From IMG/VR virus record IMGVR_UViG_3300044540_000022, positions 1 to 35,250 of that record: a stretch of DNA of 35,250 nt; one strand, 5' to 3'. Made by a program: the position numbers and the translations under genes. The notes below the pieces were generated by a model. It ran no database searches and had not been told where the DNA came from. It was given only the letters and a program-made list of their open reading frames with translations. Shown piece by piece: positions 1 through 35,250 of the stretch; positions within the stretch are counted from its first letter, which is position 1; every line of letters begins with the position of its first letter. This stretch comes from a virus.

Positions 1-2456
1 CATCGCTTGTCACCACCACCGACTCGATCGTGTTCAGCACACGGGCATGGAGGCAAAAGGGCGTTGACTCCGTTGCTGCACTCGCGAACACGAAGGCAAC
101 CGCCACGGGTACGACGAATTACCTCTCCAAGTTCACCGGGACATCCTCTTTGGGCAACTCCATCGTATACGCCACCACATCGGAGGTCGGCATCTCTACT
201 CCCTCTCCTACCCACCCTCTGGACGTAAACGGACGGGTTAGGGTGCGGACGATAGATAGCACCGCTACGGGCATGAACATGCTCTACGCTGACGTGGATG
301 GGGTGATCAAGAAGACCGCAGTTCCCGCAGGGGGAACGGTGACATCCGTTGCCACAGGATTCGGCCTATCGGGTGGAACGATTACGACCACAGGGACGCT
401 TGTAGCGGATACGAACTCAATGGCAACCCGCGCGAGAGTTCAGAAGGCGGTGGATTCACTAAACGTGAACATCGCAACAAAGGGGAGCGGAACGGTCACA
501 TCGGTTGCAGCAGGAACGGGCATGTCGTTCACAACCATCACCAGCACAGGGTCGGTCGCAGCGGACACGACAGTTTTATCAACAAGGGCATGGAGGCAGA
601 AGGGTATTGATTCTGTAAACGCAAATGTCGCACTAAAGGTCAACATCTCCGACACGTCCACGATGCTCTCGCCCTATCTGCGAAAGGCAGACACCACATC
701 CATGCTCTCGCCTTATGTACGAACGGCTGGATTCGGATTGACCAAAGGCACACAAACGCTTTCCGTGGACTCCGTGACAATGGCAACGAGGGCGAGGGTG
801 CAGAAAGGCATTGATTCGGTGGCTGGATTGAGCAGGGTGACGGGGAGTGGAACTACGAACTACCTACCTAAATGGACAGGCAGCACGGCACTCGGTAACA
901 GCCTTGTCTTCGACAATGGAACGAATGTGCTTGTCAATACAACAACAGCGGTGAGTGGATACACTTTCCAGGTGGCGGGAAATTTGTACAACACCACAGG
1001 GGCGGTGCTTGCTGCAACGAGTGGGAATGTTGGGATAGGTACGACCTCAGCAAGTTTCAATTTGGATATATTTGCATCACTACCACAAATGCGCCTTCAT
1101 TCAACATCAGGCACGGATGGATGTTTTTATCGTGCTCAAAATTCTGGCGGCACACTTTTTGTAGGATTAGATAATTCAACCGGATCTTCTCTTTCAACAA
1201 GTGCGCCTTATTCTGCCAACATATACCATTCAGGTGCATATCCTATCATATTTCATACAAACTCAATACAGCGCATGCGCATCACTTCCGCTGGTGATGT
1301 GGGTATCGGCACTAGTTCGCCCTCCGAACGCCTCCATGTCAACGGTCGCGCCCGCATCGCCACCATCGACTCCTCCGCATCCCCCATCAACATGTTGTGG
1401 GCCGATGTACATGGGGTGGTGAGGAAAGCACCCGTTGCGAGCGGTGGTATCACAGGTACAGGAATTAGCGGCTATATTCCTAAATGGACGGCAAGTGGAA
1501 CACAGGACACATCGCAAATAATACAGGTAAACGGAAATATCGGTATAGGAACTGCTACACCTGGCTCGAATAAATTGAGCGTAAATGGCGCGACCTTGTT
1601 GAATGGAAACGTACTTCTGAATGCTACAAGCGGTTTCGGATTCTATGCTCAACAACCATTGAACGAACTTGGTTTCATCATGGTATCAAGGAGAGACCCG
1701 CTTGGGGCTGACACCATACTTGCAGGACTCGGATTTGGGACGAATACATATCAATCACCCGCCCGGATACAAGCCATGTCATCGCAATCATGGACGGGTG
1801 GAGATAGGGGAACATATCTTTCATTCAGAACTACGCCAAACGACTCTACATTGAACAGGGAGGGCATGAGGCTTGAACATAACGGAAGGGTAGTTATGCA
1901 ATTTGATGCACAAATTAAATCCATCGACTCCACCTCCACCGCGATCAACATGCTCTATGCAGATGCGAACGGCGTGATAAAGAAGACCGCCGTACCTGCA
2001 TCCTCCGTAACCATGTCCACCGACAACATGACCGCTGCAAGCGGATGGACGATAGCATACGACAAGACCCAAGCCTATCCCGTCAACGATGTCAACAAGA
2101 CGGTGGACGGTTCCATAGCGACCGTGACCATTAACACCGCTGCGTACCGCACCACCGCCACCTTCAACACCGACCAATGGGTGCATGTGGCTACCGTGCC
2201 GTCCGGTTTCAGACCAAACTCGGATGTGTATTTCTCATTGCCAAATACGGTGGCTGGCGCATCGTTCCGTAGCACGTCATCGGTGGGGTTCACATCCTAC
2301 AACTTTTATCAGGAGGAGACCGCCATCCGGGTGCTGCCCAGCGGAAACGTGGAGGTCTTTGTCGGTCTGGTATCGAACTCCGCTGACCTGTCCGGGGCTA
2401 ACTACGTCATCATGCCGATAGCGGTAACTTACAACATTGAAACTTATCCTAACTAA
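1..2456 (+). CDS. Tail fibre / receptor-binding protein, C-terminal part (5' end outside window)
   Basis: The frame is open from base 3, so the gene has no start here; the N-terminal part very likely lies at 34837-35250. The protein is built of repeats. STRAWRQKG-IDSV occurs near 48 and 583, MATRARVQK-DS near 420 and 780, and TSVAAGTGM-like strings near 345 and 495. Modules of the form YLPKWTGS-LGNS lie near 118, 860 and 1475. Three copies of an IDST...NMLYADV-GVIKKTAVPA unit lie near 250, 1365 and 1920. VGIGTTSPSERLHVNG-type strings are typical of Bacteroidota fibre proteins. The last 145 residues or so are non-repetitive and probably form the receptor-binding tip. The stretches at about 1040-1260 and 1480-1880 are visibly richer in A+T than the rest, which suggests exchanged modules. 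The role is adsorption to the host surface. The family is clear; the exact receptor is unknown. Confidence 0.85.
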   Translation, partial: SLVTTTDSIVFSTRAWRQKGVDSVAALANTKATATGTTNYLSKFTGTSSLGNSIVYATTSEVGISTPSPTHPLDVNGRVRVRTIDSTATGMNMLYADVDGVIKKTAVPAGGTVTSVATGFGLSGGTITTTGTLVADTNSMATRARVQKAVDSLNVNIATKGSGTVTSVAAGTGMSFTTITSTGSVAADTTVLSTRAWRQKGIDSVNANVALKVNISDTSTMLSPYLRKADTTSMLSPYVRTAGFGLTKGTQTLSVDSVTMATRARVQKGIDSVAGLSRVTGSGTTNYLPKWTGSTALGNSLVFDNGTNVLVNTTTAVSGYTFQVAGNLYNTTGAVLAATSGNVGIGTTSASFNLDIFASLPQMRLHSTSGTDGCFYRAQNSGGTLFVGLDNSTGSSLSTSAPYSANIYHSGAYPIIFHTNSIQRMRITSAGDVGIGTSSPSERLHVNGRARIATIDSSASPINMLWADVHGVVRKAPVASGGITGTGISGYIPKWTASGTQDTSQIIQVNGNIGIGTATPGSNKLSVNGATLLNGNVLLNATSGFGFYAQQPLNELGFIMVSRRDPLGADTILAGLGFGTNTYQSPARIQAMSSQSWTGGDRGTYLSFRTTPNDSTLNREGMRLEHNGRVVMQFDAQIKSIDSTSTAINMLYADANGVIKKTAVPASSVTMSTDNMTAASGWTIAYDKTQAYPVNDVNKTVDGSIATVTINTAAYRTTATFNTDQWVHVATVPSGFRPNSDVYFSLPNTVAGASFRSTSSVGFTSYNFYQEETAIRVLPSGNVEVFVGLVSNSADLSGANYVIMPIAVTYNIETYPN

Positions 2457-2458
2457 CT

Positions 2459-2674
2459 ATGGAAATGTGGGTTTTGACCATCATAGTCCAATCGGTAGGC
2501 TTCGGTGTCGGGCTGTTCAAGCTGTGGTCGGACCTCCAAGTGAAGATGCGGGAGCTTGACATCCGGCTCAAGGCCGTAGAGAAGCAGGACGACGAAATCT
2601 ACGCAAAGTTGGACAAGATCATGGACAAGCTGACTGTCATCGAGATAGGTCTGAACAACAAGGTCGACAGATGA
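2459..2674 (+). CDS. Small membrane protein with coiled-coil tail, BhlA/holin-like topology
   Basis: This 71-residue protein has one N-terminal hydrophobic segment (about residues 4-23) followed by a charged, heptad-like helix (about 27-65). That layout matches small BhlA/UviB-type holin or lysis-accessory proteins, although no residue-level family signature is visible. It sits three bases after the fibre gene and overlaps the next start by ATGA at 2671-2674. It opens the block that ends with the endolysin, so a role in membrane permeabilisation is plausible. It could also be a minor tail-associated protein. Function is inferred from topology and position only. Confidence 0.6.
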   Translation: MEMWVLTIIVQSVGFGVGLFKLWSDLQVKMRELDIRLKAVEKQDDEIYAKLDKIMDKLTVIEIGLNNKVDR

Positions 2675-3132
2675 TAATCCGTAAAGGCACACACTCTCCG
2701 CTCCGCTTTCCCTGCATGACGGGGTCGACGGAGCTGGTGCATAAAGTCACGTTCACCGAATCATGCAGGTACGACATCGGGCCGGAACAGGCGGACGTTA
2801 ACAAGCTCTTCGGAATCGGATACCTACCGCACCACCACCGCAACTCCGTCCGGTTCGGCTGGCGCTACGTTCACGCCGGTGGCATGGTCGAGATCCTGGC
2901 GTATTGGTACCGTAACGGCGAACGGTACATGAATCCGATGGCGCTTGTGTCGATCGGGACGCCTCACGTCTACGTGATGCGCCGACATGAAAACATGCAC
3001 CAGCTCTACCTCGACAAGACGCTGATGGAAATACCTGTACTATCGCATAGATACGGCTTCCTGCTTGGTCCGTACTTCGGAGGCAACATGACAGCGCCGC
3101 ACGATATAGAGATCAAATTTGCGCCCCTATGA
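2671..3132 (+). CDS. Conserved phage protein of unknown function
   Basis: The 153-residue product has the pattern HHHRNSVRFGWRY, then EILAYWYRNGERY, then a C-terminal LLGPYFGGNMTAPHDIEI. I recall this combination from a family of uncharacterised proteins in Bacteroidota and their phages, with alternating beta-strand character that suggests a jelly-roll-like sandwich. There is no signal peptide or membrane segment. It is coupled by ATGA overlaps to both neighbours (2671 and 3129), inside the fibre-to-lysis operon. It might be a virion decoration or a carbohydrate-binding protein, but nothing in the sequence proves this. Confidence 0.75.
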   Translation: MIIRKGTHSPLRFPCMTGSTELVHKVTFTESCRYDIGPEQADVNKLFGIGYLPHHHRNSVRFGWRYVHAGGMVEILAYWYRNGERYMNPMALVSIGTPHVYVMRRHENMHQLYLDKTLMEIPVLSHRYGFLLGPYFGGNMTAPHDIEIKFAPL

Positions 3133-3590
3133 GGCCTCTGCTGGCATTCCTGGCGCTGCTGCTTATATCCTCCTGCGACCCGGTCAAGCGTGTCATGGGC
3201 GACCCGAAAAAGAAGGCAAGGGCGCGGTCGCAATTTCTGGACGAAGGGATATGCCGGCCGGACACCTTTCTGCTGGTAATTACCGACACGCTGGAGACCA
3301 CCGACACCGTCGAGCATCTCTACCTATCCACCGACACCATCCACTCGAAGGACACCGTCTACATCGTCCGGACAAGGTGGCGGGACATCCTGAAGACAAT
3401 CACCATCCGGGACACCATCGTGCGACAGATCGAGGACACCCGCCGGCTCGATGACATGCGGATGCGGTTCGAGAGCCTCGAGGCCACCTTGGACGCCTGC
3501 GTGGAGGACAAGCGCCGGAACTTCTGGTGGCTGTTGGCCTTCGGGGTAATCATCGGTGCATTGGTGGCGTTCATAATCAAACGAGCATGA
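3129..3590 (+). CDS. Candidate unimolecular spanin (lipoprotein with C-terminal membrane anchor)
   Basis: The protein of 153 residues starts with a lipoprotein signal (LLALLLISSC-like, lipobox L-I-S-S-C with the lipidated Cys near residue 16). It ends with a hydrophobic segment of about 19 residues (WWLLAFGVIIGALVAFII) and a short basic tail. Between them lies a charged region rich in DT and RDT strings with a helical, coiled-coil-prone part near residues 95-130. One polypeptide with an outer-membrane lipid anchor and an inner-membrane helix is the hallmark of u-spanins such as T1 gp11, which fuse the two membranes in the last lysis step. Its place two genes before the endolysin supports this. 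The call comes from topology; sequence homology to known spanins was not tested. Confidence 0.65.
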   Translation: MRPLLAFLALLLISSCDPVKRVMGDPKKKARARSQFLDEGICRPDTFLLVITDTLETTDTVEHLYLSTDTIHSKDTVYIVRTRWRDILKTITIRDTIVRQIEDTRRLDDMRMRFESLEATLDACVEDKRRNFWWLLAFGVIIGALVAFIIKRA

Positions 3591-4579
3591 AGGGAGTCAA
3601 TTACGGCAAGTCGGACCTGGCAAGGGACTACCGGAAGAAGTACGGCGGGGAAATGCCGACGCTGAAGCTCGCCCGGATCCTGTACCGCGACCACCCGGCC
3701 ATGTATCGTAACCTGGAGGACGCCCGGCACGTCCTCCGCTACATCGAAGGGAAAGATGGAGACTGGAAACGCAAAAAAGCGAAGATGGAGAAAACGCCTG
3801 ATCGACCACGTAACCCGTACAGCTTACCGGACAGCGATGAGACAAGATATGAACCGTATCGCATCGAAGCGAAGCGGGTTCTTATCCTATCGGACATTCA
3901 CATTCCTTACCACTCCGTTGATGCGCTTACTGCGTGCCTGGATTTCGCGAAGGGTGAAAAGCCGGATGCGGTTGTACTGAACGGCGACACCATCGACTTC
4001 TTCCAACTGTCCCGGTTCACAAAGGATCCGGCAAAGCGGTCGTTCGCCGGTGAGCTGACGGCCTTCCGGCAGTTCTTCCAGGCACTTCGCCAGGTGTTCC
4101 CGGAGGCGGCCATTTACTTCAAGCTGGGCAACCATGAGGAGCGCTACCAGCATTTCCTTTGGATGAAGGCCGGGGAGCTGGATGGCGTCGATGAATTCCG
4201 TCTGGACGAAATCATCAAGGCCAGGGCCGAGGGTATAAATGTCGTGGGAGAAAAGCGCATCATAAAGCTGGGAGACCTAAACGTAATCCACGGCCATGAG
4301 TTCGGTCAGTCGATATTCTCGCCGGTGAACATCGCTCGCGGCCTTTTCCTTCGCGGCAAGGTGAGCGCCCTTCAGGGCCATCACCACATGACCTCCGAAC
4401 ACACGGAGACCGATATGAACCGCAACATTACGACCACATTCAGCGTCGGGTGTCTGTGCGAGCTTTTCCCGTCCTACCTCCCCATAAACCGCTGGAACCA
4501 CGGTTTTGCGATTTGCGACGTGGACGGCGACAAGTTCCATGTCCGTAACTATCGCATCCATAAAGGCGAGGTCCTATGA
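3587..4579 (+). CDS. Calcineurin-like metallophosphoesterase
   Basis: The 330-residue enzyme carries all expected metal-binding motifs in order: LSDIH (101-105), NGDTID (132-137), GNHEER (181-186), HGH (235-237) and GHHH (264-267). These bind two metal ions in the metallophosphoesterase superfamily. An N-terminal extension of about 90 residues contains a helical part (LARDYRKKYG...KLARILYRDHPAMY) often seen before this domain in phage versions, perhaps a DNA-binding helix-turn-helix. The start at 3587 is chosen because ATGA overlaps the upstream stop; an earlier in-frame start at 3527 would run inside the spanin-like gene. The substrate (nucleic acid, nucleotide or phosphoprotein) cannot be told. 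Its position inside the lysis block is odd. Confidence 0.88.
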   Translation: MKGVNYGKSDLARDYRKKYGGEMPTLKLARILYRDHPAMYRNLEDARHVLRYIEGKDGDWKRKKAKMEKTPDRPRNPYSLPDSDETRYEPYRIEAKRVLILSDIHIPYHSVDALTACLDFAKGEKPDAVVLNGDTIDFFQLSRFTKDPAKRSFAGELTAFRQFFQALRQVFPEAAIYFKLGNHEERYQHFLWMKAGELDGVDEFRLDEIIKARAEGINVVGEKRIIKLGDLNVIHGHEFGQSIFSPVNIARGLFLRGKVSALQGHHHMTSEHTETDMNRNITTTFSVGCLCELFPSYLPINRWNHGFAICDVDGDKFHVRNYRIHKGEVL

Positions 4580-4791
4580 GCGAAACGACGGACATCATCA
4601 TCGAAGAGCCGGAGCCGGAGGACGGGTTCAGTCTCCTGGACATCATCGACAATCAGATGTTTGTCATCGCCAACATCGTCGACCTTGACACGTCGGCCTA
4701 CGAGAAGATGGAGGAAGACCGCATAAAGGCGCTATCTTTGGCCTTCCGGGTCATACAGAAGATCCAGGTGAAACTCCTAAAAACGATATGA
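4576..4791 (+). CDS. Small acidic protein, unknown function
   Basis: A 71-residue protein with a very acidic N-terminus (IIIEEPEPEDG) and a helical C-terminal half (YEKMEEDRIKALSLAFRVIQKIQVKLL). It has no membrane segment. It overlaps both neighbours by ATGA (4576-4579 and 4788-4791), so it is almost surely translated as part of this operon. I do not recognise a family. Its place directly before the endolysin could suggest an accessory or antiholin-like soluble role, but that is speculation. Confidence 0.7.
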   Translation: MSETTDIIIEEPEPEDGFSLLDIIDNQMFVIANIVDLDTSAYEKMEEDRIKALSLAFRVIQKIQVKLLKTI

Positions 4792-5264
4792 CACAGGCAC
4801 AGCTCATCGCACGGTTCGGCAACCCTATGACCAACAGGGCGGCCTTCGAGCGTAAATACATGGTACTGGTCGATACGGCCGGGTTCGCGTCCATCAATCC
4901 GAACATCCCGCGCAGGATGTACATGAACCACCTGCTCAAGGAACCGCTCCTGACCGTCCTCGAGCAGCTGGCCCGTAAGAAACTCATCGCCGAGATCAAG
5001 ACCTGGGACGGCCTGTTTAACGTCCGCTACCAGCGTGGAAGCCGGACGAAGCTCTCCCGGCATAGCTGGGGGTTGGCCATCGACATGAACGCCGCGTGGA
5101 ACCCGCTCGTAAAGGTCACGCCGGCAACCAGGGCCGCCCTGCGGAAGAAGCACGTCCAATGGACGGAGCCGTTTCTGAAGGTGTGGCGAGACAACGGCTT
5201 CGAGTGCGGGGCCGACTGGAAGGATCGCCTCGATGGCATGCATTTTGAACTGATATTGACATAA
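4788..5264 (+). CDS. Endolysin, M15 (VanY/Ply500-like) peptidase
   Basis: The 158-residue protein contains the M15 zinc-peptidase signature: S-x-H-S-W-G-L-A-I-D with His92 and Asp99, and a C-terminal D-G-M-H-F-E with Asp149 and His152. These would be the metal ligands and catalytic residue. Such enzymes cut peptide bonds in peptidoglycan stem peptides or cross-links. There is no signal peptide and no separate cell-wall-binding domain, so release would need a holin. It is the last gene of its operon; a strong terminator follows at 5305. Length fits single-domain phage M15 endolysins. Confidence 0.88.
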   Translation: MTQAQLIARFGNPMTNRAAFERKYMVLVDTAGFASINPNIPRRMYMNHLLKEPLLTVLEQLARKKLIAEIKTWDGLFNVRYQRGSRTKLSRHSWGLAIDMNAAWNPLVKVTPATRAALRKKHVQWTEPFLKVWRDNGFECGADWKDRLDGMHFELILT

Positions 5265-5304
5265 CTTCGTTTCTCTCACTTCTTCGTAATCATGTGTGTG
5301 TACG

Positions 5305-5336
5305 GCCCTGGGTTTCCACCCGGGGCATTTTTTTTT
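5305..5336 (+). terminator. Rho-independent terminator, TTTCCA loop
   Basis: An 8-bp stem (5305-5312 with 5319-5326), containing one U-G pair, encloses the loop TTTCCA and is followed by nine T (5328-5336). It closes the late/lysis operon. It is one of five hairpins in the window with this loop type. Confidence 0.88.
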
Positions 5337-5355
5337 GGAAAAACCTTCAAATAAA

Positions 5356-5388
5356 TTTGGAAGTTTGTTCTAATTTTGTGTAGTTTTG
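5356..5388 (+). promoter_or_regulatory. Bacteroidota-type promoter (start of early region)
   Basis: TTTG at 5356-5359 is followed, after 21 bases, by TAGTTTTG at 5381-5388. This fits the known Bacteroidota consensus TTTG-N(19-21)-TAnnTTTG. A second possible -7 box (TAATTTTG) lies at 5371. It stands directly after the terminator and before a CA-rich leader leading to the gene at 5412. Its left half (TTTGGAAGT) is repeated in the promoter at 16799. Confidence 0.8.
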
Positions 5389-5411
5389 TGTACACACAAC
5401 AAAAGACACAC

Positions 5412-5576
5412 ATGAAAACGATCTACCGACTCATCCGCAGACACAGCGGCGACACCGTCCGCGAGTTCCCGACCCTCGCCGAAGCCAGGCGATACAAGCG
5501 TGCCACCGAAGAGTCCGACAACAATCTCGGCATCTACCGCCGCGGGTATTACCTCATAGTCAAAATCGCGGCATGA
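5412..5576 (+). CDS. Small basic protein, unknown function
   Basis: A protein of 54 residues (MKTIYRLIRR...), rich in Arg and Tyr, with the strand/helix pattern of a small alpha/beta fold; LAEARRYKRATEE looks helical. The start at 5412 is preferred because it follows the ACACAC leader and promoter; an in-frame ATG at 5376 lies inside the promoter. It overlaps the next gene by ATGA. As the first gene after the early promoter, it is a candidate host-takeover protein. No family recognised. Confidence 0.72.
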   Translation: MKTIYRLIRRHSGDTVREFPTLAEARRYKRATEESDNNLGIYRRGYYLIVKIAA

Positions 5577-5755
5577 ACATCTACCACGTCACCATCGACC
5601 GCCGCGTAAAGCCGAAGGATGAACCCGATAAAGACTGGGTCACTACATTCCAGATCGCGTGCCGCTCCCTGCTCGACGCCCGTAAGAAGGCATCTCTCCG
5701 CGTACGAACTTCATATCCTCAATATTACATCATCGAAGTAAAACGTCATTGGTAA
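5573..5755 (+). CDS. Small protein, unknown function
   Basis: A 60-residue protein (MNIYHVTIDRRV...IIEVKRHW). Its layout resembles the preceding gene: a strand at each end and a central basic helix (LLDARKKASLRVR). The two may be distant duplicates. Starts by ATGA overlap at 5573 and ends in TAATG shared with the next gene. Function unknown. Confidence 0.7.
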   Translation: MNIYHVTIDRRVKPKDEPDKDWVTTFQIACRSLLDARKKASLRVRTSYPQYYIIEVKRHW

Positions 5756-5955
5756 TGGACATCCCCAAGCAATTATGGAACAAGTGGACGAACCTGTACA
5801 GCCGCGGCGACGCCGACAAGATCGCGGAGCTGGCCGACGTCCATCCGAACACGGTACTCAACGCCATCCGGAACGGCCGCTGTCGCACAGATCTTATGGA
5901 GGTAATTGGAAAGTTTTTCCAGGCCAAAGAAAAAACGCTAAACGAAATATCATGA
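5755..5955 (+). CDS. Helix-turn-helix DNA-binding protein
   Basis: The 66-residue protein has a helix-turn-helix core: DADKIAELADVHPNTVLNAI, then NGRC and a further helix EVIGKFFQAKEK. This matches small XRE-like phage regulators in Bacteroidota. The ATG at 5755 (TAATG overlap with the upstream stop) is chosen over a TTG at 5749. It lies third in the early operon, which suits a transcription switch. DNA binding is inferred from the fold pattern. Confidence 0.75.
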   Translation: MDIPKQLWNKWTNLYSRGDADKIAELADVHPNTVLNAIRNGRCRTDLMEVIGKFFQAKEKTLNEIS

Positions 5956-6023
5956 AAGACTCTACCGCCGTTATTCTGATTGTAGTAATTTGCCTGCTCA
6001 TTTGTCTGGCCGACAATTTCTGA
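5952..6023 (+). CDS. Tiny membrane protein (23 residues)
   Basis: ATG at 5952 overlaps the upstream stop by ATGA. The reading frame gives one hydrophobic helix (about AVILIVVICLLICLA) with a short DNF tail, stopping at 6021-6023. Coupled translation and the clean membrane segment support a real gene despite the small size. Function unknown. Confidence 0.55.
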   Translation: MKDSTAVILIVVICLLICLADNF

Positions 6024-6042
6024 CACACACATCCACACACAC

Positions 6043-6726
6043 ATGACACTCATCCAACACGAAAGCGCCATAACGACGGCGCTCATCCTACAGGGTGACC
6101 TCGCCGCCCTCCACCCTAACGACAAGGTCACCTATTACAAGGGTTACTGCGAGCGCCTCGGACTCGACCCCTACACGAAGCCCTTCGACATCCTACGTCT
6201 CAACGGGAAGGAGATCCTGTACCTTACACGTTCCGGCGCCCAGCAGCTCAACATGCTGCACAAGGTGAGCCATCAGATTACCTCCCGCCGGGTCATCGAT
6301 GACGCCGGCATCTATGAGGTCACTTGCCGGGCCACGCTCCCGGACGGACGTCACACGGAATCCATCGGCTCGGCATTCGTCGGCGGTCTCAAAGGCGAGG
6401 CCTACTGCAACGCGATGATGAAAGCCGAAACTAAGGCGAAGCGCAGGTCGACGCTCGACCTCATCGGTCTGGGGATCCTGTCGGAAGAAGAAACGACCGC
6501 CATCCCTGGCGCCCAGCAGGTCGAGGTCATCCTTGACCCGGAGCCGGTCGATGAGGAAAACGCACCCAAGCAATCCCTCCCGGACTTCATCATCGACCAG
6601 GTCGCCGGGTGCGACACCCTCGCACAGCTCAACAGCCTTTACCGATCCTACCAGCAGGACGTCGAGCGCCTCGGGCTGAGGCAATTCTTCACCGTCCGTA
6701 AATCGCAGATCAATGATTCCAACTGA
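6043..6726 (+). CDS. Phage recombination-type protein (candidate single-strand annealing)
   Basis: This 227-residue protein contains the patterns YCERLGLDPYTKPFDILRLN, LYLTRSGAQQLN, and GLKGEAYCNAMMKAETKAKRR followed by LDLIGLGILSEEE. I recall this layout from a widespread phage family that sits beside recombination and SSB genes and is often linked to RecT/Rad52-like annealing proteins. That link is from memory and not proved here. The C-terminal 70 residues are variable. It starts after a double CA-repeat leader (6023-6042). It would act in recombination or replication of phage DNA, together with the SSB-like protein at 7769. Confidence 0.65.
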   Translation: MTLIQHESAITTALILQGDLAALHPNDKVTYYKGYCERLGLDPYTKPFDILRLNGKEILYLTRSGAQQLNMLHKVSHQITSRRVIDDAGIYEVTCRATLPDGRHTESIGSAFVGGLKGEAYCNAMMKAETKAKRRSTLDLIGLGILSEEETTAIPGAQQVEVILDPEPVDEENAPKQSLPDFIIDQVAGCDTLAQLNSLYRSYQQDVERLGLRQFFTVRKSQINDSN

Positions 6727-6826
6727 ATACGGCATCGCTCTGTTCTGCGCCGGATACATCGTCGGCATGCTGACCGACTTCATCATCGACTTCTTCGAGC
6801 GCAGGGACCCGTCTAAACGCCGCTAA
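6713..6826 (+). CDS. Small membrane protein (37 residues)
   Basis: ATG at 6713 overlaps the end of the previous gene by 14 bases. The frame encodes one hydrophobic segment (GIALFCAGYIVGMLTDFIIDFF) and a basic tail ending RRDPSKRR. The basic C-terminus suggests the tail stays in the cytoplasm. It is too short for standard gene calling but is well placed. Function unknown. Confidence 0.5.
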   Translation: MIPTEYGIALFCAGYIVGMLTDFIIDFFERRDPSKRR

Positions 6827-6835
6827 ACCCACCGC

Positions 6836-6955
6836 ATGGAAATCTATTACAAGGCATTTTATTACGTCATGCTGGCGGCCTTCATCGGCTCCTGCATCTA
6901 CCTGTACATCGACGCCGTACAATATTCCCAAACCAATAAAAACGAAGACAAGTGA
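6836..6955 (+). CDS. Small membrane protein (39 residues)
   Basis: ATG at 6836 leads to a 39-residue product with one membrane helix (about YVMLAAFIGSCIYLYI) and a polar tail. The stop at 6953-6955 overlaps the GTG start of the next gene by GTGA, which supports coupled translation. Together with the 23- and 37-residue genes it forms a cluster of single-helix proteins around the recombination gene. Confidence 0.55.
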   Translation: MEIYYKAFYYVMLAAFIGSCIYLYIDAVQYSQTNKNEDK

Positions 6956-7386
6956 ACAGCATCACACACATCGACGATGTTAGGTTCGTAGACATCGCGC
7001 CGACTAAGTTCGGCATCGAACTCATGGCCGACGCCATCGCGGAAAACGTGAACTCCGGCAAGGTCGAAGCCCTCCCGCTCCAGGTCAAGATGAAGGCGGT
7101 CGAGGAACTGGTAAAGGCCGTGAACGAACGCGTCAAGCCCGTCGGCCTGGACGAACTGGCCAAGCATCCAAAGCATAAGGCCGAGGTATTGGGCGCAGCC
7201 ATCGCTATCGTCGACATCCCGAAATACGACTACTCCCACATCCCGGCCTGGTCGGAGCTGGACTCACAGATCCGTGAGCTGACGGAGCGTAAGAAGGCGA
7301 TTGAGGAGGATGAGAAAAAGTACCGCCGGGGCGAGCTTCCGGTCCTTTCGAATACCACGGCCATCAAAATCAACCTCGCAAAATGA
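6952..7386 (+). CDS. Conserved early phage protein with C-terminal coiled coil
   Basis: A 144-residue protein that uses a GTG start (6952) overlapping the upstream stop. The N-terminal half is mixed alpha/beta with several charged helices. The C-terminal part (WSELDSQIRELTERKKAIEEDEKKY) is a strong coiled-coil helix. Similar proteins lie next to recombination genes in other phages, sometimes of unknown role. It is coupled to the next gene by ATGA. No enzymatic motif is seen. Confidence 0.7.
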   Translation: MNSITHIDDVRFVDIAPTKFGIELMADAIAENVNSGKVEALPLQVKMKAVEELVKAVNERVKPVGLDELAKHPKHKAEVLGAAIAIVDIPKYDYSHIPAWSELDSQIRELTERKKAIEEDEKKYRRGELPVLSNTTAIKINLAK

Positions 7387-7595
7387 GCGCAAAGCACCAC
7401 AAGATTACGCCGGGTTTCACCTACATCGACCTGACCGGGGAGGCGCCGCCGGAGTTCCTCGAGTGCCAGGCGCTGCTCGAGAAAGCCACACCGGAGGCCG
7501 AAGAGCAGGCAAAGGCAACCCTCGCACAGTTCTTTGTCGAACTCCGTAAATGCTTCCAAAGCCATGAAGAAGACACCCCTCGAGATGGCGCTTGA
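7383..7595 (+). CDS. Small protein, unknown function
   Basis: A 70-residue protein (MSAKHHKITPGFTYIDLTGE...). The helical C-terminal half (EEQAKATLAQFFVELRKCF) follows a Pro-rich start. ATGA overlap with the previous gene. It overlaps the next gene by about 32 bases. Not recognised. Confidence 0.65.
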   Translation: MSAKHHKITPGFTYIDLTGEAPPEFLECQALLEKATPEAEEQAKATLAQFFVELRKCFQSHEEDTPRDGA

Positions 7596-7800
7596 TGCTA
7601 TGGCCAGGGACATTGACAAGCGGGTGGCAGGGCCGGTGAAGACCGCCCTTCAGCGCCAGCTCGACCTCGCCCACAGCTTCCTGGAGTTCGACCCGGAACA
7701 CGATCACGACGTCTACGTCGCCGGATTCAAAGATGGAATGAAGATTAACACAGATAAAACCGTAGCAGATGTCAGTAATTGCACTCAAGATCAACATTGA
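7564..7800 (+). CDS. Small helical protein, unknown function
   Basis: From the ATG at 7564 the product has 78 residues (MKKTPLEMALDAMARD...). It is mainly helical, with a YVAGFKDGMKI element. In-frame ATGs at 7585 and 7600 are alternatives that shorten the overlap with the preceding gene; a TTG at 7534 seems too early. It overlaps the SSB-like gene by 32 bases. No family recognised. Confidence 0.6.
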   Translation: MKKTPLEMALDAMARDIDKRVAGPVKTALQRQLDLAHSFLEFDPEHDHDVYVAGFKDGMKINTDKTVADVSNCTQDQH

Positions 7801-8125
7801 CCTTATCGAGCAGGCCCGGCTCTACCAAGGGCAGAAGGGGCGGTATCTCGACGCCATCCTATATCTGAACGACACGCCCGACCACTACGGTAACTGGGGG
7901 ATGATAACCCAGGCCGTCAGCAAGGAAGAGAAGGCGCAGGGCGTCCGGGGTCCGATCCTGGGCAATTGCAAGGTCATGGGGCAGAAGCCCGCCCAGGCGC
8001 CCATACAGGCACCACAGCCGCTCCAGCTCCAGCCGTTGCAACCCACCGCACCAAAGACGAACAAGGCCGCCAAGCCGCAGATGCCGCCGAATACGACGGT
8101 AGAGCCGGAGGACCTGCCTTTCTGA
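7769..8125 (+). CDS. Candidate single-stranded DNA-binding protein
   Basis: The 118-residue protein has three parts. The first is a compact N-terminal domain (1-70) with GRYLDAILYLND, YGNWGMITQAVSKEEKAQG and GPILGNCKV strings. The second is a long Pro/Gln-rich linker (75-105). The third is an acidic tip ending PEDLPF. A Pro/Gln linker with a D/E-D-L-P-F end is the classic partner-binding tail of bacterial SSB proteins. The N-terminal domain does not look like ordinary SSB, but I recall similar domains in Bacteroidota phages. It probably coats single-stranded phage DNA and recruits replication or repair proteins. Confidence 0.65.
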   Translation: MSVIALKINIDLIEQARLYQGQKGRYLDAILYLNDTPDHYGNWGMITQAVSKEEKAQGVRGPILGNCKVMGQKPAQAPIQAPQPLQLQPLQPTAPKTNKAAKPQMPPNTTVEPEDLPF

Positions 8126-8153
8126 TATTTCTCGGATGGTTCGAAAAAAGCAG

Positions 8154-8183
8154 GCCCGCCGCTTTGAGATGCGGGCATCTTTC
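8154..8183 (+). terminator. Probable terminator hairpin
   Basis: The stem GCCCGC (8154-8159) with GCGGGC (8171-8176) has an 11-base loop and a short T-rich tail (ATCTTT). Its loop holds the TTTG (8163-8166) of the next promoter, so terminator and promoter are interleaved. Confidence 0.55.
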
Positions 8184-8193
8184 CCTATCTTGT
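8163..8193 (+). promoter_or_regulatory. Promoter-like site, CCCTATCTT type
   Basis: TTTG (8163-8166), 19 bases, then TATCTTGT (8186-8193), one step away from TAnnTTTG. The following leader (CACAAAATGACACACATG) is nearly repeated at 18262-18284, before another stand-alone gene. Confidence 0.5.
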
Positions 8194-8208
8194 CACAAAA
8201 TGACACAC

Positions 8209-8520
8209 ATGAAGCACAAAGAACCACAACCGCCCACACCTGCACAGGTCGTCGGCATCGACACGAAGTTCGAGACGGTGACATCGTACGTCCGTTCGAC
8301 TGCCCACATCTATCAGATCCCGGACCCGCAACCGCTGTGCGACCTTATCGAGGCCCTGGAGCATCGCTGCCTCGCGGTCGCCTACGCCCTGGGTTACGAG
8401 AGGGCCAACGAGCTGCATGAACAGCAGCACGGGAAGGTACTCGAGGAGCCGTTCAGCAATTACCAGCACTGGCAGGGGTTCGAGGCAATCGACAAACACT
8501 TCACCTTCAAAAAGGACTGA
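8209..8520 (+). CDS. Unknown early protein
   Basis: The 103-residue product begins MKHKEPQPPTPAQ and continues with a helical core (DLIEALEHRCLAVAYALGYERANELHEQQ). The ATG at 8209 is preferred because ATGAAG after ACACAC is repeated at the parallel site at 18282; an in-frame ATG at 8200 is possible. First gene after its own promoter. No recognisable domain. The next gene starts two bases after its stop. Confidence 0.7.
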   Translation: MKHKEPQPPTPAQVVGIDTKFETVTSYVRSTAHIYQIPDPQPLCDLIEALEHRCLAVAYALGYERANELHEQQHGKVLEEPFSNYQHWQGFEAIDKHFTFKKD

Positions 8521-8521
8521 C

Positions 8522-8710
8522 ATGCACCACGAAGCTCGCGAAATGATAAAAGACCTCACCCTCGCCTTCATCGCGCAGGGCCAGGGGCCGAACACCGCCG
8601 TAACGAAGGCCATTGAGGCCGCCCAGCTGATCAGTGCATTCCTTCACGGCGACGACAGGCGGCGCAATATCGAGAGTGACAGTATCTTTGAGGAAACCGT
8701 CCTCGACTGA
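8522..8710 (+). CDS. Small helical protein, unknown function
   Basis: A 62-residue protein (MHHEAREMIKDLTLAFIAQGQ...) of almost pure helix with an acidic end. Two bases separate it from the upstream stop, and TGATG couples it to the next gene. No known family. Confidence 0.68.
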   Translation: MHHEAREMIKDLTLAFIAQGQGPNTAVTKAIEAAQLISAFLHGDDRRRNIESDSIFEETVLD

Positions 8711-8994
8711 TGTGGCAACGAATCCTTACCCTATTCGGCATATCAATACATAAACCCGAAAATAAAATCACGGTAATGATTACGACACCGCACGATCTCT
8801 ACGTTCTGCTCGAAGTCAACCAGGAGGGCGTAAGCACCAGCGAGGCGATGGATGAGGCGGCACTGTCCGCCTACATCGTAAATAAATACGGAGACCAGCC
8901 GCTGCGATACTTCAACGATTACAAGCGTCTAAAGGTCGTTCACCTGAAGACAGGCAAGGTGAAGGACGCGGCGCTGCGCATCGAATTTCAATAA
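8710..8994 (+). CDS. Unknown early protein
   Basis: A 94-residue protein (MWQRILTLFGISIHK...). The N-terminus is amphipathic. The rest alternates strands and helices (NKITVMITTPHDLYVLLEV, AALSAYIVNKYGD). It is the last gene before a hairpin at 9026. No motif recognised. Confidence 0.68.
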   Translation: MWQRILTLFGISIHKPENKITVMITTPHDLYVLLEVNQEGVSTSEAMDEAALSAYIVNKYGDQPLRYFNDYKRLKVVHLKTGKVKDAALRIEFQ

Positions 8995-9025
8995 CTCGGT
9001 TTTTATATGGCAAGCAATCGATTTC

Positions 9026-9057
9026 CCCGGACCGTTTCCACGGACTGGGTTTATTTG
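9026..9057 (+). terminator. Terminator-like hairpin, TTTCCA loop
   Basis: Stem 9026-9034 with 9041-9049 (nine positions, one A-A mismatch and one G-U pair) around TTTCCA, followed by TTTATTTG. It separates the early operon from the exported-protein gene. Confidence 0.6.
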
Positions 9058-9083
9058 AAAACAAATTAAACGCGAAATAAACC

Positions 9084-9314
9084 ATGAAAAGAATCACGAT
9101 TACCATCGGCCTGATAATGGCCCTTTCCCTACCGACGCAGGCGTGCAGCATCTGTGGCCCGGTCGAGCGGGCGCTGAAGTTCATGAAAAACTGGATCGAA
9201 TCGAGCCATTGCCTCACGATGCGCGCAAGGATCGCCCAGCTCCGGGGAGGCACCATCCCGCCATGCGACCACAATCCGAAGCACGACAACGCAGGCACGG
9301 AATCTAAAAAATAG
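9084..9314 (+). CDS. Small exported Cys-containing protein
   Basis: The 76-residue product starts with a signal peptide (MKRITITIGLIMALSLPTQA) followed at once by CSICGPVERAL. The Cys after A could be a weak lipobox (T-Q-A-C) or simply the first mature residue after signal peptidase I. Four Cys (C-x-x-C, SHC, PPC) may form disulfides in the periplasm. The gene stands alone between two hairpins at 9026 and 9347, so it probably has its own control. Its layout suits a superinfection-exclusion or envelope-acting phage extra, but this is inference. Confidence 0.7.
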   Translation: MKRITITIGLIMALSLPTQACSICGPVERALKFMKNWIESSHCLTMRARIAQLRGGTIPPCDHNPKHDNAGTESKK

Positions 9315-9346
9315 TTTTTTCGTGGTTTTCAGAGAGGTAAGCAACA

Positions 9347-9368
9347 CCCGGGCGTATCCACGCCTGGG
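9347..9368 (+). other. Hairpin with TATCCA loop
   Basis: An 8-bp stem (9347-9354 with 9361-9368), one G-U pair, loop TATCCA. There is no T tract, so it may be a processing or stabilising element just 5' of the tRNA-like sequence rather than a terminator. Confidence 0.5.
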
Positions 9369-9373
9369 ACATG

Positions 9374-9464
9374 GACCGGATGGCGTAAGCGGGAATGAAT
9401 ACCGCCCTGGGTAGCGACCTCGGATAGTATCGAGGGGATGCAGGTTCGAGTCCTGTTCCGGTCC
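9374..9464 (+). tRNA. tRNA-like element (acceptor and T arm clear, rest non-canonical)
   Basis: GACCGGA (9374-9380) pairs perfectly with TCCGGTC (9457-9463); one more G-C pair (9373-9464) would give eight. Directly inside the 3' strand is a T arm: GCAGG, loop TTCGAGT, CCTGT (9440-9456). This is exact tRNA geometry, and 91 bases would fit a class II tRNA. A D-stem GGCG/CGCC (9382, 9403) has a 17-base loop, too long. The best anticodon arm (CTGGG, loop TAGCGAC, CTCGG at 9407-9423) has A instead of T at position 33. A further hairpin lies at 9418-9435. No CCA is encoded. I cannot assign an amino acid. It may be a degenerate tRNA, a tRNA mimic or a real, odd class II tRNA. Confidence 0.45.
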
Positions 9465-9498
9465 CGGTTTTGTTTCATGACAGGTTGTTTTTTGGTTG

Positions 9499-9530
9499 CC
9501 TCCGGCGTTTCCACGCTGGAGGTTTTATTC
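9499..9530 (+). terminator. Rho-independent terminator, TTTCCA loop
   Basis: A 9-bp stem (9499-9507 with 9514-9522), one G-U pair, loop TTTCCA, then TTTTATTC. It ends the exported-protein/tRNA-like segment 29 bases before the HNH gene. Confidence 0.85.
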
Positions 9531-9558
9531 CATCTTCAACACAGCAACAAGCGAAGAA

Positions 9559-10182
9559 ATGGCCGCAAAGTGGACAGACAAGGAAATCGTCATCCTTAAA
9601 AGATTCTATTCCGATATGCCTACGATTGACCTGGCGAACAAGCTCGGTCGCACTTATGCCGGGGTCTATGGGAAGGCTAATATTTTAGGACTCAAGAAAT
9701 CCGATGGATACATACGTAGGCTACTCGAGATCGAGGCCGACAAGCTCCGCGTCGTAGGCGCAAAGAGCCGATTCAAGAATGGTCACGTACCACACCAGAA
9801 GGGCAAGAAGGCCACGCCGAAAGTCATGCAGGCATTGAGTAGGCACTGGTTTCAGAAGGGACGCGACCCGCATAATATCAAACCAGAGGGACATGAGAGG
9901 GTTGATGTCGACGGCTATGTAATGACCAGGGTTGAACGAGGCAAGTATGTACACAAGCATAGACTGGTATGGAAGGAAGCCGGGAGGGATGTGCCTGCCG
10001 GATACGTTGTAGGATTCAAGGATGGCAACCGTCTAAACTGCCAAATTGACAATCTGCACCTGGTCCACAGGCGTGAGATTATGGCGCGCAATACCATCCA
10101 CCGCCTGCCCGAAGAACTCAAGGATACCATAAGGACTCTCACCAAAATCAAAAAACACATACATGCCAAAGAACAAGATTGA
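9559..10182 (+). CDS. HNH endonuclease with N-terminal Myb/SANT-like domain
   Basis: The 207-residue protein starts at 9559 (MAAKWTDKEI...). Residues 1-45 look like a SANT/Myb-type helix-turn-helix (WTDKEIVILKRFY, IDLANKLGRTYAGVYGKA). Residues about 125-190 hold the HNH fold: VHKHRLVWKEAG, GYVVGFKDGNRLNCQIDNL, HLVHRREIMARN. The usual HH before KDGN is GF here, but the first His and the Asn residues remain. It would nick or cut double-stranded DNA; proteins of this type are commonly free-standing homing endonucleases or packaging-linked nucleases. A terminator lies directly before it, which fits insertion as a mobile gene. Confidence 0.82.
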   Translation: MAAKWTDKEIVILKRFYSDMPTIDLANKLGRTYAGVYGKANILGLKKSDGYIRRLLEIEADKLRVVGAKSRFKNGHVPHQKGKKATPKVMQALSRHWFQKGRDPHNIKPEGHERVDVDGYVMTRVERGKYVHKHRLVWKEAGRDVPAGYVVGFKDGNRLNCQIDNLHLVHRREIMARNTIHRLPEELKDTIRTLTKIKKHIHAKEQD

Positions 10183-10384
10183 AGACCTGCGAAACCATCT
10201 TTTCGCCACCCTGGAGGCGCTGCTGGATGAGGACAAGCCGATGGAGATAGACAGGGCGAAGGCCGTGGCAGACGTCGCCCAGGTGATCGTCAACAGCGCG
10301 AAGGTGGAGGTCGACTTCCTCCGTGCGACCGACCGAAGCCAGGGGAGCGGATTCCTTGTGGAGGAAAAAAAGCAGATCGGTTAG
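10163..10384 (+). CDS. Conserved small phage protein (near replication genes)
   Basis: A 73-residue helical protein with the pattern LRNHLFATLEALLDEDKPM, IDRAKAVADVAQVIVNSAKVEVDFL. I recall this pattern from very many phages, usually beside HNH or replication genes; function is unknown. It overlaps the HNH gene by 20 bases and is the last gene before the structured leader at 10385-10505. Confidence 0.8.
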   Translation: MPKNKIEDLRNHLFATLEALLDEDKPMEIDRAKAVADVAQVIVNSAKVEVDFLRATDRSQGSGFLVEEKKQIG

Positions 10385-10399
10385 TTCGCATAAAATGCC

Positions 10400-10407
10400 T
10401 ATCTTTG
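10400..10407 (+). promoter_or_regulatory. Promoter -7 box (TATCTTTG)
   Basis: A perfect TAnnTTTG box, but no TTTG is found 19-21 bases upstream (that stretch is inside the preceding gene). It would start a leader RNA of about 95 bases ahead of the replisome-organiser gene. Confidence 0.45.
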
Positions 10408-10463
10408 TGGCAGCTCCGCACGGTGTCCAGCACCATCGTTCGGGGTTATTCTGAACCCGTTAG

Positions 10464-10500
10464 AAGGTCGTCGGCGTGCTGGTCGGCGGCCTTTCTTTTT
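10464..10500 (+). terminator. Terminator/attenuator directly before a start codon
   Basis: A 12-bp stem (10464-10475 with 10482-10493) with three G-U pairs, loop GTGCTG, then TCTTTTT. It ends five bases before the ATG at 10506. Two more small hairpins precede it in the leader (GGTG/CACC near 10422, and GGGTT/AACCC near 10443). Confidence 0.7.
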
Positions 10501-10505
10501 GCATC

Positions 10506-11249
10506 ATGGCAGAGAATAAGAAGTCGTTCATCCTCTACGCCGACCTCATCCATACCGTCCGCAAGCTCCCACCTGACAAGGCCGGGGAGCTGTTTCTAAC
10601 GATTCTTTCATACGTCAATGACGAGAATCCTGTCGTCGACGATCTGCTCGTACAGGTCGCCTTCGAGCCTGTGCGTCAACAACTTAAGCGAGATTTACAG
10701 CGCTGGGCGGACTACCGGATAAAGCAGTCGGTTAACGGAAAAAGGGGTGGCCGGCCAACGAAACCCAACGAAAGCCAAGAAAACCCAAAAAACCCAAGCC
10801 TTTTTTTGGAAAGCCAAAAAAGCCTAAATGCTAATGTAAATGCTAATGTTACTGCTAATGTAAATGTCATAGACAATATTACCGACAATAAGGGAGAGAG
10901 AGAGCGCAAAAAACAAGTTTTTGCGCCACCTGATCCATGGGAGGTTGTCGATTACGCAAAGGAGATCGTCGCCGGGAGCGAGAGCGCTCCGCAGGACTTC
11001 TACGATTACTACCAGTCCAACGGATGGAAGGTCGGCAACAAGGGCGCGATGAAGGACTGGCGGGCCGCATTCCGGCGGTGGGCAAAGAACGAAAAAACGA
11101 TGAAACATGATACCAATCAACCAGGCTCTTACCGGGGCCTCTCCGCGAGAACTAAAGCAGACTGGGACGCACTCCAGGAGTGGGGACGCGATATTGAACA
11201 GGGAAGAGTCCGCGTTCCTGGAAGCGCTGGGGGCGCCCAGGCTCCGTAA
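10506..11249 (+). CDS. Replisome organiser / DnaD-DnaT-like replication initiation protein
   Basis: The 247-residue protein has three parts. The N-terminal domain (1-80) has ILYADLIHTVRKLPPDKAG and AFEPVRQQLKRDLQRW, a phage winged-helix-like type (DUF6291-like). A low-complexity linker includes NANVNANVTANVNV. The C-terminal motif DFYDYYQSNGWKVGNKGAM, then KDWRAAFRRWAKNE, is the mark of DnaD/DnaT-like phage replication proteins. It probably loads a helicase at the origin. The start at 10506 is preferred because a 10476 start would be inside the attenuator stem. The linker DNA (10780-10920) is A+T rich and repetitive. Confidence 0.78.
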   Translation: MAENKKSFILYADLIHTVRKLPPDKAGELFLTILSYVNDENPVVDDLLVQVAFEPVRQQLKRDLQRWADYRIKQSVNGKRGGRPTKPNESQENPKNPSLFLESQKSLNANVNANVTANVNVIDNITDNKGERERKKQVFAPPDPWEVVDYAKEIVAGSESAPQDFYDYYQSNGWKVGNKGAMKDWRAAFRRWAKNEKTMKHDTNQPGSYRGLSARTKADWDALQEWGRDIEQGRVRVPGSAGGAQAP

Positions 11250-11877
11250 CTGCATGGATGACGCCATCATCCCGCAGCTCCGCTACCTGTTCAACCTCAT
11301 CGGCATCCGGCAGGAAAACTACCCGACGCAGGAGGCTACCTTGATAATCTGCGATCAGATCCGCACGAACCACGGCACGCTGACGATCAAGGAACTCCGT
11401 CTCGCCTTTGAGATGGCGGCGGCCTTGAAGCTCGACTTCAATCCGCACAGCTTCCAAAACGTGAGCGCCCTATACGTTAACGACCTCGTTTCCGCCTACA
11501 AGCGCTGGTCCACATCGACCTATCACCAGCTGCGCCCTGGAGGCGACCGGGAGTCGGAGGCCTCCGCGCCGGATTACTCGCCTCGCATCTACGAACGCCT
11601 GCCCGTTTCCGTCCTGCGCTGGAAGATTCAGATGGGATACCACAACTTTCTCGCCGGGTTTATCCCGAACTGGAGATACATCCCTTACGATTGGTGGCAC
11701 CAATGCGTAGAGGACGGGTTCATCGAATACGACCCGGATGCGGACGTGAAGGAGAATCTCCGCTTTAACCAGGTCATGGAAGACGACAAGCGCAAGCTGC
11801 GAAACAGCCAACAAATGGTTTGGCTCCTGTTGGAGCAGGCGAAAGGCATGGGCGCTAAAAACATCTACCGCGAATGA
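11107..11877 (+). CDS. Conserved Bacteroidota phage replication-associated protein
   Basis: The frame runs for 256 residues. The core (about 30-140) carries FLEALGAPRLRNC, LFNLIGI..YPT, CDQIRTNHGTLTIKELRLAFEMAA and SFQNVSALYVNDLVSAYKRW. This layout is common in proteins that follow the replisome organiser in Bacteroidota elements; the biochemical role is unknown. The start is uncertain. The ATG at 11107 overlaps the upstream gene by 143 bases; a TTG at 11194 or the ATG at 11254 would shorten this. Homology seems to begin before 11254, so 11254 is unlikely. It ends in ATGA overlap with the next gene. Confidence 0.72.
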   Translation: MIPINQALTGASPRELKQTGTHSRSGDAILNREESAFLEALGAPRLRNCMDDAIIPQLRYLFNLIGIRQENYPTQEATLIICDQIRTNHGTLTIKELRLAFEMAAALKLDFNPHSFQNVSALYVNDLVSAYKRWSTSTYHQLRPGGDRESEASAPDYSPRIYERLPVSVLRWKIQMGYHNFLAGFIPNWRYIPYDWWHQCVEDGFIEYDPDADVKENLRFNQVMEDDKRKLRNSQQMVWLLLEQAKGMGAKNIYRE

Positions 11878-12290
11878 ACACCAGGGAGGCCGTCACCCGG
11901 CTGGCAAAGGTCGGCATGATCATCGACGAGGTCACGAACGTCAGTTTTCAGATGCTTATCCGTGAACACGCCGACATCGGTTCGTTCGTCCGGCTGGACT
12001 CGATCCGAAAAATATACATGGAAAAATACGCCCTTGAAATAAAAAAGGGTAAATTACAGCCGATAGAACATGCGACCGAAGAAATCAAACGCCACTACTG
12101 GGACTGGGCCGGCCAATACACCTCCGACCGCCAAACACGCACAGAGGGCGCCAAAGTCATCTACCTCATCGAATGGCTATGCGCCCAAGCCATTGACAGC
12201 GGGGGAGCTGACGGAATCGGCGCTGAAGATCCTACGCCTGCGCAACTGTACGGTATGGCGACAAAACAACCTGCGCGTTCCCGGCCGTAA
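11874..12290 (+). CDS. Unknown protein in the replication block
   Basis: A 138-residue protein, helical and charged (REAVTRLAKVGMIIDEVTN, IRKIYMEKYALEIKKGKLQP, EEIKRHYWDWAGQYTSDRQ). The N-terminus is coupled by ATGA to the previous gene. The last 30 residues (GGADGIGAEDPTPAQ...) are of low complexity and lie over the start of the VRR-NUC gene, so they may be poorly conserved. Not recognised. Confidence 0.65.
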   Translation: MNTREAVTRLAKVGMIIDEVTNVSFQMLIREHADIGSFVRLDSIRKIYMEKYALEIKKGKLQPIEHATEEIKRHYWDWAGQYTSDRQTRTEGAKVIYLIEWLCAQAIDSGGADGIGAEDPTPAQLYGMATKQPARSRP

Positions 12291-12525
12291 GTTCATCGGG
12301 ATGAAGGGTATGCCGGACATAATCGGATACGCGCCAACCGGACGGGCGGTGTACTGCGAGGTTAAAAGTGAGGGCGACCGGCTGTCCCAGGAACAGATCG
12401 ACTTCATGGATGGGGCGCACAAGGCCGGATGCCTGGTTTACATGTCTGTCGGCTATAGGGGGTTGAGCGCTTTCCAGTCGTGGGGCGATTATCGGATGAT
12501 AAATGACGCGCCAGGAGATCATTGA
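12193..12525 (+). CDS. VRR-NUC nuclease
   Basis: From the TTG at 12193 the product has 110 residues. It starts with a helix (LTESALKILRLRNCTVWRQNN) and then GMPDIIGY, YCEVKSEGDRLSQEQIDFM. The G-x-P-D and E-V-K residues are the catalytic core of the PD-(D/E)xK VRR-NUC family, single-domain phage nucleases that often act on branched DNA. The same frame is open back to an ATG at 12070, but that would overlap the previous gene by 220 bases, so the TTG or a nearby start is more likely. It overlaps the following gene by 23 bases. Confidence 0.82.
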   Translation: MTAGELTESALKILRLRNCTVWRQNNLRVPGRKFIGMKGMPDIIGYAPTGRAVYCEVKSEGDRLSQEQIDFMDGAHKAGCLVYMSVGYRGLSAFQSWGDYRMINDAPGDH

Positions 12526-13177
12526 AGAACTGTACAAAGATCCGGATGTCGCGGATGCGATCGGCAAGATGGAGCCGTCCCACCTTCGCGACGACTTAAG
12601 ACAGGAAATGTTCACAGTGCTTTGCGAGATGCCGGAGGAACGGCTTTTCGGGATGCACTCCCAGGGGTGGCTCAAATGGTTCCTTGTTAGGACGATGCTG
12701 AACATGATCAAATCCGACCGGTCTACGTTCTTCAATAAGTTCCGCCGCCAGGGCGGGGAATGGAACGAGCGTCTGAACATGAGGGTCGACGAGGAAGACA
12801 ATACAGAGGAAACGATCGCCAAGATGCAGGAGAAGATGGGCGAGCTGCACTGGTACGCGTCGAAGGTCATGGAGCTTTACGCCGACGGCGGCAACATCAT
12901 GAAGCTCTCCCGCGAGACGCATATCCCGTACCGCTCCCTGCTCAAGACCGTATCGAAAACCCGCCGTAAACTACGCACCGAAATCATGCAGGACGAAGGA
13001 TTGAAGACCCGCCGGATACGCCTCCGCATGGTCGTAGAACTGGAGGTTAGGGCCGAAGCCGATACGGATGAGGTCATGGATCATATTGAACGCCTAGACG
13101 ACCTGGCGAAGAAAGCGCTGGAATCCGAACCGATCGTCAGGCAAATGACACAGTTCAGAATAACAAGAACAGAGTAA
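12503..13177 (+). CDS. Sigma-70-like transcription factor
   Basis: The 224-residue protein has a region-2-like helix bundle (LRDDLRQEMFTVL, GWLKWFLVRTMLNMIKSD, FFNKFRRQ). After an acidic spacer come region-4-like helices (VMELYADGGNIMKLSRETH, IPYRSLLKTVSKTRRKL), the order expected in small sigma factors. Bacteroidota phages often carry such a gene at the end of the replication block. It would direct host RNA polymerase to phage promoters, perhaps for the late genes. No perfect region 2.4 motif is seen, so another DNA-binding role is possible. Confidence 0.6.
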   Translation: MTRQEIIEELYKDPDVADAIGKMEPSHLRDDLRQEMFTVLCEMPEERLFGMHSQGWLKWFLVRTMLNMIKSDRSTFFNKFRRQGGEWNERLNMRVDEEDNTEETIAKMQEKMGELHWYASKVMELYADGGNIMKLSRETHIPYRSLLKTVSKTRRKLRTEIMQDEGLKTRRIRLRMVVELEVRAEADTDEVMDHIERLDDLAKKALESEPIVRQMTQFRITRTE

Positions 13178-13293
13178 TGGTGTATGTAAAGCTTTGGTTC
13201 TTTTTTATTATTTCATTGGCAATTATTTTATTTGGTGAAGAAATTGCTGAATGGTTGAGCAAAAAAACTGAAATGAAAAATAAAAAAGATTAA
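13177..13293 (+). CDS. Small membrane protein, A+T-rich gene (38 residues)
   Basis: TAATG overlaps at both ends (13175-13179 and 13291-13295) frame this 38-residue gene exactly. The product has one hydrophobic helix (about WFFFIISLAIILFG) and a Lys-rich tail. The DNA is strikingly rich in A+T compared with its neighbours, which suggests recent transfer. Function unknown. Confidence 0.6.
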   Translation: MVYVKLWFFFIISLAIILFGEEIAEWLSKKTEMKNKKD

Positions 13294-13532
13294 TGGTAAT
13301 CCTCGCCGCCATCGTGTTCAGCTTCTACTTCGTCGAGGTCGCCCGTATCCAGGCCGTCCTCCGCCTACCGATCAAGCCGTTCGGCTGCATGGTCTGTCTG
13401 ACGGCCTACGTCGCCGCCGGCCTCTACTGGTGTCCCAATTGGATCGTCGAATACGTCGCCATCGTGTTCGGGGCGCCTCTACTGGGCGTGCTGTTCAGAA
13501 ACCTATTCATCAATCTTAATCGTCACACATGA
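13293..13532 (+). CDS. Membrane protein with CxxC motif
   Basis: A 79-residue protein with two or three hydrophobic segments (about 3-20, 33-47, 52-72). GCMVCLTAYVA holds a C-x-x-C pair at the edge of the second helix. Similar small proteins occur in Bacteroidota phages. The start is fixed by TAATG overlap; the end overlaps the next gene by ATGA. A role in membrane modification or exclusion is possible but unproved. Confidence 0.7.
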   Translation: MVILAAIVFSFYFVEVARIQAVLRLPIKPFGCMVCLTAYVAAGLYWCPNWIVEYVAIVFGAPLLGVLFRNLFINLNRHT

Positions 13533-13912
13533 ACCCGACCGCCGAAGACCGCGAGTTCATCGAAGGACATAAAGTCTACTTCGAGCAAGCGGACCTAAAT
13601 TTTCTCCACGGTATGCAACCGCACGTTATGCTCCGTTTTGAGATGCTTTACAAGGCATACCTCGACCCCAAGTTCGTCCTAACCACATGGTGCAGCGCCT
13701 GCGTCGTGGACATGATGCAGCGCCTGGCTTATTGGTACCGAAACCTGCAACCGCTCGAGCATCCGGAACCGTCTACCGGGGATGATGTGGCGTTCGTATT
13801 TCCTGACGACCTTGATAAGACGGAATTGGAATATAGGCAATCATTGCCATACGACGCGATGGGCGAGCATTCATCGATAAAGAAGAAACGCGGAAGACCC
13901 AGGAAGGCATGA
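13529..13912 (+). CDS. Unknown protein with C-terminal AT-hook
   Basis: A 127-residue protein. The first 75 residues are helical (DREFIEGHKVYFEQADLNF, VVDMMQRLAYWYRN). An acidic middle follows, and the end is KKKRGRPRKA, a textbook AT-hook (R-G-R-P) that binds the minor groove of A+T-rich DNA. Start after CACAC leader, ATGA overlap at both ends. It may bind the few A+T-rich tracts of this genome or host DNA. Confidence 0.7.
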   Translation: MNPTAEDREFIEGHKVYFEQADLNFLHGMQPHVMLRFEMLYKAYLDPKFVLTTWCSACVVDMMQRLAYWYRNLQPLEHPEPSTGDDVAFVFPDDLDKTELEYRQSLPYDAMGEHSSIKKKRGRPRKA

Positions 13913-14943
13913 GGATACTCTGCGTCACGCAACCGCACAGCGGGGTCGGGTATCATCGACAGATGCTACCGCTTATGAACATGAAGGATGTTTACGTCCT
14001 GTTCACGGACTTCATGAACGACGAGGTCCTGGAGCGAGGGTTTGACATCGTGATGGTCAACCGGTTCGCCTACGGTGTCACCATCGACGCGATGCTGGAC
14101 TACCGTAAGCGGTACGGGTTCAAGCTGGTCGTCGACATCGACGACTACTGGCAGCTGGACCCGTGGCATATCCTCTACCGGACTTTTCCCACGGAGGAAG
14201 TCGCCGCCCACATCAAGGCCGCCGATCTTGTCACCTGCACACACGAAGGCCTCCGGCGCCGCATCCTGCCGCTGAATAAGGAGGTCGAGATCCTGCCCAA
14301 CGCCCTGCCATACGGACGGGATCAGTTCACGGACCATCGCATCCCAGGAAGTCAGATGTCGGAGAAGGTGGCATCCAACGCCATACGGTTCGTCTATGCC
14401 GGGGGTGTCACCCACGAACGGGACATAGCGATAATACGAAACCCTCTCAAGCGGGTGGCCGACGACCTGGCTTTGAAAAAGCGCCTGCACTTCATCATGT
14501 GCGGATACGACGACAGCAACGAACGGACGACGGAGGCCTGGCACCGGATGATCGCCGACTTCCTGGTCGGGTTCAAGATTCCCGGATACGTCAGGGGGCC
14601 GCTTATGCCGGATAAGTACATGGCCTTCTACTGCGAGGCGGACGCAACGCTCGCGCCGCTGGTGCCGTCGACCTTCAACTCTTGCAAGTCGAACCTAAAG
14701 GTACTGGAGGCCGGGGCTAAGAAAATACCGATCATCGTGTCCAACACGCCGCCATACGACACCTGCCCGTATGCCATCAAGGTCGACCGGCAGGGAGACT
14801 GGTATCGGCACATCAAGGCGCTTGTCGCCGACGAACGCTACCGGCAGGAGGCCGGGGAGGCAAATCATCAATGGTGCGTCGAGAACCACCACCTGGACAA
14901 GTGGAACGTCTCGCGGAAGGAACTATACTCAACGCTGCTATGA
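13909..14943 (+). CDS. Glycosyltransferase, GT-B fold
   Basis: The 344-residue protein begins MRILCVTQPHSGVGYHRQ and has VVDIDDYWQLDPWH at the N-domain, ADLVTCTHEGLRRRI and EILPNALPY at the hinge, IRFVYAGGVTHERDI starting the second domain, and SNLKVLEAGAKKIPIIVS near the sugar-nucleotide site. These are typical of GT4-like retaining glycosyltransferases. It would move a sugar from a nucleotide donor to phage DNA, a virion protein or host surface glycan; the target is unknown. ATGA links it to the AT-hook gene before and to the DUF115-like gene after. Confidence 0.82.
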   Translation: MRILCVTQPHSGVGYHRQMLPLMNMKDVYVLFTDFMNDEVLERGFDIVMVNRFAYGVTIDAMLDYRKRYGFKLVVDIDDYWQLDPWHILYRTFPTEEVAAHIKAADLVTCTHEGLRRRILPLNKEVEILPNALPYGRDQFTDHRIPGSQMSEKVASNAIRFVYAGGVTHERDIAIIRNPLKRVADDLALKKRLHFIMCGYDDSNERTTEAWHRMIADFLVGFKIPGYVRGPLMPDKYMAFYCEADATLAPLVPSTFNSCKSNLKVLEAGAKKIPIIVSNTPPYDTCPYAIKVDRQGDWYRHIKALVADERYRQEAGEANHQWCVENHHLDKWNVSRKELYSTLL

Positions 14944-15524
14944 ATTATCGACACATCGACACGCTGGCGACGAAGGAATGGTTCAACCGGCCGTGGATAT
15001 TGCTTGGCACCGGGCCGTCCCTGGACAGGTATAATCCAGAGGAATGGAGGAACCATAACATCGCGGCCATTTATGACGCGTTCTATGCTTGCGATCATGT
15101 CGATATACTTTTCGCGGCCGATCCGTGGAATAACCCTGTTTTTTCGGAATACGGATACTGGGTGGACCCCAAAAACAGATATGTCGCCACGCGCGGGATC
15201 AATGCCGGAAGAATCGGCGAACTTACGAACGTGGTCATGTGGGACTATGATTGCGACTACCTTTACACCCAGACGCGGATTTTCCCGGACATCAGGCAAT
15301 ACCCGTGCAGCAACACAAGCAGCTTCGCCGTTCTTTGGCTCGGCACTATGGGGGTCAAACAAATCAAAACGTTCGGAATTGATGGAGGGCATGAATACTC
15401 GAAAAAATGCAGTGAGACATATCGGATACTGAATGAACAAGACCCCGTGAGCAATCCCAACGTGGAGAACGAGGGGGTTTTTGGGCATGCCGTAAGTTTC
15501 GGGATCGAAATAATAAGGCAATGA
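14940..15524 (+). CDS. DUF115-like (MptE/Maf-like) protein, glycosylation partner
   Basis: The 194-residue product (start 14940 by ATGA overlap) has WILLGTGPSLDRYNPEEW near residue 20, then IAAIYDAFYACDHVDILF. Later come YPCSNTSSFAVLWLGTMG and FGIDGGHEYSK. The G-T-G-P-S-L start and a late G-I-D-G-G motif resemble DUF115 proteins, related to sugar-adding Maf proteins and sialyltransferase-like folds. It probably works with the glycosyltransferase just upstream. Family assignment is from motif memory; the chemistry is not established. Confidence 0.6.
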   Translation: MNYRHIDTLATKEWFNRPWILLGTGPSLDRYNPEEWRNHNIAAIYDAFYACDHVDILFAADPWNNPVFSEYGYWVDPKNRYVATRGINAGRIGELTNVVMWDYDCDYLYTQTRIFPDIRQYPCSNTSSFAVLWLGTMGVKQIKTFGIDGGHEYSKKCSETYRILNEQDPVSNPNVENEGVFGHAVSFGIEIIRQ

Positions 15525-15874
15525 TAACCCTACCGGCAATAATCGAGGGCGTCAGCACCCGGAAGGATAAGACCGTTAGAGTGACCATAGGCACGCAGGA
15601 AATGACGCCGGCAACGGCCGCGCAGCTCTTCAGTATGGCAAATCAATACGCCTATGTCGCGATCAAGGTCGAAGAATTCCTGGGCGAGGAAATGGCGGCC
15701 CTGGATGACCTATCGACCGAAGGTGAACCGAACCGGACGCCGTCTAAACGGTTGAGGTCTGTTCTTTATGTCAACTGGAAGCAGGAACCGGAGGGATACG
15801 AGGACTTTCGAAACTACTATCTATACAAGATGGAACGCATCATCGAACATTTCAAAGGGAGGTTGGATGAGTAA
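15521..15874 (+). CDS. Conserved phage protein upstream of terminase
   Basis: A 117-residue protein (MITLPAIIEGVSTRKDKTVRVTIG-type start), ATGA-linked to the previous gene. The first half is beta-rich (DKTVRVTIGTQEMTPATAA) and the second half helical (YEDFRNYYLYKMERIIEHFK). I recall this pattern in other phages just before the small terminase. It ends eight bases inside the terS gene. Function unknown. Confidence 0.72.
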   Translation: MITLPAIIEGVSTRKDKTVRVTIGTQEMTPATAAQLFSMANQYAYVAIKVEEFLGEEMAALDDLSTEGEPNRTPSKRLRSVLYVNWKQEPEGYEDFRNYYLYKMERIIEHFKGRLDE

Positions 15875-16304
15875 GGTATACAAGGCGAAACCGAAGCCAC
15901 CCACGAAACCGAAGTATATCGACTCTCCGGAGGCGCTGTGGCAGCTTTTCGAGGAATACCGGGCGTGGGTCAAGGCAAACCCGTTCGAGATCGAGGACTA
16001 TGTCGGAGGGGCGGGGAAGAAGGTCATCCGGCATAAGGAACGCCCGCTAACGATCGAGGGCATCAACGTCTACGCCTATGACCGGGGAATCATGTCGGAC
16101 ATGAAGGATTATTTCAGCAATAAGGATGGGAGGTACGAAGCCTATATTCCCACCATCGCGCGTATACGGGAGGCCGTGCGCCTCGACCAGGTCTCCGGCG
16201 GCATGGTGGGCATCTATAACGCCAACCTCACCGCCCGTCTCAACGGCATCACAGAAAACACACACACTACCGCCACCGTACACACCGTCACGCTGGGAGG
16301 GTGA
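15867..16304 (+). CDS. terS: Terminase small subunit
   Basis: The 145-residue protein starts MSKVYKAKPKPPTKPKYIDS. Residues 20-100 carry the Bacteroidota TerS pattern: PEALWQLFEEYRAWVKANP, VIRHKERPLTIEGINVYAYD, MKDYFSNKDGRYEAYIPTIARIR, a helix-turn-helix that recognises the packaging site. The C-terminus (LNGITENTHTTATVHTV) resembles oligomerisation strands. It pairs with the large subunit at 17073, 768 bases downstream, which is farther than usual. Confidence 0.8.
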   Translation: MSKVYKAKPKPPTKPKYIDSPEALWQLFEEYRAWVKANPFEIEDYVGGAGKKVIRHKERPLTIEGINVYAYDRGIMSDMKDYFSNKDGRYEAYIPTIARIREAVRLDQVSGGMVGIYNANLTARLNGITENTHTTATVHTVTLGG

Positions 16305-16305
16305 G

Positions 16306-16512
16306 ATGCTGTACTGGGCGACATTCCTATACGCCATCGATCCGGATGACGGGCAGCTGAAGAAGTGGCAGGGGCCACATGTGCCGGGGATTACCTACGA
16401 GGATGCGAAGCGGTACATCCACACGGCCGGCCTGGGATACCTCACGATCTACGGGCAGCTGATCACGGACACCAGGGCGGGGCAGGATCCTTACATCATT
16501 CAAGCGAACTGA
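16306..16512 (+). CDS. Small protein, unknown function
   Basis: A 68-residue protein (MLYWATFLYAIDPDDGQLKK...), starting two bases after the terS stop. It has an alpha/beta pattern with PHVPGITYEDAKRYIHTAG in the middle. Not recognised. It lies between the two terminase genes. Confidence 0.68.
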   Translation: MLYWATFLYAIDPDDGQLKKWQGPHVPGITYEDAKRYIHTAGLGYLTIYGQLITDTRAGQDPYIIQAN

Positions 16513-16513
16513 T

Positions 16514-16753
16514 ATGAGCGCACTCGAAAAGCAGGAAGGCGGCCGGCATTACAAGGATTTCAAAATCCAGCCGATCGAGTTCATACATGCGAATAGCATC
16601 CCGTACATGGAGGCGAACGTGATTAAGTACGTATGCCGGCACGGGCATAAAAACGGGCGGGAGGATCTACTGAAGGCCATCCATTACCTGGAGCTTTTGC
16701 TGGATTTAGAATATCCGGTTAAAGAAAATGCAAAGGGTCCGAACCTTTGTTAG
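16514..16753 (+). CDS. DUF3310 (SaV-like) protein
   Basis: The 79-residue protein has GGRHYKDFKIQPIEFIHANS, IPYMEANVIKYVCRHGHKNG and REDLLKAIHYLELLLD. This is the diagnostic order of DUF3310, a widespread phage family sometimes labelled nucleotide-kinase-like without firm evidence. The domain fills nearly the whole protein. Start directly after the upstream stop (TGATATG). Confidence 0.88.
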   Translation: MSALEKQEGGRHYKDFKIQPIEFIHANSIPYMEANVIKYVCRHGHKNGREDLLKAIHYLELLLDLEYPVKENAKGPNLC

Positions 16754-16798
16754 ATACTTTCTAAATCTCACAATTTCCCAAAAAAAGACACAGAATTA

Positions 16799-16831
16799 TT
16801 TGGAAGTGGTGTGGCAAATTGTGTATCTTTG
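16799..16831 (+). promoter_or_regulatory. Bacteroidota-type promoter before the large terminase operon
   Basis: TTTG at 16799-16802, 21 bases, then TATCTTTG at 16824-16831: a full TTTG-N21-TAnnTTTG match. TTTGGAAGT is shared with the promoter at 5356. It lies in the 106-base gap 16754-16859, followed by a CA-repeat leader. Confidence 0.82.
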
Positions 16832-16859
16832 ATTTATCAAACACACACAAACACACACC

Positions 16860-17069
16860 ATGAACACCATGAAACTCTCCACCCAGTCAGTCGCAAACAG
16901 CGATGTTACTCACGAGGTAACTTTGTTGAGGCGGTCAGAAAAGACCGCCGTCATTATCGACGAGTTCGGTAAGACGAAGCGCTGCAAGATTTATACCTCA
17001 TCGATTACCGGGAAGGACTACATCATGCCATACGGCACTTTCCTCACCGCTCCATCCTTCGATCTTTGA
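16860..17069 (+). CDS. Small protein, unknown function
   Basis: A 69-residue protein (MNTMKLSTQSVANSDVT...) with beta-strand pattern (HEVTLLRRSEKTAVIIDEFG, CKIYTSSITGKDYIMPYG). ATG at 16860 follows ACACACACC; a second in-frame ATG at 16869 is possible. It is the first gene after the strong promoter, three bases before terL. Function unknown; a small regulator is plausible. Confidence 0.65.
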   Translation: MNTMKLSTQSVANSDVTHEVTLLRRSEKTAVIIDEFGKTKRCKIYTSSITGKDYIMPYGTFLTAPSFDL

Positions 17070-17072
17070 GGG

Positions 17073-18245
17073 ATGCCCACCGTATCCATTCACATAGCTA
17101 CGAAACCACATCCGGCGCAGCAGGCGGTCCTCGACTGCCCTGCCCGCTTCCGGGTCCTCATGTGCGGCCGGCGGTTCGGCAAGTCTCTAATCGCCCAGGT
17201 AATATCCCTCCTGGAGCTGTCGAAGGGCCACCGGGTGGCGTACATAACGCCGACCTACCTACTGGCTAAATCCTTCTTCCAGGAGCTGGACAAGGCCCTC
17301 CCTCCCACGGTCAAGCGCAACGCGTCGGACCTCACTATCGAAATGAACGGCGGCCTGATGCGGTTCTTCACCGGGGAGCGGTTGGACAACCTCCGGGGAA
17401 TGAAGTTTCACCAGGTAATTGTCGATGAGGCGTCCTTCATCCCGGACCTGGAGAGCGGTTGGATCAACTCCATTCGCCCGACGCTCACCGATTACAAGGG
17501 CGGGGCGATGTTCATTTCCACGCCCAGGGGTAGGAATTTCTTCTATTCTCTGTACCTTAAAGGTCACAACGGCGAGCCGGAATGGGCCGCCTTCAAATAC
17601 ACCACACATGATAATCCGCACATCGAAACATCCGAAATCGAGGCCGCCAGGTCCCTCATGCCGGAGGTCGCATTCCGACAGGAGTACCTGGCAGAGCCTT
17701 CGGAAAACGCTGCGAATCCTTTCGGTAGTGCTCACATCCGGCTTTGCGTGTATCCTCTCTCTGACCGTCCCGCTGTGGCCTTTGGCATTGACCTCGCCAA
17801 GTCTCACGACTGGACAGTCATTGTCGGCATCGACGATCGCGGCGCTGTGGCTTACCTTGACCGGTTCCAGCGCGACTGGAGACAGACCCGCCAGGCGATC
17901 GCGGAGCTTCCGCCGGCGCCTCTATGTATCGACTCCACGGGCGTCGGGGATCCAATATTCGAGGATATTGCAGCGATGGGTCGTGACGTCGAAGGATACA
18001 AGTTCACCGGACCCAGCAAGCAGCAACTCATGGAAGGCCTCGCCCTCGCCATCCACCAGCGGCGAATCACATACCCGGAAGGGGTCATTACCGCCGAACT
18101 CGAATCGTTCGAGTACCAATACACCGCCAACGGGGTCCGTTATTCCGCTCCGTCGGGGTTTCATGACGACGCTGTTATGGCCCTCGGCCTGGCGTGGTAT
18201 AAATACGGCAAGTCAAAAAATCACGGGCAATATTCGTTTATCTGA
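17073..18245 (+). CDS. terL: Terminase large subunit
   Basis: The 390-residue packaging motor has an ATPase half with Walker A CGRRFGKS (31-38), Walker B VIVDEASF (115-122) and coupling motif STPRG (149-153). The nuclease half has FGIDLAKSHDW (Asp240), CIDSTGVGDP (Asp287) and FHDDAVMALGLA (Asp365/366), the RNase-H-like acidic residues that cut the concatemer. It is on the short side but has all motifs. It works with TerS and docks on the portal (31365). The gene starts three bases after the preceding stop. Confidence 0.96.
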   Translation: MPTVSIHIATKPHPAQQAVLDCPARFRVLMCGRRFGKSLIAQVISLLELSKGHRVAYITPTYLLAKSFFQELDKALPPTVKRNASDLTIEMNGGLMRFFTGERLDNLRGMKFHQVIVDEASFIPDLESGWINSIRPTLTDYKGGAMFISTPRGRNFFYSLYLKGHNGEPEWAAFKYTTHDNPHIETSEIEAARSLMPEVAFRQEYLAEPSENAANPFGSAHIRLCVYPLSDRPAVAFGIDLAKSHDWTVIVGIDDRGAVAYLDRFQRDWRQTRQAIAELPPAPLCIDSTGVGDPIFEDIAAMGRDVEGYKFTGPSKQQLMEGLALAIHQRRITYPEGVITAELESFEYQYTANGVRYSAPSGFHDDAVMALGLAWYKYGKSKNHGQYSFI

Positions 18246-18264
18246 ATAATTCGCCCTATCTTAC
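18233..18264 (+). promoter_or_regulatory. Weak promoter-like repeat, CCCTATCTT type
   Basis: CCCTATCTTACACAAAATTA here closely repeats the 8184 leader CCCTATCTTGTCACAAAATG. The -7 box (TATCTTAC) is imperfect and only TTCG (18233-18236) stands at the -33 place. The repeat supports a shared signal more than the box itself. Confidence 0.4.
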
Positions 18265-18281
18265 ACAAAATTACACACATC

Positions 18282-18485
18282 ATGAAGTACATCAAGACAC
18301 TCGACGGGGCCATCGCGCTACTACTCGCCATTGCCTTCATCGCCCTGTTTTTCCTGCTGACATCCTGCAATCCGGCCCGGAAGATGAACTCCTGCCCGCC
18401 GCCGACATCGAAGGCCGGCAAGATCCATCAGAAGCTGCCACAGCCGAAGCCGGTATTCGTCTCACGCAAAACGGGAAGGCCATGA
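18282..18485 (+). CDS. Small lipoprotein
   Basis: A 67-residue protein with a long hydrophobic signal (about residues 8-27) ending FFLLTSC, a standard lipobox L-T-S-C, then NPARKMNSCPPP and a short basic Pro-rich tail. The mature part would be only some 39 residues, lipid-anchored in the envelope. A possible role is exclusion of other phages or lysis help. It follows a CA-type leader and has ATGA overlap with the next gene. Confidence 0.72.
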   Translation: MKYIKTLDGAIALLLAIAFIALFFLLTSCNPARKMNSCPPPTSKAGKIHQKLPQPKPVFVSRKTGRP

Positions 18486-18703
18486 CAGACGCAGCACTTC
18501 GAGAGCTGTTCCGGGTCTCCGACACCTGGACGGACCAACAGCTGGACGCCATCATCAAGATTCACCGTGAAATTGCGATGGAACACCTGCTACAAACCTA
18601 CGAGCAGGTCCTACACCTGGCAGAAACCACCGGCATAAAGAACGTCCGGAACGCCTACGAACGGGCGAAGATGGAAAGGCAACTTAAAATCAACACACCA
18701 TGA
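18482..18703 (+). CDS. Small helical protein, unknown function
   Basis: A 73-residue protein made of helices (ALRELFRVSDTWTDQQL, AIIKIHREIAMEHLLQTYEQV, NVRNAYERAKMERQ). ATGA overlaps at both ends. No family recognised; it may be a regulator partner of the XRE protein that follows. Confidence 0.68.
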   Translation: MTDAALRELFRVSDTWTDQQLDAIIKIHREIAMEHLLQTYEQVLHLAETTGIKNVRNAYERAKMERQLKINTP

Positions 18704-18996
18704 CGTACACAGAGGAACAATTCAACCAACGCAAAGCCTACGCTCGAGAGCTGGGCGCATCCATCCGCTACTGGCGTGAGTTCCGGGGTTACACCCAGGA
18801 ACAGCTCGCCCGTGAGCTTGACCTGTCCGACAACGCCCTGATTTCCCGCTACGAGGCCGGCAAGGTCGAGATGCCCGTCTATCGACTGGCACAGATCGCC
18901 TTTCATCTCGCCATCCCGGTGCAGTCCCTTATTCCTTCACCGCACGATCCGGAGGCCGCCTTTGGCAATGGTCCGTGCAAAACATACACAGCATGA
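18700..18996 (+). CDS. XRE-family (Cro/C1-type) transcription regulator
   Basis: The 98-residue protein has a clear Cro/C1 helix-turn-helix at about residues 18-70: LGASIRYWREFRGYTQEQLA, RELDLSDNALISRYEAGK, MPVYRLAQIAFHLAIP. The conserved Q-E-Q-L-A, S-R-Y-E-x-G and A-x-I-A positions are all there. The C-terminal 28 residues are probably flexible. It binds DNA as a dimer and may switch late genes. No integrase or divergent partner is seen, so it need not be a lysogeny repressor. Confidence 0.85.
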   Translation: MTYTEEQFNQRKAYARELGASIRYWREFRGYTQEQLARELDLSDNALISRYEAGKVEMPVYRLAQIAFHLAIPVQSLIPSPHDPEAAFGNGPCKTYTA

Positions 18997-19310
18997 GCAA
19001 TGAAATAATGGAAGAATTCATGTCGGATGTAATCACCGAGCAGGATTTCATCAATTTAGGATGGAAGAGGGTAGAACCATACATGCATGATGGTTCTGGT
19101 GGAGACTGGCCGGAAGGTGAATATTTTTACGATTACACAAACGTGAATATTTTGCCGTTAGATCTTTGCACATGCAGCAATATTGAGGCAGAAGCAAAAG
19201 GATGGAGTTTCGGATCTATGACCAATAACATTTACAGCCGTACCATTCTTTACAACATGATGGGATTAATCGCACAATTCGATGAACATGCAGCCAAAAA
19301 CATGGAGTGA
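18993..19310 (+). CDS. Unknown protein, A+T-rich gene
   Basis: A 105-residue protein (MSNEIMEEFMSDVITEQDF...). The part ITEQDFINLGWKRVEPYMHD and YFYDYTNVNILPLDLCTCSN looks like a small globular alpha/beta domain. The gene is richer in A+T than its flanks. Start by ATGA overlap at 18993. It overlaps the tail chaperone gene by 29 bases. Not recognised; it may be an accessory insert. Confidence 0.68.
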   Translation: MSNEIMEEFMSDVITEQDFINLGWKRVEPYMHDGSGGDWPEGEYFYDYTNVNILPLDLCTCSNIEAEAKGWSFGSMTNNIYSRTILYNMMGLIAQFDEHAAKNME

Positions 19311-19974
19311 CATCTCGGTCTTCCAATGGCAGCAACTGACCGCCGTCTTCACGGACACGGACAACTCCGACCTGGACATGATCGTGAAGGCCGGGGCCGT
19401 GGTCCTGGGTAAGACCGAACACGAAATCGACAGCTGGGGGATGGATCGCATAAAGGCGATGGGGCGCGACATCGCGTTTCTTCACGAACCGCTGGAGCCG
19501 AAGGCCGCCCGGACTATCGACGTGAACGGACGCCGCTACCGCTGCATCTACGACATCGGGCGGATGCCGGCCGCCCGGTACATCGAATCGAAGCACTTCG
19601 GCACGGACCCGAACGGGAACCTGCACCGCATCGCCGCCAGTATGGTCATGCCACAGCGGAAGCTGTTCAAGTGGGGGCCGTGGGTGGACGACCGCTACGA
19701 CGCCGCCCGGCACGGGGACTATTCGATGGACATGCTGGACGCTCCCGTGACCGCCGTGCTGGGGTCGGTCGTTTTTTTTTGCGAGGTGTATCAGCGTACG
19801 ATGTGGGATATTCGGGCCTTTATGATACGGAACATTCTGACGGCGAACCCGACGATGTCGGAGCCGGAGGCGGCGGAGATGTTCATCCGTTCATGCGTAG
19901 GTACGGATGGCATCATTCAGCCGAGCTCGTCGCTGACCTCCAGCGTATTAAGCTCGAGGAAGCGTATGAACTGA
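19282..19974 (+). CDS. Tail assembly chaperone-like protein (G-type frame)
   Basis: The 230-residue protein (MNMQPKTWSDISVFQWQQLT...) starts the tail module. QWQQL near the N-terminus, a middle domain with DIGRMPAARYIESKHFG, and MWDIRAFMIRNILTANP, EAAEMFIRSCVG near the end are like Bacteroidota phage tail-chaperone precursors. Codon 164-167 spells V-F-F-C from a run of nine T (19772-19780), a slippery T-TTT-TTT site in this frame. The frame ends inside an overlapping second frame (19893-20072), the layout of G/GT tail chaperones. It would guide tail tube assembly on the tape measure protein. Confidence 0.65.
   Translation: MNMQPKTWSDISVFQWQQLTAVFTDTDNSDLDMIVKAGAVVLGKTEHEIDSWGMDRIKAMGRDIAFLHEPLEPKAARTIDVNGRRYRCIYDIGRMPAARYIESKHFGTDPNGNLHRIAASMVMPQRKLFKWGPWVDDRYDAARHGDYSMDMLDAPVTAVLGSVVFFCEVYQRTMWDIRAFMIRNILTANPTMSEPEAAEMFIRSCVGTDGIIQPSSSLTSSVLSSRKRMN
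19771..19780 (+). other. Candidate -1 frameshift site (G followed by nine T)
   Basis: In the upstream frame this reads GTT-TTT-TTT-TGC, so the heptamer T-TTT-TTT is a perfect XXXYYYZ slippery site. A -1 slip enters the frame that stays open from 19671 to 20072 and encodes the overlapping T-like domain. Confidence 0.5.
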
Positions 19975-20072
19975 CCACCACGGCCTTTCTCAACGCCCTT
20001 GCCTATCTAAAGGCGAAACGCGCCTATGAGCGCGAGCAGCTAAATAAGGTCACCAATGGCAAAATCCCTTAA
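19893..20072 (+). CDS. Overlapping T-type frame of the tail chaperone
   Basis: From ATG 19893 the product has 59 residues: MRRYGWHHSAELVADLQRIK and then LEEAYELTTTAFLNALAYLK, AKRAYEREQLNK. R-Y-G-W followed by helices is typical of the C-terminal T-part of tail chaperones. It overlaps the previous frame by 82 bases in the -1 frame. It is either translated on its own from 19893, or joined to the 19282 protein by slippage at 19772-19780. It runs to 20072 and overlaps the next start by 17 bases. That this is real coding sequence after 19974 is well supported. Confidence 0.65.
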   Translation: MRRYGWHHSAELVADLQRIKLEEAYELTTTAFLNALAYLKAKRAYEREQLNKVTNGKIP

Positions 20073-20748
20073 ACAGATCCAGGCAGAGGCCCTAAAGGAG
20101 GGCAACCTTGACGTATTCGCAAACAACCGGCAGGACTACCTGTCGGATGGAGAAACGCCGATAACGGCCCTCCTGCTCGGCCAGGTGGCCGGTGAGTTCG
20201 TGCTGAAGGTCATTGAGAACATCAACCGCCTGGGTCTGACTGACCGGGGAAGCCTTACCGATGATCTGTCGCAGGGCGACATTGAGATTTTGGGCAACGG
20301 CGGGTATTCGGTTGAGATAGGCTACGCGCCGGACACGGCGGCCGCGAAATACGCCGACTTCGTCGACAAGGGCGTGAAGGGCGTCAAGTCATCCGCGAAG
20401 GCGCCAAACTCTCCATACTCCTACCGCAAGCTGTCCGTCCCGCCGGTCATGCTAAACGCCATCCGAGGATGGGCCGATCGCCAGGGACTCTCCGCGAGGG
20501 CGGAGGATCAGACCCGGGACCTGTCCGCCCTGCAAGTCAAACGCGGCGGCATCCCACGCGACCCGAAGACCACGCTGGCCTACCTTATCGCTCGCAACAT
20601 CAAGCGGACGGGCCTACCGACGACCCGGTATTTCTCCGGCGAGATTGATAACTATTTCGGCAAGGCGTTCGCCCAAGCCGTGGCCAAAGCCATCGGACAG
20701 GACGTCCGTATCTACATCCGGCAAAGCCAACCCGGTCAATCCCGCTAA
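20056..20748 (+). CDS. Conserved tail/neck structural protein
   Basis: A 230-residue protein. It contains DDLSQGDIEILGNGGYSVEI, a YADFVDKGVKGVKSS string, APNSPYSYRKLSVPP, and TTLAYLIARNIKRTGLPTT followed by RYFSGEID. I recall this order in Bacteroidota phages in tail modules; YADFVDKGVKG looks like HK97-gp10-type tail-completion proteins. The exact place in the virion is not known. Its stop TAA is part of the GCTAATTAGC motif before the next gene. Confidence 0.68.
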   Translation: MAKSLKQIQAEALKEGNLDVFANNRQDYLSDGETPITALLLGQVAGEFVLKVIENINRLGLTDRGSLTDDLSQGDIEILGNGGYSVEIGYAPDTAAAKYADFVDKGVKGVKSSAKAPNSPYSYRKLSVPPVMLNAIRGWADRQGLSARAEDQTRDLSALQVKRGGIPRDPKTTLAYLIARNIKRTGLPTTRYFSGEIDNYFGKAFAQAVAKAIGQDVRIYIRQSQPGQSR

Positions 20749-20753
20749 TTAGC
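20744..20753 (+). promoter_or_regulatory. CTAATTA start-proximal motif 1
   Basis: GCTAATTAGC, a perfect 10-base palindrome, with its CTAATTA ending five bases before the ATG at 20757. Includes the stop codon of the preceding gene. Confidence 0.55.
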
Positions 20754-20756
20754 GGC

Positions 20757-21896
20757 ATGGCCATTACCATAACCCAGGCGCCGGAGTCCTACGCCTCCCT
20801 GCATGACGACCTATGGCATGTCGTCACCTCCAACAATACAAGCCAGTCGAATTTCAAATACGTCATCGACGTCTACGTGGCGTCGTCCATTGTCGCCCGG
20901 CTGAAGGTATTCCCGGACCCGACGGAGGACTGCGGGGCCGTCAACGTGGCCAACATCGTCCGTAACTACTGGGCGTCCTACTTCCGTCCTCCGACCACAC
21001 AGACGGCCTTCGCCTACGAGGGGGACGACATCTATGTCGACTACGAGCTTAAGTTCGGGGAGGAATATGGCGGCACGACCTACCTCAACCTGACCACCGC
21101 CACATACAAGGCGTATAACTTCGCCCAGCCGATCTTCCGGGACTGGTCGACGTCCTACCTGGCGACCTTCGAGAATAAATGGCTCACGAACCGGGATAAG
21201 ACCGGCCTCACGGTCGGACTCACGGAACGGCTATTCGTTCCATATCTTGTCGGCACGCCACCGGCATCCCTGGCCCTCAAGGTCTCGGCCGACGGAGCGG
21301 CCCAGGTCACAGGGTCCGGGGTGTCTTGCGACACGCTCGCCGTCCTCGACCTCTCGCCCGTCGCCATCAACACGTACCTGTCGCAGAGCCTCATTACCTC
21401 CTCCACGAAGGTGTACACCGTTCAGATAGGCTCCGGCGACATCCTGACCATACGGCCGTCGTGCAGCAAGTTCACGCCTATCGTCGTCCACTTCCTCGGC
21501 GGGCTTGGAGGGTACGAAACCATGCGTTTTGCCCTCGTTAACCGACGGACATCGACTGCCGAGCGGCGGACCTTCGAGCGGCCGGGGTGGAACCTGGGCG
21601 CGGATGTCATGAACCGCTACGACGCTTACAAGGTCATGGCGGCCGGCTCGCAGACTTTCGCCGTGGATGAATCGGTGGACTTCACGCTGAACTCCGACAT
21701 CGTGAGCGCGACGGATTACAACTGGCTTCGGGAGCTTGTCATGTCGCCGGAAATCTACATCGAACAGGGCGGTTACTTCTACCCGGTGGCGGTCAAGGAT
21801 ACCAACTGGGTCGAGAAGATCCGCAACTCCGACAAGACCTTCAATTTCACGATCACGCTCACCTACGGCCGTAACCTAAACTCCCAGTACCGTTGA
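20757..21896 (+). CDS. Tail structural protein (large beta-rich)
   Basis: The 379-residue protein (MAITITQAPESYASLHDDLW...) is beta-rich with few charged helices. It has a clear first domain (about 1-110, ending near FRPPTTQTAFAYEGDDIYVD) and a last domain with VVHFLGGLGGYETMRFALVN, SVDFTLNSDIVSATDYNWL, ELVMSPEIYIEQGG. Such proteins lie before the tape measure in Bacteroidota phages and are likely distal tail or tail-tip parts. The end overlaps the next gene by TTGA. Confidence 0.65.
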   Translation: MAITITQAPESYASLHDDLWHVVTSNNTSQSNFKYVIDVYVASSIVARLKVFPDPTEDCGAVNVANIVRNYWASYFRPPTTQTAFAYEGDDIYVDYELKFGEEYGGTTYLNLTTATYKAYNFAQPIFRDWSTSYLATFENKWLTNRDKTGLTVGLTERLFVPYLVGTPPASLALKVSADGAAQVTGSGVSCDTLAVLDLSPVAINTYLSQSLITSSTKVYTVQIGSGDILTIRPSCSKFTPIVVHFLGGLGGYETMRFALVNRRTSTAERRTFERPGWNLGADVMNRYDAYKVMAAGSQTFAVDESVDFTLNSDIVSATDYNWLRELVMSPEIYIEQGGYFYPVAVKDTNWVEKIRNSDKTFNFTITLTYGRNLNSQYR

Positions 21897-24046
21897 GGAC
21901 GGAAATATTCATCGAAGGCCGGCGTCTCGACCTAACGCAGGACATCAACGCGGAGTTCACCTATCAGATCGACGACATCAAGGATTTCGCGAGCCGGAAC
22001 ACGAACTTCAGTAAGACGATAGTCCTGCCCGGCACGGCCCGTAATAACCAGCAGTTCGGGTACGTCTTCGAGTTCACATCGGCCAACTTTTACGACGAGA
22101 CCTCCGGCAATGTAGGGTACAACTTCAACGCCGCGAAACAGGCGCAATGCACCGTCTACGTGGACAAGGTCCAGATCATGAAGGGCGGCCTTCGGCTCCT
22201 GGAAATGGTTAAAACCGGGGGCGTCATCGAGTACGAGTGCGCGGTGTTCGGCGAGCTGGGGGGATTCGTCAACGAAATCGGAAACCGCCGTATCGAGGAA
22301 CTGGACTTCAGCGTGTACGACCACGCCTGGACGTACGCCAACATATCGGCGTCATGGGGCGCGGCCTCCGGCAACCTTGCCGGGTCTGGGTACTATTATC
22401 CGCTCATCGACTACGGCAAGGTCAGCTATAACAGCAAGCAGGACTGGGACGTGAGGGCCTTCCGGCCGGCCATCTTCGTGCGCGAGGCCGTGGACAAGAT
22501 CGTGACGGGGGCCGGGTACACCTGGGAGGGCGACTTCCTGGATACGCCGCTGTTCAAGCGCCTGATCGTGCCGAACAACGGGAAAGACCTTCTGAAGACC
22601 TCCAGCACGCCGCTAAACGCCTCGGTGAGCAATATCAAGACGGTCCTAACCTCCGCCGGCACGGATGTCAGCATCCTAAACTACGACAGCGCGGTATTGA
22701 ACGCGATGACCGCGAACCCGAATAAAAACACGTTCACCTACACCGGGGCGACTACCATATCCGTGAACGCGACGCTGAACATCTACGGCACACTCCAGTC
22801 GTATCAAAACGTGTTCATCCGCGTACTGAAAAACTCCGTCGCCATCGCCGAGAAGGTGGAGGCTGGCATCGGGGCGATCACCCGGCCCTTTAACGTGAAT
22901 CTGCCCTTCTCGACCACGCTCGCGACGAACGACATCATCCAGGTACAGTTCCAGACGACCATATCGTCGAACCCGACCTTCCTCGTCCGGGTGCAGGCGT
23001 CGACCTTCATCATCAACTCGACAACGGAACAATCCATCCCGGCCGACTACGGGGACAACATCGACATGAACGAGAACCTCCCCAGGGGGGTCTTTCAGCG
23101 GGACTTCTTCAGCTCCATCCTGAAACTGTTCAACCTCTACGTGGTGGAGGACACGACAAAATCGAAGCATCTAAAAATCATCCCGTTCATCGACTTTTAC
23201 TATCTGGGCGAGGATGTGGTGCTGATTACGGACGATTTCGGCACGCTTTTCAAAGTGGACTTCGAGAACGACCTCCTGCTGGAGCCCGGCAGCCGGGATT
23301 TCCTGGACTGGACGTACAAGCTCGACCGCTCCCGGCCGATCCGCCTGCGGCCTATGTCCGAACTAAACGGCCGTTATTTCGAGTACAAGTTCAAGCAGGA
23401 CAACGATTACTATAACGAACAGTACGCCAAAAAGTACAGCGAAGGGTACGGCGACCGCATCGAGGATACCGGCTACGAGTTCGCCCGTGAGAAGCAGACG
23501 GCGGAGGTCATATTTTCTAATACCGTCCTGGTGGGATACGACGGCACCGACAAGGTCATGCCCACGATCTTCAAGCTCGCCAATAATGCGGAGGACCGGA
23601 CAGAGCATAACATCCGCATCATGCAGGGCAGGAGGATCGACAACGTGACGCCCTGGGCCCTCCGCGACGGGGCATCCACGATCACATCCGGCATTACCGA
23701 GTATGGGTACGGCGGACACCTCGACGACCCGGACAGTCCGCAGGTAGACATCTGTTTCGGAGCGCCTCGGGAACTCAACTTCGAGCTTACCACCGAATAC
23801 CCGTCCGCCAACCTGTTTAACGGGTTCTGGTCGGACTACGTCGCGGAAATCACAGACAAGGATAGCAAGCTCCTATCGGCATTCTTCCGCTTGACGGAGG
23901 TCGACATCTTTAACCTCGACTTCTCCCGCCTCATCTATGTCGATGGCGCCCTGTGGCGTCTGAACAAGGTGGAGGACTATAACCCGCTGTCGTCGGACGT
24001 GACGAAGGTGGAGCTACTCAAGGTCATCGAATTAAGCTACGCGTAA
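21893..24046 (+). CDS. Large tail/baseplate structural protein
   Basis: The 717-residue protein uses a TTG start at 21893, overlapping the upstream stop as TTGA; there is no good ATG nearby. The N-terminus has IEGRRLDLTQDINAEFTYQI and DFASRNTNFSKTIVLPGTA, with NNQQFGYVFEF next, a pattern I know from Bacteroidota phage tail proteins. Beta-rich segments with Thr/Asn-rich stretches follow (about 230-330). The later part contains DYGDNIDMNENLPRGVFQRD and FFSSILKLFNLYVVEDTTKS. It is probably a baseplate hub or tail-tip component. It ends two bases before the tape measure start. Confidence 0.7.
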   Translation: MRTEIFIEGRRLDLTQDINAEFTYQIDDIKDFASRNTNFSKTIVLPGTARNNQQFGYVFEFTSANFYDETSGNVGYNFNAAKQAQCTVYVDKVQIMKGGLRLLEMVKTGGVIEYECAVFGELGGFVNEIGNRRIEELDFSVYDHAWTYANISASWGAASGNLAGSGYYYPLIDYGKVSYNSKQDWDVRAFRPAIFVREAVDKIVTGAGYTWEGDFLDTPLFKRLIVPNNGKDLLKTSSTPLNASVSNIKTVLTSAGTDVSILNYDSAVLNAMTANPNKNTFTYTGATTISVNATLNIYGTLQSYQNVFIRVLKNSVAIAEKVEAGIGAITRPFNVNLPFSTTLATNDIIQVQFQTTISSNPTFLVRVQASTFIINSTTEQSIPADYGDNIDMNENLPRGVFQRDFFSSILKLFNLYVVEDTTKSKHLKIIPFIDFYYLGEDVVLITDDFGTLFKVDFENDLLLEPGSRDFLDWTYKLDRSRPIRLRPMSELNGRYFEYKFKQDNDYYNEQYAKKYSEGYGDRIEDTGYEFAREKQTAEVIFSNTVLVGYDGTDKVMPTIFKLANNAEDRTEHNIRIMQGRRIDNVTPWALRDGASTITSGITEYGYGGHLDDPDSPQVDICFGAPRELNFELTTEYPSANLFNGFWSDYVAEITDKDSKLLSAFFRLTEVDIFNLDFSRLIYVDGALWRLNKVEDYNPLSSDVTKVELLKVIELSYA

Positions 24047-24047
24047 C

Positions 24048-25940
24048 ATGGCAACGGAATCGGTAAACATAAAAGTGCAGGTCGACGCCGGGGACGGCGT
24101 GAAGAACGTGGGCAACATCCGCCGGGAGCTGAAGGAGGCCAACGCGGAACTGATCGCGGCACAGCGGGAGTTCGGGCAATACTCGAAGGAGGCCGTCGCG
24201 GCCGCAAAACGGGTGGCGGAATTAAGAGACGCCGTAGCGGACGCCCGTGAGGCGGCCGACCTGTTTGATCCGGGTAAGAAGTTCCAGGCATTCTCCGCCG
24301 TGATCAATTCGGTGGCCGGTGGGTTCGCAGCCGTGCAGGGCGCCCTCGGCCTTGTGGGCGTGGAGTCGGAAGAGGTCGAGAAGCAGCTTCTGAAGGTCCA
24401 GTCCGCGCTCGCCCTCTCGCAGGGCCTTAATGAAATCACGGACGCAGCGCCCAAGTTCGCAGGCCTCGCCGCCACCATACGGACGAAGGTAGTCACGGCA
24501 TTCAGCACGCTCAAGGGCGCCATCGCCGCTACCGGCATCGGGGCGCTTGTCGTCGGCATCGGTTTGCTGATCGCGAACTTCGACGCGGTTGTCGCAAAGA
24601 TTCGCCAGGTGATCCCCGGATTCGATGGATTCGTGAACGGGGTCCGCCGGGCCATCAACGCCGTGACGGACTTTATTGGCATAACCTCGGAAGCGGAGCG
24701 CCAACTGGACAAATTGGCAGACGCCAACAAGTCAAGGGCCGAACAGATCGAGCGTGAGATTAAAGTCCTATCCGCGCAGGGAAACAAAGAGGGCGAGATT
24801 TACAGCAAGCGCCGGGAACTCATCGGTAACGAGCTGGCCCTACTGAAGGAACGCGAAAAGGCGGGGCAGAAACTATCGGAAGCAGAAATGAAGCAGAAGC
24901 TCGACCTACAAGCGGATGCTACCGCGCTCGACCTGACGGAGGACAAGCGCGTCCGCGACCAGGCCGAACAAAGAGCCAAAGAATCCCGCGAGCGTGCAAA
25001 ACAGGCGGCGCAGGAGGCGGGAGAGGCGGAGAAGGCCCGCCTTGAGGCAATACGGGCGCAACAGGACGCTTTTGACGCGGCGGATAAGGATAGGCTCACG
25101 AAGTCTAAACAACAGATAGACGAAGCCAACAAGATCCTGGACGACGCCCGGAAGGAACGGGAGCTGAACCGCCTCGAAGGCCGGGAGCGCGAATTGCAGG
25201 AGCTGGAGTTTCAGTACCTCGAGGAACAGCAGGCGGCCGAAGGGAACTACCTGGCCCTGCTTGCCCTGGAGGAATCGTACCTGATCCGCCGCAAGGAAAT
25301 AAACGACAAGTTTGACGTCGAGTCATCGGAGACGGCGGCAAAGAACGCGCAGACATCCGTAGAACGAACCATCGCACAGCTCGCCGCCGAAACCGCCGCC
25401 AGGCAAAAGGCGGCCGACGATCAGAAGGCCATCGACGAAGCGCGGAAGATTGCGACAGAGCAGATCTACGCACAGATCGGTAGCGCCATCGGTTCGCTCT
25501 CGACCCTACTGGGCAGAAACACCGCCGCCGGCAAGGTGGCCGCCCTCGCGGAAATCGCCATCAATACCGGCGTGGGATTCGCCAATGGTCTCCGCATCGC
25601 GCAACAGTCGGCGGTTGCAACAGGTCCCGGCGCCGCCTTCGCCTTCCCGGTATTCTACGCCACGCAGGTAGCGGCCGTCCTCGCAGCTGTGGCACGGGCG
25701 AAGTCCGTCCTCCAGGGAGTGGCAGGTCCTGGTGGCGGCGGGGCATCCGCTCCGTCCGTCGGGAATACGACCGCTCCGCTCGCGCCTGCCCTACCGCTGA
25801 CGCAGACGGTCACGCAGCTTCAGTCGGGAACAATCAATCAACTTCAAAGCGCGACGACACGGGCATACGTGGTCGAGTCCGACGTGACCGGGGCGCAGGA
25901 GAGGATTCGCCGATTGAACAGGGCCGCCCGGCTGGGTTAA
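24048..25940 (+). CDS. Tape measure protein
   Basis: The 630-residue protein starts MATESVNIKVQVDAGDGVKN, the usual tape-measure opening. Its parts are: helices to about 130; a hydrophobic region (about 160-185, AIAATGIGALVVGIGLLIAN); a long coiled coil (about 225-460) rich in Lys, Glu, Ala and Gln; a second apolar, Ala-rich part (about 475-560, IGSAIGSLSTLLGRN and AFPVFYATQVAAVLAAVARA); a Gly/Pro/Thr-rich linker; and the end AYVVESDVTGAQERIRRLNR typical of Bacteroidota phages. It sets tail length and may help DNA cross the inner membrane. A length of 630 residues predicts a short tail. Confidence 0.88.
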   Translation: MATESVNIKVQVDAGDGVKNVGNIRRELKEANAELIAAQREFGQYSKEAVAAAKRVAELRDAVADAREAADLFDPGKKFQAFSAVINSVAGGFAAVQGALGLVGVESEEVEKQLLKVQSALALSQGLNEITDAAPKFAGLAATIRTKVVTAFSTLKGAIAATGIGALVVGIGLLIANFDAVVAKIRQVIPGFDGFVNGVRRAINAVTDFIGITSEAERQLDKLADANKSRAEQIEREIKVLSAQGNKEGEIYSKRRELIGNELALLKEREKAGQKLSEAEMKQKLDLQADATALDLTEDKRVRDQAEQRAKESRERAKQAAQEAGEAEKARLEAIRAQQDAFDAADKDRLTKSKQQIDEANKILDDARKERELNRLEGRERELQELEFQYLEEQQAAEGNYLALLALEESYLIRRKEINDKFDVESSETAAKNAQTSVERTIAQLAAETAARQKAADDQKAIDEARKIATEQIYAQIGSAIGSLSTLLGRNTAAGKVAALAEIAINTGVGFANGLRIAQQSAVATGPGAAFAFPVFYATQVAAVLAAVARAKSVLQGVAGPGGGGASAPSVGNTTAPLAPALPLTQTVTQLQSGTINQLQSATTRAYVVESDVTGAQERIRRLNRAARLG

Positions 25941-26109
25941 AGCGCAGTTTAAACCGCTAAACCGGCAAAATGGAGGAATCCTCCAAAAATCCTCTACCTA
26001 TACGGTTGGAGTACGGTAGCAATCCGCGGACTGCAACCCACCCAAATAGTATCTTCCCCCCGGCTTCCCCCCGTTAGGTCACCCGCTCCCTGCCATGCTA
26101 ATTACGGGC
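25941..26109 (+). other. Structured intergenic region between tail and head modules
   Basis: A 169-base gap with TAAACCG repeated twice (25950-25964), a hairpin TGGAGG/CCTCCA (25971-25985), a longer imperfect hairpin (26004-26038, GGTTG/CAACC outer stem, loop TAGCAAT) and the tandem CTTCCCCCCGG repeat near 26053-26073. It ends in the CTAATTA motif. No clear promoter boxes. It may be a late control or packaging-related element. Confidence 0.4.
26097..26104 (+). promoter_or_regulatory. CTAATTA start-proximal motif 2
   Basis: GCTAATTA, five bases before the ATG at 26110, in a gap not touched by the previous gene. This supports 26110 rather than the ATG at 26095, which lies across the motif. Confidence 0.6.
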
Positions 26110-27156
26110 ATGGATAAGGAACTGCCCGTCTACGACCTAATGATAAGCGAGGACCCACTCGCAGAGGAGGAGGTCGATTTCATCGCCCTTGTGGATAAGC
26201 CCGCCATCGAGCGCAATTTCCTTGCATTCAGCGAGGATGAGACGTTCGTCGAACCCGGCCCAACCGAAACGGAGGACGAGTTCATCGGCAGGTGCATTCC
26301 GTACATGATGGACGAAGGCATGCCGCAGGACCAGGCGGCGGCGGTCTGTTACTCGAAATGGGAGGACAGGGCGAAGTTCCAGGAGTCCTATTCCGACTAC
26401 CCGGACGCCGTTCGTAACAACGCCCGTGCGGCGCTCAAATGGGCAGAGGAAAACGGGTGGGGGTCATGTGGCACAGCAGTCGGTAAGCAACGGGCCAACC
26501 AGCTTGCCAATGGGGAGCCGGTGAGCCTCGAGACCATCAAGCGCATGTACAGCTTTCTATCCCGCCATAAAGTCAGCGCGGAGGCCTCGAAGGGCTACGG
26601 CGACGGGTGCGGGCAGCTCATGTACGACGCATGGGGCGGGGCCTCGGCCCTATCCTGGGCGGAGTCGAAGATAAGGCAGGCCGAACGGGCAAGGGCGGCC
26701 TTCGCCATCCAGGACGAAGAACAGCGCATCATATCCGGACCGCTCATCGTGGCAGACCGCAAGATTTACCGCCGGGATGACAAGGGCGAATACTACGTGG
26801 TTTTTCCACGTGAAACGGTGAAGGCGATAGCGATCAAATATTTCAAAAAGGGATACCAGGGCAACGTGAACCTGATGCACGACAGCGGCCAAGTGGTCGG
26901 CGGGGTGACGATGTTCGAGTCCTGGATAAAGGATTCGGAGCGCGGCATACCTGGCATGGAGGGCTTCGAGGACCTGCCCGACGGGACCTGGTTCGGCTCC
27001 TTCAAGGTCGACAACGAGGACGTGTGGGCGCGGATAAAGTCCGGCGAGGTCAAGGGGTTCAGCGTCGAGGGGGTGTTCAATTATGAGCGTTCCGGCGCCG
27101 AGAAGGAGGACGCCCTGCTCTCCGCCATCGTTCGGATCCTGGAGAAGGTCAAGTAG
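26110..27156 (+). CDS. Prohead protease, XkdF-like, with two extra N-terminal domains
   Basis: From 26110 the product has 348 residues. Residues about 1-95 include an acidic start (ISEDPLAEEEVDFIALVDKP), then EDEFIGRCIPYMMDEGMPQD and AAAVCYSKWED, common in phage proteases. Residues about 95-190 hold SDYPDAVRNNARAALKWAEE, NGWGSCGTAVGKQRANQLAN and GCGQLMYDAWGG, a module of unknown function found in capsid-linked phage proteins. Residues about 200-330 are the XkdF-type domain: ISGPLIVADRKIYRRD, VNLMHDSGQVVGGVTMFESW, ARIKSGEVKGFSVEGVF, with candidate catalytic His and Ser. It likely cuts scaffold and capsid during head maturation. Confidence 0.8.
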   Translation: MDKELPVYDLMISEDPLAEEEVDFIALVDKPAIERNFLAFSEDETFVEPGPTETEDEFIGRCIPYMMDEGMPQDQAAAVCYSKWEDRAKFQESYSDYPDAVRNNARAALKWAEENGWGSCGTAVGKQRANQLANGEPVSLETIKRMYSFLSRHKVSAEASKGYGDGCGQLMYDAWGGASALSWAESKIRQAERARAAFAIQDEEQRIISGPLIVADRKIYRRDDKGEYYVVFPRETVKAIAIKYFKKGYQGNVNLMHDSGQVVGGVTMFESWIKDSERGIPGMEGFEDLPDGTWFGSFKVDNEDVWARIKSGEVKGFSVEGVFNYERSGAEKEDALLSAIVRILEKVK

Positions 27157-27166
27157 ACACGAACCC

Positions 27167-27174
27167 GCTAATTA
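27167..27174 (+). promoter_or_regulatory. CTAATTA start-proximal motif 3
   Basis: GCTAATTA, five bases before the ATG at 27180 and ten bases after the previous stop, so it is free of coding constraint. Confidence 0.6.
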
Positions 27175-27179
27175 GGCGC

Positions 27180-27530
27180 ATGGCAGGAGACTTCAGGCCC
27201 GGGACCTATAACATAAAGCTGTGGCGTGGGAATACGTGGCAGAACACCTTCAAGATCTACACCAACGGGGTCGCGGAGAACCTATCGACGGCCGAAGTCC
27301 GCATCCAGCTACGAGTGAAGCCGAACAGCCCGACCGCCGTCGTCACCCTCACGGAGGCGTCCGGCATCACGGTCGGAGGGGTGGCAAATAATGAAATCGT
27401 CGTTTCCGCGCGCATCAACATCGACCCGAAGCTGTACTACTGGGACGTCCTGGTCGTCAAGGGCGGCGTTTACAAAACCTACCTACAGGGCAAGTTTGAG
27501 GTTTACGAGGAAATAACCGAACCGGCATGA
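27180..27530 (+). CDS. Virion protein, baseplate/fibre-type beta domain
   Basis: A 116-residue beta-sandwich-like protein: YNIKLWRGNTWQNTFKIYTN, VAENLSTAEVRIQLRVKP, YYWDVLVVKGGVYKTYLQGK. The opening 'RGNTW...F.I..NG' is familiar from phage receptor-binding or baseplate-upper (BppU-like) proteins. The small size suggests an adaptor that carries another fibre. ATGA overlap with the C1q-like gene next to it suggests that they form one structure. Confidence 0.65.
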   Translation: MAGDFRPGTYNIKLWRGNTWQNTFKIYTNGVAENLSTAEVRIQLRVKPNSPTAVVTLTEASGITVGGVANNEIVVSARINIDPKLYYWDVLVVKGGVYKTYLQGKFEVYEEITEPA

Positions 27531-28033
27531 GCGTAACCGTCGACATAATCGAACAGACCGTCTCCGTCTACGACGGGGCTACGAAATACTACGGGTCATT
27601 CTACTCTACCCAGGATCAGACGAACGCGGGCGCAACGTCCGTGAACAAGGTCACGATGAACCAAACCGACCTCTCCAACGGGGTCACGGTCGTGTCGAAC
27701 AGCCGAATAACTATCGCTAATCCGGGCGTGTATAACATCGCCTTCTCGGTTCAGCTGGAGAAGACCGACAGCGGCGACGATGCCGTGCAGATATGGCTGC
27801 AAAAGGGAGGCGTCAACGTAGACAATACCGCGACCGAGGTAACCATAGTGGGCAACAACGGCAAGTTCGTCGCCGCGTGGAACTTCTTCGTGCAGGCGGC
27901 CGCCGGGGACTATTATGAGCTGTGCTGGCACAGCGCGGATACCGCGGTCAGCCTCCAGGCGCAGGGCACGGCATCAAACCCGACCCGCCCTGCAATTCCT
28001 TCCGTAATCGTAACCGTAAATCAAGTATCATGA
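27527..28033 (+). CDS. Fibre head-like jelly-roll protein (C1q/TNF-like)
   Basis: The 168-residue protein has the strands typical of C1q/TNF-like trimeric head domains in phages: YYGSFYSTQDQTNAGATS, RITIANPGVYNIAFSVQLEK, DAVQIWLQKGGVNVDNTATE, FVAAWNFFVQAAAGDYYELC. It lacks a collagen-like stalk. It may decorate the capsid or bind carbohydrate. ATGA overlap links it to the exported gene that follows. Confidence 0.72.
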   Translation: MSVTVDIIEQTVSVYDGATKYYGSFYSTQDQTNAGATSVNKVTMNQTDLSNGVTVVSNSRITIANPGVYNIAFSVQLEKTDSGDDAVQIWLQKGGVNVDNTATEVTIVGNNGKFVAAWNFFVQAAAGDYYELCWHSADTAVSLQAQGTASNPTRPAIPSVIVTVNQVS

Positions 28034-28452
28034 AATATCGCATCTTATTGATTCTCATTGCGTTCGGTTTGAGCGCAATGGCACAGCGAAAGCAACCCGC
28101 CTCCACGCCGACCATAAGGGTGGACACGGCCAAGACGGGCGTGGTATTTTCAGACAGTGCGAGGCCGAAGAAAAAAGGCATCGACGTGAATCCGGTCAAG
28201 GTATGGAAGGATGGCAAGACCGTGGACGGCGTCGACCTCGACGTGGACGTCGCCTATGAGGACCTGGACAAGTTGGTGCGCTTTTACTACCAGCTCAAGG
28301 ATTCGGCCGGCGCACAAATCGCCAACGGTAACGTGGAGGTCAGCGGCGATGAATATGAGGATTACAAAACCAAGCCGAACCACGCTCAAAGGGCCTACCA
28401 GATCGTCCTCCGCCACCTCCGCCTTCAACAGAAACCCCAAACCGTAAACTGA
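28030..28452 (+). CDS. Exported protein with signal peptide, unknown function
   Basis: The 140-residue protein starts MKYRILLILIAFGLSAMAQR, a standard signal peptide cut after A-M-A or A-Q. The mature part is hydrophilic (KTVDGVDLDVDVAYEDLDKL, YYQLKDSAGAQIANGNVEVS) and has no membrane anchor. An exported, soluble protein in the middle of the capsid/fibre genes is unusual. It might act in the periplasm before lysis, or be exposed on cells. Function unknown. Confidence 0.7.
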   Translation: MKYRILLILIAFGLSAMAQRKQPASTPTIRVDTAKTGVVFSDSARPKKKGIDVNPVKVWKDGKTVDGVDLDVDVAYEDLDKLVRFYYQLKDSAGAQIANGNVEVSGDEYEDYKTKPNHAQRAYQIVLRHLRLQQKPQTVN

Positions 28453-28458
28453 TACAAC

Positions 28459-28716
28459 ATGCAGCAGTTCAGCAAGTTCTTCGCCATCAACGGCCGCGAC
28501 CTGGTCAAAGGCGTAATCGTCGCCGTCCTCACGGTGGTGGTGACGGCTCTCGCCACCAGCCTTGAAGCCGGAAGCCTACCGACCCTCGACCAATGGAAAC
28601 AGATCGGGATGATGGCCGCCGCCGCCGGCATATCCTACTTTCTCAAAAACTTCTTGACCAACAGCGAGGACAAGTTCCTTTCCACCGAACCGAAGGCGGA
28701 AGAGCCGGAGGCCTAA
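28459..28716 (+). CDS. Holin-like membrane protein
   Basis: The 85-residue protein has two membrane segments (about 18-38, GVIVAVLTVVVTALATSL, and 48-63, IGMMAAAAGISYFLKNF) separated by a short loop, and an acidic Glu/Pro-rich tail. FFAINGRDLVKG, the loop with LDQWKQIG and YFLKNFLTNSEDKF match proteins called holins in Bacteroidota phages. Holins open the inner membrane at a set time to release the endolysin. The gene is far from the endolysin (4788), which is unusual but possible in late transcripts. Confidence 0.65.
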   Translation: MQQFSKFFAINGRDLVKGVIVAVLTVVVTALATSLEAGSLPTLDQWKQIGMMAAAAGISYFLKNFLTNSEDKFLSTEPKAEEPEA

Positions 28717-28754
28717 ATGGTACATTCCACAAAAACGCACTAAATACCCGCAAG

Positions 28755-29357
28755 ATGACGCCCAAAGAAGCACTCGATAAGATTCGTCAGCTGTTCGCCG
28801 ACCCGTCCGTCGCAGCTCCCGCCACCGAACCGGCTCCCGCCGTCATGGAGGCGAAAGAGTACGTCCTCGAAGGGGGCGCGAAGGTCCTGGTCTCCGAACT
28901 CGAACCCGGCGGCATGGTGTCGCTGGTGGACGACCAGGGCGCGACCTCTCCCGCTCCGGCCGGTGAGCATAAGCTCGTCGACGGCACAGTAATTACCGTG
29001 AACGAGGCCGGCACGATCACCGCCGTCATGATGCCGGAAGCGCCGGTCATGCCGGAGGATGAGCTGGCCAAGAAGCTCGATGAGAAAATGGCCGCCATCC
29101 GCGAGGATGTGCAGAAGGAAAACGACGCCATCCGTCAGCTGATCGAGAACCTCGCCAAACACGATGAGTTCAAGGCCACCGTCGAAGGCATCAACGCGAA
29201 GCTGCAAGGTCTCGCTGACGCCGTGACCGCCCTGCTCGACACCCCGTCCGCTGATCCGATCCAGGAGCCGAAAGACAAGTTCGAGAAGACAGAAAAGAAA
29301 AATGAGCGCTTGCAGGCCGTTGCCGACATGCTCACGAAACTGAAATCCAAAGCATAA
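28755..29357 (+). CDS. Capsid scaffold-like protein
   Basis: The 200-residue protein starts MTPKEALDKIRQLF. The first half contains a small beta domain: EYVLEGGAKVLVSELEPGGM, VDDQGATSPAPAGEHKLVDG, TVITVNEAGTITAV. Next come an acidic helix and coiled coil (ELAKKLDEKMAAIREDVQKE, FKATVEGINAKLQGLADAV) and a basic end (ERLQAVADMLTKLKSKA). A helical protein with basic end just before the capsid gene is the expected scaffold. The beta domain is typical of Bacteroidota versions. It would be cut by the XkdF-like protease. Confidence 0.75.
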   Translation: MTPKEALDKIRQLFADPSVAAPATEPAPAVMEAKEYVLEGGAKVLVSELEPGGMVSLVDDQGATSPAPAGEHKLVDGTVITVNEAGTITAVMMPEAPVMPEDELAKKLDEKMAAIREDVQKENDAIRQLIENLAKHDEFKATVEGINAKLQGLADAVTALLDTPSADPIQEPKDKFEKTEKKNERLQAVADMLTKLKSKA

Positions 29358-29379
29358 CAACCCCTAAAATTCAATAAAC

Positions 29380-30333
29380 ATGGGATTCTCCCTCGGTACA
29401 TTGACCCCCTACGTGGAGCAGAATGAGCAGCTCCTGGTCGCCAGCTCCGTTCTGGGCGCCAAAACCCAGCAGCTCATCCAGGCCGGCGGCACCATCATGG
29501 CCCGCGTGAAGTCGAAGGAGACCATCAACGTGATGTACACCGACGCCATCTTCCAGGCCGGCGGTACCTGCGGATTCCTCACCTCCGGCACCACATCGAT
29601 CACCCAGCGCGAAGTCGAGGTCGGCAAGTTCAAAGTGAACGAGGCCATCTGCCCGAAGGACCTCGAAGCCTACTACACCCAAAAGGCCCTCGCCGCCGGA
29701 AGCCGTTACGACACGATGGCCTTCGCCGAAGAGTACACCGCCCGGAAGGCCGCGAAGATCGCCGCCCAGCTCGAGACCGCGCTGTGGCAGGGTGACAAGA
29801 CCAGCGTGAACGTGAACCTCAACAAGTTCGACGGTCTGATCGAGCTGATCAAGGATGCCGGCGTAACCGTCATCAACGCCAACTCCATCGCCTTCCACGG
29901 TTCGGTTGAGACCGACATCACCAACTCCAACGTGGTCGCAATCTTCGATTCGATCTACAAAGCCATCCCGGCCGAGATCGTCGACAAGGATGACACAAAG
30001 ATTTTCTGCGGCATGGACGTCTTCAGGACGCTGACCGTGAAGATCAAAAACGACGATCTGTTCCACTACCAGGTTGTGGCCGCTCCGAACACGTCCTTCT
30101 TCCTTCCTGGAACCCAGATCGAGGTCGTAGGAACCCCCGGACTGAACGGAACCAAGAAGGTGTACGCGATGCGCGTGTCGAACCTCTACCTCGGTACCGA
30201 CATCCTCGATGAGGATCAGAACCGCTGGGAGCTGTTCTTCGCCCGCGAGGCCGACCAGGTGCGCTTCGTGTCCGAGTTCAAGCTGGGCATCAACTTCGCC
30301 TTCCCCCAGGAGATCGTGAAGTTCGAGGTATAA
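29380..30333 (+). CDS. Major capsid protein, HK97-type
   Basis: The 317-residue protein (MGFSLGTLTPYVEQNEQLLV...) follows the scaffold gene by 22 bases. IMARVKSKETINVMYTDAIF and TTSITQREVEVGKFKVNEAI are early strands of the HK97 fold. FAEEYTARKAAKIAAQLETA resembles the long spine helix, and the late part has TKIFCGMDVFRTLTVKIKN and GTPGLNGTKKVYAMRVSNLY. Codon use is very regular, as in highly expressed genes. The fold call rests on pattern and place. A stable hairpin follows the gene. Confidence 0.85.
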   Translation: MGFSLGTLTPYVEQNEQLLVASSVLGAKTQQLIQAGGTIMARVKSKETINVMYTDAIFQAGGTCGFLTSGTTSITQREVEVGKFKVNEAICPKDLEAYYTQKALAAGSRYDTMAFAEEYTARKAAKIAAQLETALWQGDKTSVNVNLNKFDGLIELIKDAGVTVINANSIAFHGSVETDITNSNVVAIFDSIYKAIPAEIVDKDDTKIFCGMDVFRTLTVKIKNDDLFHYQVVAAPNTSFFLPGTQIEVVGTPGLNGTKKVYAMRVSNLYLGTDILDEDQNRWELFFAREADQVRFVSEFKLGINFAFPQEIVKFEV

Positions 30334-30345
30334 TTCCATCTAACC

Positions 30346-30369
30346 GGGGAGGGGCTACGGCCTCTCCCC
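30346..30369 (+). other. Very stable hairpin with UACG tetraloop after the capsid gene
   Basis: A 10-bp stem (30346-30355 with 30360-30369), one G-U pair, closes a C(UACG)G tetraloop of the stable UNCG class. No T tract follows, so it is more likely an mRNA stabiliser or partial block than a full terminator. Confidence 0.7.
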
Positions 30370-30384
30370 ACAACCATACAAGCA

Positions 30385-30897
30385 ATGAGCTGCGCCCTAA
30401 CACAAGGATATACCTTCGATTGTAAGGACAACATCGGCGGCCTTAAAAGCGTATGGTTCATCGGATGGAATGACGTCTCCAGCGTGACCGAATCATCCGG
30501 AACCATAACCGCGATCACGAAGGCATCCGGCAAGGTCTTCTATAAGTACCAGCTGGTCCGCAACACGTCGAGCTTCACGGAGAACATCGCCGGGTCGATC
30601 GAGAACGGCACCGTGGTCTACAACCAGGAGCTTCTGATCGTCATCAACAAGATGCAGGTCAGCATGCGGAACGAAATCCTGCTCCTGGCGAAGAACAACA
30701 TGATGGCCGTCGTCGAAGATCAGAACGGCCGTTACTGGCTGGCCGGTCGCTACAACGGCCTCGACCTGCTTTCGGGCAGCGCCTCCACCGGCCTCGCCCA
30801 AGCGGACCGGAACGGTTATTCGCTCACCTTCTCCGGTGGCGAAAAGGAAATGGCTCCGGCCGTACAGGCCTCCGTCATCGCGACGCTGACCGCCTAA
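30385..30897 (+). CDS. Tail tube-like / structural protein
   Basis: The 170-residue protein (MSCALTQGYTFDCKDNIGG...) has FTENIAGSIENGTVVYNQEL, LIVINKMQVSMRNEILLLAK, VVEDQNGRYWLAGRYNGLDL and GYSLTFSGGEKEMAPAVQAS. I recall this pattern as a structural protein that follows the capsid in Bacteroidota phages. A single small beta domain with a helix is the usual layout of tail tube subunits. A terminator follows, as expected for a highly expressed virion gene. The tube role is inferred. Confidence 0.65.
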   Translation: MSCALTQGYTFDCKDNIGGLKSVWFIGWNDVSSVTESSGTITAITKASGKVFYKYQLVRNTSSFTENIAGSIENGTVVYNQELLIVINKMQVSMRNEILLLAKNNMMAVVEDQNGRYWLAGRYNGLDLLSGSASTGLAQADRNGYSLTFSGGEKEMAPAVQASVIATLTA

Positions 30898-30922
30898 ACC
30901 GATACTTTGCTTCATAGACATC

Positions 30923-30955
30923 GGGCCGCCCTTTCCAGGGTGGCCCTTCTTATTT
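30923..30955 (+). terminator. Rho-independent terminator, TTTCCA loop
   Basis: A 9-bp stem (30923-30931 with 30938-30946), one G-U pair, loop TTTCCA, then TTCTTATTT. It limits transcription after the capsid and tube genes. A tiny frame (ATG 30961, M-A-D-F-R) follows. Confidence 0.85.
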
Positions 30956-30973
30956 GCACAATGGCGGACTTCC

Positions 30974-30981
30974 GCTAATTA
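30974..30981 (+). promoter_or_regulatory. CTAATTA start-proximal motif 4
   Basis: GCTAATTA, six bases before the ATG at 30988. It includes the stop of the five-codon frame that starts at 30961. Confidence 0.6.
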
Positions 30982-30987
30982 TCCGCA

Positions 30988-31368
30988 ATGGTGAACCTCA
31001 CGACCGGGACCGTTGCGACCGTCTATTTTACGCTGACCGAAAAGCAGACGTTAGGTTCGCCTAACTACCTGTTCCTGTTCACCCAGCGCACGACTAACCG
31101 GGAGGTGGCTTTCGTGAAGCTCAACGCGGCCGACACGTCACCCGCAAAGGAACGGTACAACCGCTTCACCTTCGACGTGGACCAGCTCTTTTGCGGGTTC
31201 ATCGGCGAATACCACTACGAGATCCGGGAGCAGGCCAGCACGTCCAACCTCGACCCGGCGCAATCCGGCAAGGTGCTGGAGACGGGGATGATGCGACTAA
31301 ACGAACCGGCGGAGGACGCCTACGCCTTCACGACATACGAGACCGATAACATATTCGTGACAAGATGA
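30988..31368 (+). CDS. Structural protein, beta-rich
   Basis: The 126-residue protein (MVNLTTGTVATVYFTLTEKQ...) is a beta sandwich by pattern: NYLFLFTQRTTNREVAFVKL, RYNRFTFDVDQLFCGFIGEY, HYEIREQASTSNLDPAQSGK. Its opening resembles the one at 27180 in form, so both may be fibre- or baseplate-attachment domains. ATGA overlap links it to the portal gene. Function not proved. Confidence 0.65.
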   Translation: MVNLTTGTVATVYFTLTEKQTLGSPNYLFLFTQRTTNREVAFVKLNAADTSPAKERYNRFTFDVDQLFCGFIGEYHYEIREQASTSNLDPAQSGKVLETGMMRLNEPAEDAYAFTTYETDNIFVTR

Positions 31369-33332
31369 CCGACAACACCGTCATAATACGCTTTGCGGAG
31401 GCGAGGCAACCCGAATACCGCGAGCGAAAGGGGCAGGGTTACATCGAGTTCGGAGACCGGAACGACTATCCGGAATACCTTCTCGACCTCTTCAATAAAT
31501 CGGCGAAGCATAACGCCATCGTCAAGGGCAAGGTGAATTATATCACCGGCAACGGATGGAAGGCGGCGGAAGGCGACCTTGTCGCCGATGCGTTCATCCG
31601 CCAGCCCAACCCCTACGAGACACTCGCGGAGCTGACCCGGAAGGTGAGCCTCGACATCGAGATTTTCGGCGGCGCCTACCTGGAGGTGATATGGTCGCAG
31701 GCCGGGGGCAACCTTGTCAGCGTGACGCATGTGGACTACACGAAGATCCGGTCGACCTCCGACAACACGTCATTCTTTTACAAAAAAGACTGGACAGACC
31801 GCCGTGGTGAGGTGACTACCGTCCCGGCATTCAACACGTCCGTGAGGCAGGGCCGTCAGATCCTGTACATCAAAGAATACCGGCCGGGCCTCGACGCATA
31901 CGCCCTGCCCGGATACCTCGGCTCCCTGAACTACATCGAGTCCGACATCGAAGTTTCGAAACACGTCCTGGGGAACGCACAGACCGGATTCAGCGCGTCG
32001 AAGCTTATCACGCTACCCAACGGAGAACCCTCGCCCGACGAAAAACGCATCATCGACAACCGCTTCCGGGATAACTTCAGCGGAGCGGATGGTAAAAAGT
32101 TCATGCTCTCATTCGTCACAGATGCCGCACGGAAGCCTATCGTCGAGGACCTGGGAGCCTCCGACCTTACGAAAGAGGATTTCGGCCGGGTGGATTCGAT
32201 GATCCAGCAGAACATCTTCGCCGGCCACCAGCTCACCTCCCCCGCCTTGTTCGGCATCGCAGAACCGGGGAAGCTGGGGACACGGAGCGAGCTGCGGGAT
32301 GCCTATGAGATCTTTAAAAACACATACGTCTCCGACAAGCAGCAGCACCTCGAGCAGGTGTTCAATCGCCTTGCGGAAATCAAGGGCGCACAGGAGCCTA
32401 TCACCATCATCCCGGTCGAGCCTATCACCTTCGAGCTGTCGGAGACATCCATCGTGGCCGTAGCGCCCAGGGAGTGGATCCTGGAAAAGGCGGGCATCGA
32501 TGAGTCGAAATATGCACCCTCGGTTGTGCAGCCGGGTCAAGCTCCTGCACAGCCGGAGGCGCCTTCCGTGAATGAGAACCTGAAGAACCTTACCGGCCGC
32601 CAATGGCAGCAGGTGATGAGGATCGTCCGCCAGTACGGCCAGGGCAAGATTACGCGGGAAATCGCCGTGACGATGCTCCGGTCCGGCCTGGCGATGGGTG
32701 ACGACGACATCGCCGCGATGCTGGGAGAGGTCGGGGAATTTTCCGCCGACATGACGGAGGACGACGTGGTCGCGGTGTTCGGGGAGTACGGCGAGGCCCG
32801 AGAGATGTTCGAGGTCATCGAGAACCGCCGCCTGCGATTCGCGGACGTGGAGGATGAGACCGACAAGGGCATTCTGGGCATCCTCCAACGGCAACCGCTA
32901 ACGCCCGCCGCCGACGTGGCGAAGGCCCTGCGTATAGGCGTCACAGAGGCCGAAAGGCGCATCGCGGCGCTTATCGAGCGCAAGGTATTGGTCGTGTCGG
33001 AAAAGGGCGAAATAAAGCCATCCAGGCCCGTCTCCGAGCTTGTTGACGAACCGTCCAAGCTCCGGTATGAAATCCGGTATTCCTACGAATGGAAACCGGA
33101 GGTTCCGGCCGGCGAAAGGGACACGGCGGCGCATCCTTCCCGGCCGTTTTGCAAAAAGTTGATGAGCCTGGATCGTTTTTGGACCCGCCGCGAAATCGAG
33201 AGTATTTCCCTTCGCCTCGGATACTCCGTCTTCGACCGTGGGGGCGGATGGTGGGGCCAGGGGGCTGGGCAGCCGGCATCGCCGTCATGCCGTCATGAAT
33301 GGAGGTCGAACGTTTTAATCAGAAGGAAATGA
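31365..33332 (+). CDS. Portal protein with long C-terminal extension
   Basis: The 655-residue protein has a portal-like core (about 1-380): FGDRNDYPEYLLDLFNKSAK, HNAIVKGKVNYITGNGWKAA, IEIFGGAYLEVIWSQAGGN, IQQNIFAGHQLTSPALFGIA. It forms the ring for DNA entry and joins head and tail. The extension contains a helical part (about 400-490), a winged-helix-like part (GILGILQRQPLTPAADVAKA, ALRIGVTEAERRIAALIERK) and a last domain with HPSRPFCKKLMSLDRFWTR, GYSVFDRGGGWWGQG, PSCRHEWRSN whose Cys and His could bind zinc. I recall this last domain at the end of Bacteroidota phage portal or MuF-like proteins. Confidence 0.82.
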   Translation: MTDNTVIIRFAEARQPEYRERKGQGYIEFGDRNDYPEYLLDLFNKSAKHNAIVKGKVNYITGNGWKAAEGDLVADAFIRQPNPYETLAELTRKVSLDIEIFGGAYLEVIWSQAGGNLVSVTHVDYTKIRSTSDNTSFFYKKDWTDRRGEVTTVPAFNTSVRQGRQILYIKEYRPGLDAYALPGYLGSLNYIESDIEVSKHVLGNAQTGFSASKLITLPNGEPSPDEKRIIDNRFRDNFSGADGKKFMLSFVTDAARKPIVEDLGASDLTKEDFGRVDSMIQQNIFAGHQLTSPALFGIAEPGKLGTRSELRDAYEIFKNTYVSDKQQHLEQVFNRLAEIKGAQEPITIIPVEPITFELSETSIVAVAPREWILEKAGIDESKYAPSVVQPGQAPAQPEAPSVNENLKNLTGRQWQQVMRIVRQYGQGKITREIAVTMLRSGLAMGDDDIAAMLGEVGEFSADMTEDDVVAVFGEYGEAREMFEVIENRRLRFADVEDETDKGILGILQRQPLTPAADVAKALRIGVTEAERRIAALIERKVLVVSEKGEIKPSRPVSELVDEPSKLRYEIRYSYEWKPEVPAGERDTAAHPSRPFCKKLMSLDRFWTRREIESISLRLGYSVFDRGGGWWGQGAGQPASPSCRHEWRSNVLIRRK

Positions 33333-33931
33333 GCCGCAAGATACTACTGATAACGCCGCAGACTATCAAGGAACGCACCGGCCTTCACGCCAACGTCGAC
33401 GAGAAGCTGGTGAACCCGGAAATCATGACCGCCCAGGACATGTTCATCCACCCGGCCCTCGGCACGGCCCTGTACAATCGGATCCTGGACGGCGTGGAAA
33501 ATAACAACCTCACGGACACCGAGCAGGACCTCATCGACACGTACATCACGCCGACGCTGGTGTACTACGTCGTCTCCGAACTTCCGATGGGCCTCGGCTT
33601 CCAGTTCTACAACAAGGGCGTGGTCCGCAAGACCGGAACCGATCAGGTGGAGCCGTCCATGCAGGACCTCATCGACGTGGCCAACCGTTACAAGGCGCGG
33701 GCGGAGTTCTATAAGAATCGCCTGATAAAGTATGTCAAGGAAACGGCGTCGAAGGGCGTCCACTTCCGCGAGTACATCAACCCGGGGACCGGCCTCGATA
33801 CGATCCATCCGGAGTCCGACGCATACACCATATCAGTATGGCTGGGTCCGGATTGTGGATGCGGCGGCAAGGATAAGCGGAGGTTCGAGGATAAGTACCA
33901 GGGCGACAGCTTCCGGTGCTGCGACGAATAA
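33329..33931 (+). CDS. Head-tail connector (DUF6712-like)
   Basis: The 200-residue product starts at 33329 (ATGA overlap; an earlier in-frame start at 33299 lies inside the portal gene). LLITPQTIKERTGLHANVDE, KLVNPEIMTAQDMFIHPALG, TYITPTLVYYVVSELPMGLG, KGVVRKTGTDQVEPSMQDL are familiar from head-tail adaptor proteins of Bacteroidota phages. It is helical, as adaptor (gp6-like) proteins are. The Cys-rich end (C-G-C-G-G and C-C-D-E) is unusual and may bind metal. Confidence 0.75.
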   Translation: MSRKILLITPQTIKERTGLHANVDEKLVNPEIMTAQDMFIHPALGTALYNRILDGVENNNLTDTEQDLIDTYITPTLVYYVVSELPMGLGFQFYNKGVVRKTGTDQVEPSMQDLIDVANRYKARAEFYKNRLIKYVKETASKGVHFREYINPGTGLDTIHPESDAYTISVWLGPDCGCGGKDKRRFEDKYQGDSFRCCDE

Positions 33932-33934
33932 CCT

Positions 33935-34105
33935 ATGACAGGAAACCGAAAATACAGCAACCGAAATCAGGAGAAGCTCCGTGCGTACCTGAAAAAAATT
34001 GAGGATGACGCTAAACGAACTCATCGCGCAGATACAAAAGATAGGGGACGACCACAAGGTCATCGCGACGACGTACAACGGCGTGGCGATCGACCTGCTA
34101 AGTGA
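33935..34105 (+). CDS. Possible small basic protein (uncertain)
   Basis: A frame of 56 residues (MTGNRKYSNRNQEKLRAYLK...) starts three bases after the connector stop. The first 25 residues look like a basic helix; the rest lies on the next gene and is of Arg/Asp-rich shadow type. Without the 33935 gene the gap 33932-34004 would be just 73 bases. It may be real but could be chance. Confidence 0.3.
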   Translation: MTGNRKYSNRNQEKLRAYLKKIEDDAKRTHRADTKDRGRPQGHRDDVQRRGDRPAK

Positions 34106-34451
34106 CCAGGAGGTCACCTACCCGGCGTTCACGTTCGACATCTCGATCGGGCGCATATCCGGGCCGTCCCTCACGTGGGACGTGAACATGTTCTTCTTCG
34201 ACCGGCTCCAGCAAGGCGGGATGAACGAGCGGGAGGTGCAGAGCGACCAGGTACAGATCGCCCAGGACGTCCTCGCCTCTCTGCGGTATCCCGGAAACGG
34301 GTTCACGGTCGGAGACAACTTCGCCGTGAACCTGTTCACGGAATCGACGCCGGAGCTGCTGGCCGGTTGCAGCATGACGCTGTCCATCGAGCTACCGGCA
34401 CCATCCGACCGCTGCGTCATACCGTCGGACTATCAATATGAGGATTCCTAA
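34005..34451 (+). CDS. Conserved tail-completion/terminator-like protein
   Basis: From the ATG at 34005 the product has 148 residues (a TTG at 33999 is an alternative). MTLNELIAQIQKIGDDHKVI, YPAFTFDISIGRISGPSLTW, DVNMFFFDRLQQGGMNEREV, then VQIAQDVLASLRYPGNGFTV. An alpha helix followed by beta strands fits tail-terminator or completion proteins, and I recall this pattern after the connector in other Bacteroidota phages. Its stop TAA lies in the CTAATTA motif of the next gene. Confidence 0.7.
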   Translation: MTLNELIAQIQKIGDDHKVIATTYNGVAIDLLSDQEVTYPAFTFDISIGRISGPSLTWDVNMFFFDRLQQGGMNEREVQSDQVQIAQDVLASLRYPGNGFTVGDNFAVNLFTESTPELLAGCSMTLSIELPAPSDRCVIPSDYQYEDS

Positions 34452-34454
34452 TTA
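34448..34454 (+). promoter_or_regulatory. CTAATTA start-proximal motif 5
   Basis: CTAATTA, six bases before the ATG at 34461. Overlaps the stop codon of the preceding gene. Confidence 0.55.
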
Positions 34455-34460
34455 CGACCA

Positions 34461-34835
34461 ATGGCCAACAAGCGGATAAATCAACTTGACGACAGGGTCC
34501 CGGTGGGGACGGACCTAATCCTGGTCGGCGACCCGGTCTCCGGTTATTCGTACAAGACGACGGTCGCCTCGCTGGTCACATCCGCCGCAACATCGGTGCA
34601 GGTATACTTCAAACCGGGCGATGTGGGCTATCCCGCCATCGGGGCATCCACCTACACTAACGCAGGGTTCGCAGGGGCGGACATCATGCTCGTCTTCCGC
34701 AACGGCCTGCCACAATTCAACTCCGACCCCGGAGACGGGGATACCTATTTCACATTCTCCGGGACTACCGTGACCTTTTCCGCTGCGTTAGGGGCGGGAG
34801 AGAAAATCATAATCGTAAGCGTCAAACTGACATAA
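34461..34835 (+). CDS. Fibre-associated structural protein
   Basis: The 124-residue protein starts MANKRINQLDDRVPVGTDLI and goes on LVGDPVSGYSYKTTVASLV. This 'K-R-I-N-Q-L...D.L...D..SG...K.T...L' opening is a common attachment segment of phage fibre and neck proteins. The rest (ADIMLVFRNGLPQFNSDPGD, FTFSGTTVTFSAALGAGEKI) is a beta domain like those in fibre tips. It lies one base before the tail fibre gene, so it may attach the fibre to the tail. Confidence 0.75.
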   Translation: MANKRINQLDDRVPVGTDLILVGDPVSGYSYKTTVASLVTSAATSVQVYFKPGDVGYPAIGASTYTNAGFAGADIMLVFRNGLPQFNSDPGDGDTYFTFSGTTVTFSAALGAGEKIIIVSVKLT

Positions 34836-34836
34836 T

Positions 34837-35250
34837 ATGAGGCGTATTCTTTCCATTCTGTTCACGCTCGCATCCTTCACCTCCGTTGCCCAGACAGTTC
34901 AGACCATTGGCGCACCGGGGACGCGGGTGGTCTCCCGTGGGGATTTCATATCGGACTCCATCTTCTATCTTCCTCGCACACAGGTGACATCCCGTTCTCC
35001 GTTCCAAAGCGGTGCGCTGCGCTATCAATCGTCCGACTCATCGGTGTACCAATGGACGGGAACCCAATGGATAAGGGTTAGAGGCGGCAACCCGGACTCG
35101 CTTATTTTCTCCACCCGCGCATGGAGACAAAAAGGTCTTGACTCTCTCGCTGCCCTTGAATTGTCATTAGCAGACACCGCCACCATGCTCTCCCCCTACG
35201 TCCGTGCAGCGGGTTTCGGGTTGACGAAAAGCGGACAGTCCCTGCTTGTT
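34837..35250 (+). CDS. Tail fibre, N-terminal part with signal peptide (3' end outside window)
   Basis: 138 codons are open to the right edge. The first 19 residues (MRRILSILFTLASFTSVAQ) are a clear signal peptide ending V-A-Q, as is common in Bacteroidota. Then follow YQWTGTQWIRVRGGNPDSLI, STRAWRQKGLDSLAAL, TATMLSPYVRAAGFGLTKSG. The last parts match repeats in the fibre at 1-2456 (RAWRQKG, MLSPYVRTAGFGLTKG), so both ends very likely belong to one gene in a circular or circularly permuted genome. Joining base 35250 to base 1 directly would be out of frame, so a piece is missing. A signal peptide on a phage fibre is surprising. Confidence 0.82.
   Translation, partial: MRRILSILFTLASFTSVAQTVQTIGAPGTRVVSRGDFISDSIFYLPRTQVTSRSPFQSGALRYQSSDSSVYQWTGTQWIRVRGGNPDSLIFSTRAWRQKGLDSLAALELSLADTATMLSPYVRAAGFGLTKSGQSLLV

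Follow-up and report, generated by a model that had tools for sequence, protein, structure and literature searches.

Hairpins with a U(UUCY)A loop in a phage genome belong to a candidate transcript-end element of Bacteroidota

Results

Five intergenic hairpins in the phage genome

The window, i.e. the whole stretch of 35,250 nt of the virus record IMGVR_UViG_3300044540_000022, harbors five hairpins, all of them intergenic and on the gene strand (Table 1). The hairpin at 5305 lies about 40 nt behind the end of an M15-peptidase (endolysin-like) gene (4788-5264) and is probably the terminator of a putative late/early boundary. The hairpin at 30923 follows 25 nt after gene 30385-30897, ahead of the portal operon. 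A tRNA-like gene is flanked by the hairpins at 9347 and 9499, and the latter, on its 3' side, is followed by an HNH endonuclease gene.

Table 1. Hairpins and neighboring features of the window. Pairs are numbered from the hexaloop outward.
Feature	Position	Strand	Remarks
Promoter-like sequence	5356..5388	+	TTTG-21-TAGTTTTG, Bacteroidota-type; behind the 5305 hairpin
Hairpin	5305..5326	+	Loop TTTCCA; U.G at pair 4; U-tract 5328-5336
Lead-in, type II	9005..9020	+	ATATGGCAAGCAATCG; identical to chromosomal and viral copies
Hairpin	9026..9049	+	Loop TTTCCA; A.A mismatch at pair 4, G.U at pair 6; tail TTTATTTG
Lead-in, degenerate, type II-like	9326..9346	+	TTTTCAGAGAGGTAAGCAACA; p 0.006 (random), 0.024 (AT-matched)
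Hairpin	9347..9368	+	Loop TATCCA; G.U at pair 5; without U-tract
tRNA-like gene	9373..9465	+	ARAGORN tRNA-??? 9374-9465; Rfam tRNA 26.2 bits, below gathering threshold of 29
Lead-in, type I-like	9473..9497	+	TTTCATGACAGGTTGTTTTTTGGTT; p 0.0004 (random), 0.0003 (AT-matched)
Hairpin	9499..9522 (extends to 9498-9523)	+	Loop TTTCCA; G.U at pair 4; tail TTTTATT
Hairpin	30923..30946	+	Loop TTTCCA; G.U at pair 4; tail TTCTTATTTG
Promoter-like sequence	30953..30983	+	TTTG-19-TAATTATC; overlaps the U-rich tail of the 30923 hairpin

The initial annotation had listed the same five hairpins, four with the loop TTTCCA and one with TATCCA, and its assignment of exactly one G-U pair to each is correct within the 8-9 stem positions, three of these pairs (5305, 9499 and 30923) being the fourth from the loop. 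It did not mention the A.A mismatch of the 9026 hairpin, and a second G.U forms at the outermost pair of the 9499 hairpin if its stem is extended. In RNAfold predictions the T-A pair closes and a UUCC or AUCC tetraloop remains, so that the window loops are U(UUCC)A or U(AUCC)A and not the C(UUCG)G of the UUCG tetraloop class. The five hairpins are stable and G+C-rich, with folding energies of -12.7 to -21.8 kcal/mol, and fold better than chance (z -3.6 to -5.2 in four of them, -1.75 in 9026). The U-tract 3' of the stem is good at 5305, partial at 9026, 9499 and 30923, and absent at 9347. A search of the window against Rfam matched no family to the hairpins. A covariance model trained on relatives only recovered exactly these five (E 6e-6 to 0.035) and no other window match at E<=5. 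The hairpins constitute a real family, and the original observation holds and is larger than first described.

The loop is enriched on the gene strand of related phages

Across relatives the loop follows the consensus T[T/A]TC[C/T]A and thus includes TTTCTA. It was present in 28 of 113 U-tailed gene-strand hairpins from 22 phage contigs, one of which is the window, but in none of 70 on the opposite strand of the same contigs, in none of 21 in one first-order resample and in a single one of 298 from Bacteroidota chromosome samples. Family hairpins are biased 85:2 toward the gene strand, supporting the proposed restriction to that strand; many of the 39 distinct ones are related by descent. At one orthologous site the loop TWTCYA is conserved in 31 of 34 cases. 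In contrast, at the site before the portal gene most relatives hold a hairpin without this loop (TWTCYA 5/69, CTTCGG 18/69), the loop being exchanged there for UUCG types. Stems kept without the loop, which had been named as evidence against the family, thus prevail at one site but not at the other. The relevant clade of relatives was obtained via the portal and not via TerL: loci of TerL relatives contained no TTTCYA hairpin of comparable quality. The named phages P12024S, 6H and 11b did not yield the loop, and a search with 10476-11249 retrieved no relative.

These frequencies bear on the idea that the hairpins are ordinary terminators whose loops resemble each other through base composition and thermodynamics alone. 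The substitution by UUCG-type loops at one site would fit this idea, as would the scarcity of fully paired stems in distant TerL relatives as well (7/70). However, the loop counts speak against it, as do the linkage of the loop to a conserved lead-in and the position of the weak pair (both described below), and we regard this already disfavored explanation as very improbable. A host-wide preference for the loop was likewise rejected for the sampled genomes. The other objection raised beforehand, equal loop frequency in host or random terminators, does not apply to these samples, yet a class of host hairpins with the lead-in does use the loop.

Stems covary and keep a weak pair

The stems change in a compensatory manner, with 98.8% of cells paired and 176 two-sided changes compared with 55 in shuffled data. 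In 11 of 21 clusters pair 4 is not a Watson-Crick pair (p about 1e-4), and among 82 non-Watson-Crick pairs 76 are G.U and none is A.C. Together with the orthologous sites, this bears out the earlier view that loop and weak pair are kept while the stem sequence varies. The pair-4 peak is missing in bacterial hairpins (36/276) and in distant TerL relatives (10/70). It had also been suggested that the wobble makes the element work in one direction only. Antisense forms are on average 3.9 kcal/mol weaker (61 hairpins), but those of the five window hairpins retain folding energies of -10.5 to -18.3 kcal/mol. As folding is weakened and not abolished, strictly one-way function via the wobble was rejected; because the U-tract already sets direction as well, only partial support is left for the suggestion.

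A conserved lead-in links the hairpins to one bacterial family

A conserved lead-in of 17-25 nt, of type II (TTTTTCATATRGCAAGCAATCG) or type I (TTTTCTCATAAGCAGTTRGTTTTGG), often stands 5' of the hairpin; in the window it was looked for at 5305 and 30923 as well and was not detected there. When the lead-in was searched first, a TTTCYA hairpin followed in 47 of 54 bacterial cases, with 3 further similar ones, and in 28 of 56 viral cases, with 17 similar ones, a viral total that still counts the distinct ones among seven of 41 matches (L457, L464, L474, L467, L482, L470, L471) in which no element was seen by eye. An 18-mer core recurs at different sites in the window and its relatives G001 and G002; matches to the 18-mer in L310 and L312 lack a U-tail and were taken as chance. 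Short BLAST searches with the lead-ins gave chance-level matches in plasmids or phages only, or none. The lead-in element occurs in 77 of 117 genomes of one bacterial family, probably the Chitinophagaceae, versus 4 of 198 phylum-wide. Chromosomal copies stand after an HSP20 gene and after outer-membrane protein genes. Rfam matched no family to chromosomal and viral copies, save two tRNAs nearby, and the open-licence literature yielded no description of the loop family or the lead-in.

Copies beside tRNA genes mostly lack a U-tract

Copies of the hairpin that immediately precede a tRNA or a tRNA-like gene are mostly without a U-tract. The distance to the gene is 4 nt for the 9347 hairpin, the tRNA-Phe of G001 and the tRNA of G003, another relative, 5 nt in the viral copies L460 and L494 and 10 nt in L462; L385 is an exception, with TTATTT before its tRNA. 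As the 9347 hairpin and its tRNA-side counterparts in G001 and G003 have no U-tract, termination cannot be the sole role of the family.

The initial annotation had proposed that a phage or host protein might bind the loop. The copies beside tRNA genes raise the possibility that lead-in and UUUCYA hairpin form a binding or processing site of a host RNA-binding protein or ribonuclease, which would separate tRNAs and small genes within co-transcribed arrays and protect 3' ends, with termination only where a U-tract is present. The 17 unpaired nucleotides of the lead-in, exactly conserved while the stems differ, have the look of a recognized sequence. Nevertheless, the U-tracts of most copies, the one before the tRNA of L385 and the loop exchange before the portal gene make this rather unlikely, and we know of no factor that would read such a combination.

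Units of hairpin, tRNA and hairpin occur in the window, G001, G003 and L385. They might mark cassette boundaries where recombination swaps small genes and tRNAs, in the manner of the PeSLs of T4-type phages (PMC4503421). The HNH endonuclease gene adjoining the unit of the window and the changing sites of the 18-mer core would agree with such exchange. On the other hand, differing stems are poor substrates for homologous recombination and orthologous sites are stable among relatives, which renders it improbable.

Promoter-like sequences follow some hairpins

Bacteroidota promoters have the consensus TTTG / TAnnTTTG (PMC7366714, PMC6847099). This sigma-ABfr form, with about 19-21 nt between its parts, is present at 5356-5388, with counterparts in the relatives G001, G002 and G003, but not at 30953-30983, where relatives carry a TAATTATG version. 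These two sequences follow two of the five window hairpins. Family-wide, a promoter-like TTTG-18..22-TAnnTWTG follows 10 of 37 hairpins versus 0.5 for AT-matched sequence. The G in TAGTTTTG, which Flavobacterium promoters avoid, counts against a promoter. A scan for sigma-70 promoters and generic terminators gave no excess over shuffles because it is unspecific.

Discussion

Taken together, we infer with a probability of roughly 0.6 that the five hairpins represent, in the phage, a transcript-end element of Bacteroidota, probably Chitinophagaceae. Its core would be a short hairpin, rich in G+C and capped by a U(UUCY)A loop, which a conserved single-stranded lead-in may precede and a U-tract usually follows. 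Most family members look like intrinsic terminators, some with what resembles a Bacteroidota-type promoter behind them, and the U-tracts and the location behind stop codons support termination. The RNA would fold on leaving RNA polymerase and, where a U-tract follows, transcription would terminate at the operon end. At 5305 and 30923, with a TTTG/TAnnTTTG-like promoter directly behind, the unit may end one operon and open the next. A G.U or a mismatch near the fourth pair would destabilize the element in antisense RNA and in DNA, yet leave the sense RNA hairpin strong. For the copy at 9347, which precedes the tRNA-like gene, a role in marking or setting apart a co-transcribed unit is more likely.

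Intrinsic (Rho-independent) terminators share the G+C-rich hairpin, the location behind stop codons and, with most copies of the family, the U-tract, whereas the fixed U(UUCY)A loop, the weak pair near pair 4, the frequent lead-in and the copies without U-tract are particular to the family. C(UUCG)G tetraloop hairpins, which have intercistronic use in T4, resemble it in their UUC-containing tetraloop, and at one site the family loop is most often replaced by CTTCGG; the family differs in its U-A closing pair and its UUCC/UUCU loop, a combination which we take to lie outside the UNCG class. T4-type phages have promoter-terminator cassettes called PeSLs (Arbiol 2010; Comeau 2014; as described and cited in PMC4503421), in which a stem-loop adjoins a promoter and is repeated among small genes. 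The present family resembles them in its repeated stem-loops, some of which have a promoter-like sequence beside them. It differs in that this sequence is of Bacteroidota type and lies after the hairpin, in that its phages presumably form an unrelated group and in that host chromosomes contain it too.

In a more far-reaching and doubtful version, fixed lead-in, U(UUCY)A hairpin and a selected weak pair would form a novel RNA element shared by Chitinophagaceae and their phages, served by a dedicated host factor, acting as terminator and as tRNA or gene spacer, and constituting the main punctuation of these phages. For one bacterial family and its viruses, the transcript-end element offers a signature by which the ends of transcripts can be recognized in sequence, of use for cutting genomes into transcription units and for linking uncultured phages to hosts. 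It raises the questions what keeps 17 unpaired nucleotides and the loop constant when the stem can vary, and why the terminators of these phages shun full pairing in positions 3-5 of the stem. A protein that recognizes the element, should there be one, would be a novel factor in termination or processing.

Hairpin anatomy and stem covariation

By its terminase, portal, tape-measure and protease matches the window, a virus record of 35,250 bases, is a tailed phage, and the nearest named phage to its portal is Nonlabens phage P12024S (24% identity). Its genes lie mostly on the plus strand, on which all five hairpins are located in intergenic gaps. The initial annotation had described hairpins with a shared loop and one G-U pair, and this anatomy was reproduced with three refinements: a T-A pair closes the loop, leaving a tetraloop; pair 4 (counted from the hexaloop outward) of hairpin 9026 is an A.A mismatch; and the outer end of hairpin 9499 adds a second G.U. 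A covariance model built from relatives only recovered exactly the five in the window and no others at E<=5; a model trained with the five included gave the same result, but by construction.

Hairpins and associated features (lead-in, conserved 17-25-nt sequence 5' of a hairpin)
Feature	Location	Strand	Context	Lead-in
Hairpin	window 5305	+	3' of M15-peptidase gene	none found in lead-in scoring of window
Hairpin	window 9026	+	between small genes	exact ATATGGCAAGCAATCG (9005-9020)
Hairpin	window 9347	+	flanks tRNA-like gene	weakly type II-like, p 0.006 (AT-matched 0.024)
Hairpin	window 9499	+	flanks tRNA-like gene, other side	type I-like, p 0.0004
Hairpin	window 30923	+	5' of portal operon	none found in lead-in scoring of window
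tRNA-like gene	window 9373-9465		odd anticodon region	
tRNA-like gene	L385 15075-15144		odd anticodon region	
tRNA-like gene	L170 19495-19612		odd anticodon region	
HNH (homing-type) endonuclease gene	window 9559-10182		immediately 3' of tRNA-like unit	
TAATTAT(G/C)	window 30976-30990		few bases 5' of start codon, gene preceding portal; also in relatives	

In 54 distinct hairpins, 98.8% of cells were paired, two-sided changes occurred in 176 cells versus a shuffled mean of 55, and covariation was 1.14 versus at most 0.47 when slid. For the weak pair, 39 distinct hairpins were clustered to 21. Pair 4 was non-Watson-Crick in 11 of the 21 clusters, where permutation gave a mean of 3.2; 18 clusters had such a pair among pairs 3-5, where permutation gave 9.2 (p about 1e-4 for both). 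None was fully Watson-Crick across 8 pairs. Contrary to the simplest reading, fully paired stems are also few in distant TerL relatives (7/70); only the weak-pair position is special. U-tailed hairpins (followed by a U-tract) with other loops from the same phages peaked at pair 4 too (20/43), while bacterial ones were flat (37/293). The non-Watson-Crick pairs comprised G.U in 76 of 82 cases and A.C in none. Mean energies of 61 hairpins were -15.2 (sense) and -11.3 (antisense) as RNA, and -7.4 and -6.2 as DNA. Other viral contigs, L309, L311 and L313, carry the identical 18-mer, CCGGCGTTTCCACGCTGG, as part of a more extended U-tailed stem whose weak pair is again pair 4.

Loop conservation among relatives

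The best 80 of 195 portal relatives were retained (56-69% identity); near-complete contigs were among them, and 21 relative contigs were examined. Together with the window and portal loci these yielded 87 T[AT]TC[CT]A hairpins (41 distinct), 85 of them on the gene strand. Because the loop was itself the selection criterion here, three tests independent of it were needed. Across 22 contigs the loop was found in 28/113 U-tailed gene-strand hairpins (strict 23/56) and 0/70 on the opposite strand; Bacteroidota chromosomes (1.1 Mb, seven genomes, four chosen because a pattern matched them) had it in 1/298 (strict 1/90). Retention of the loop in relatives depended on the site: about 2-3.3 kb upstream of the portal, 34 of 46 loci had a U-tailed hairpin, 31 of these with TTTCYA, but just upstream of the portal, where 69 of 74 loci had one, TWTCYA was kept in only 5 and CTTCGG occurred in 18, all being counts of the best-scoring pick that may miss some TTTCTA hairpins (e.g. 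in phage relatives G002 and G003). In the window and relatives, TAATTAT(G/C) is positioned as if the transcript of the gene preceding the portal were nearly leaderless.

Lead-ins, putative promoters and probable bacterial host family

Many hairpins, phage and chromosomal, are preceded by a lead-in of type II (TTTTTCATATRGCAAGCAATCG), type I (TTTTCTCATAAGCAGTTRGTTTTGG) or rarer forms, mostly at 1-11 nt. Lead-ins were searched alone, without the loop, and the downstream sequence was then classed.

Downstream elements by lead-in type
Loci	Type	Elements	TTTCYA	Similar	Other	Distinct stems
Bacterial	II	47 (distinct)	40	3	4	28
Bacterial	I	7	7			7
Viral	II	31	12	12	7	27
Viral	I	25	16	5	4	22

The exact type II 17-mer was present in 4/198 genomes of a phylum-wide sample and in 77/117 genomes of the family of G023 (the genome of L163, Chitinophagaceae bacterium UBA8137), with 0 control matches; all seven genomes positive in an earlier lead-in search recur in the latter sample. 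Two G023 contigs encode relatives of the window portal (49-50%). Going by the record title of G023, the lead-in-bearing family is probably Chitinophagaceae. Chromosomal copies sit, among other places, downstream of a gene for HSP20 and of genes encoding outer-membrane proteins, and the hairpin model gave E<=1 matches in 19/61 Bacteroidota genomes, ten of these matches being in bacterial genome G057.

On G023-family chromosomes (L434, L524-L529), units of about 390-560 nt are arrayed in tandem; they lack long reading frames on the plus strand, and each ends in the lead-in and a U-tailed hairpin. The 113 stretches upstream of lead-ins contained homology groups of 27, 8 and 7, and L434 had no match in Rfam. 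The units are possibly an unlabelled noncoding RNA family.

Using the promoter consensus from passages of PMC7366714 and PMC6847099, TTTG-18..22-TAnnTWTG was found behind 10 of the 37 distinct hairpins, against a mean of 0.5 and a maximum of 3 over 200 AT-matched draws, and TAnnTWTG behind 24 (mean 3.3); many of these cases are orthologous and so not independent.

Hairpins flanking tRNA genes and predicted function

In the window, G001 (a phage relative; tRNA-Phe), G003 (Rfam tRNA 34.9 bits) and L385 (Rfam tRNA 46.8 bits), two family hairpins enclose a tRNA or tRNA-like gene. The first hairpin ends 4 nt 5' of the gene in three of the four units, TTATTT intervening in L385, and the hairpin-then-tRNA order recurs in viral contigs L460, L462 and L494. 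A terminator 5' of a tRNA would cut the tRNA off, so the element may have a second role. The tRNA-like genes with odd anticodon regions are each framed by family hairpins; ARAGORN reported tRNA-??? for two, and that of L170 is a 118-nt form.

Within the searchable papers, in passages including PMC4503421, PMC7366714, PMC6847099 and PMC1524935, this host terminator type was not described. Taken together, the hairpins are a real family at predicted transcript ends and are most likely intrinsic terminators of a host type; their loop is a possible candidate site for a protein.

Follow-up and report, generated by a model that had tools for sequence, protein, structure and literature searches.

A conserved two-block signal at late start codons of an uncultured phage, read as a predicted late promoter of leaderless or nearly leaderless messages

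Late genes of the uncultured phage studied here, and of its relatives, are preceded by a conserved signal that consists of two blocks in fixed geometry, is confined to late start codons, and is positioned independently of the ATG itself. We consider it probable (about 0.8), from sequence comparison, that the downstream block, CTAWWTA, is the −10 element of phage late promoters, most likely read by a phage ECF-type sigma factor, and that the resulting mRNAs are leaderless or nearly so. The −35 block, close to GGTCAA, would lie ~21 nt upstream of the first base of the box, and transcription is predicted to start at a purine six bases after the box end (CTAWWTA-N4-Y-R, with R as +1). On this numbering, the box would span −12 to −6, with the upstream block at about −33 to −28, and box-to-ATG spacings of 5, 6, 7, 8, and 9 nt would place the ATG at +1, +2, +3, +4, and +5, respectively. 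Because, at most late genes, the predicted +1 purine either coincides with the A of the ATG or falls 1–4 nt before it, leaders of only 0–4 nt would be expected. Host RNA polymerase carrying the phage ECF-type sigma would most likely recognize these boxes, with early genes using Bacteroidota-type TAnnTTTG boxes instead and having leaders of ~23–33 nt.

The window—the whole stretch of DNA that was analyzed—is a single contig from an uncultured virus, 35,250 bases long and with 56% G+C. A tail-fiber-like gene is apparently divided between its two ends (34837–35250 and 3–2456), and the record is therefore probably a near-complete, circularly permuted genome. The host is probably a member of the Bacteroidota, judging from promoter style and sigma family; searches with the capsid or sigma protein found no cultured relatives in the annotated phage collection, and GTDB genomes yielded no relative. 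TAnnTTTG boxes of the Bacteroidota sigma-A type stand before early genes at 5371, 5381, 10400, and 16824, three of them (5371, 5381, and 16824) with leaders of 23–33 nt and an ACACAC-type ending, and the one at 10400 followed by a ~100-nt untranslated stretch up to the 10506 gene. A tRNA-like gene at 9374–9465 on the plus strand (anticodon undetermined by ARAGORN; no Rfam match) lies just 5′ of an HNH endonuclease gene (9559–10182).

Exact CTAATTA occurs five times on the plus strand of the window, standing 5, 5, 5, 6, and 6 nt, in order of position, before an ATG (Table 1), just as the original prediction from this sequence had claimed (three of its coordinates, 26097, 27167, and 30974, are 0-based, and the remainder are ATG positions). 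On the minus strand there are two matches, both palindromic overlaps at 20745 and 27168. The resulting total of seven on both strands compares with 1.26 expected from shuffles and was reached in 0 of 100 shuffles. Widening the box to CTAWWTA adds CTAAATA at 20040 and 28740, the former, 9 nt before its start, being absent from the initial list, while the minus strand still holds only the palindromic overlaps. All seven plus-strand copies thus lie 5–9 nt before a late start. Two of the CTAATTA boxes, at 20745 and 34448, overlap the previous gene far enough to include its stop codon, and the other three do not, also as described before. An ATGG after the box, proposed as a further regularity, holds for all five CTAATTA copies of the window and is not general in relatives. 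Two weaker forms had been suspected as well: CTAAATA at 28740 proved genuine, with CTAAATA, CTAATTA, or CTATTTA in its orthologs, and CTAACTA at 2449 scores low by a matrix built from relatives, yet orthologs of the gene that follows have CTAATTA with N5 spacing.

Table 1. Coordinates of predicted promoter elements and of genes named in the text
Feature	Position	Strand	Remarks
Degenerate box CTAACTA	2449–2455	+	before 2459 gene; low score
ECF-type sigma factor gene, 224 aa	12503–13177	+	proposed reader of the boxes
Terminase large subunit gene	start 17073		late gene
HTH protein gene	18700–18996		
Predicted −10 box CTAAATA	20040–20046	+	predicted TSS 20052; ATG 20056; no clear −35
Predicted −10 box CTAATTA	20745–20751	+	predicted TSS 20757 = A of ATG; weak −35 AAGCCAA at ~20724–20730
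Tape measure gene	start 24048		late gene
−35-like block GGTCAC, protease-gene promoter	26077–26082	+	
Predicted −10 box CTAATTA	26098–26104	+	predicted TSS 26110 = A of ATG of head maturation protease gene
Head maturation protease gene	start 26110		late gene
−35-like block GGTCAA	27147–27152	+	
Predicted −10 box CTAATTA	27168–27174	+	predicted TSS 27180 = A of ATG
−35-like block GGTACA	28719–28724	+	
Predicted −10 box CTAAATA	28740–28746	+	predicted TSS 28752; ATG 28755
Probable capsid gene	start 29380		late gene
Intrinsic terminator hairpin, then TTCTTATTT	30923–30946	+	directly 5′ of the next promoter
−35 region of portal-operon promoter, TTTGCACA	30953–30960	+	
Predicted −10 box CTAATTA	30975–30981	+	predicted TSS 30987; ATG 30988
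Portal gene	start 31365		late gene
Predicted −10 box CTAATTA	34448–34454	+	predicted TSS 34460; ATG 34461; weak −35

A search with the capsid protein retrieved 22 related viral contigs, and the box is present again at orthologous genes in ~20 uncultured phage contigs. Across the family, 37 of 341 starts have CTAATTA or CTAAATA 4–9 nt upstream, against ~0.4 expected, although these relatives are phylogenetically non-independent. Within that interval CTAATTA is enriched ~90-fold and CTAAATA ~110-fold, and every other single-base variant of the box is found in 0 or 1 copies; only the fifth base tolerates exchange (A/T) in the family. Flanking bases differ between relatives while the box stays at the same late genes, and two distant, A+T-rich contigs (L020 and L021; capsids 59–63% identical) have CTATTTA at the orthologs of the protease, 28755, and 30988 genes. 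In the close family, CTAATTA lies 3–7 nt before the ATG in 42 of 62 distinct contexts, several of the remaining contexts being palindromic overlaps or having a second, nearer ATG. The original view of CTAATTA as a phage-specific signal tied to the starts of late genes without ATGA coupling is thereby upheld at the orthologous genes of relatives. The fixed spacing that it described does not hold in relatives, box and ATG being separated by 5–19 nt at the protease gene. The capsid gene itself has no box; it would be transcribed, together with the 28755 gene, from the predicted promoter at 28740. When DNA of viral contigs was scanned with the bare box, mostly unrelated contigs were retrieved, and a scan with the two-block pattern returned ~15 family contigs among 25, most of the others either lacking the box or having it at a start codon. 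A hairpin around the box was also considered and rejected, the palindrome at 20745, for example, not being kept in orthologs.

Several features of the sites indicate the geometry of a promoter. Upstream, 53 non-redundant sites show conspicuous columns at −21 to −16, counted from the first box base, to a degree that 0 of 2000 rotations reach; with ortholog groups equally weighted and rotated whole, the best 6-column block starts at −22 (0 of 3000 rotations reach it). Unrelated genes provide examples of this block—GGTCAA (27147), GGTCAC (26077), GGTACA (28719), GGTAAC, GGCAAG, and TGTCAA—and a search for triplet pairs (dyads) in all family upstream regions, made blind to the box, ranks GGT-18-CTA first (12 vs 1.5) and GGC-18-CTA third. 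The block is loose, being near absent at 20040, 20745, and 34448. Spaced word pairs were also seen upstream of starts in L064–L072 (GGT-N20-TAA) and L207–L223 (TGG-N18-ATA), and were unconvincing on inspection. Downstream, among the 32 sites with a box-to-ATG spacing of at least 6 nt, a pyrimidine–purine (YR) step occupies bases 5–6 after the box in 22, compared to 7.9 expected, and the sixth base is a purine in 31; counted from the ATG instead, YR exceeds 12 of 32 at no position. The ortholog group of the 28755 gene illustrates this arrangement with the pattern CTAAATA-NNNN-YA-AG-ATG. The distance to the ATG is free to vary, as in orthologs of the protease gene, which keep the box and have the ATG 5, 6/15, 13, 16, 17, 18, or 19 nt away. 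A matrix trained on relatives only places the seven window sites at ranks 1–7 of both strands (scores 21.6–15.4; next 13.9). Finally, intrinsic terminators lie directly upstream of 8 of 44 box starts, compared to 15 of 291 other starts; one precedes the 30988 gene in the window and in several of its orthologs, and another the 20757 ortholog in L059. With strong terminators right before boxes, transcription has to restart within the remaining 30-odd bases, which hold both blocks. No Rfam match to an RNA family was found.

These observations bear directly on the explanation first put forward, namely that CTAATTA is a phage-specific sequence recruiting ribosomes at a fixed distance from the AUG. 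Such a role would fit the distance of 3–9 nt between box and ATG at most sites, the A that the box puts at −6 when the spacing is 5, and the behavior of Bacteroidota, which make no use of Shine-Dalgarno pairing and rely on upstream adenines (PMC6847099). However, both the GGTCAA block and the YR step follow the position of the box rather than that of the ATG, protease orthologs depart from a fixed distance by spacings of up to 19 nt, and the capsid gene, for which the strongest initiation would be expected, has no box. An A at −3 discriminates nothing, as its frequency is the same at box starts (0.39) and other starts (0.38). The spacing had itself been offered as an argument against a promoter, but a near-fixed distance is what one would expect of a promoter from which transcription begins at the AUG. 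We therefore regard a translation-initiation signal as very unlikely. That the boxes are ordinary host promoters of the Bacteroidota sigma-A (sigma-ABfr; TTTG / TAnnTTTG; PMC6847099, PMC9723704) near start codons, read with no phage sigma, seems to us unlikely, too. CTAWWTA does contain the TAnnT core, placed at a similar distance from the predicted start, and a TTTG stands near −33 at the 30975 site. This TTTG, however, was seen at no gene other than 30988, and there it overlaps the T-run of the terminator; the upstream block common to the sites resembles GGTCAA. Likewise, the phage box lacks the TTTG end and requires its final A (CTAATTT and CTAATTG are absent before starts), and it would come with no long leader, whereas the TAnnTTTG boxes of the window stand before early genes with long leaders. 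A third possibility, that the repeats are sites for some other phage regulator (a repressor, an activator, or an RNA-binding protein), can draw on the HTH protein encoded in the window and on the start-linked short repeats of unknown function in other phages, such as the start-associated sequences (SAS) of cluster K mycobacteriophages (PMC3203893). Here, too, the −35 block, the spacing, and the YR start fit a promoter better than a single operator, and with the 20745 palindrome lost in orthologs we give this possibility very little credence, the least of the three.

The late promoters proposed here have a candidate reader in the protein encoded at 12503–13177, an ECF-type sigma factor of the kind that accompanies phiEco32 gp36-type late promoters, as indicated by structural models and by family matches of its homologs. 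The window's own protein matched no sigma family in a family-model search. Its homologs (40–53% identical) match TIGR02937 (sigma70-ECF) in 15 of 19 cases (best 5e-7) and TIGR02985 (Sig70_bacteroi1, a Bacteroidota ECF family) in 7 of 19, and one matches Pfam Sigma70_r4_2 at 1.2e-4. For two AlphaFold models of moderate confidence, the top Foldseek matches are nearly all sigma factors, chiefly ECF (best E 0.009–0.04), including an alignment to E. coli sigma-E region 4 at ~2 Å; a BFVD match annotated ‘RNA polymerase sigma-70 region 2’ was obtained at 5.6e-4, and a profile of the sigma found no match among PDB sequences. A homolog is also present in the five other 27–39 kb contigs from the capsid search. 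The 224-aa family protein extends ~50 aa further at the C terminus than its homologs in most other phages, which have 171 aa. All groups with the sigma—the family, L020/L021, and two further groups—show enrichment of CTAWWTA before starts, and the box is nearly absent in the TerL-related phages 73–143, in which searches gave no sigma homolog. We take this association as no more than suggestive, because enrichment in one sigma-bearing group (144–206) comes mostly from a single gene, the likely counterpart of that at 19282. In these distant phages (L144, L146, L150, L161, L169, L170, L172, L173, L183, L194, and L196), CTATTTA is followed 5–6 nt on by the ATG of a gene beginning MNWSNVTVFQ or MTWNDVTVFQ, like 19282.

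Among known systems, T4 late promoters are recognized by the sigma factor gp55, which reads TATAAATA; they have no −35 element and are generally not fused to start codons. The signal described here resembles them in its AT-rich −10 box at late genes and in the dedicated phage sigma that we propose, and differs from them in its upstream block and its position at start codons. The nearest described system is that of phiEco32/SU10, in which the ECF sigma gp36 reads tAATGTATAtA 6–8 nt upstream of middle and late operon starts (PMC4281155). Both combine a phage sigma of the ECF family, a short AT-rich motif, and intrinsic terminators between units, and in both a non-host motif with fixed promoter geometry lies upstream of late operons, here as two blocks and a YR step. 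Unlike phiEco32/SU10, however, the present phage has the arrangement GGTCAA-N15/16-CTAWWTA, at least seven predicted promoters in 35 kb, a predicted start at the AUG, and a probable Bacteroidota host; the motif is not that of gp36, and the sigma matched no phage sequence in the annotated collection. The cluster K SAS, a 13-bp repeat with a Shine-Dalgarno core 3–7 bp before starts (PMC3203893), is likewise a short conserved repeat close before the start codons of a gene subset, although the likeness is one of position only—SAS marks non-structural genes, whereas the phage box stands at late genes in the arrangement of a promoter.

In earlier work, leaderless genes were recognized by a TA-like signal ~12 bp before the start codon (PMC3160421), and a −10-like box at this distance is also what we find; the signal there is the TAnnnT of host sigma factors, in contrast to the sharp CTAWWTA at late genes of one phage group. 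Such messages are uncommon in Bacteroidota, with leaderless mRNAs at 5.5% in F. psychrophilum (PMC9723704) and ~3.7% of B. thetaiotaomicron 5′ UTRs falling below 10 nt (PMC7366714). The distance of 4–5 nt from the −7 box to the TSS in F. johnsoniae promoters (PMC6847099) agrees with the box-to-start distance predicted here.

A full-text literature search returned no descriptions of Bacteroidota phage late promoters, which are scarcely described, and a predicted sigma–promoter pair with precise start-site predictions can now be offered. On balance, we lean toward the broader view that this whole Bacteroidota-type phage group makes most of its virion operons as leaderless mRNAs, through a phage ECF sigma and a transcription start fused to the AUG. 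More generally, a promoter fused to a start codon can be mistaken for a ribosome signal, and the box provides a means to define late genes in uncultured relatives. If the proposed mechanism is true, the late program would bypass leader-dependent initiation in hosts without Shine-Dalgarno pairing, and these phages would constitute a natural test of how far translation of leaderless mRNA can sustain abundant virion proteins.
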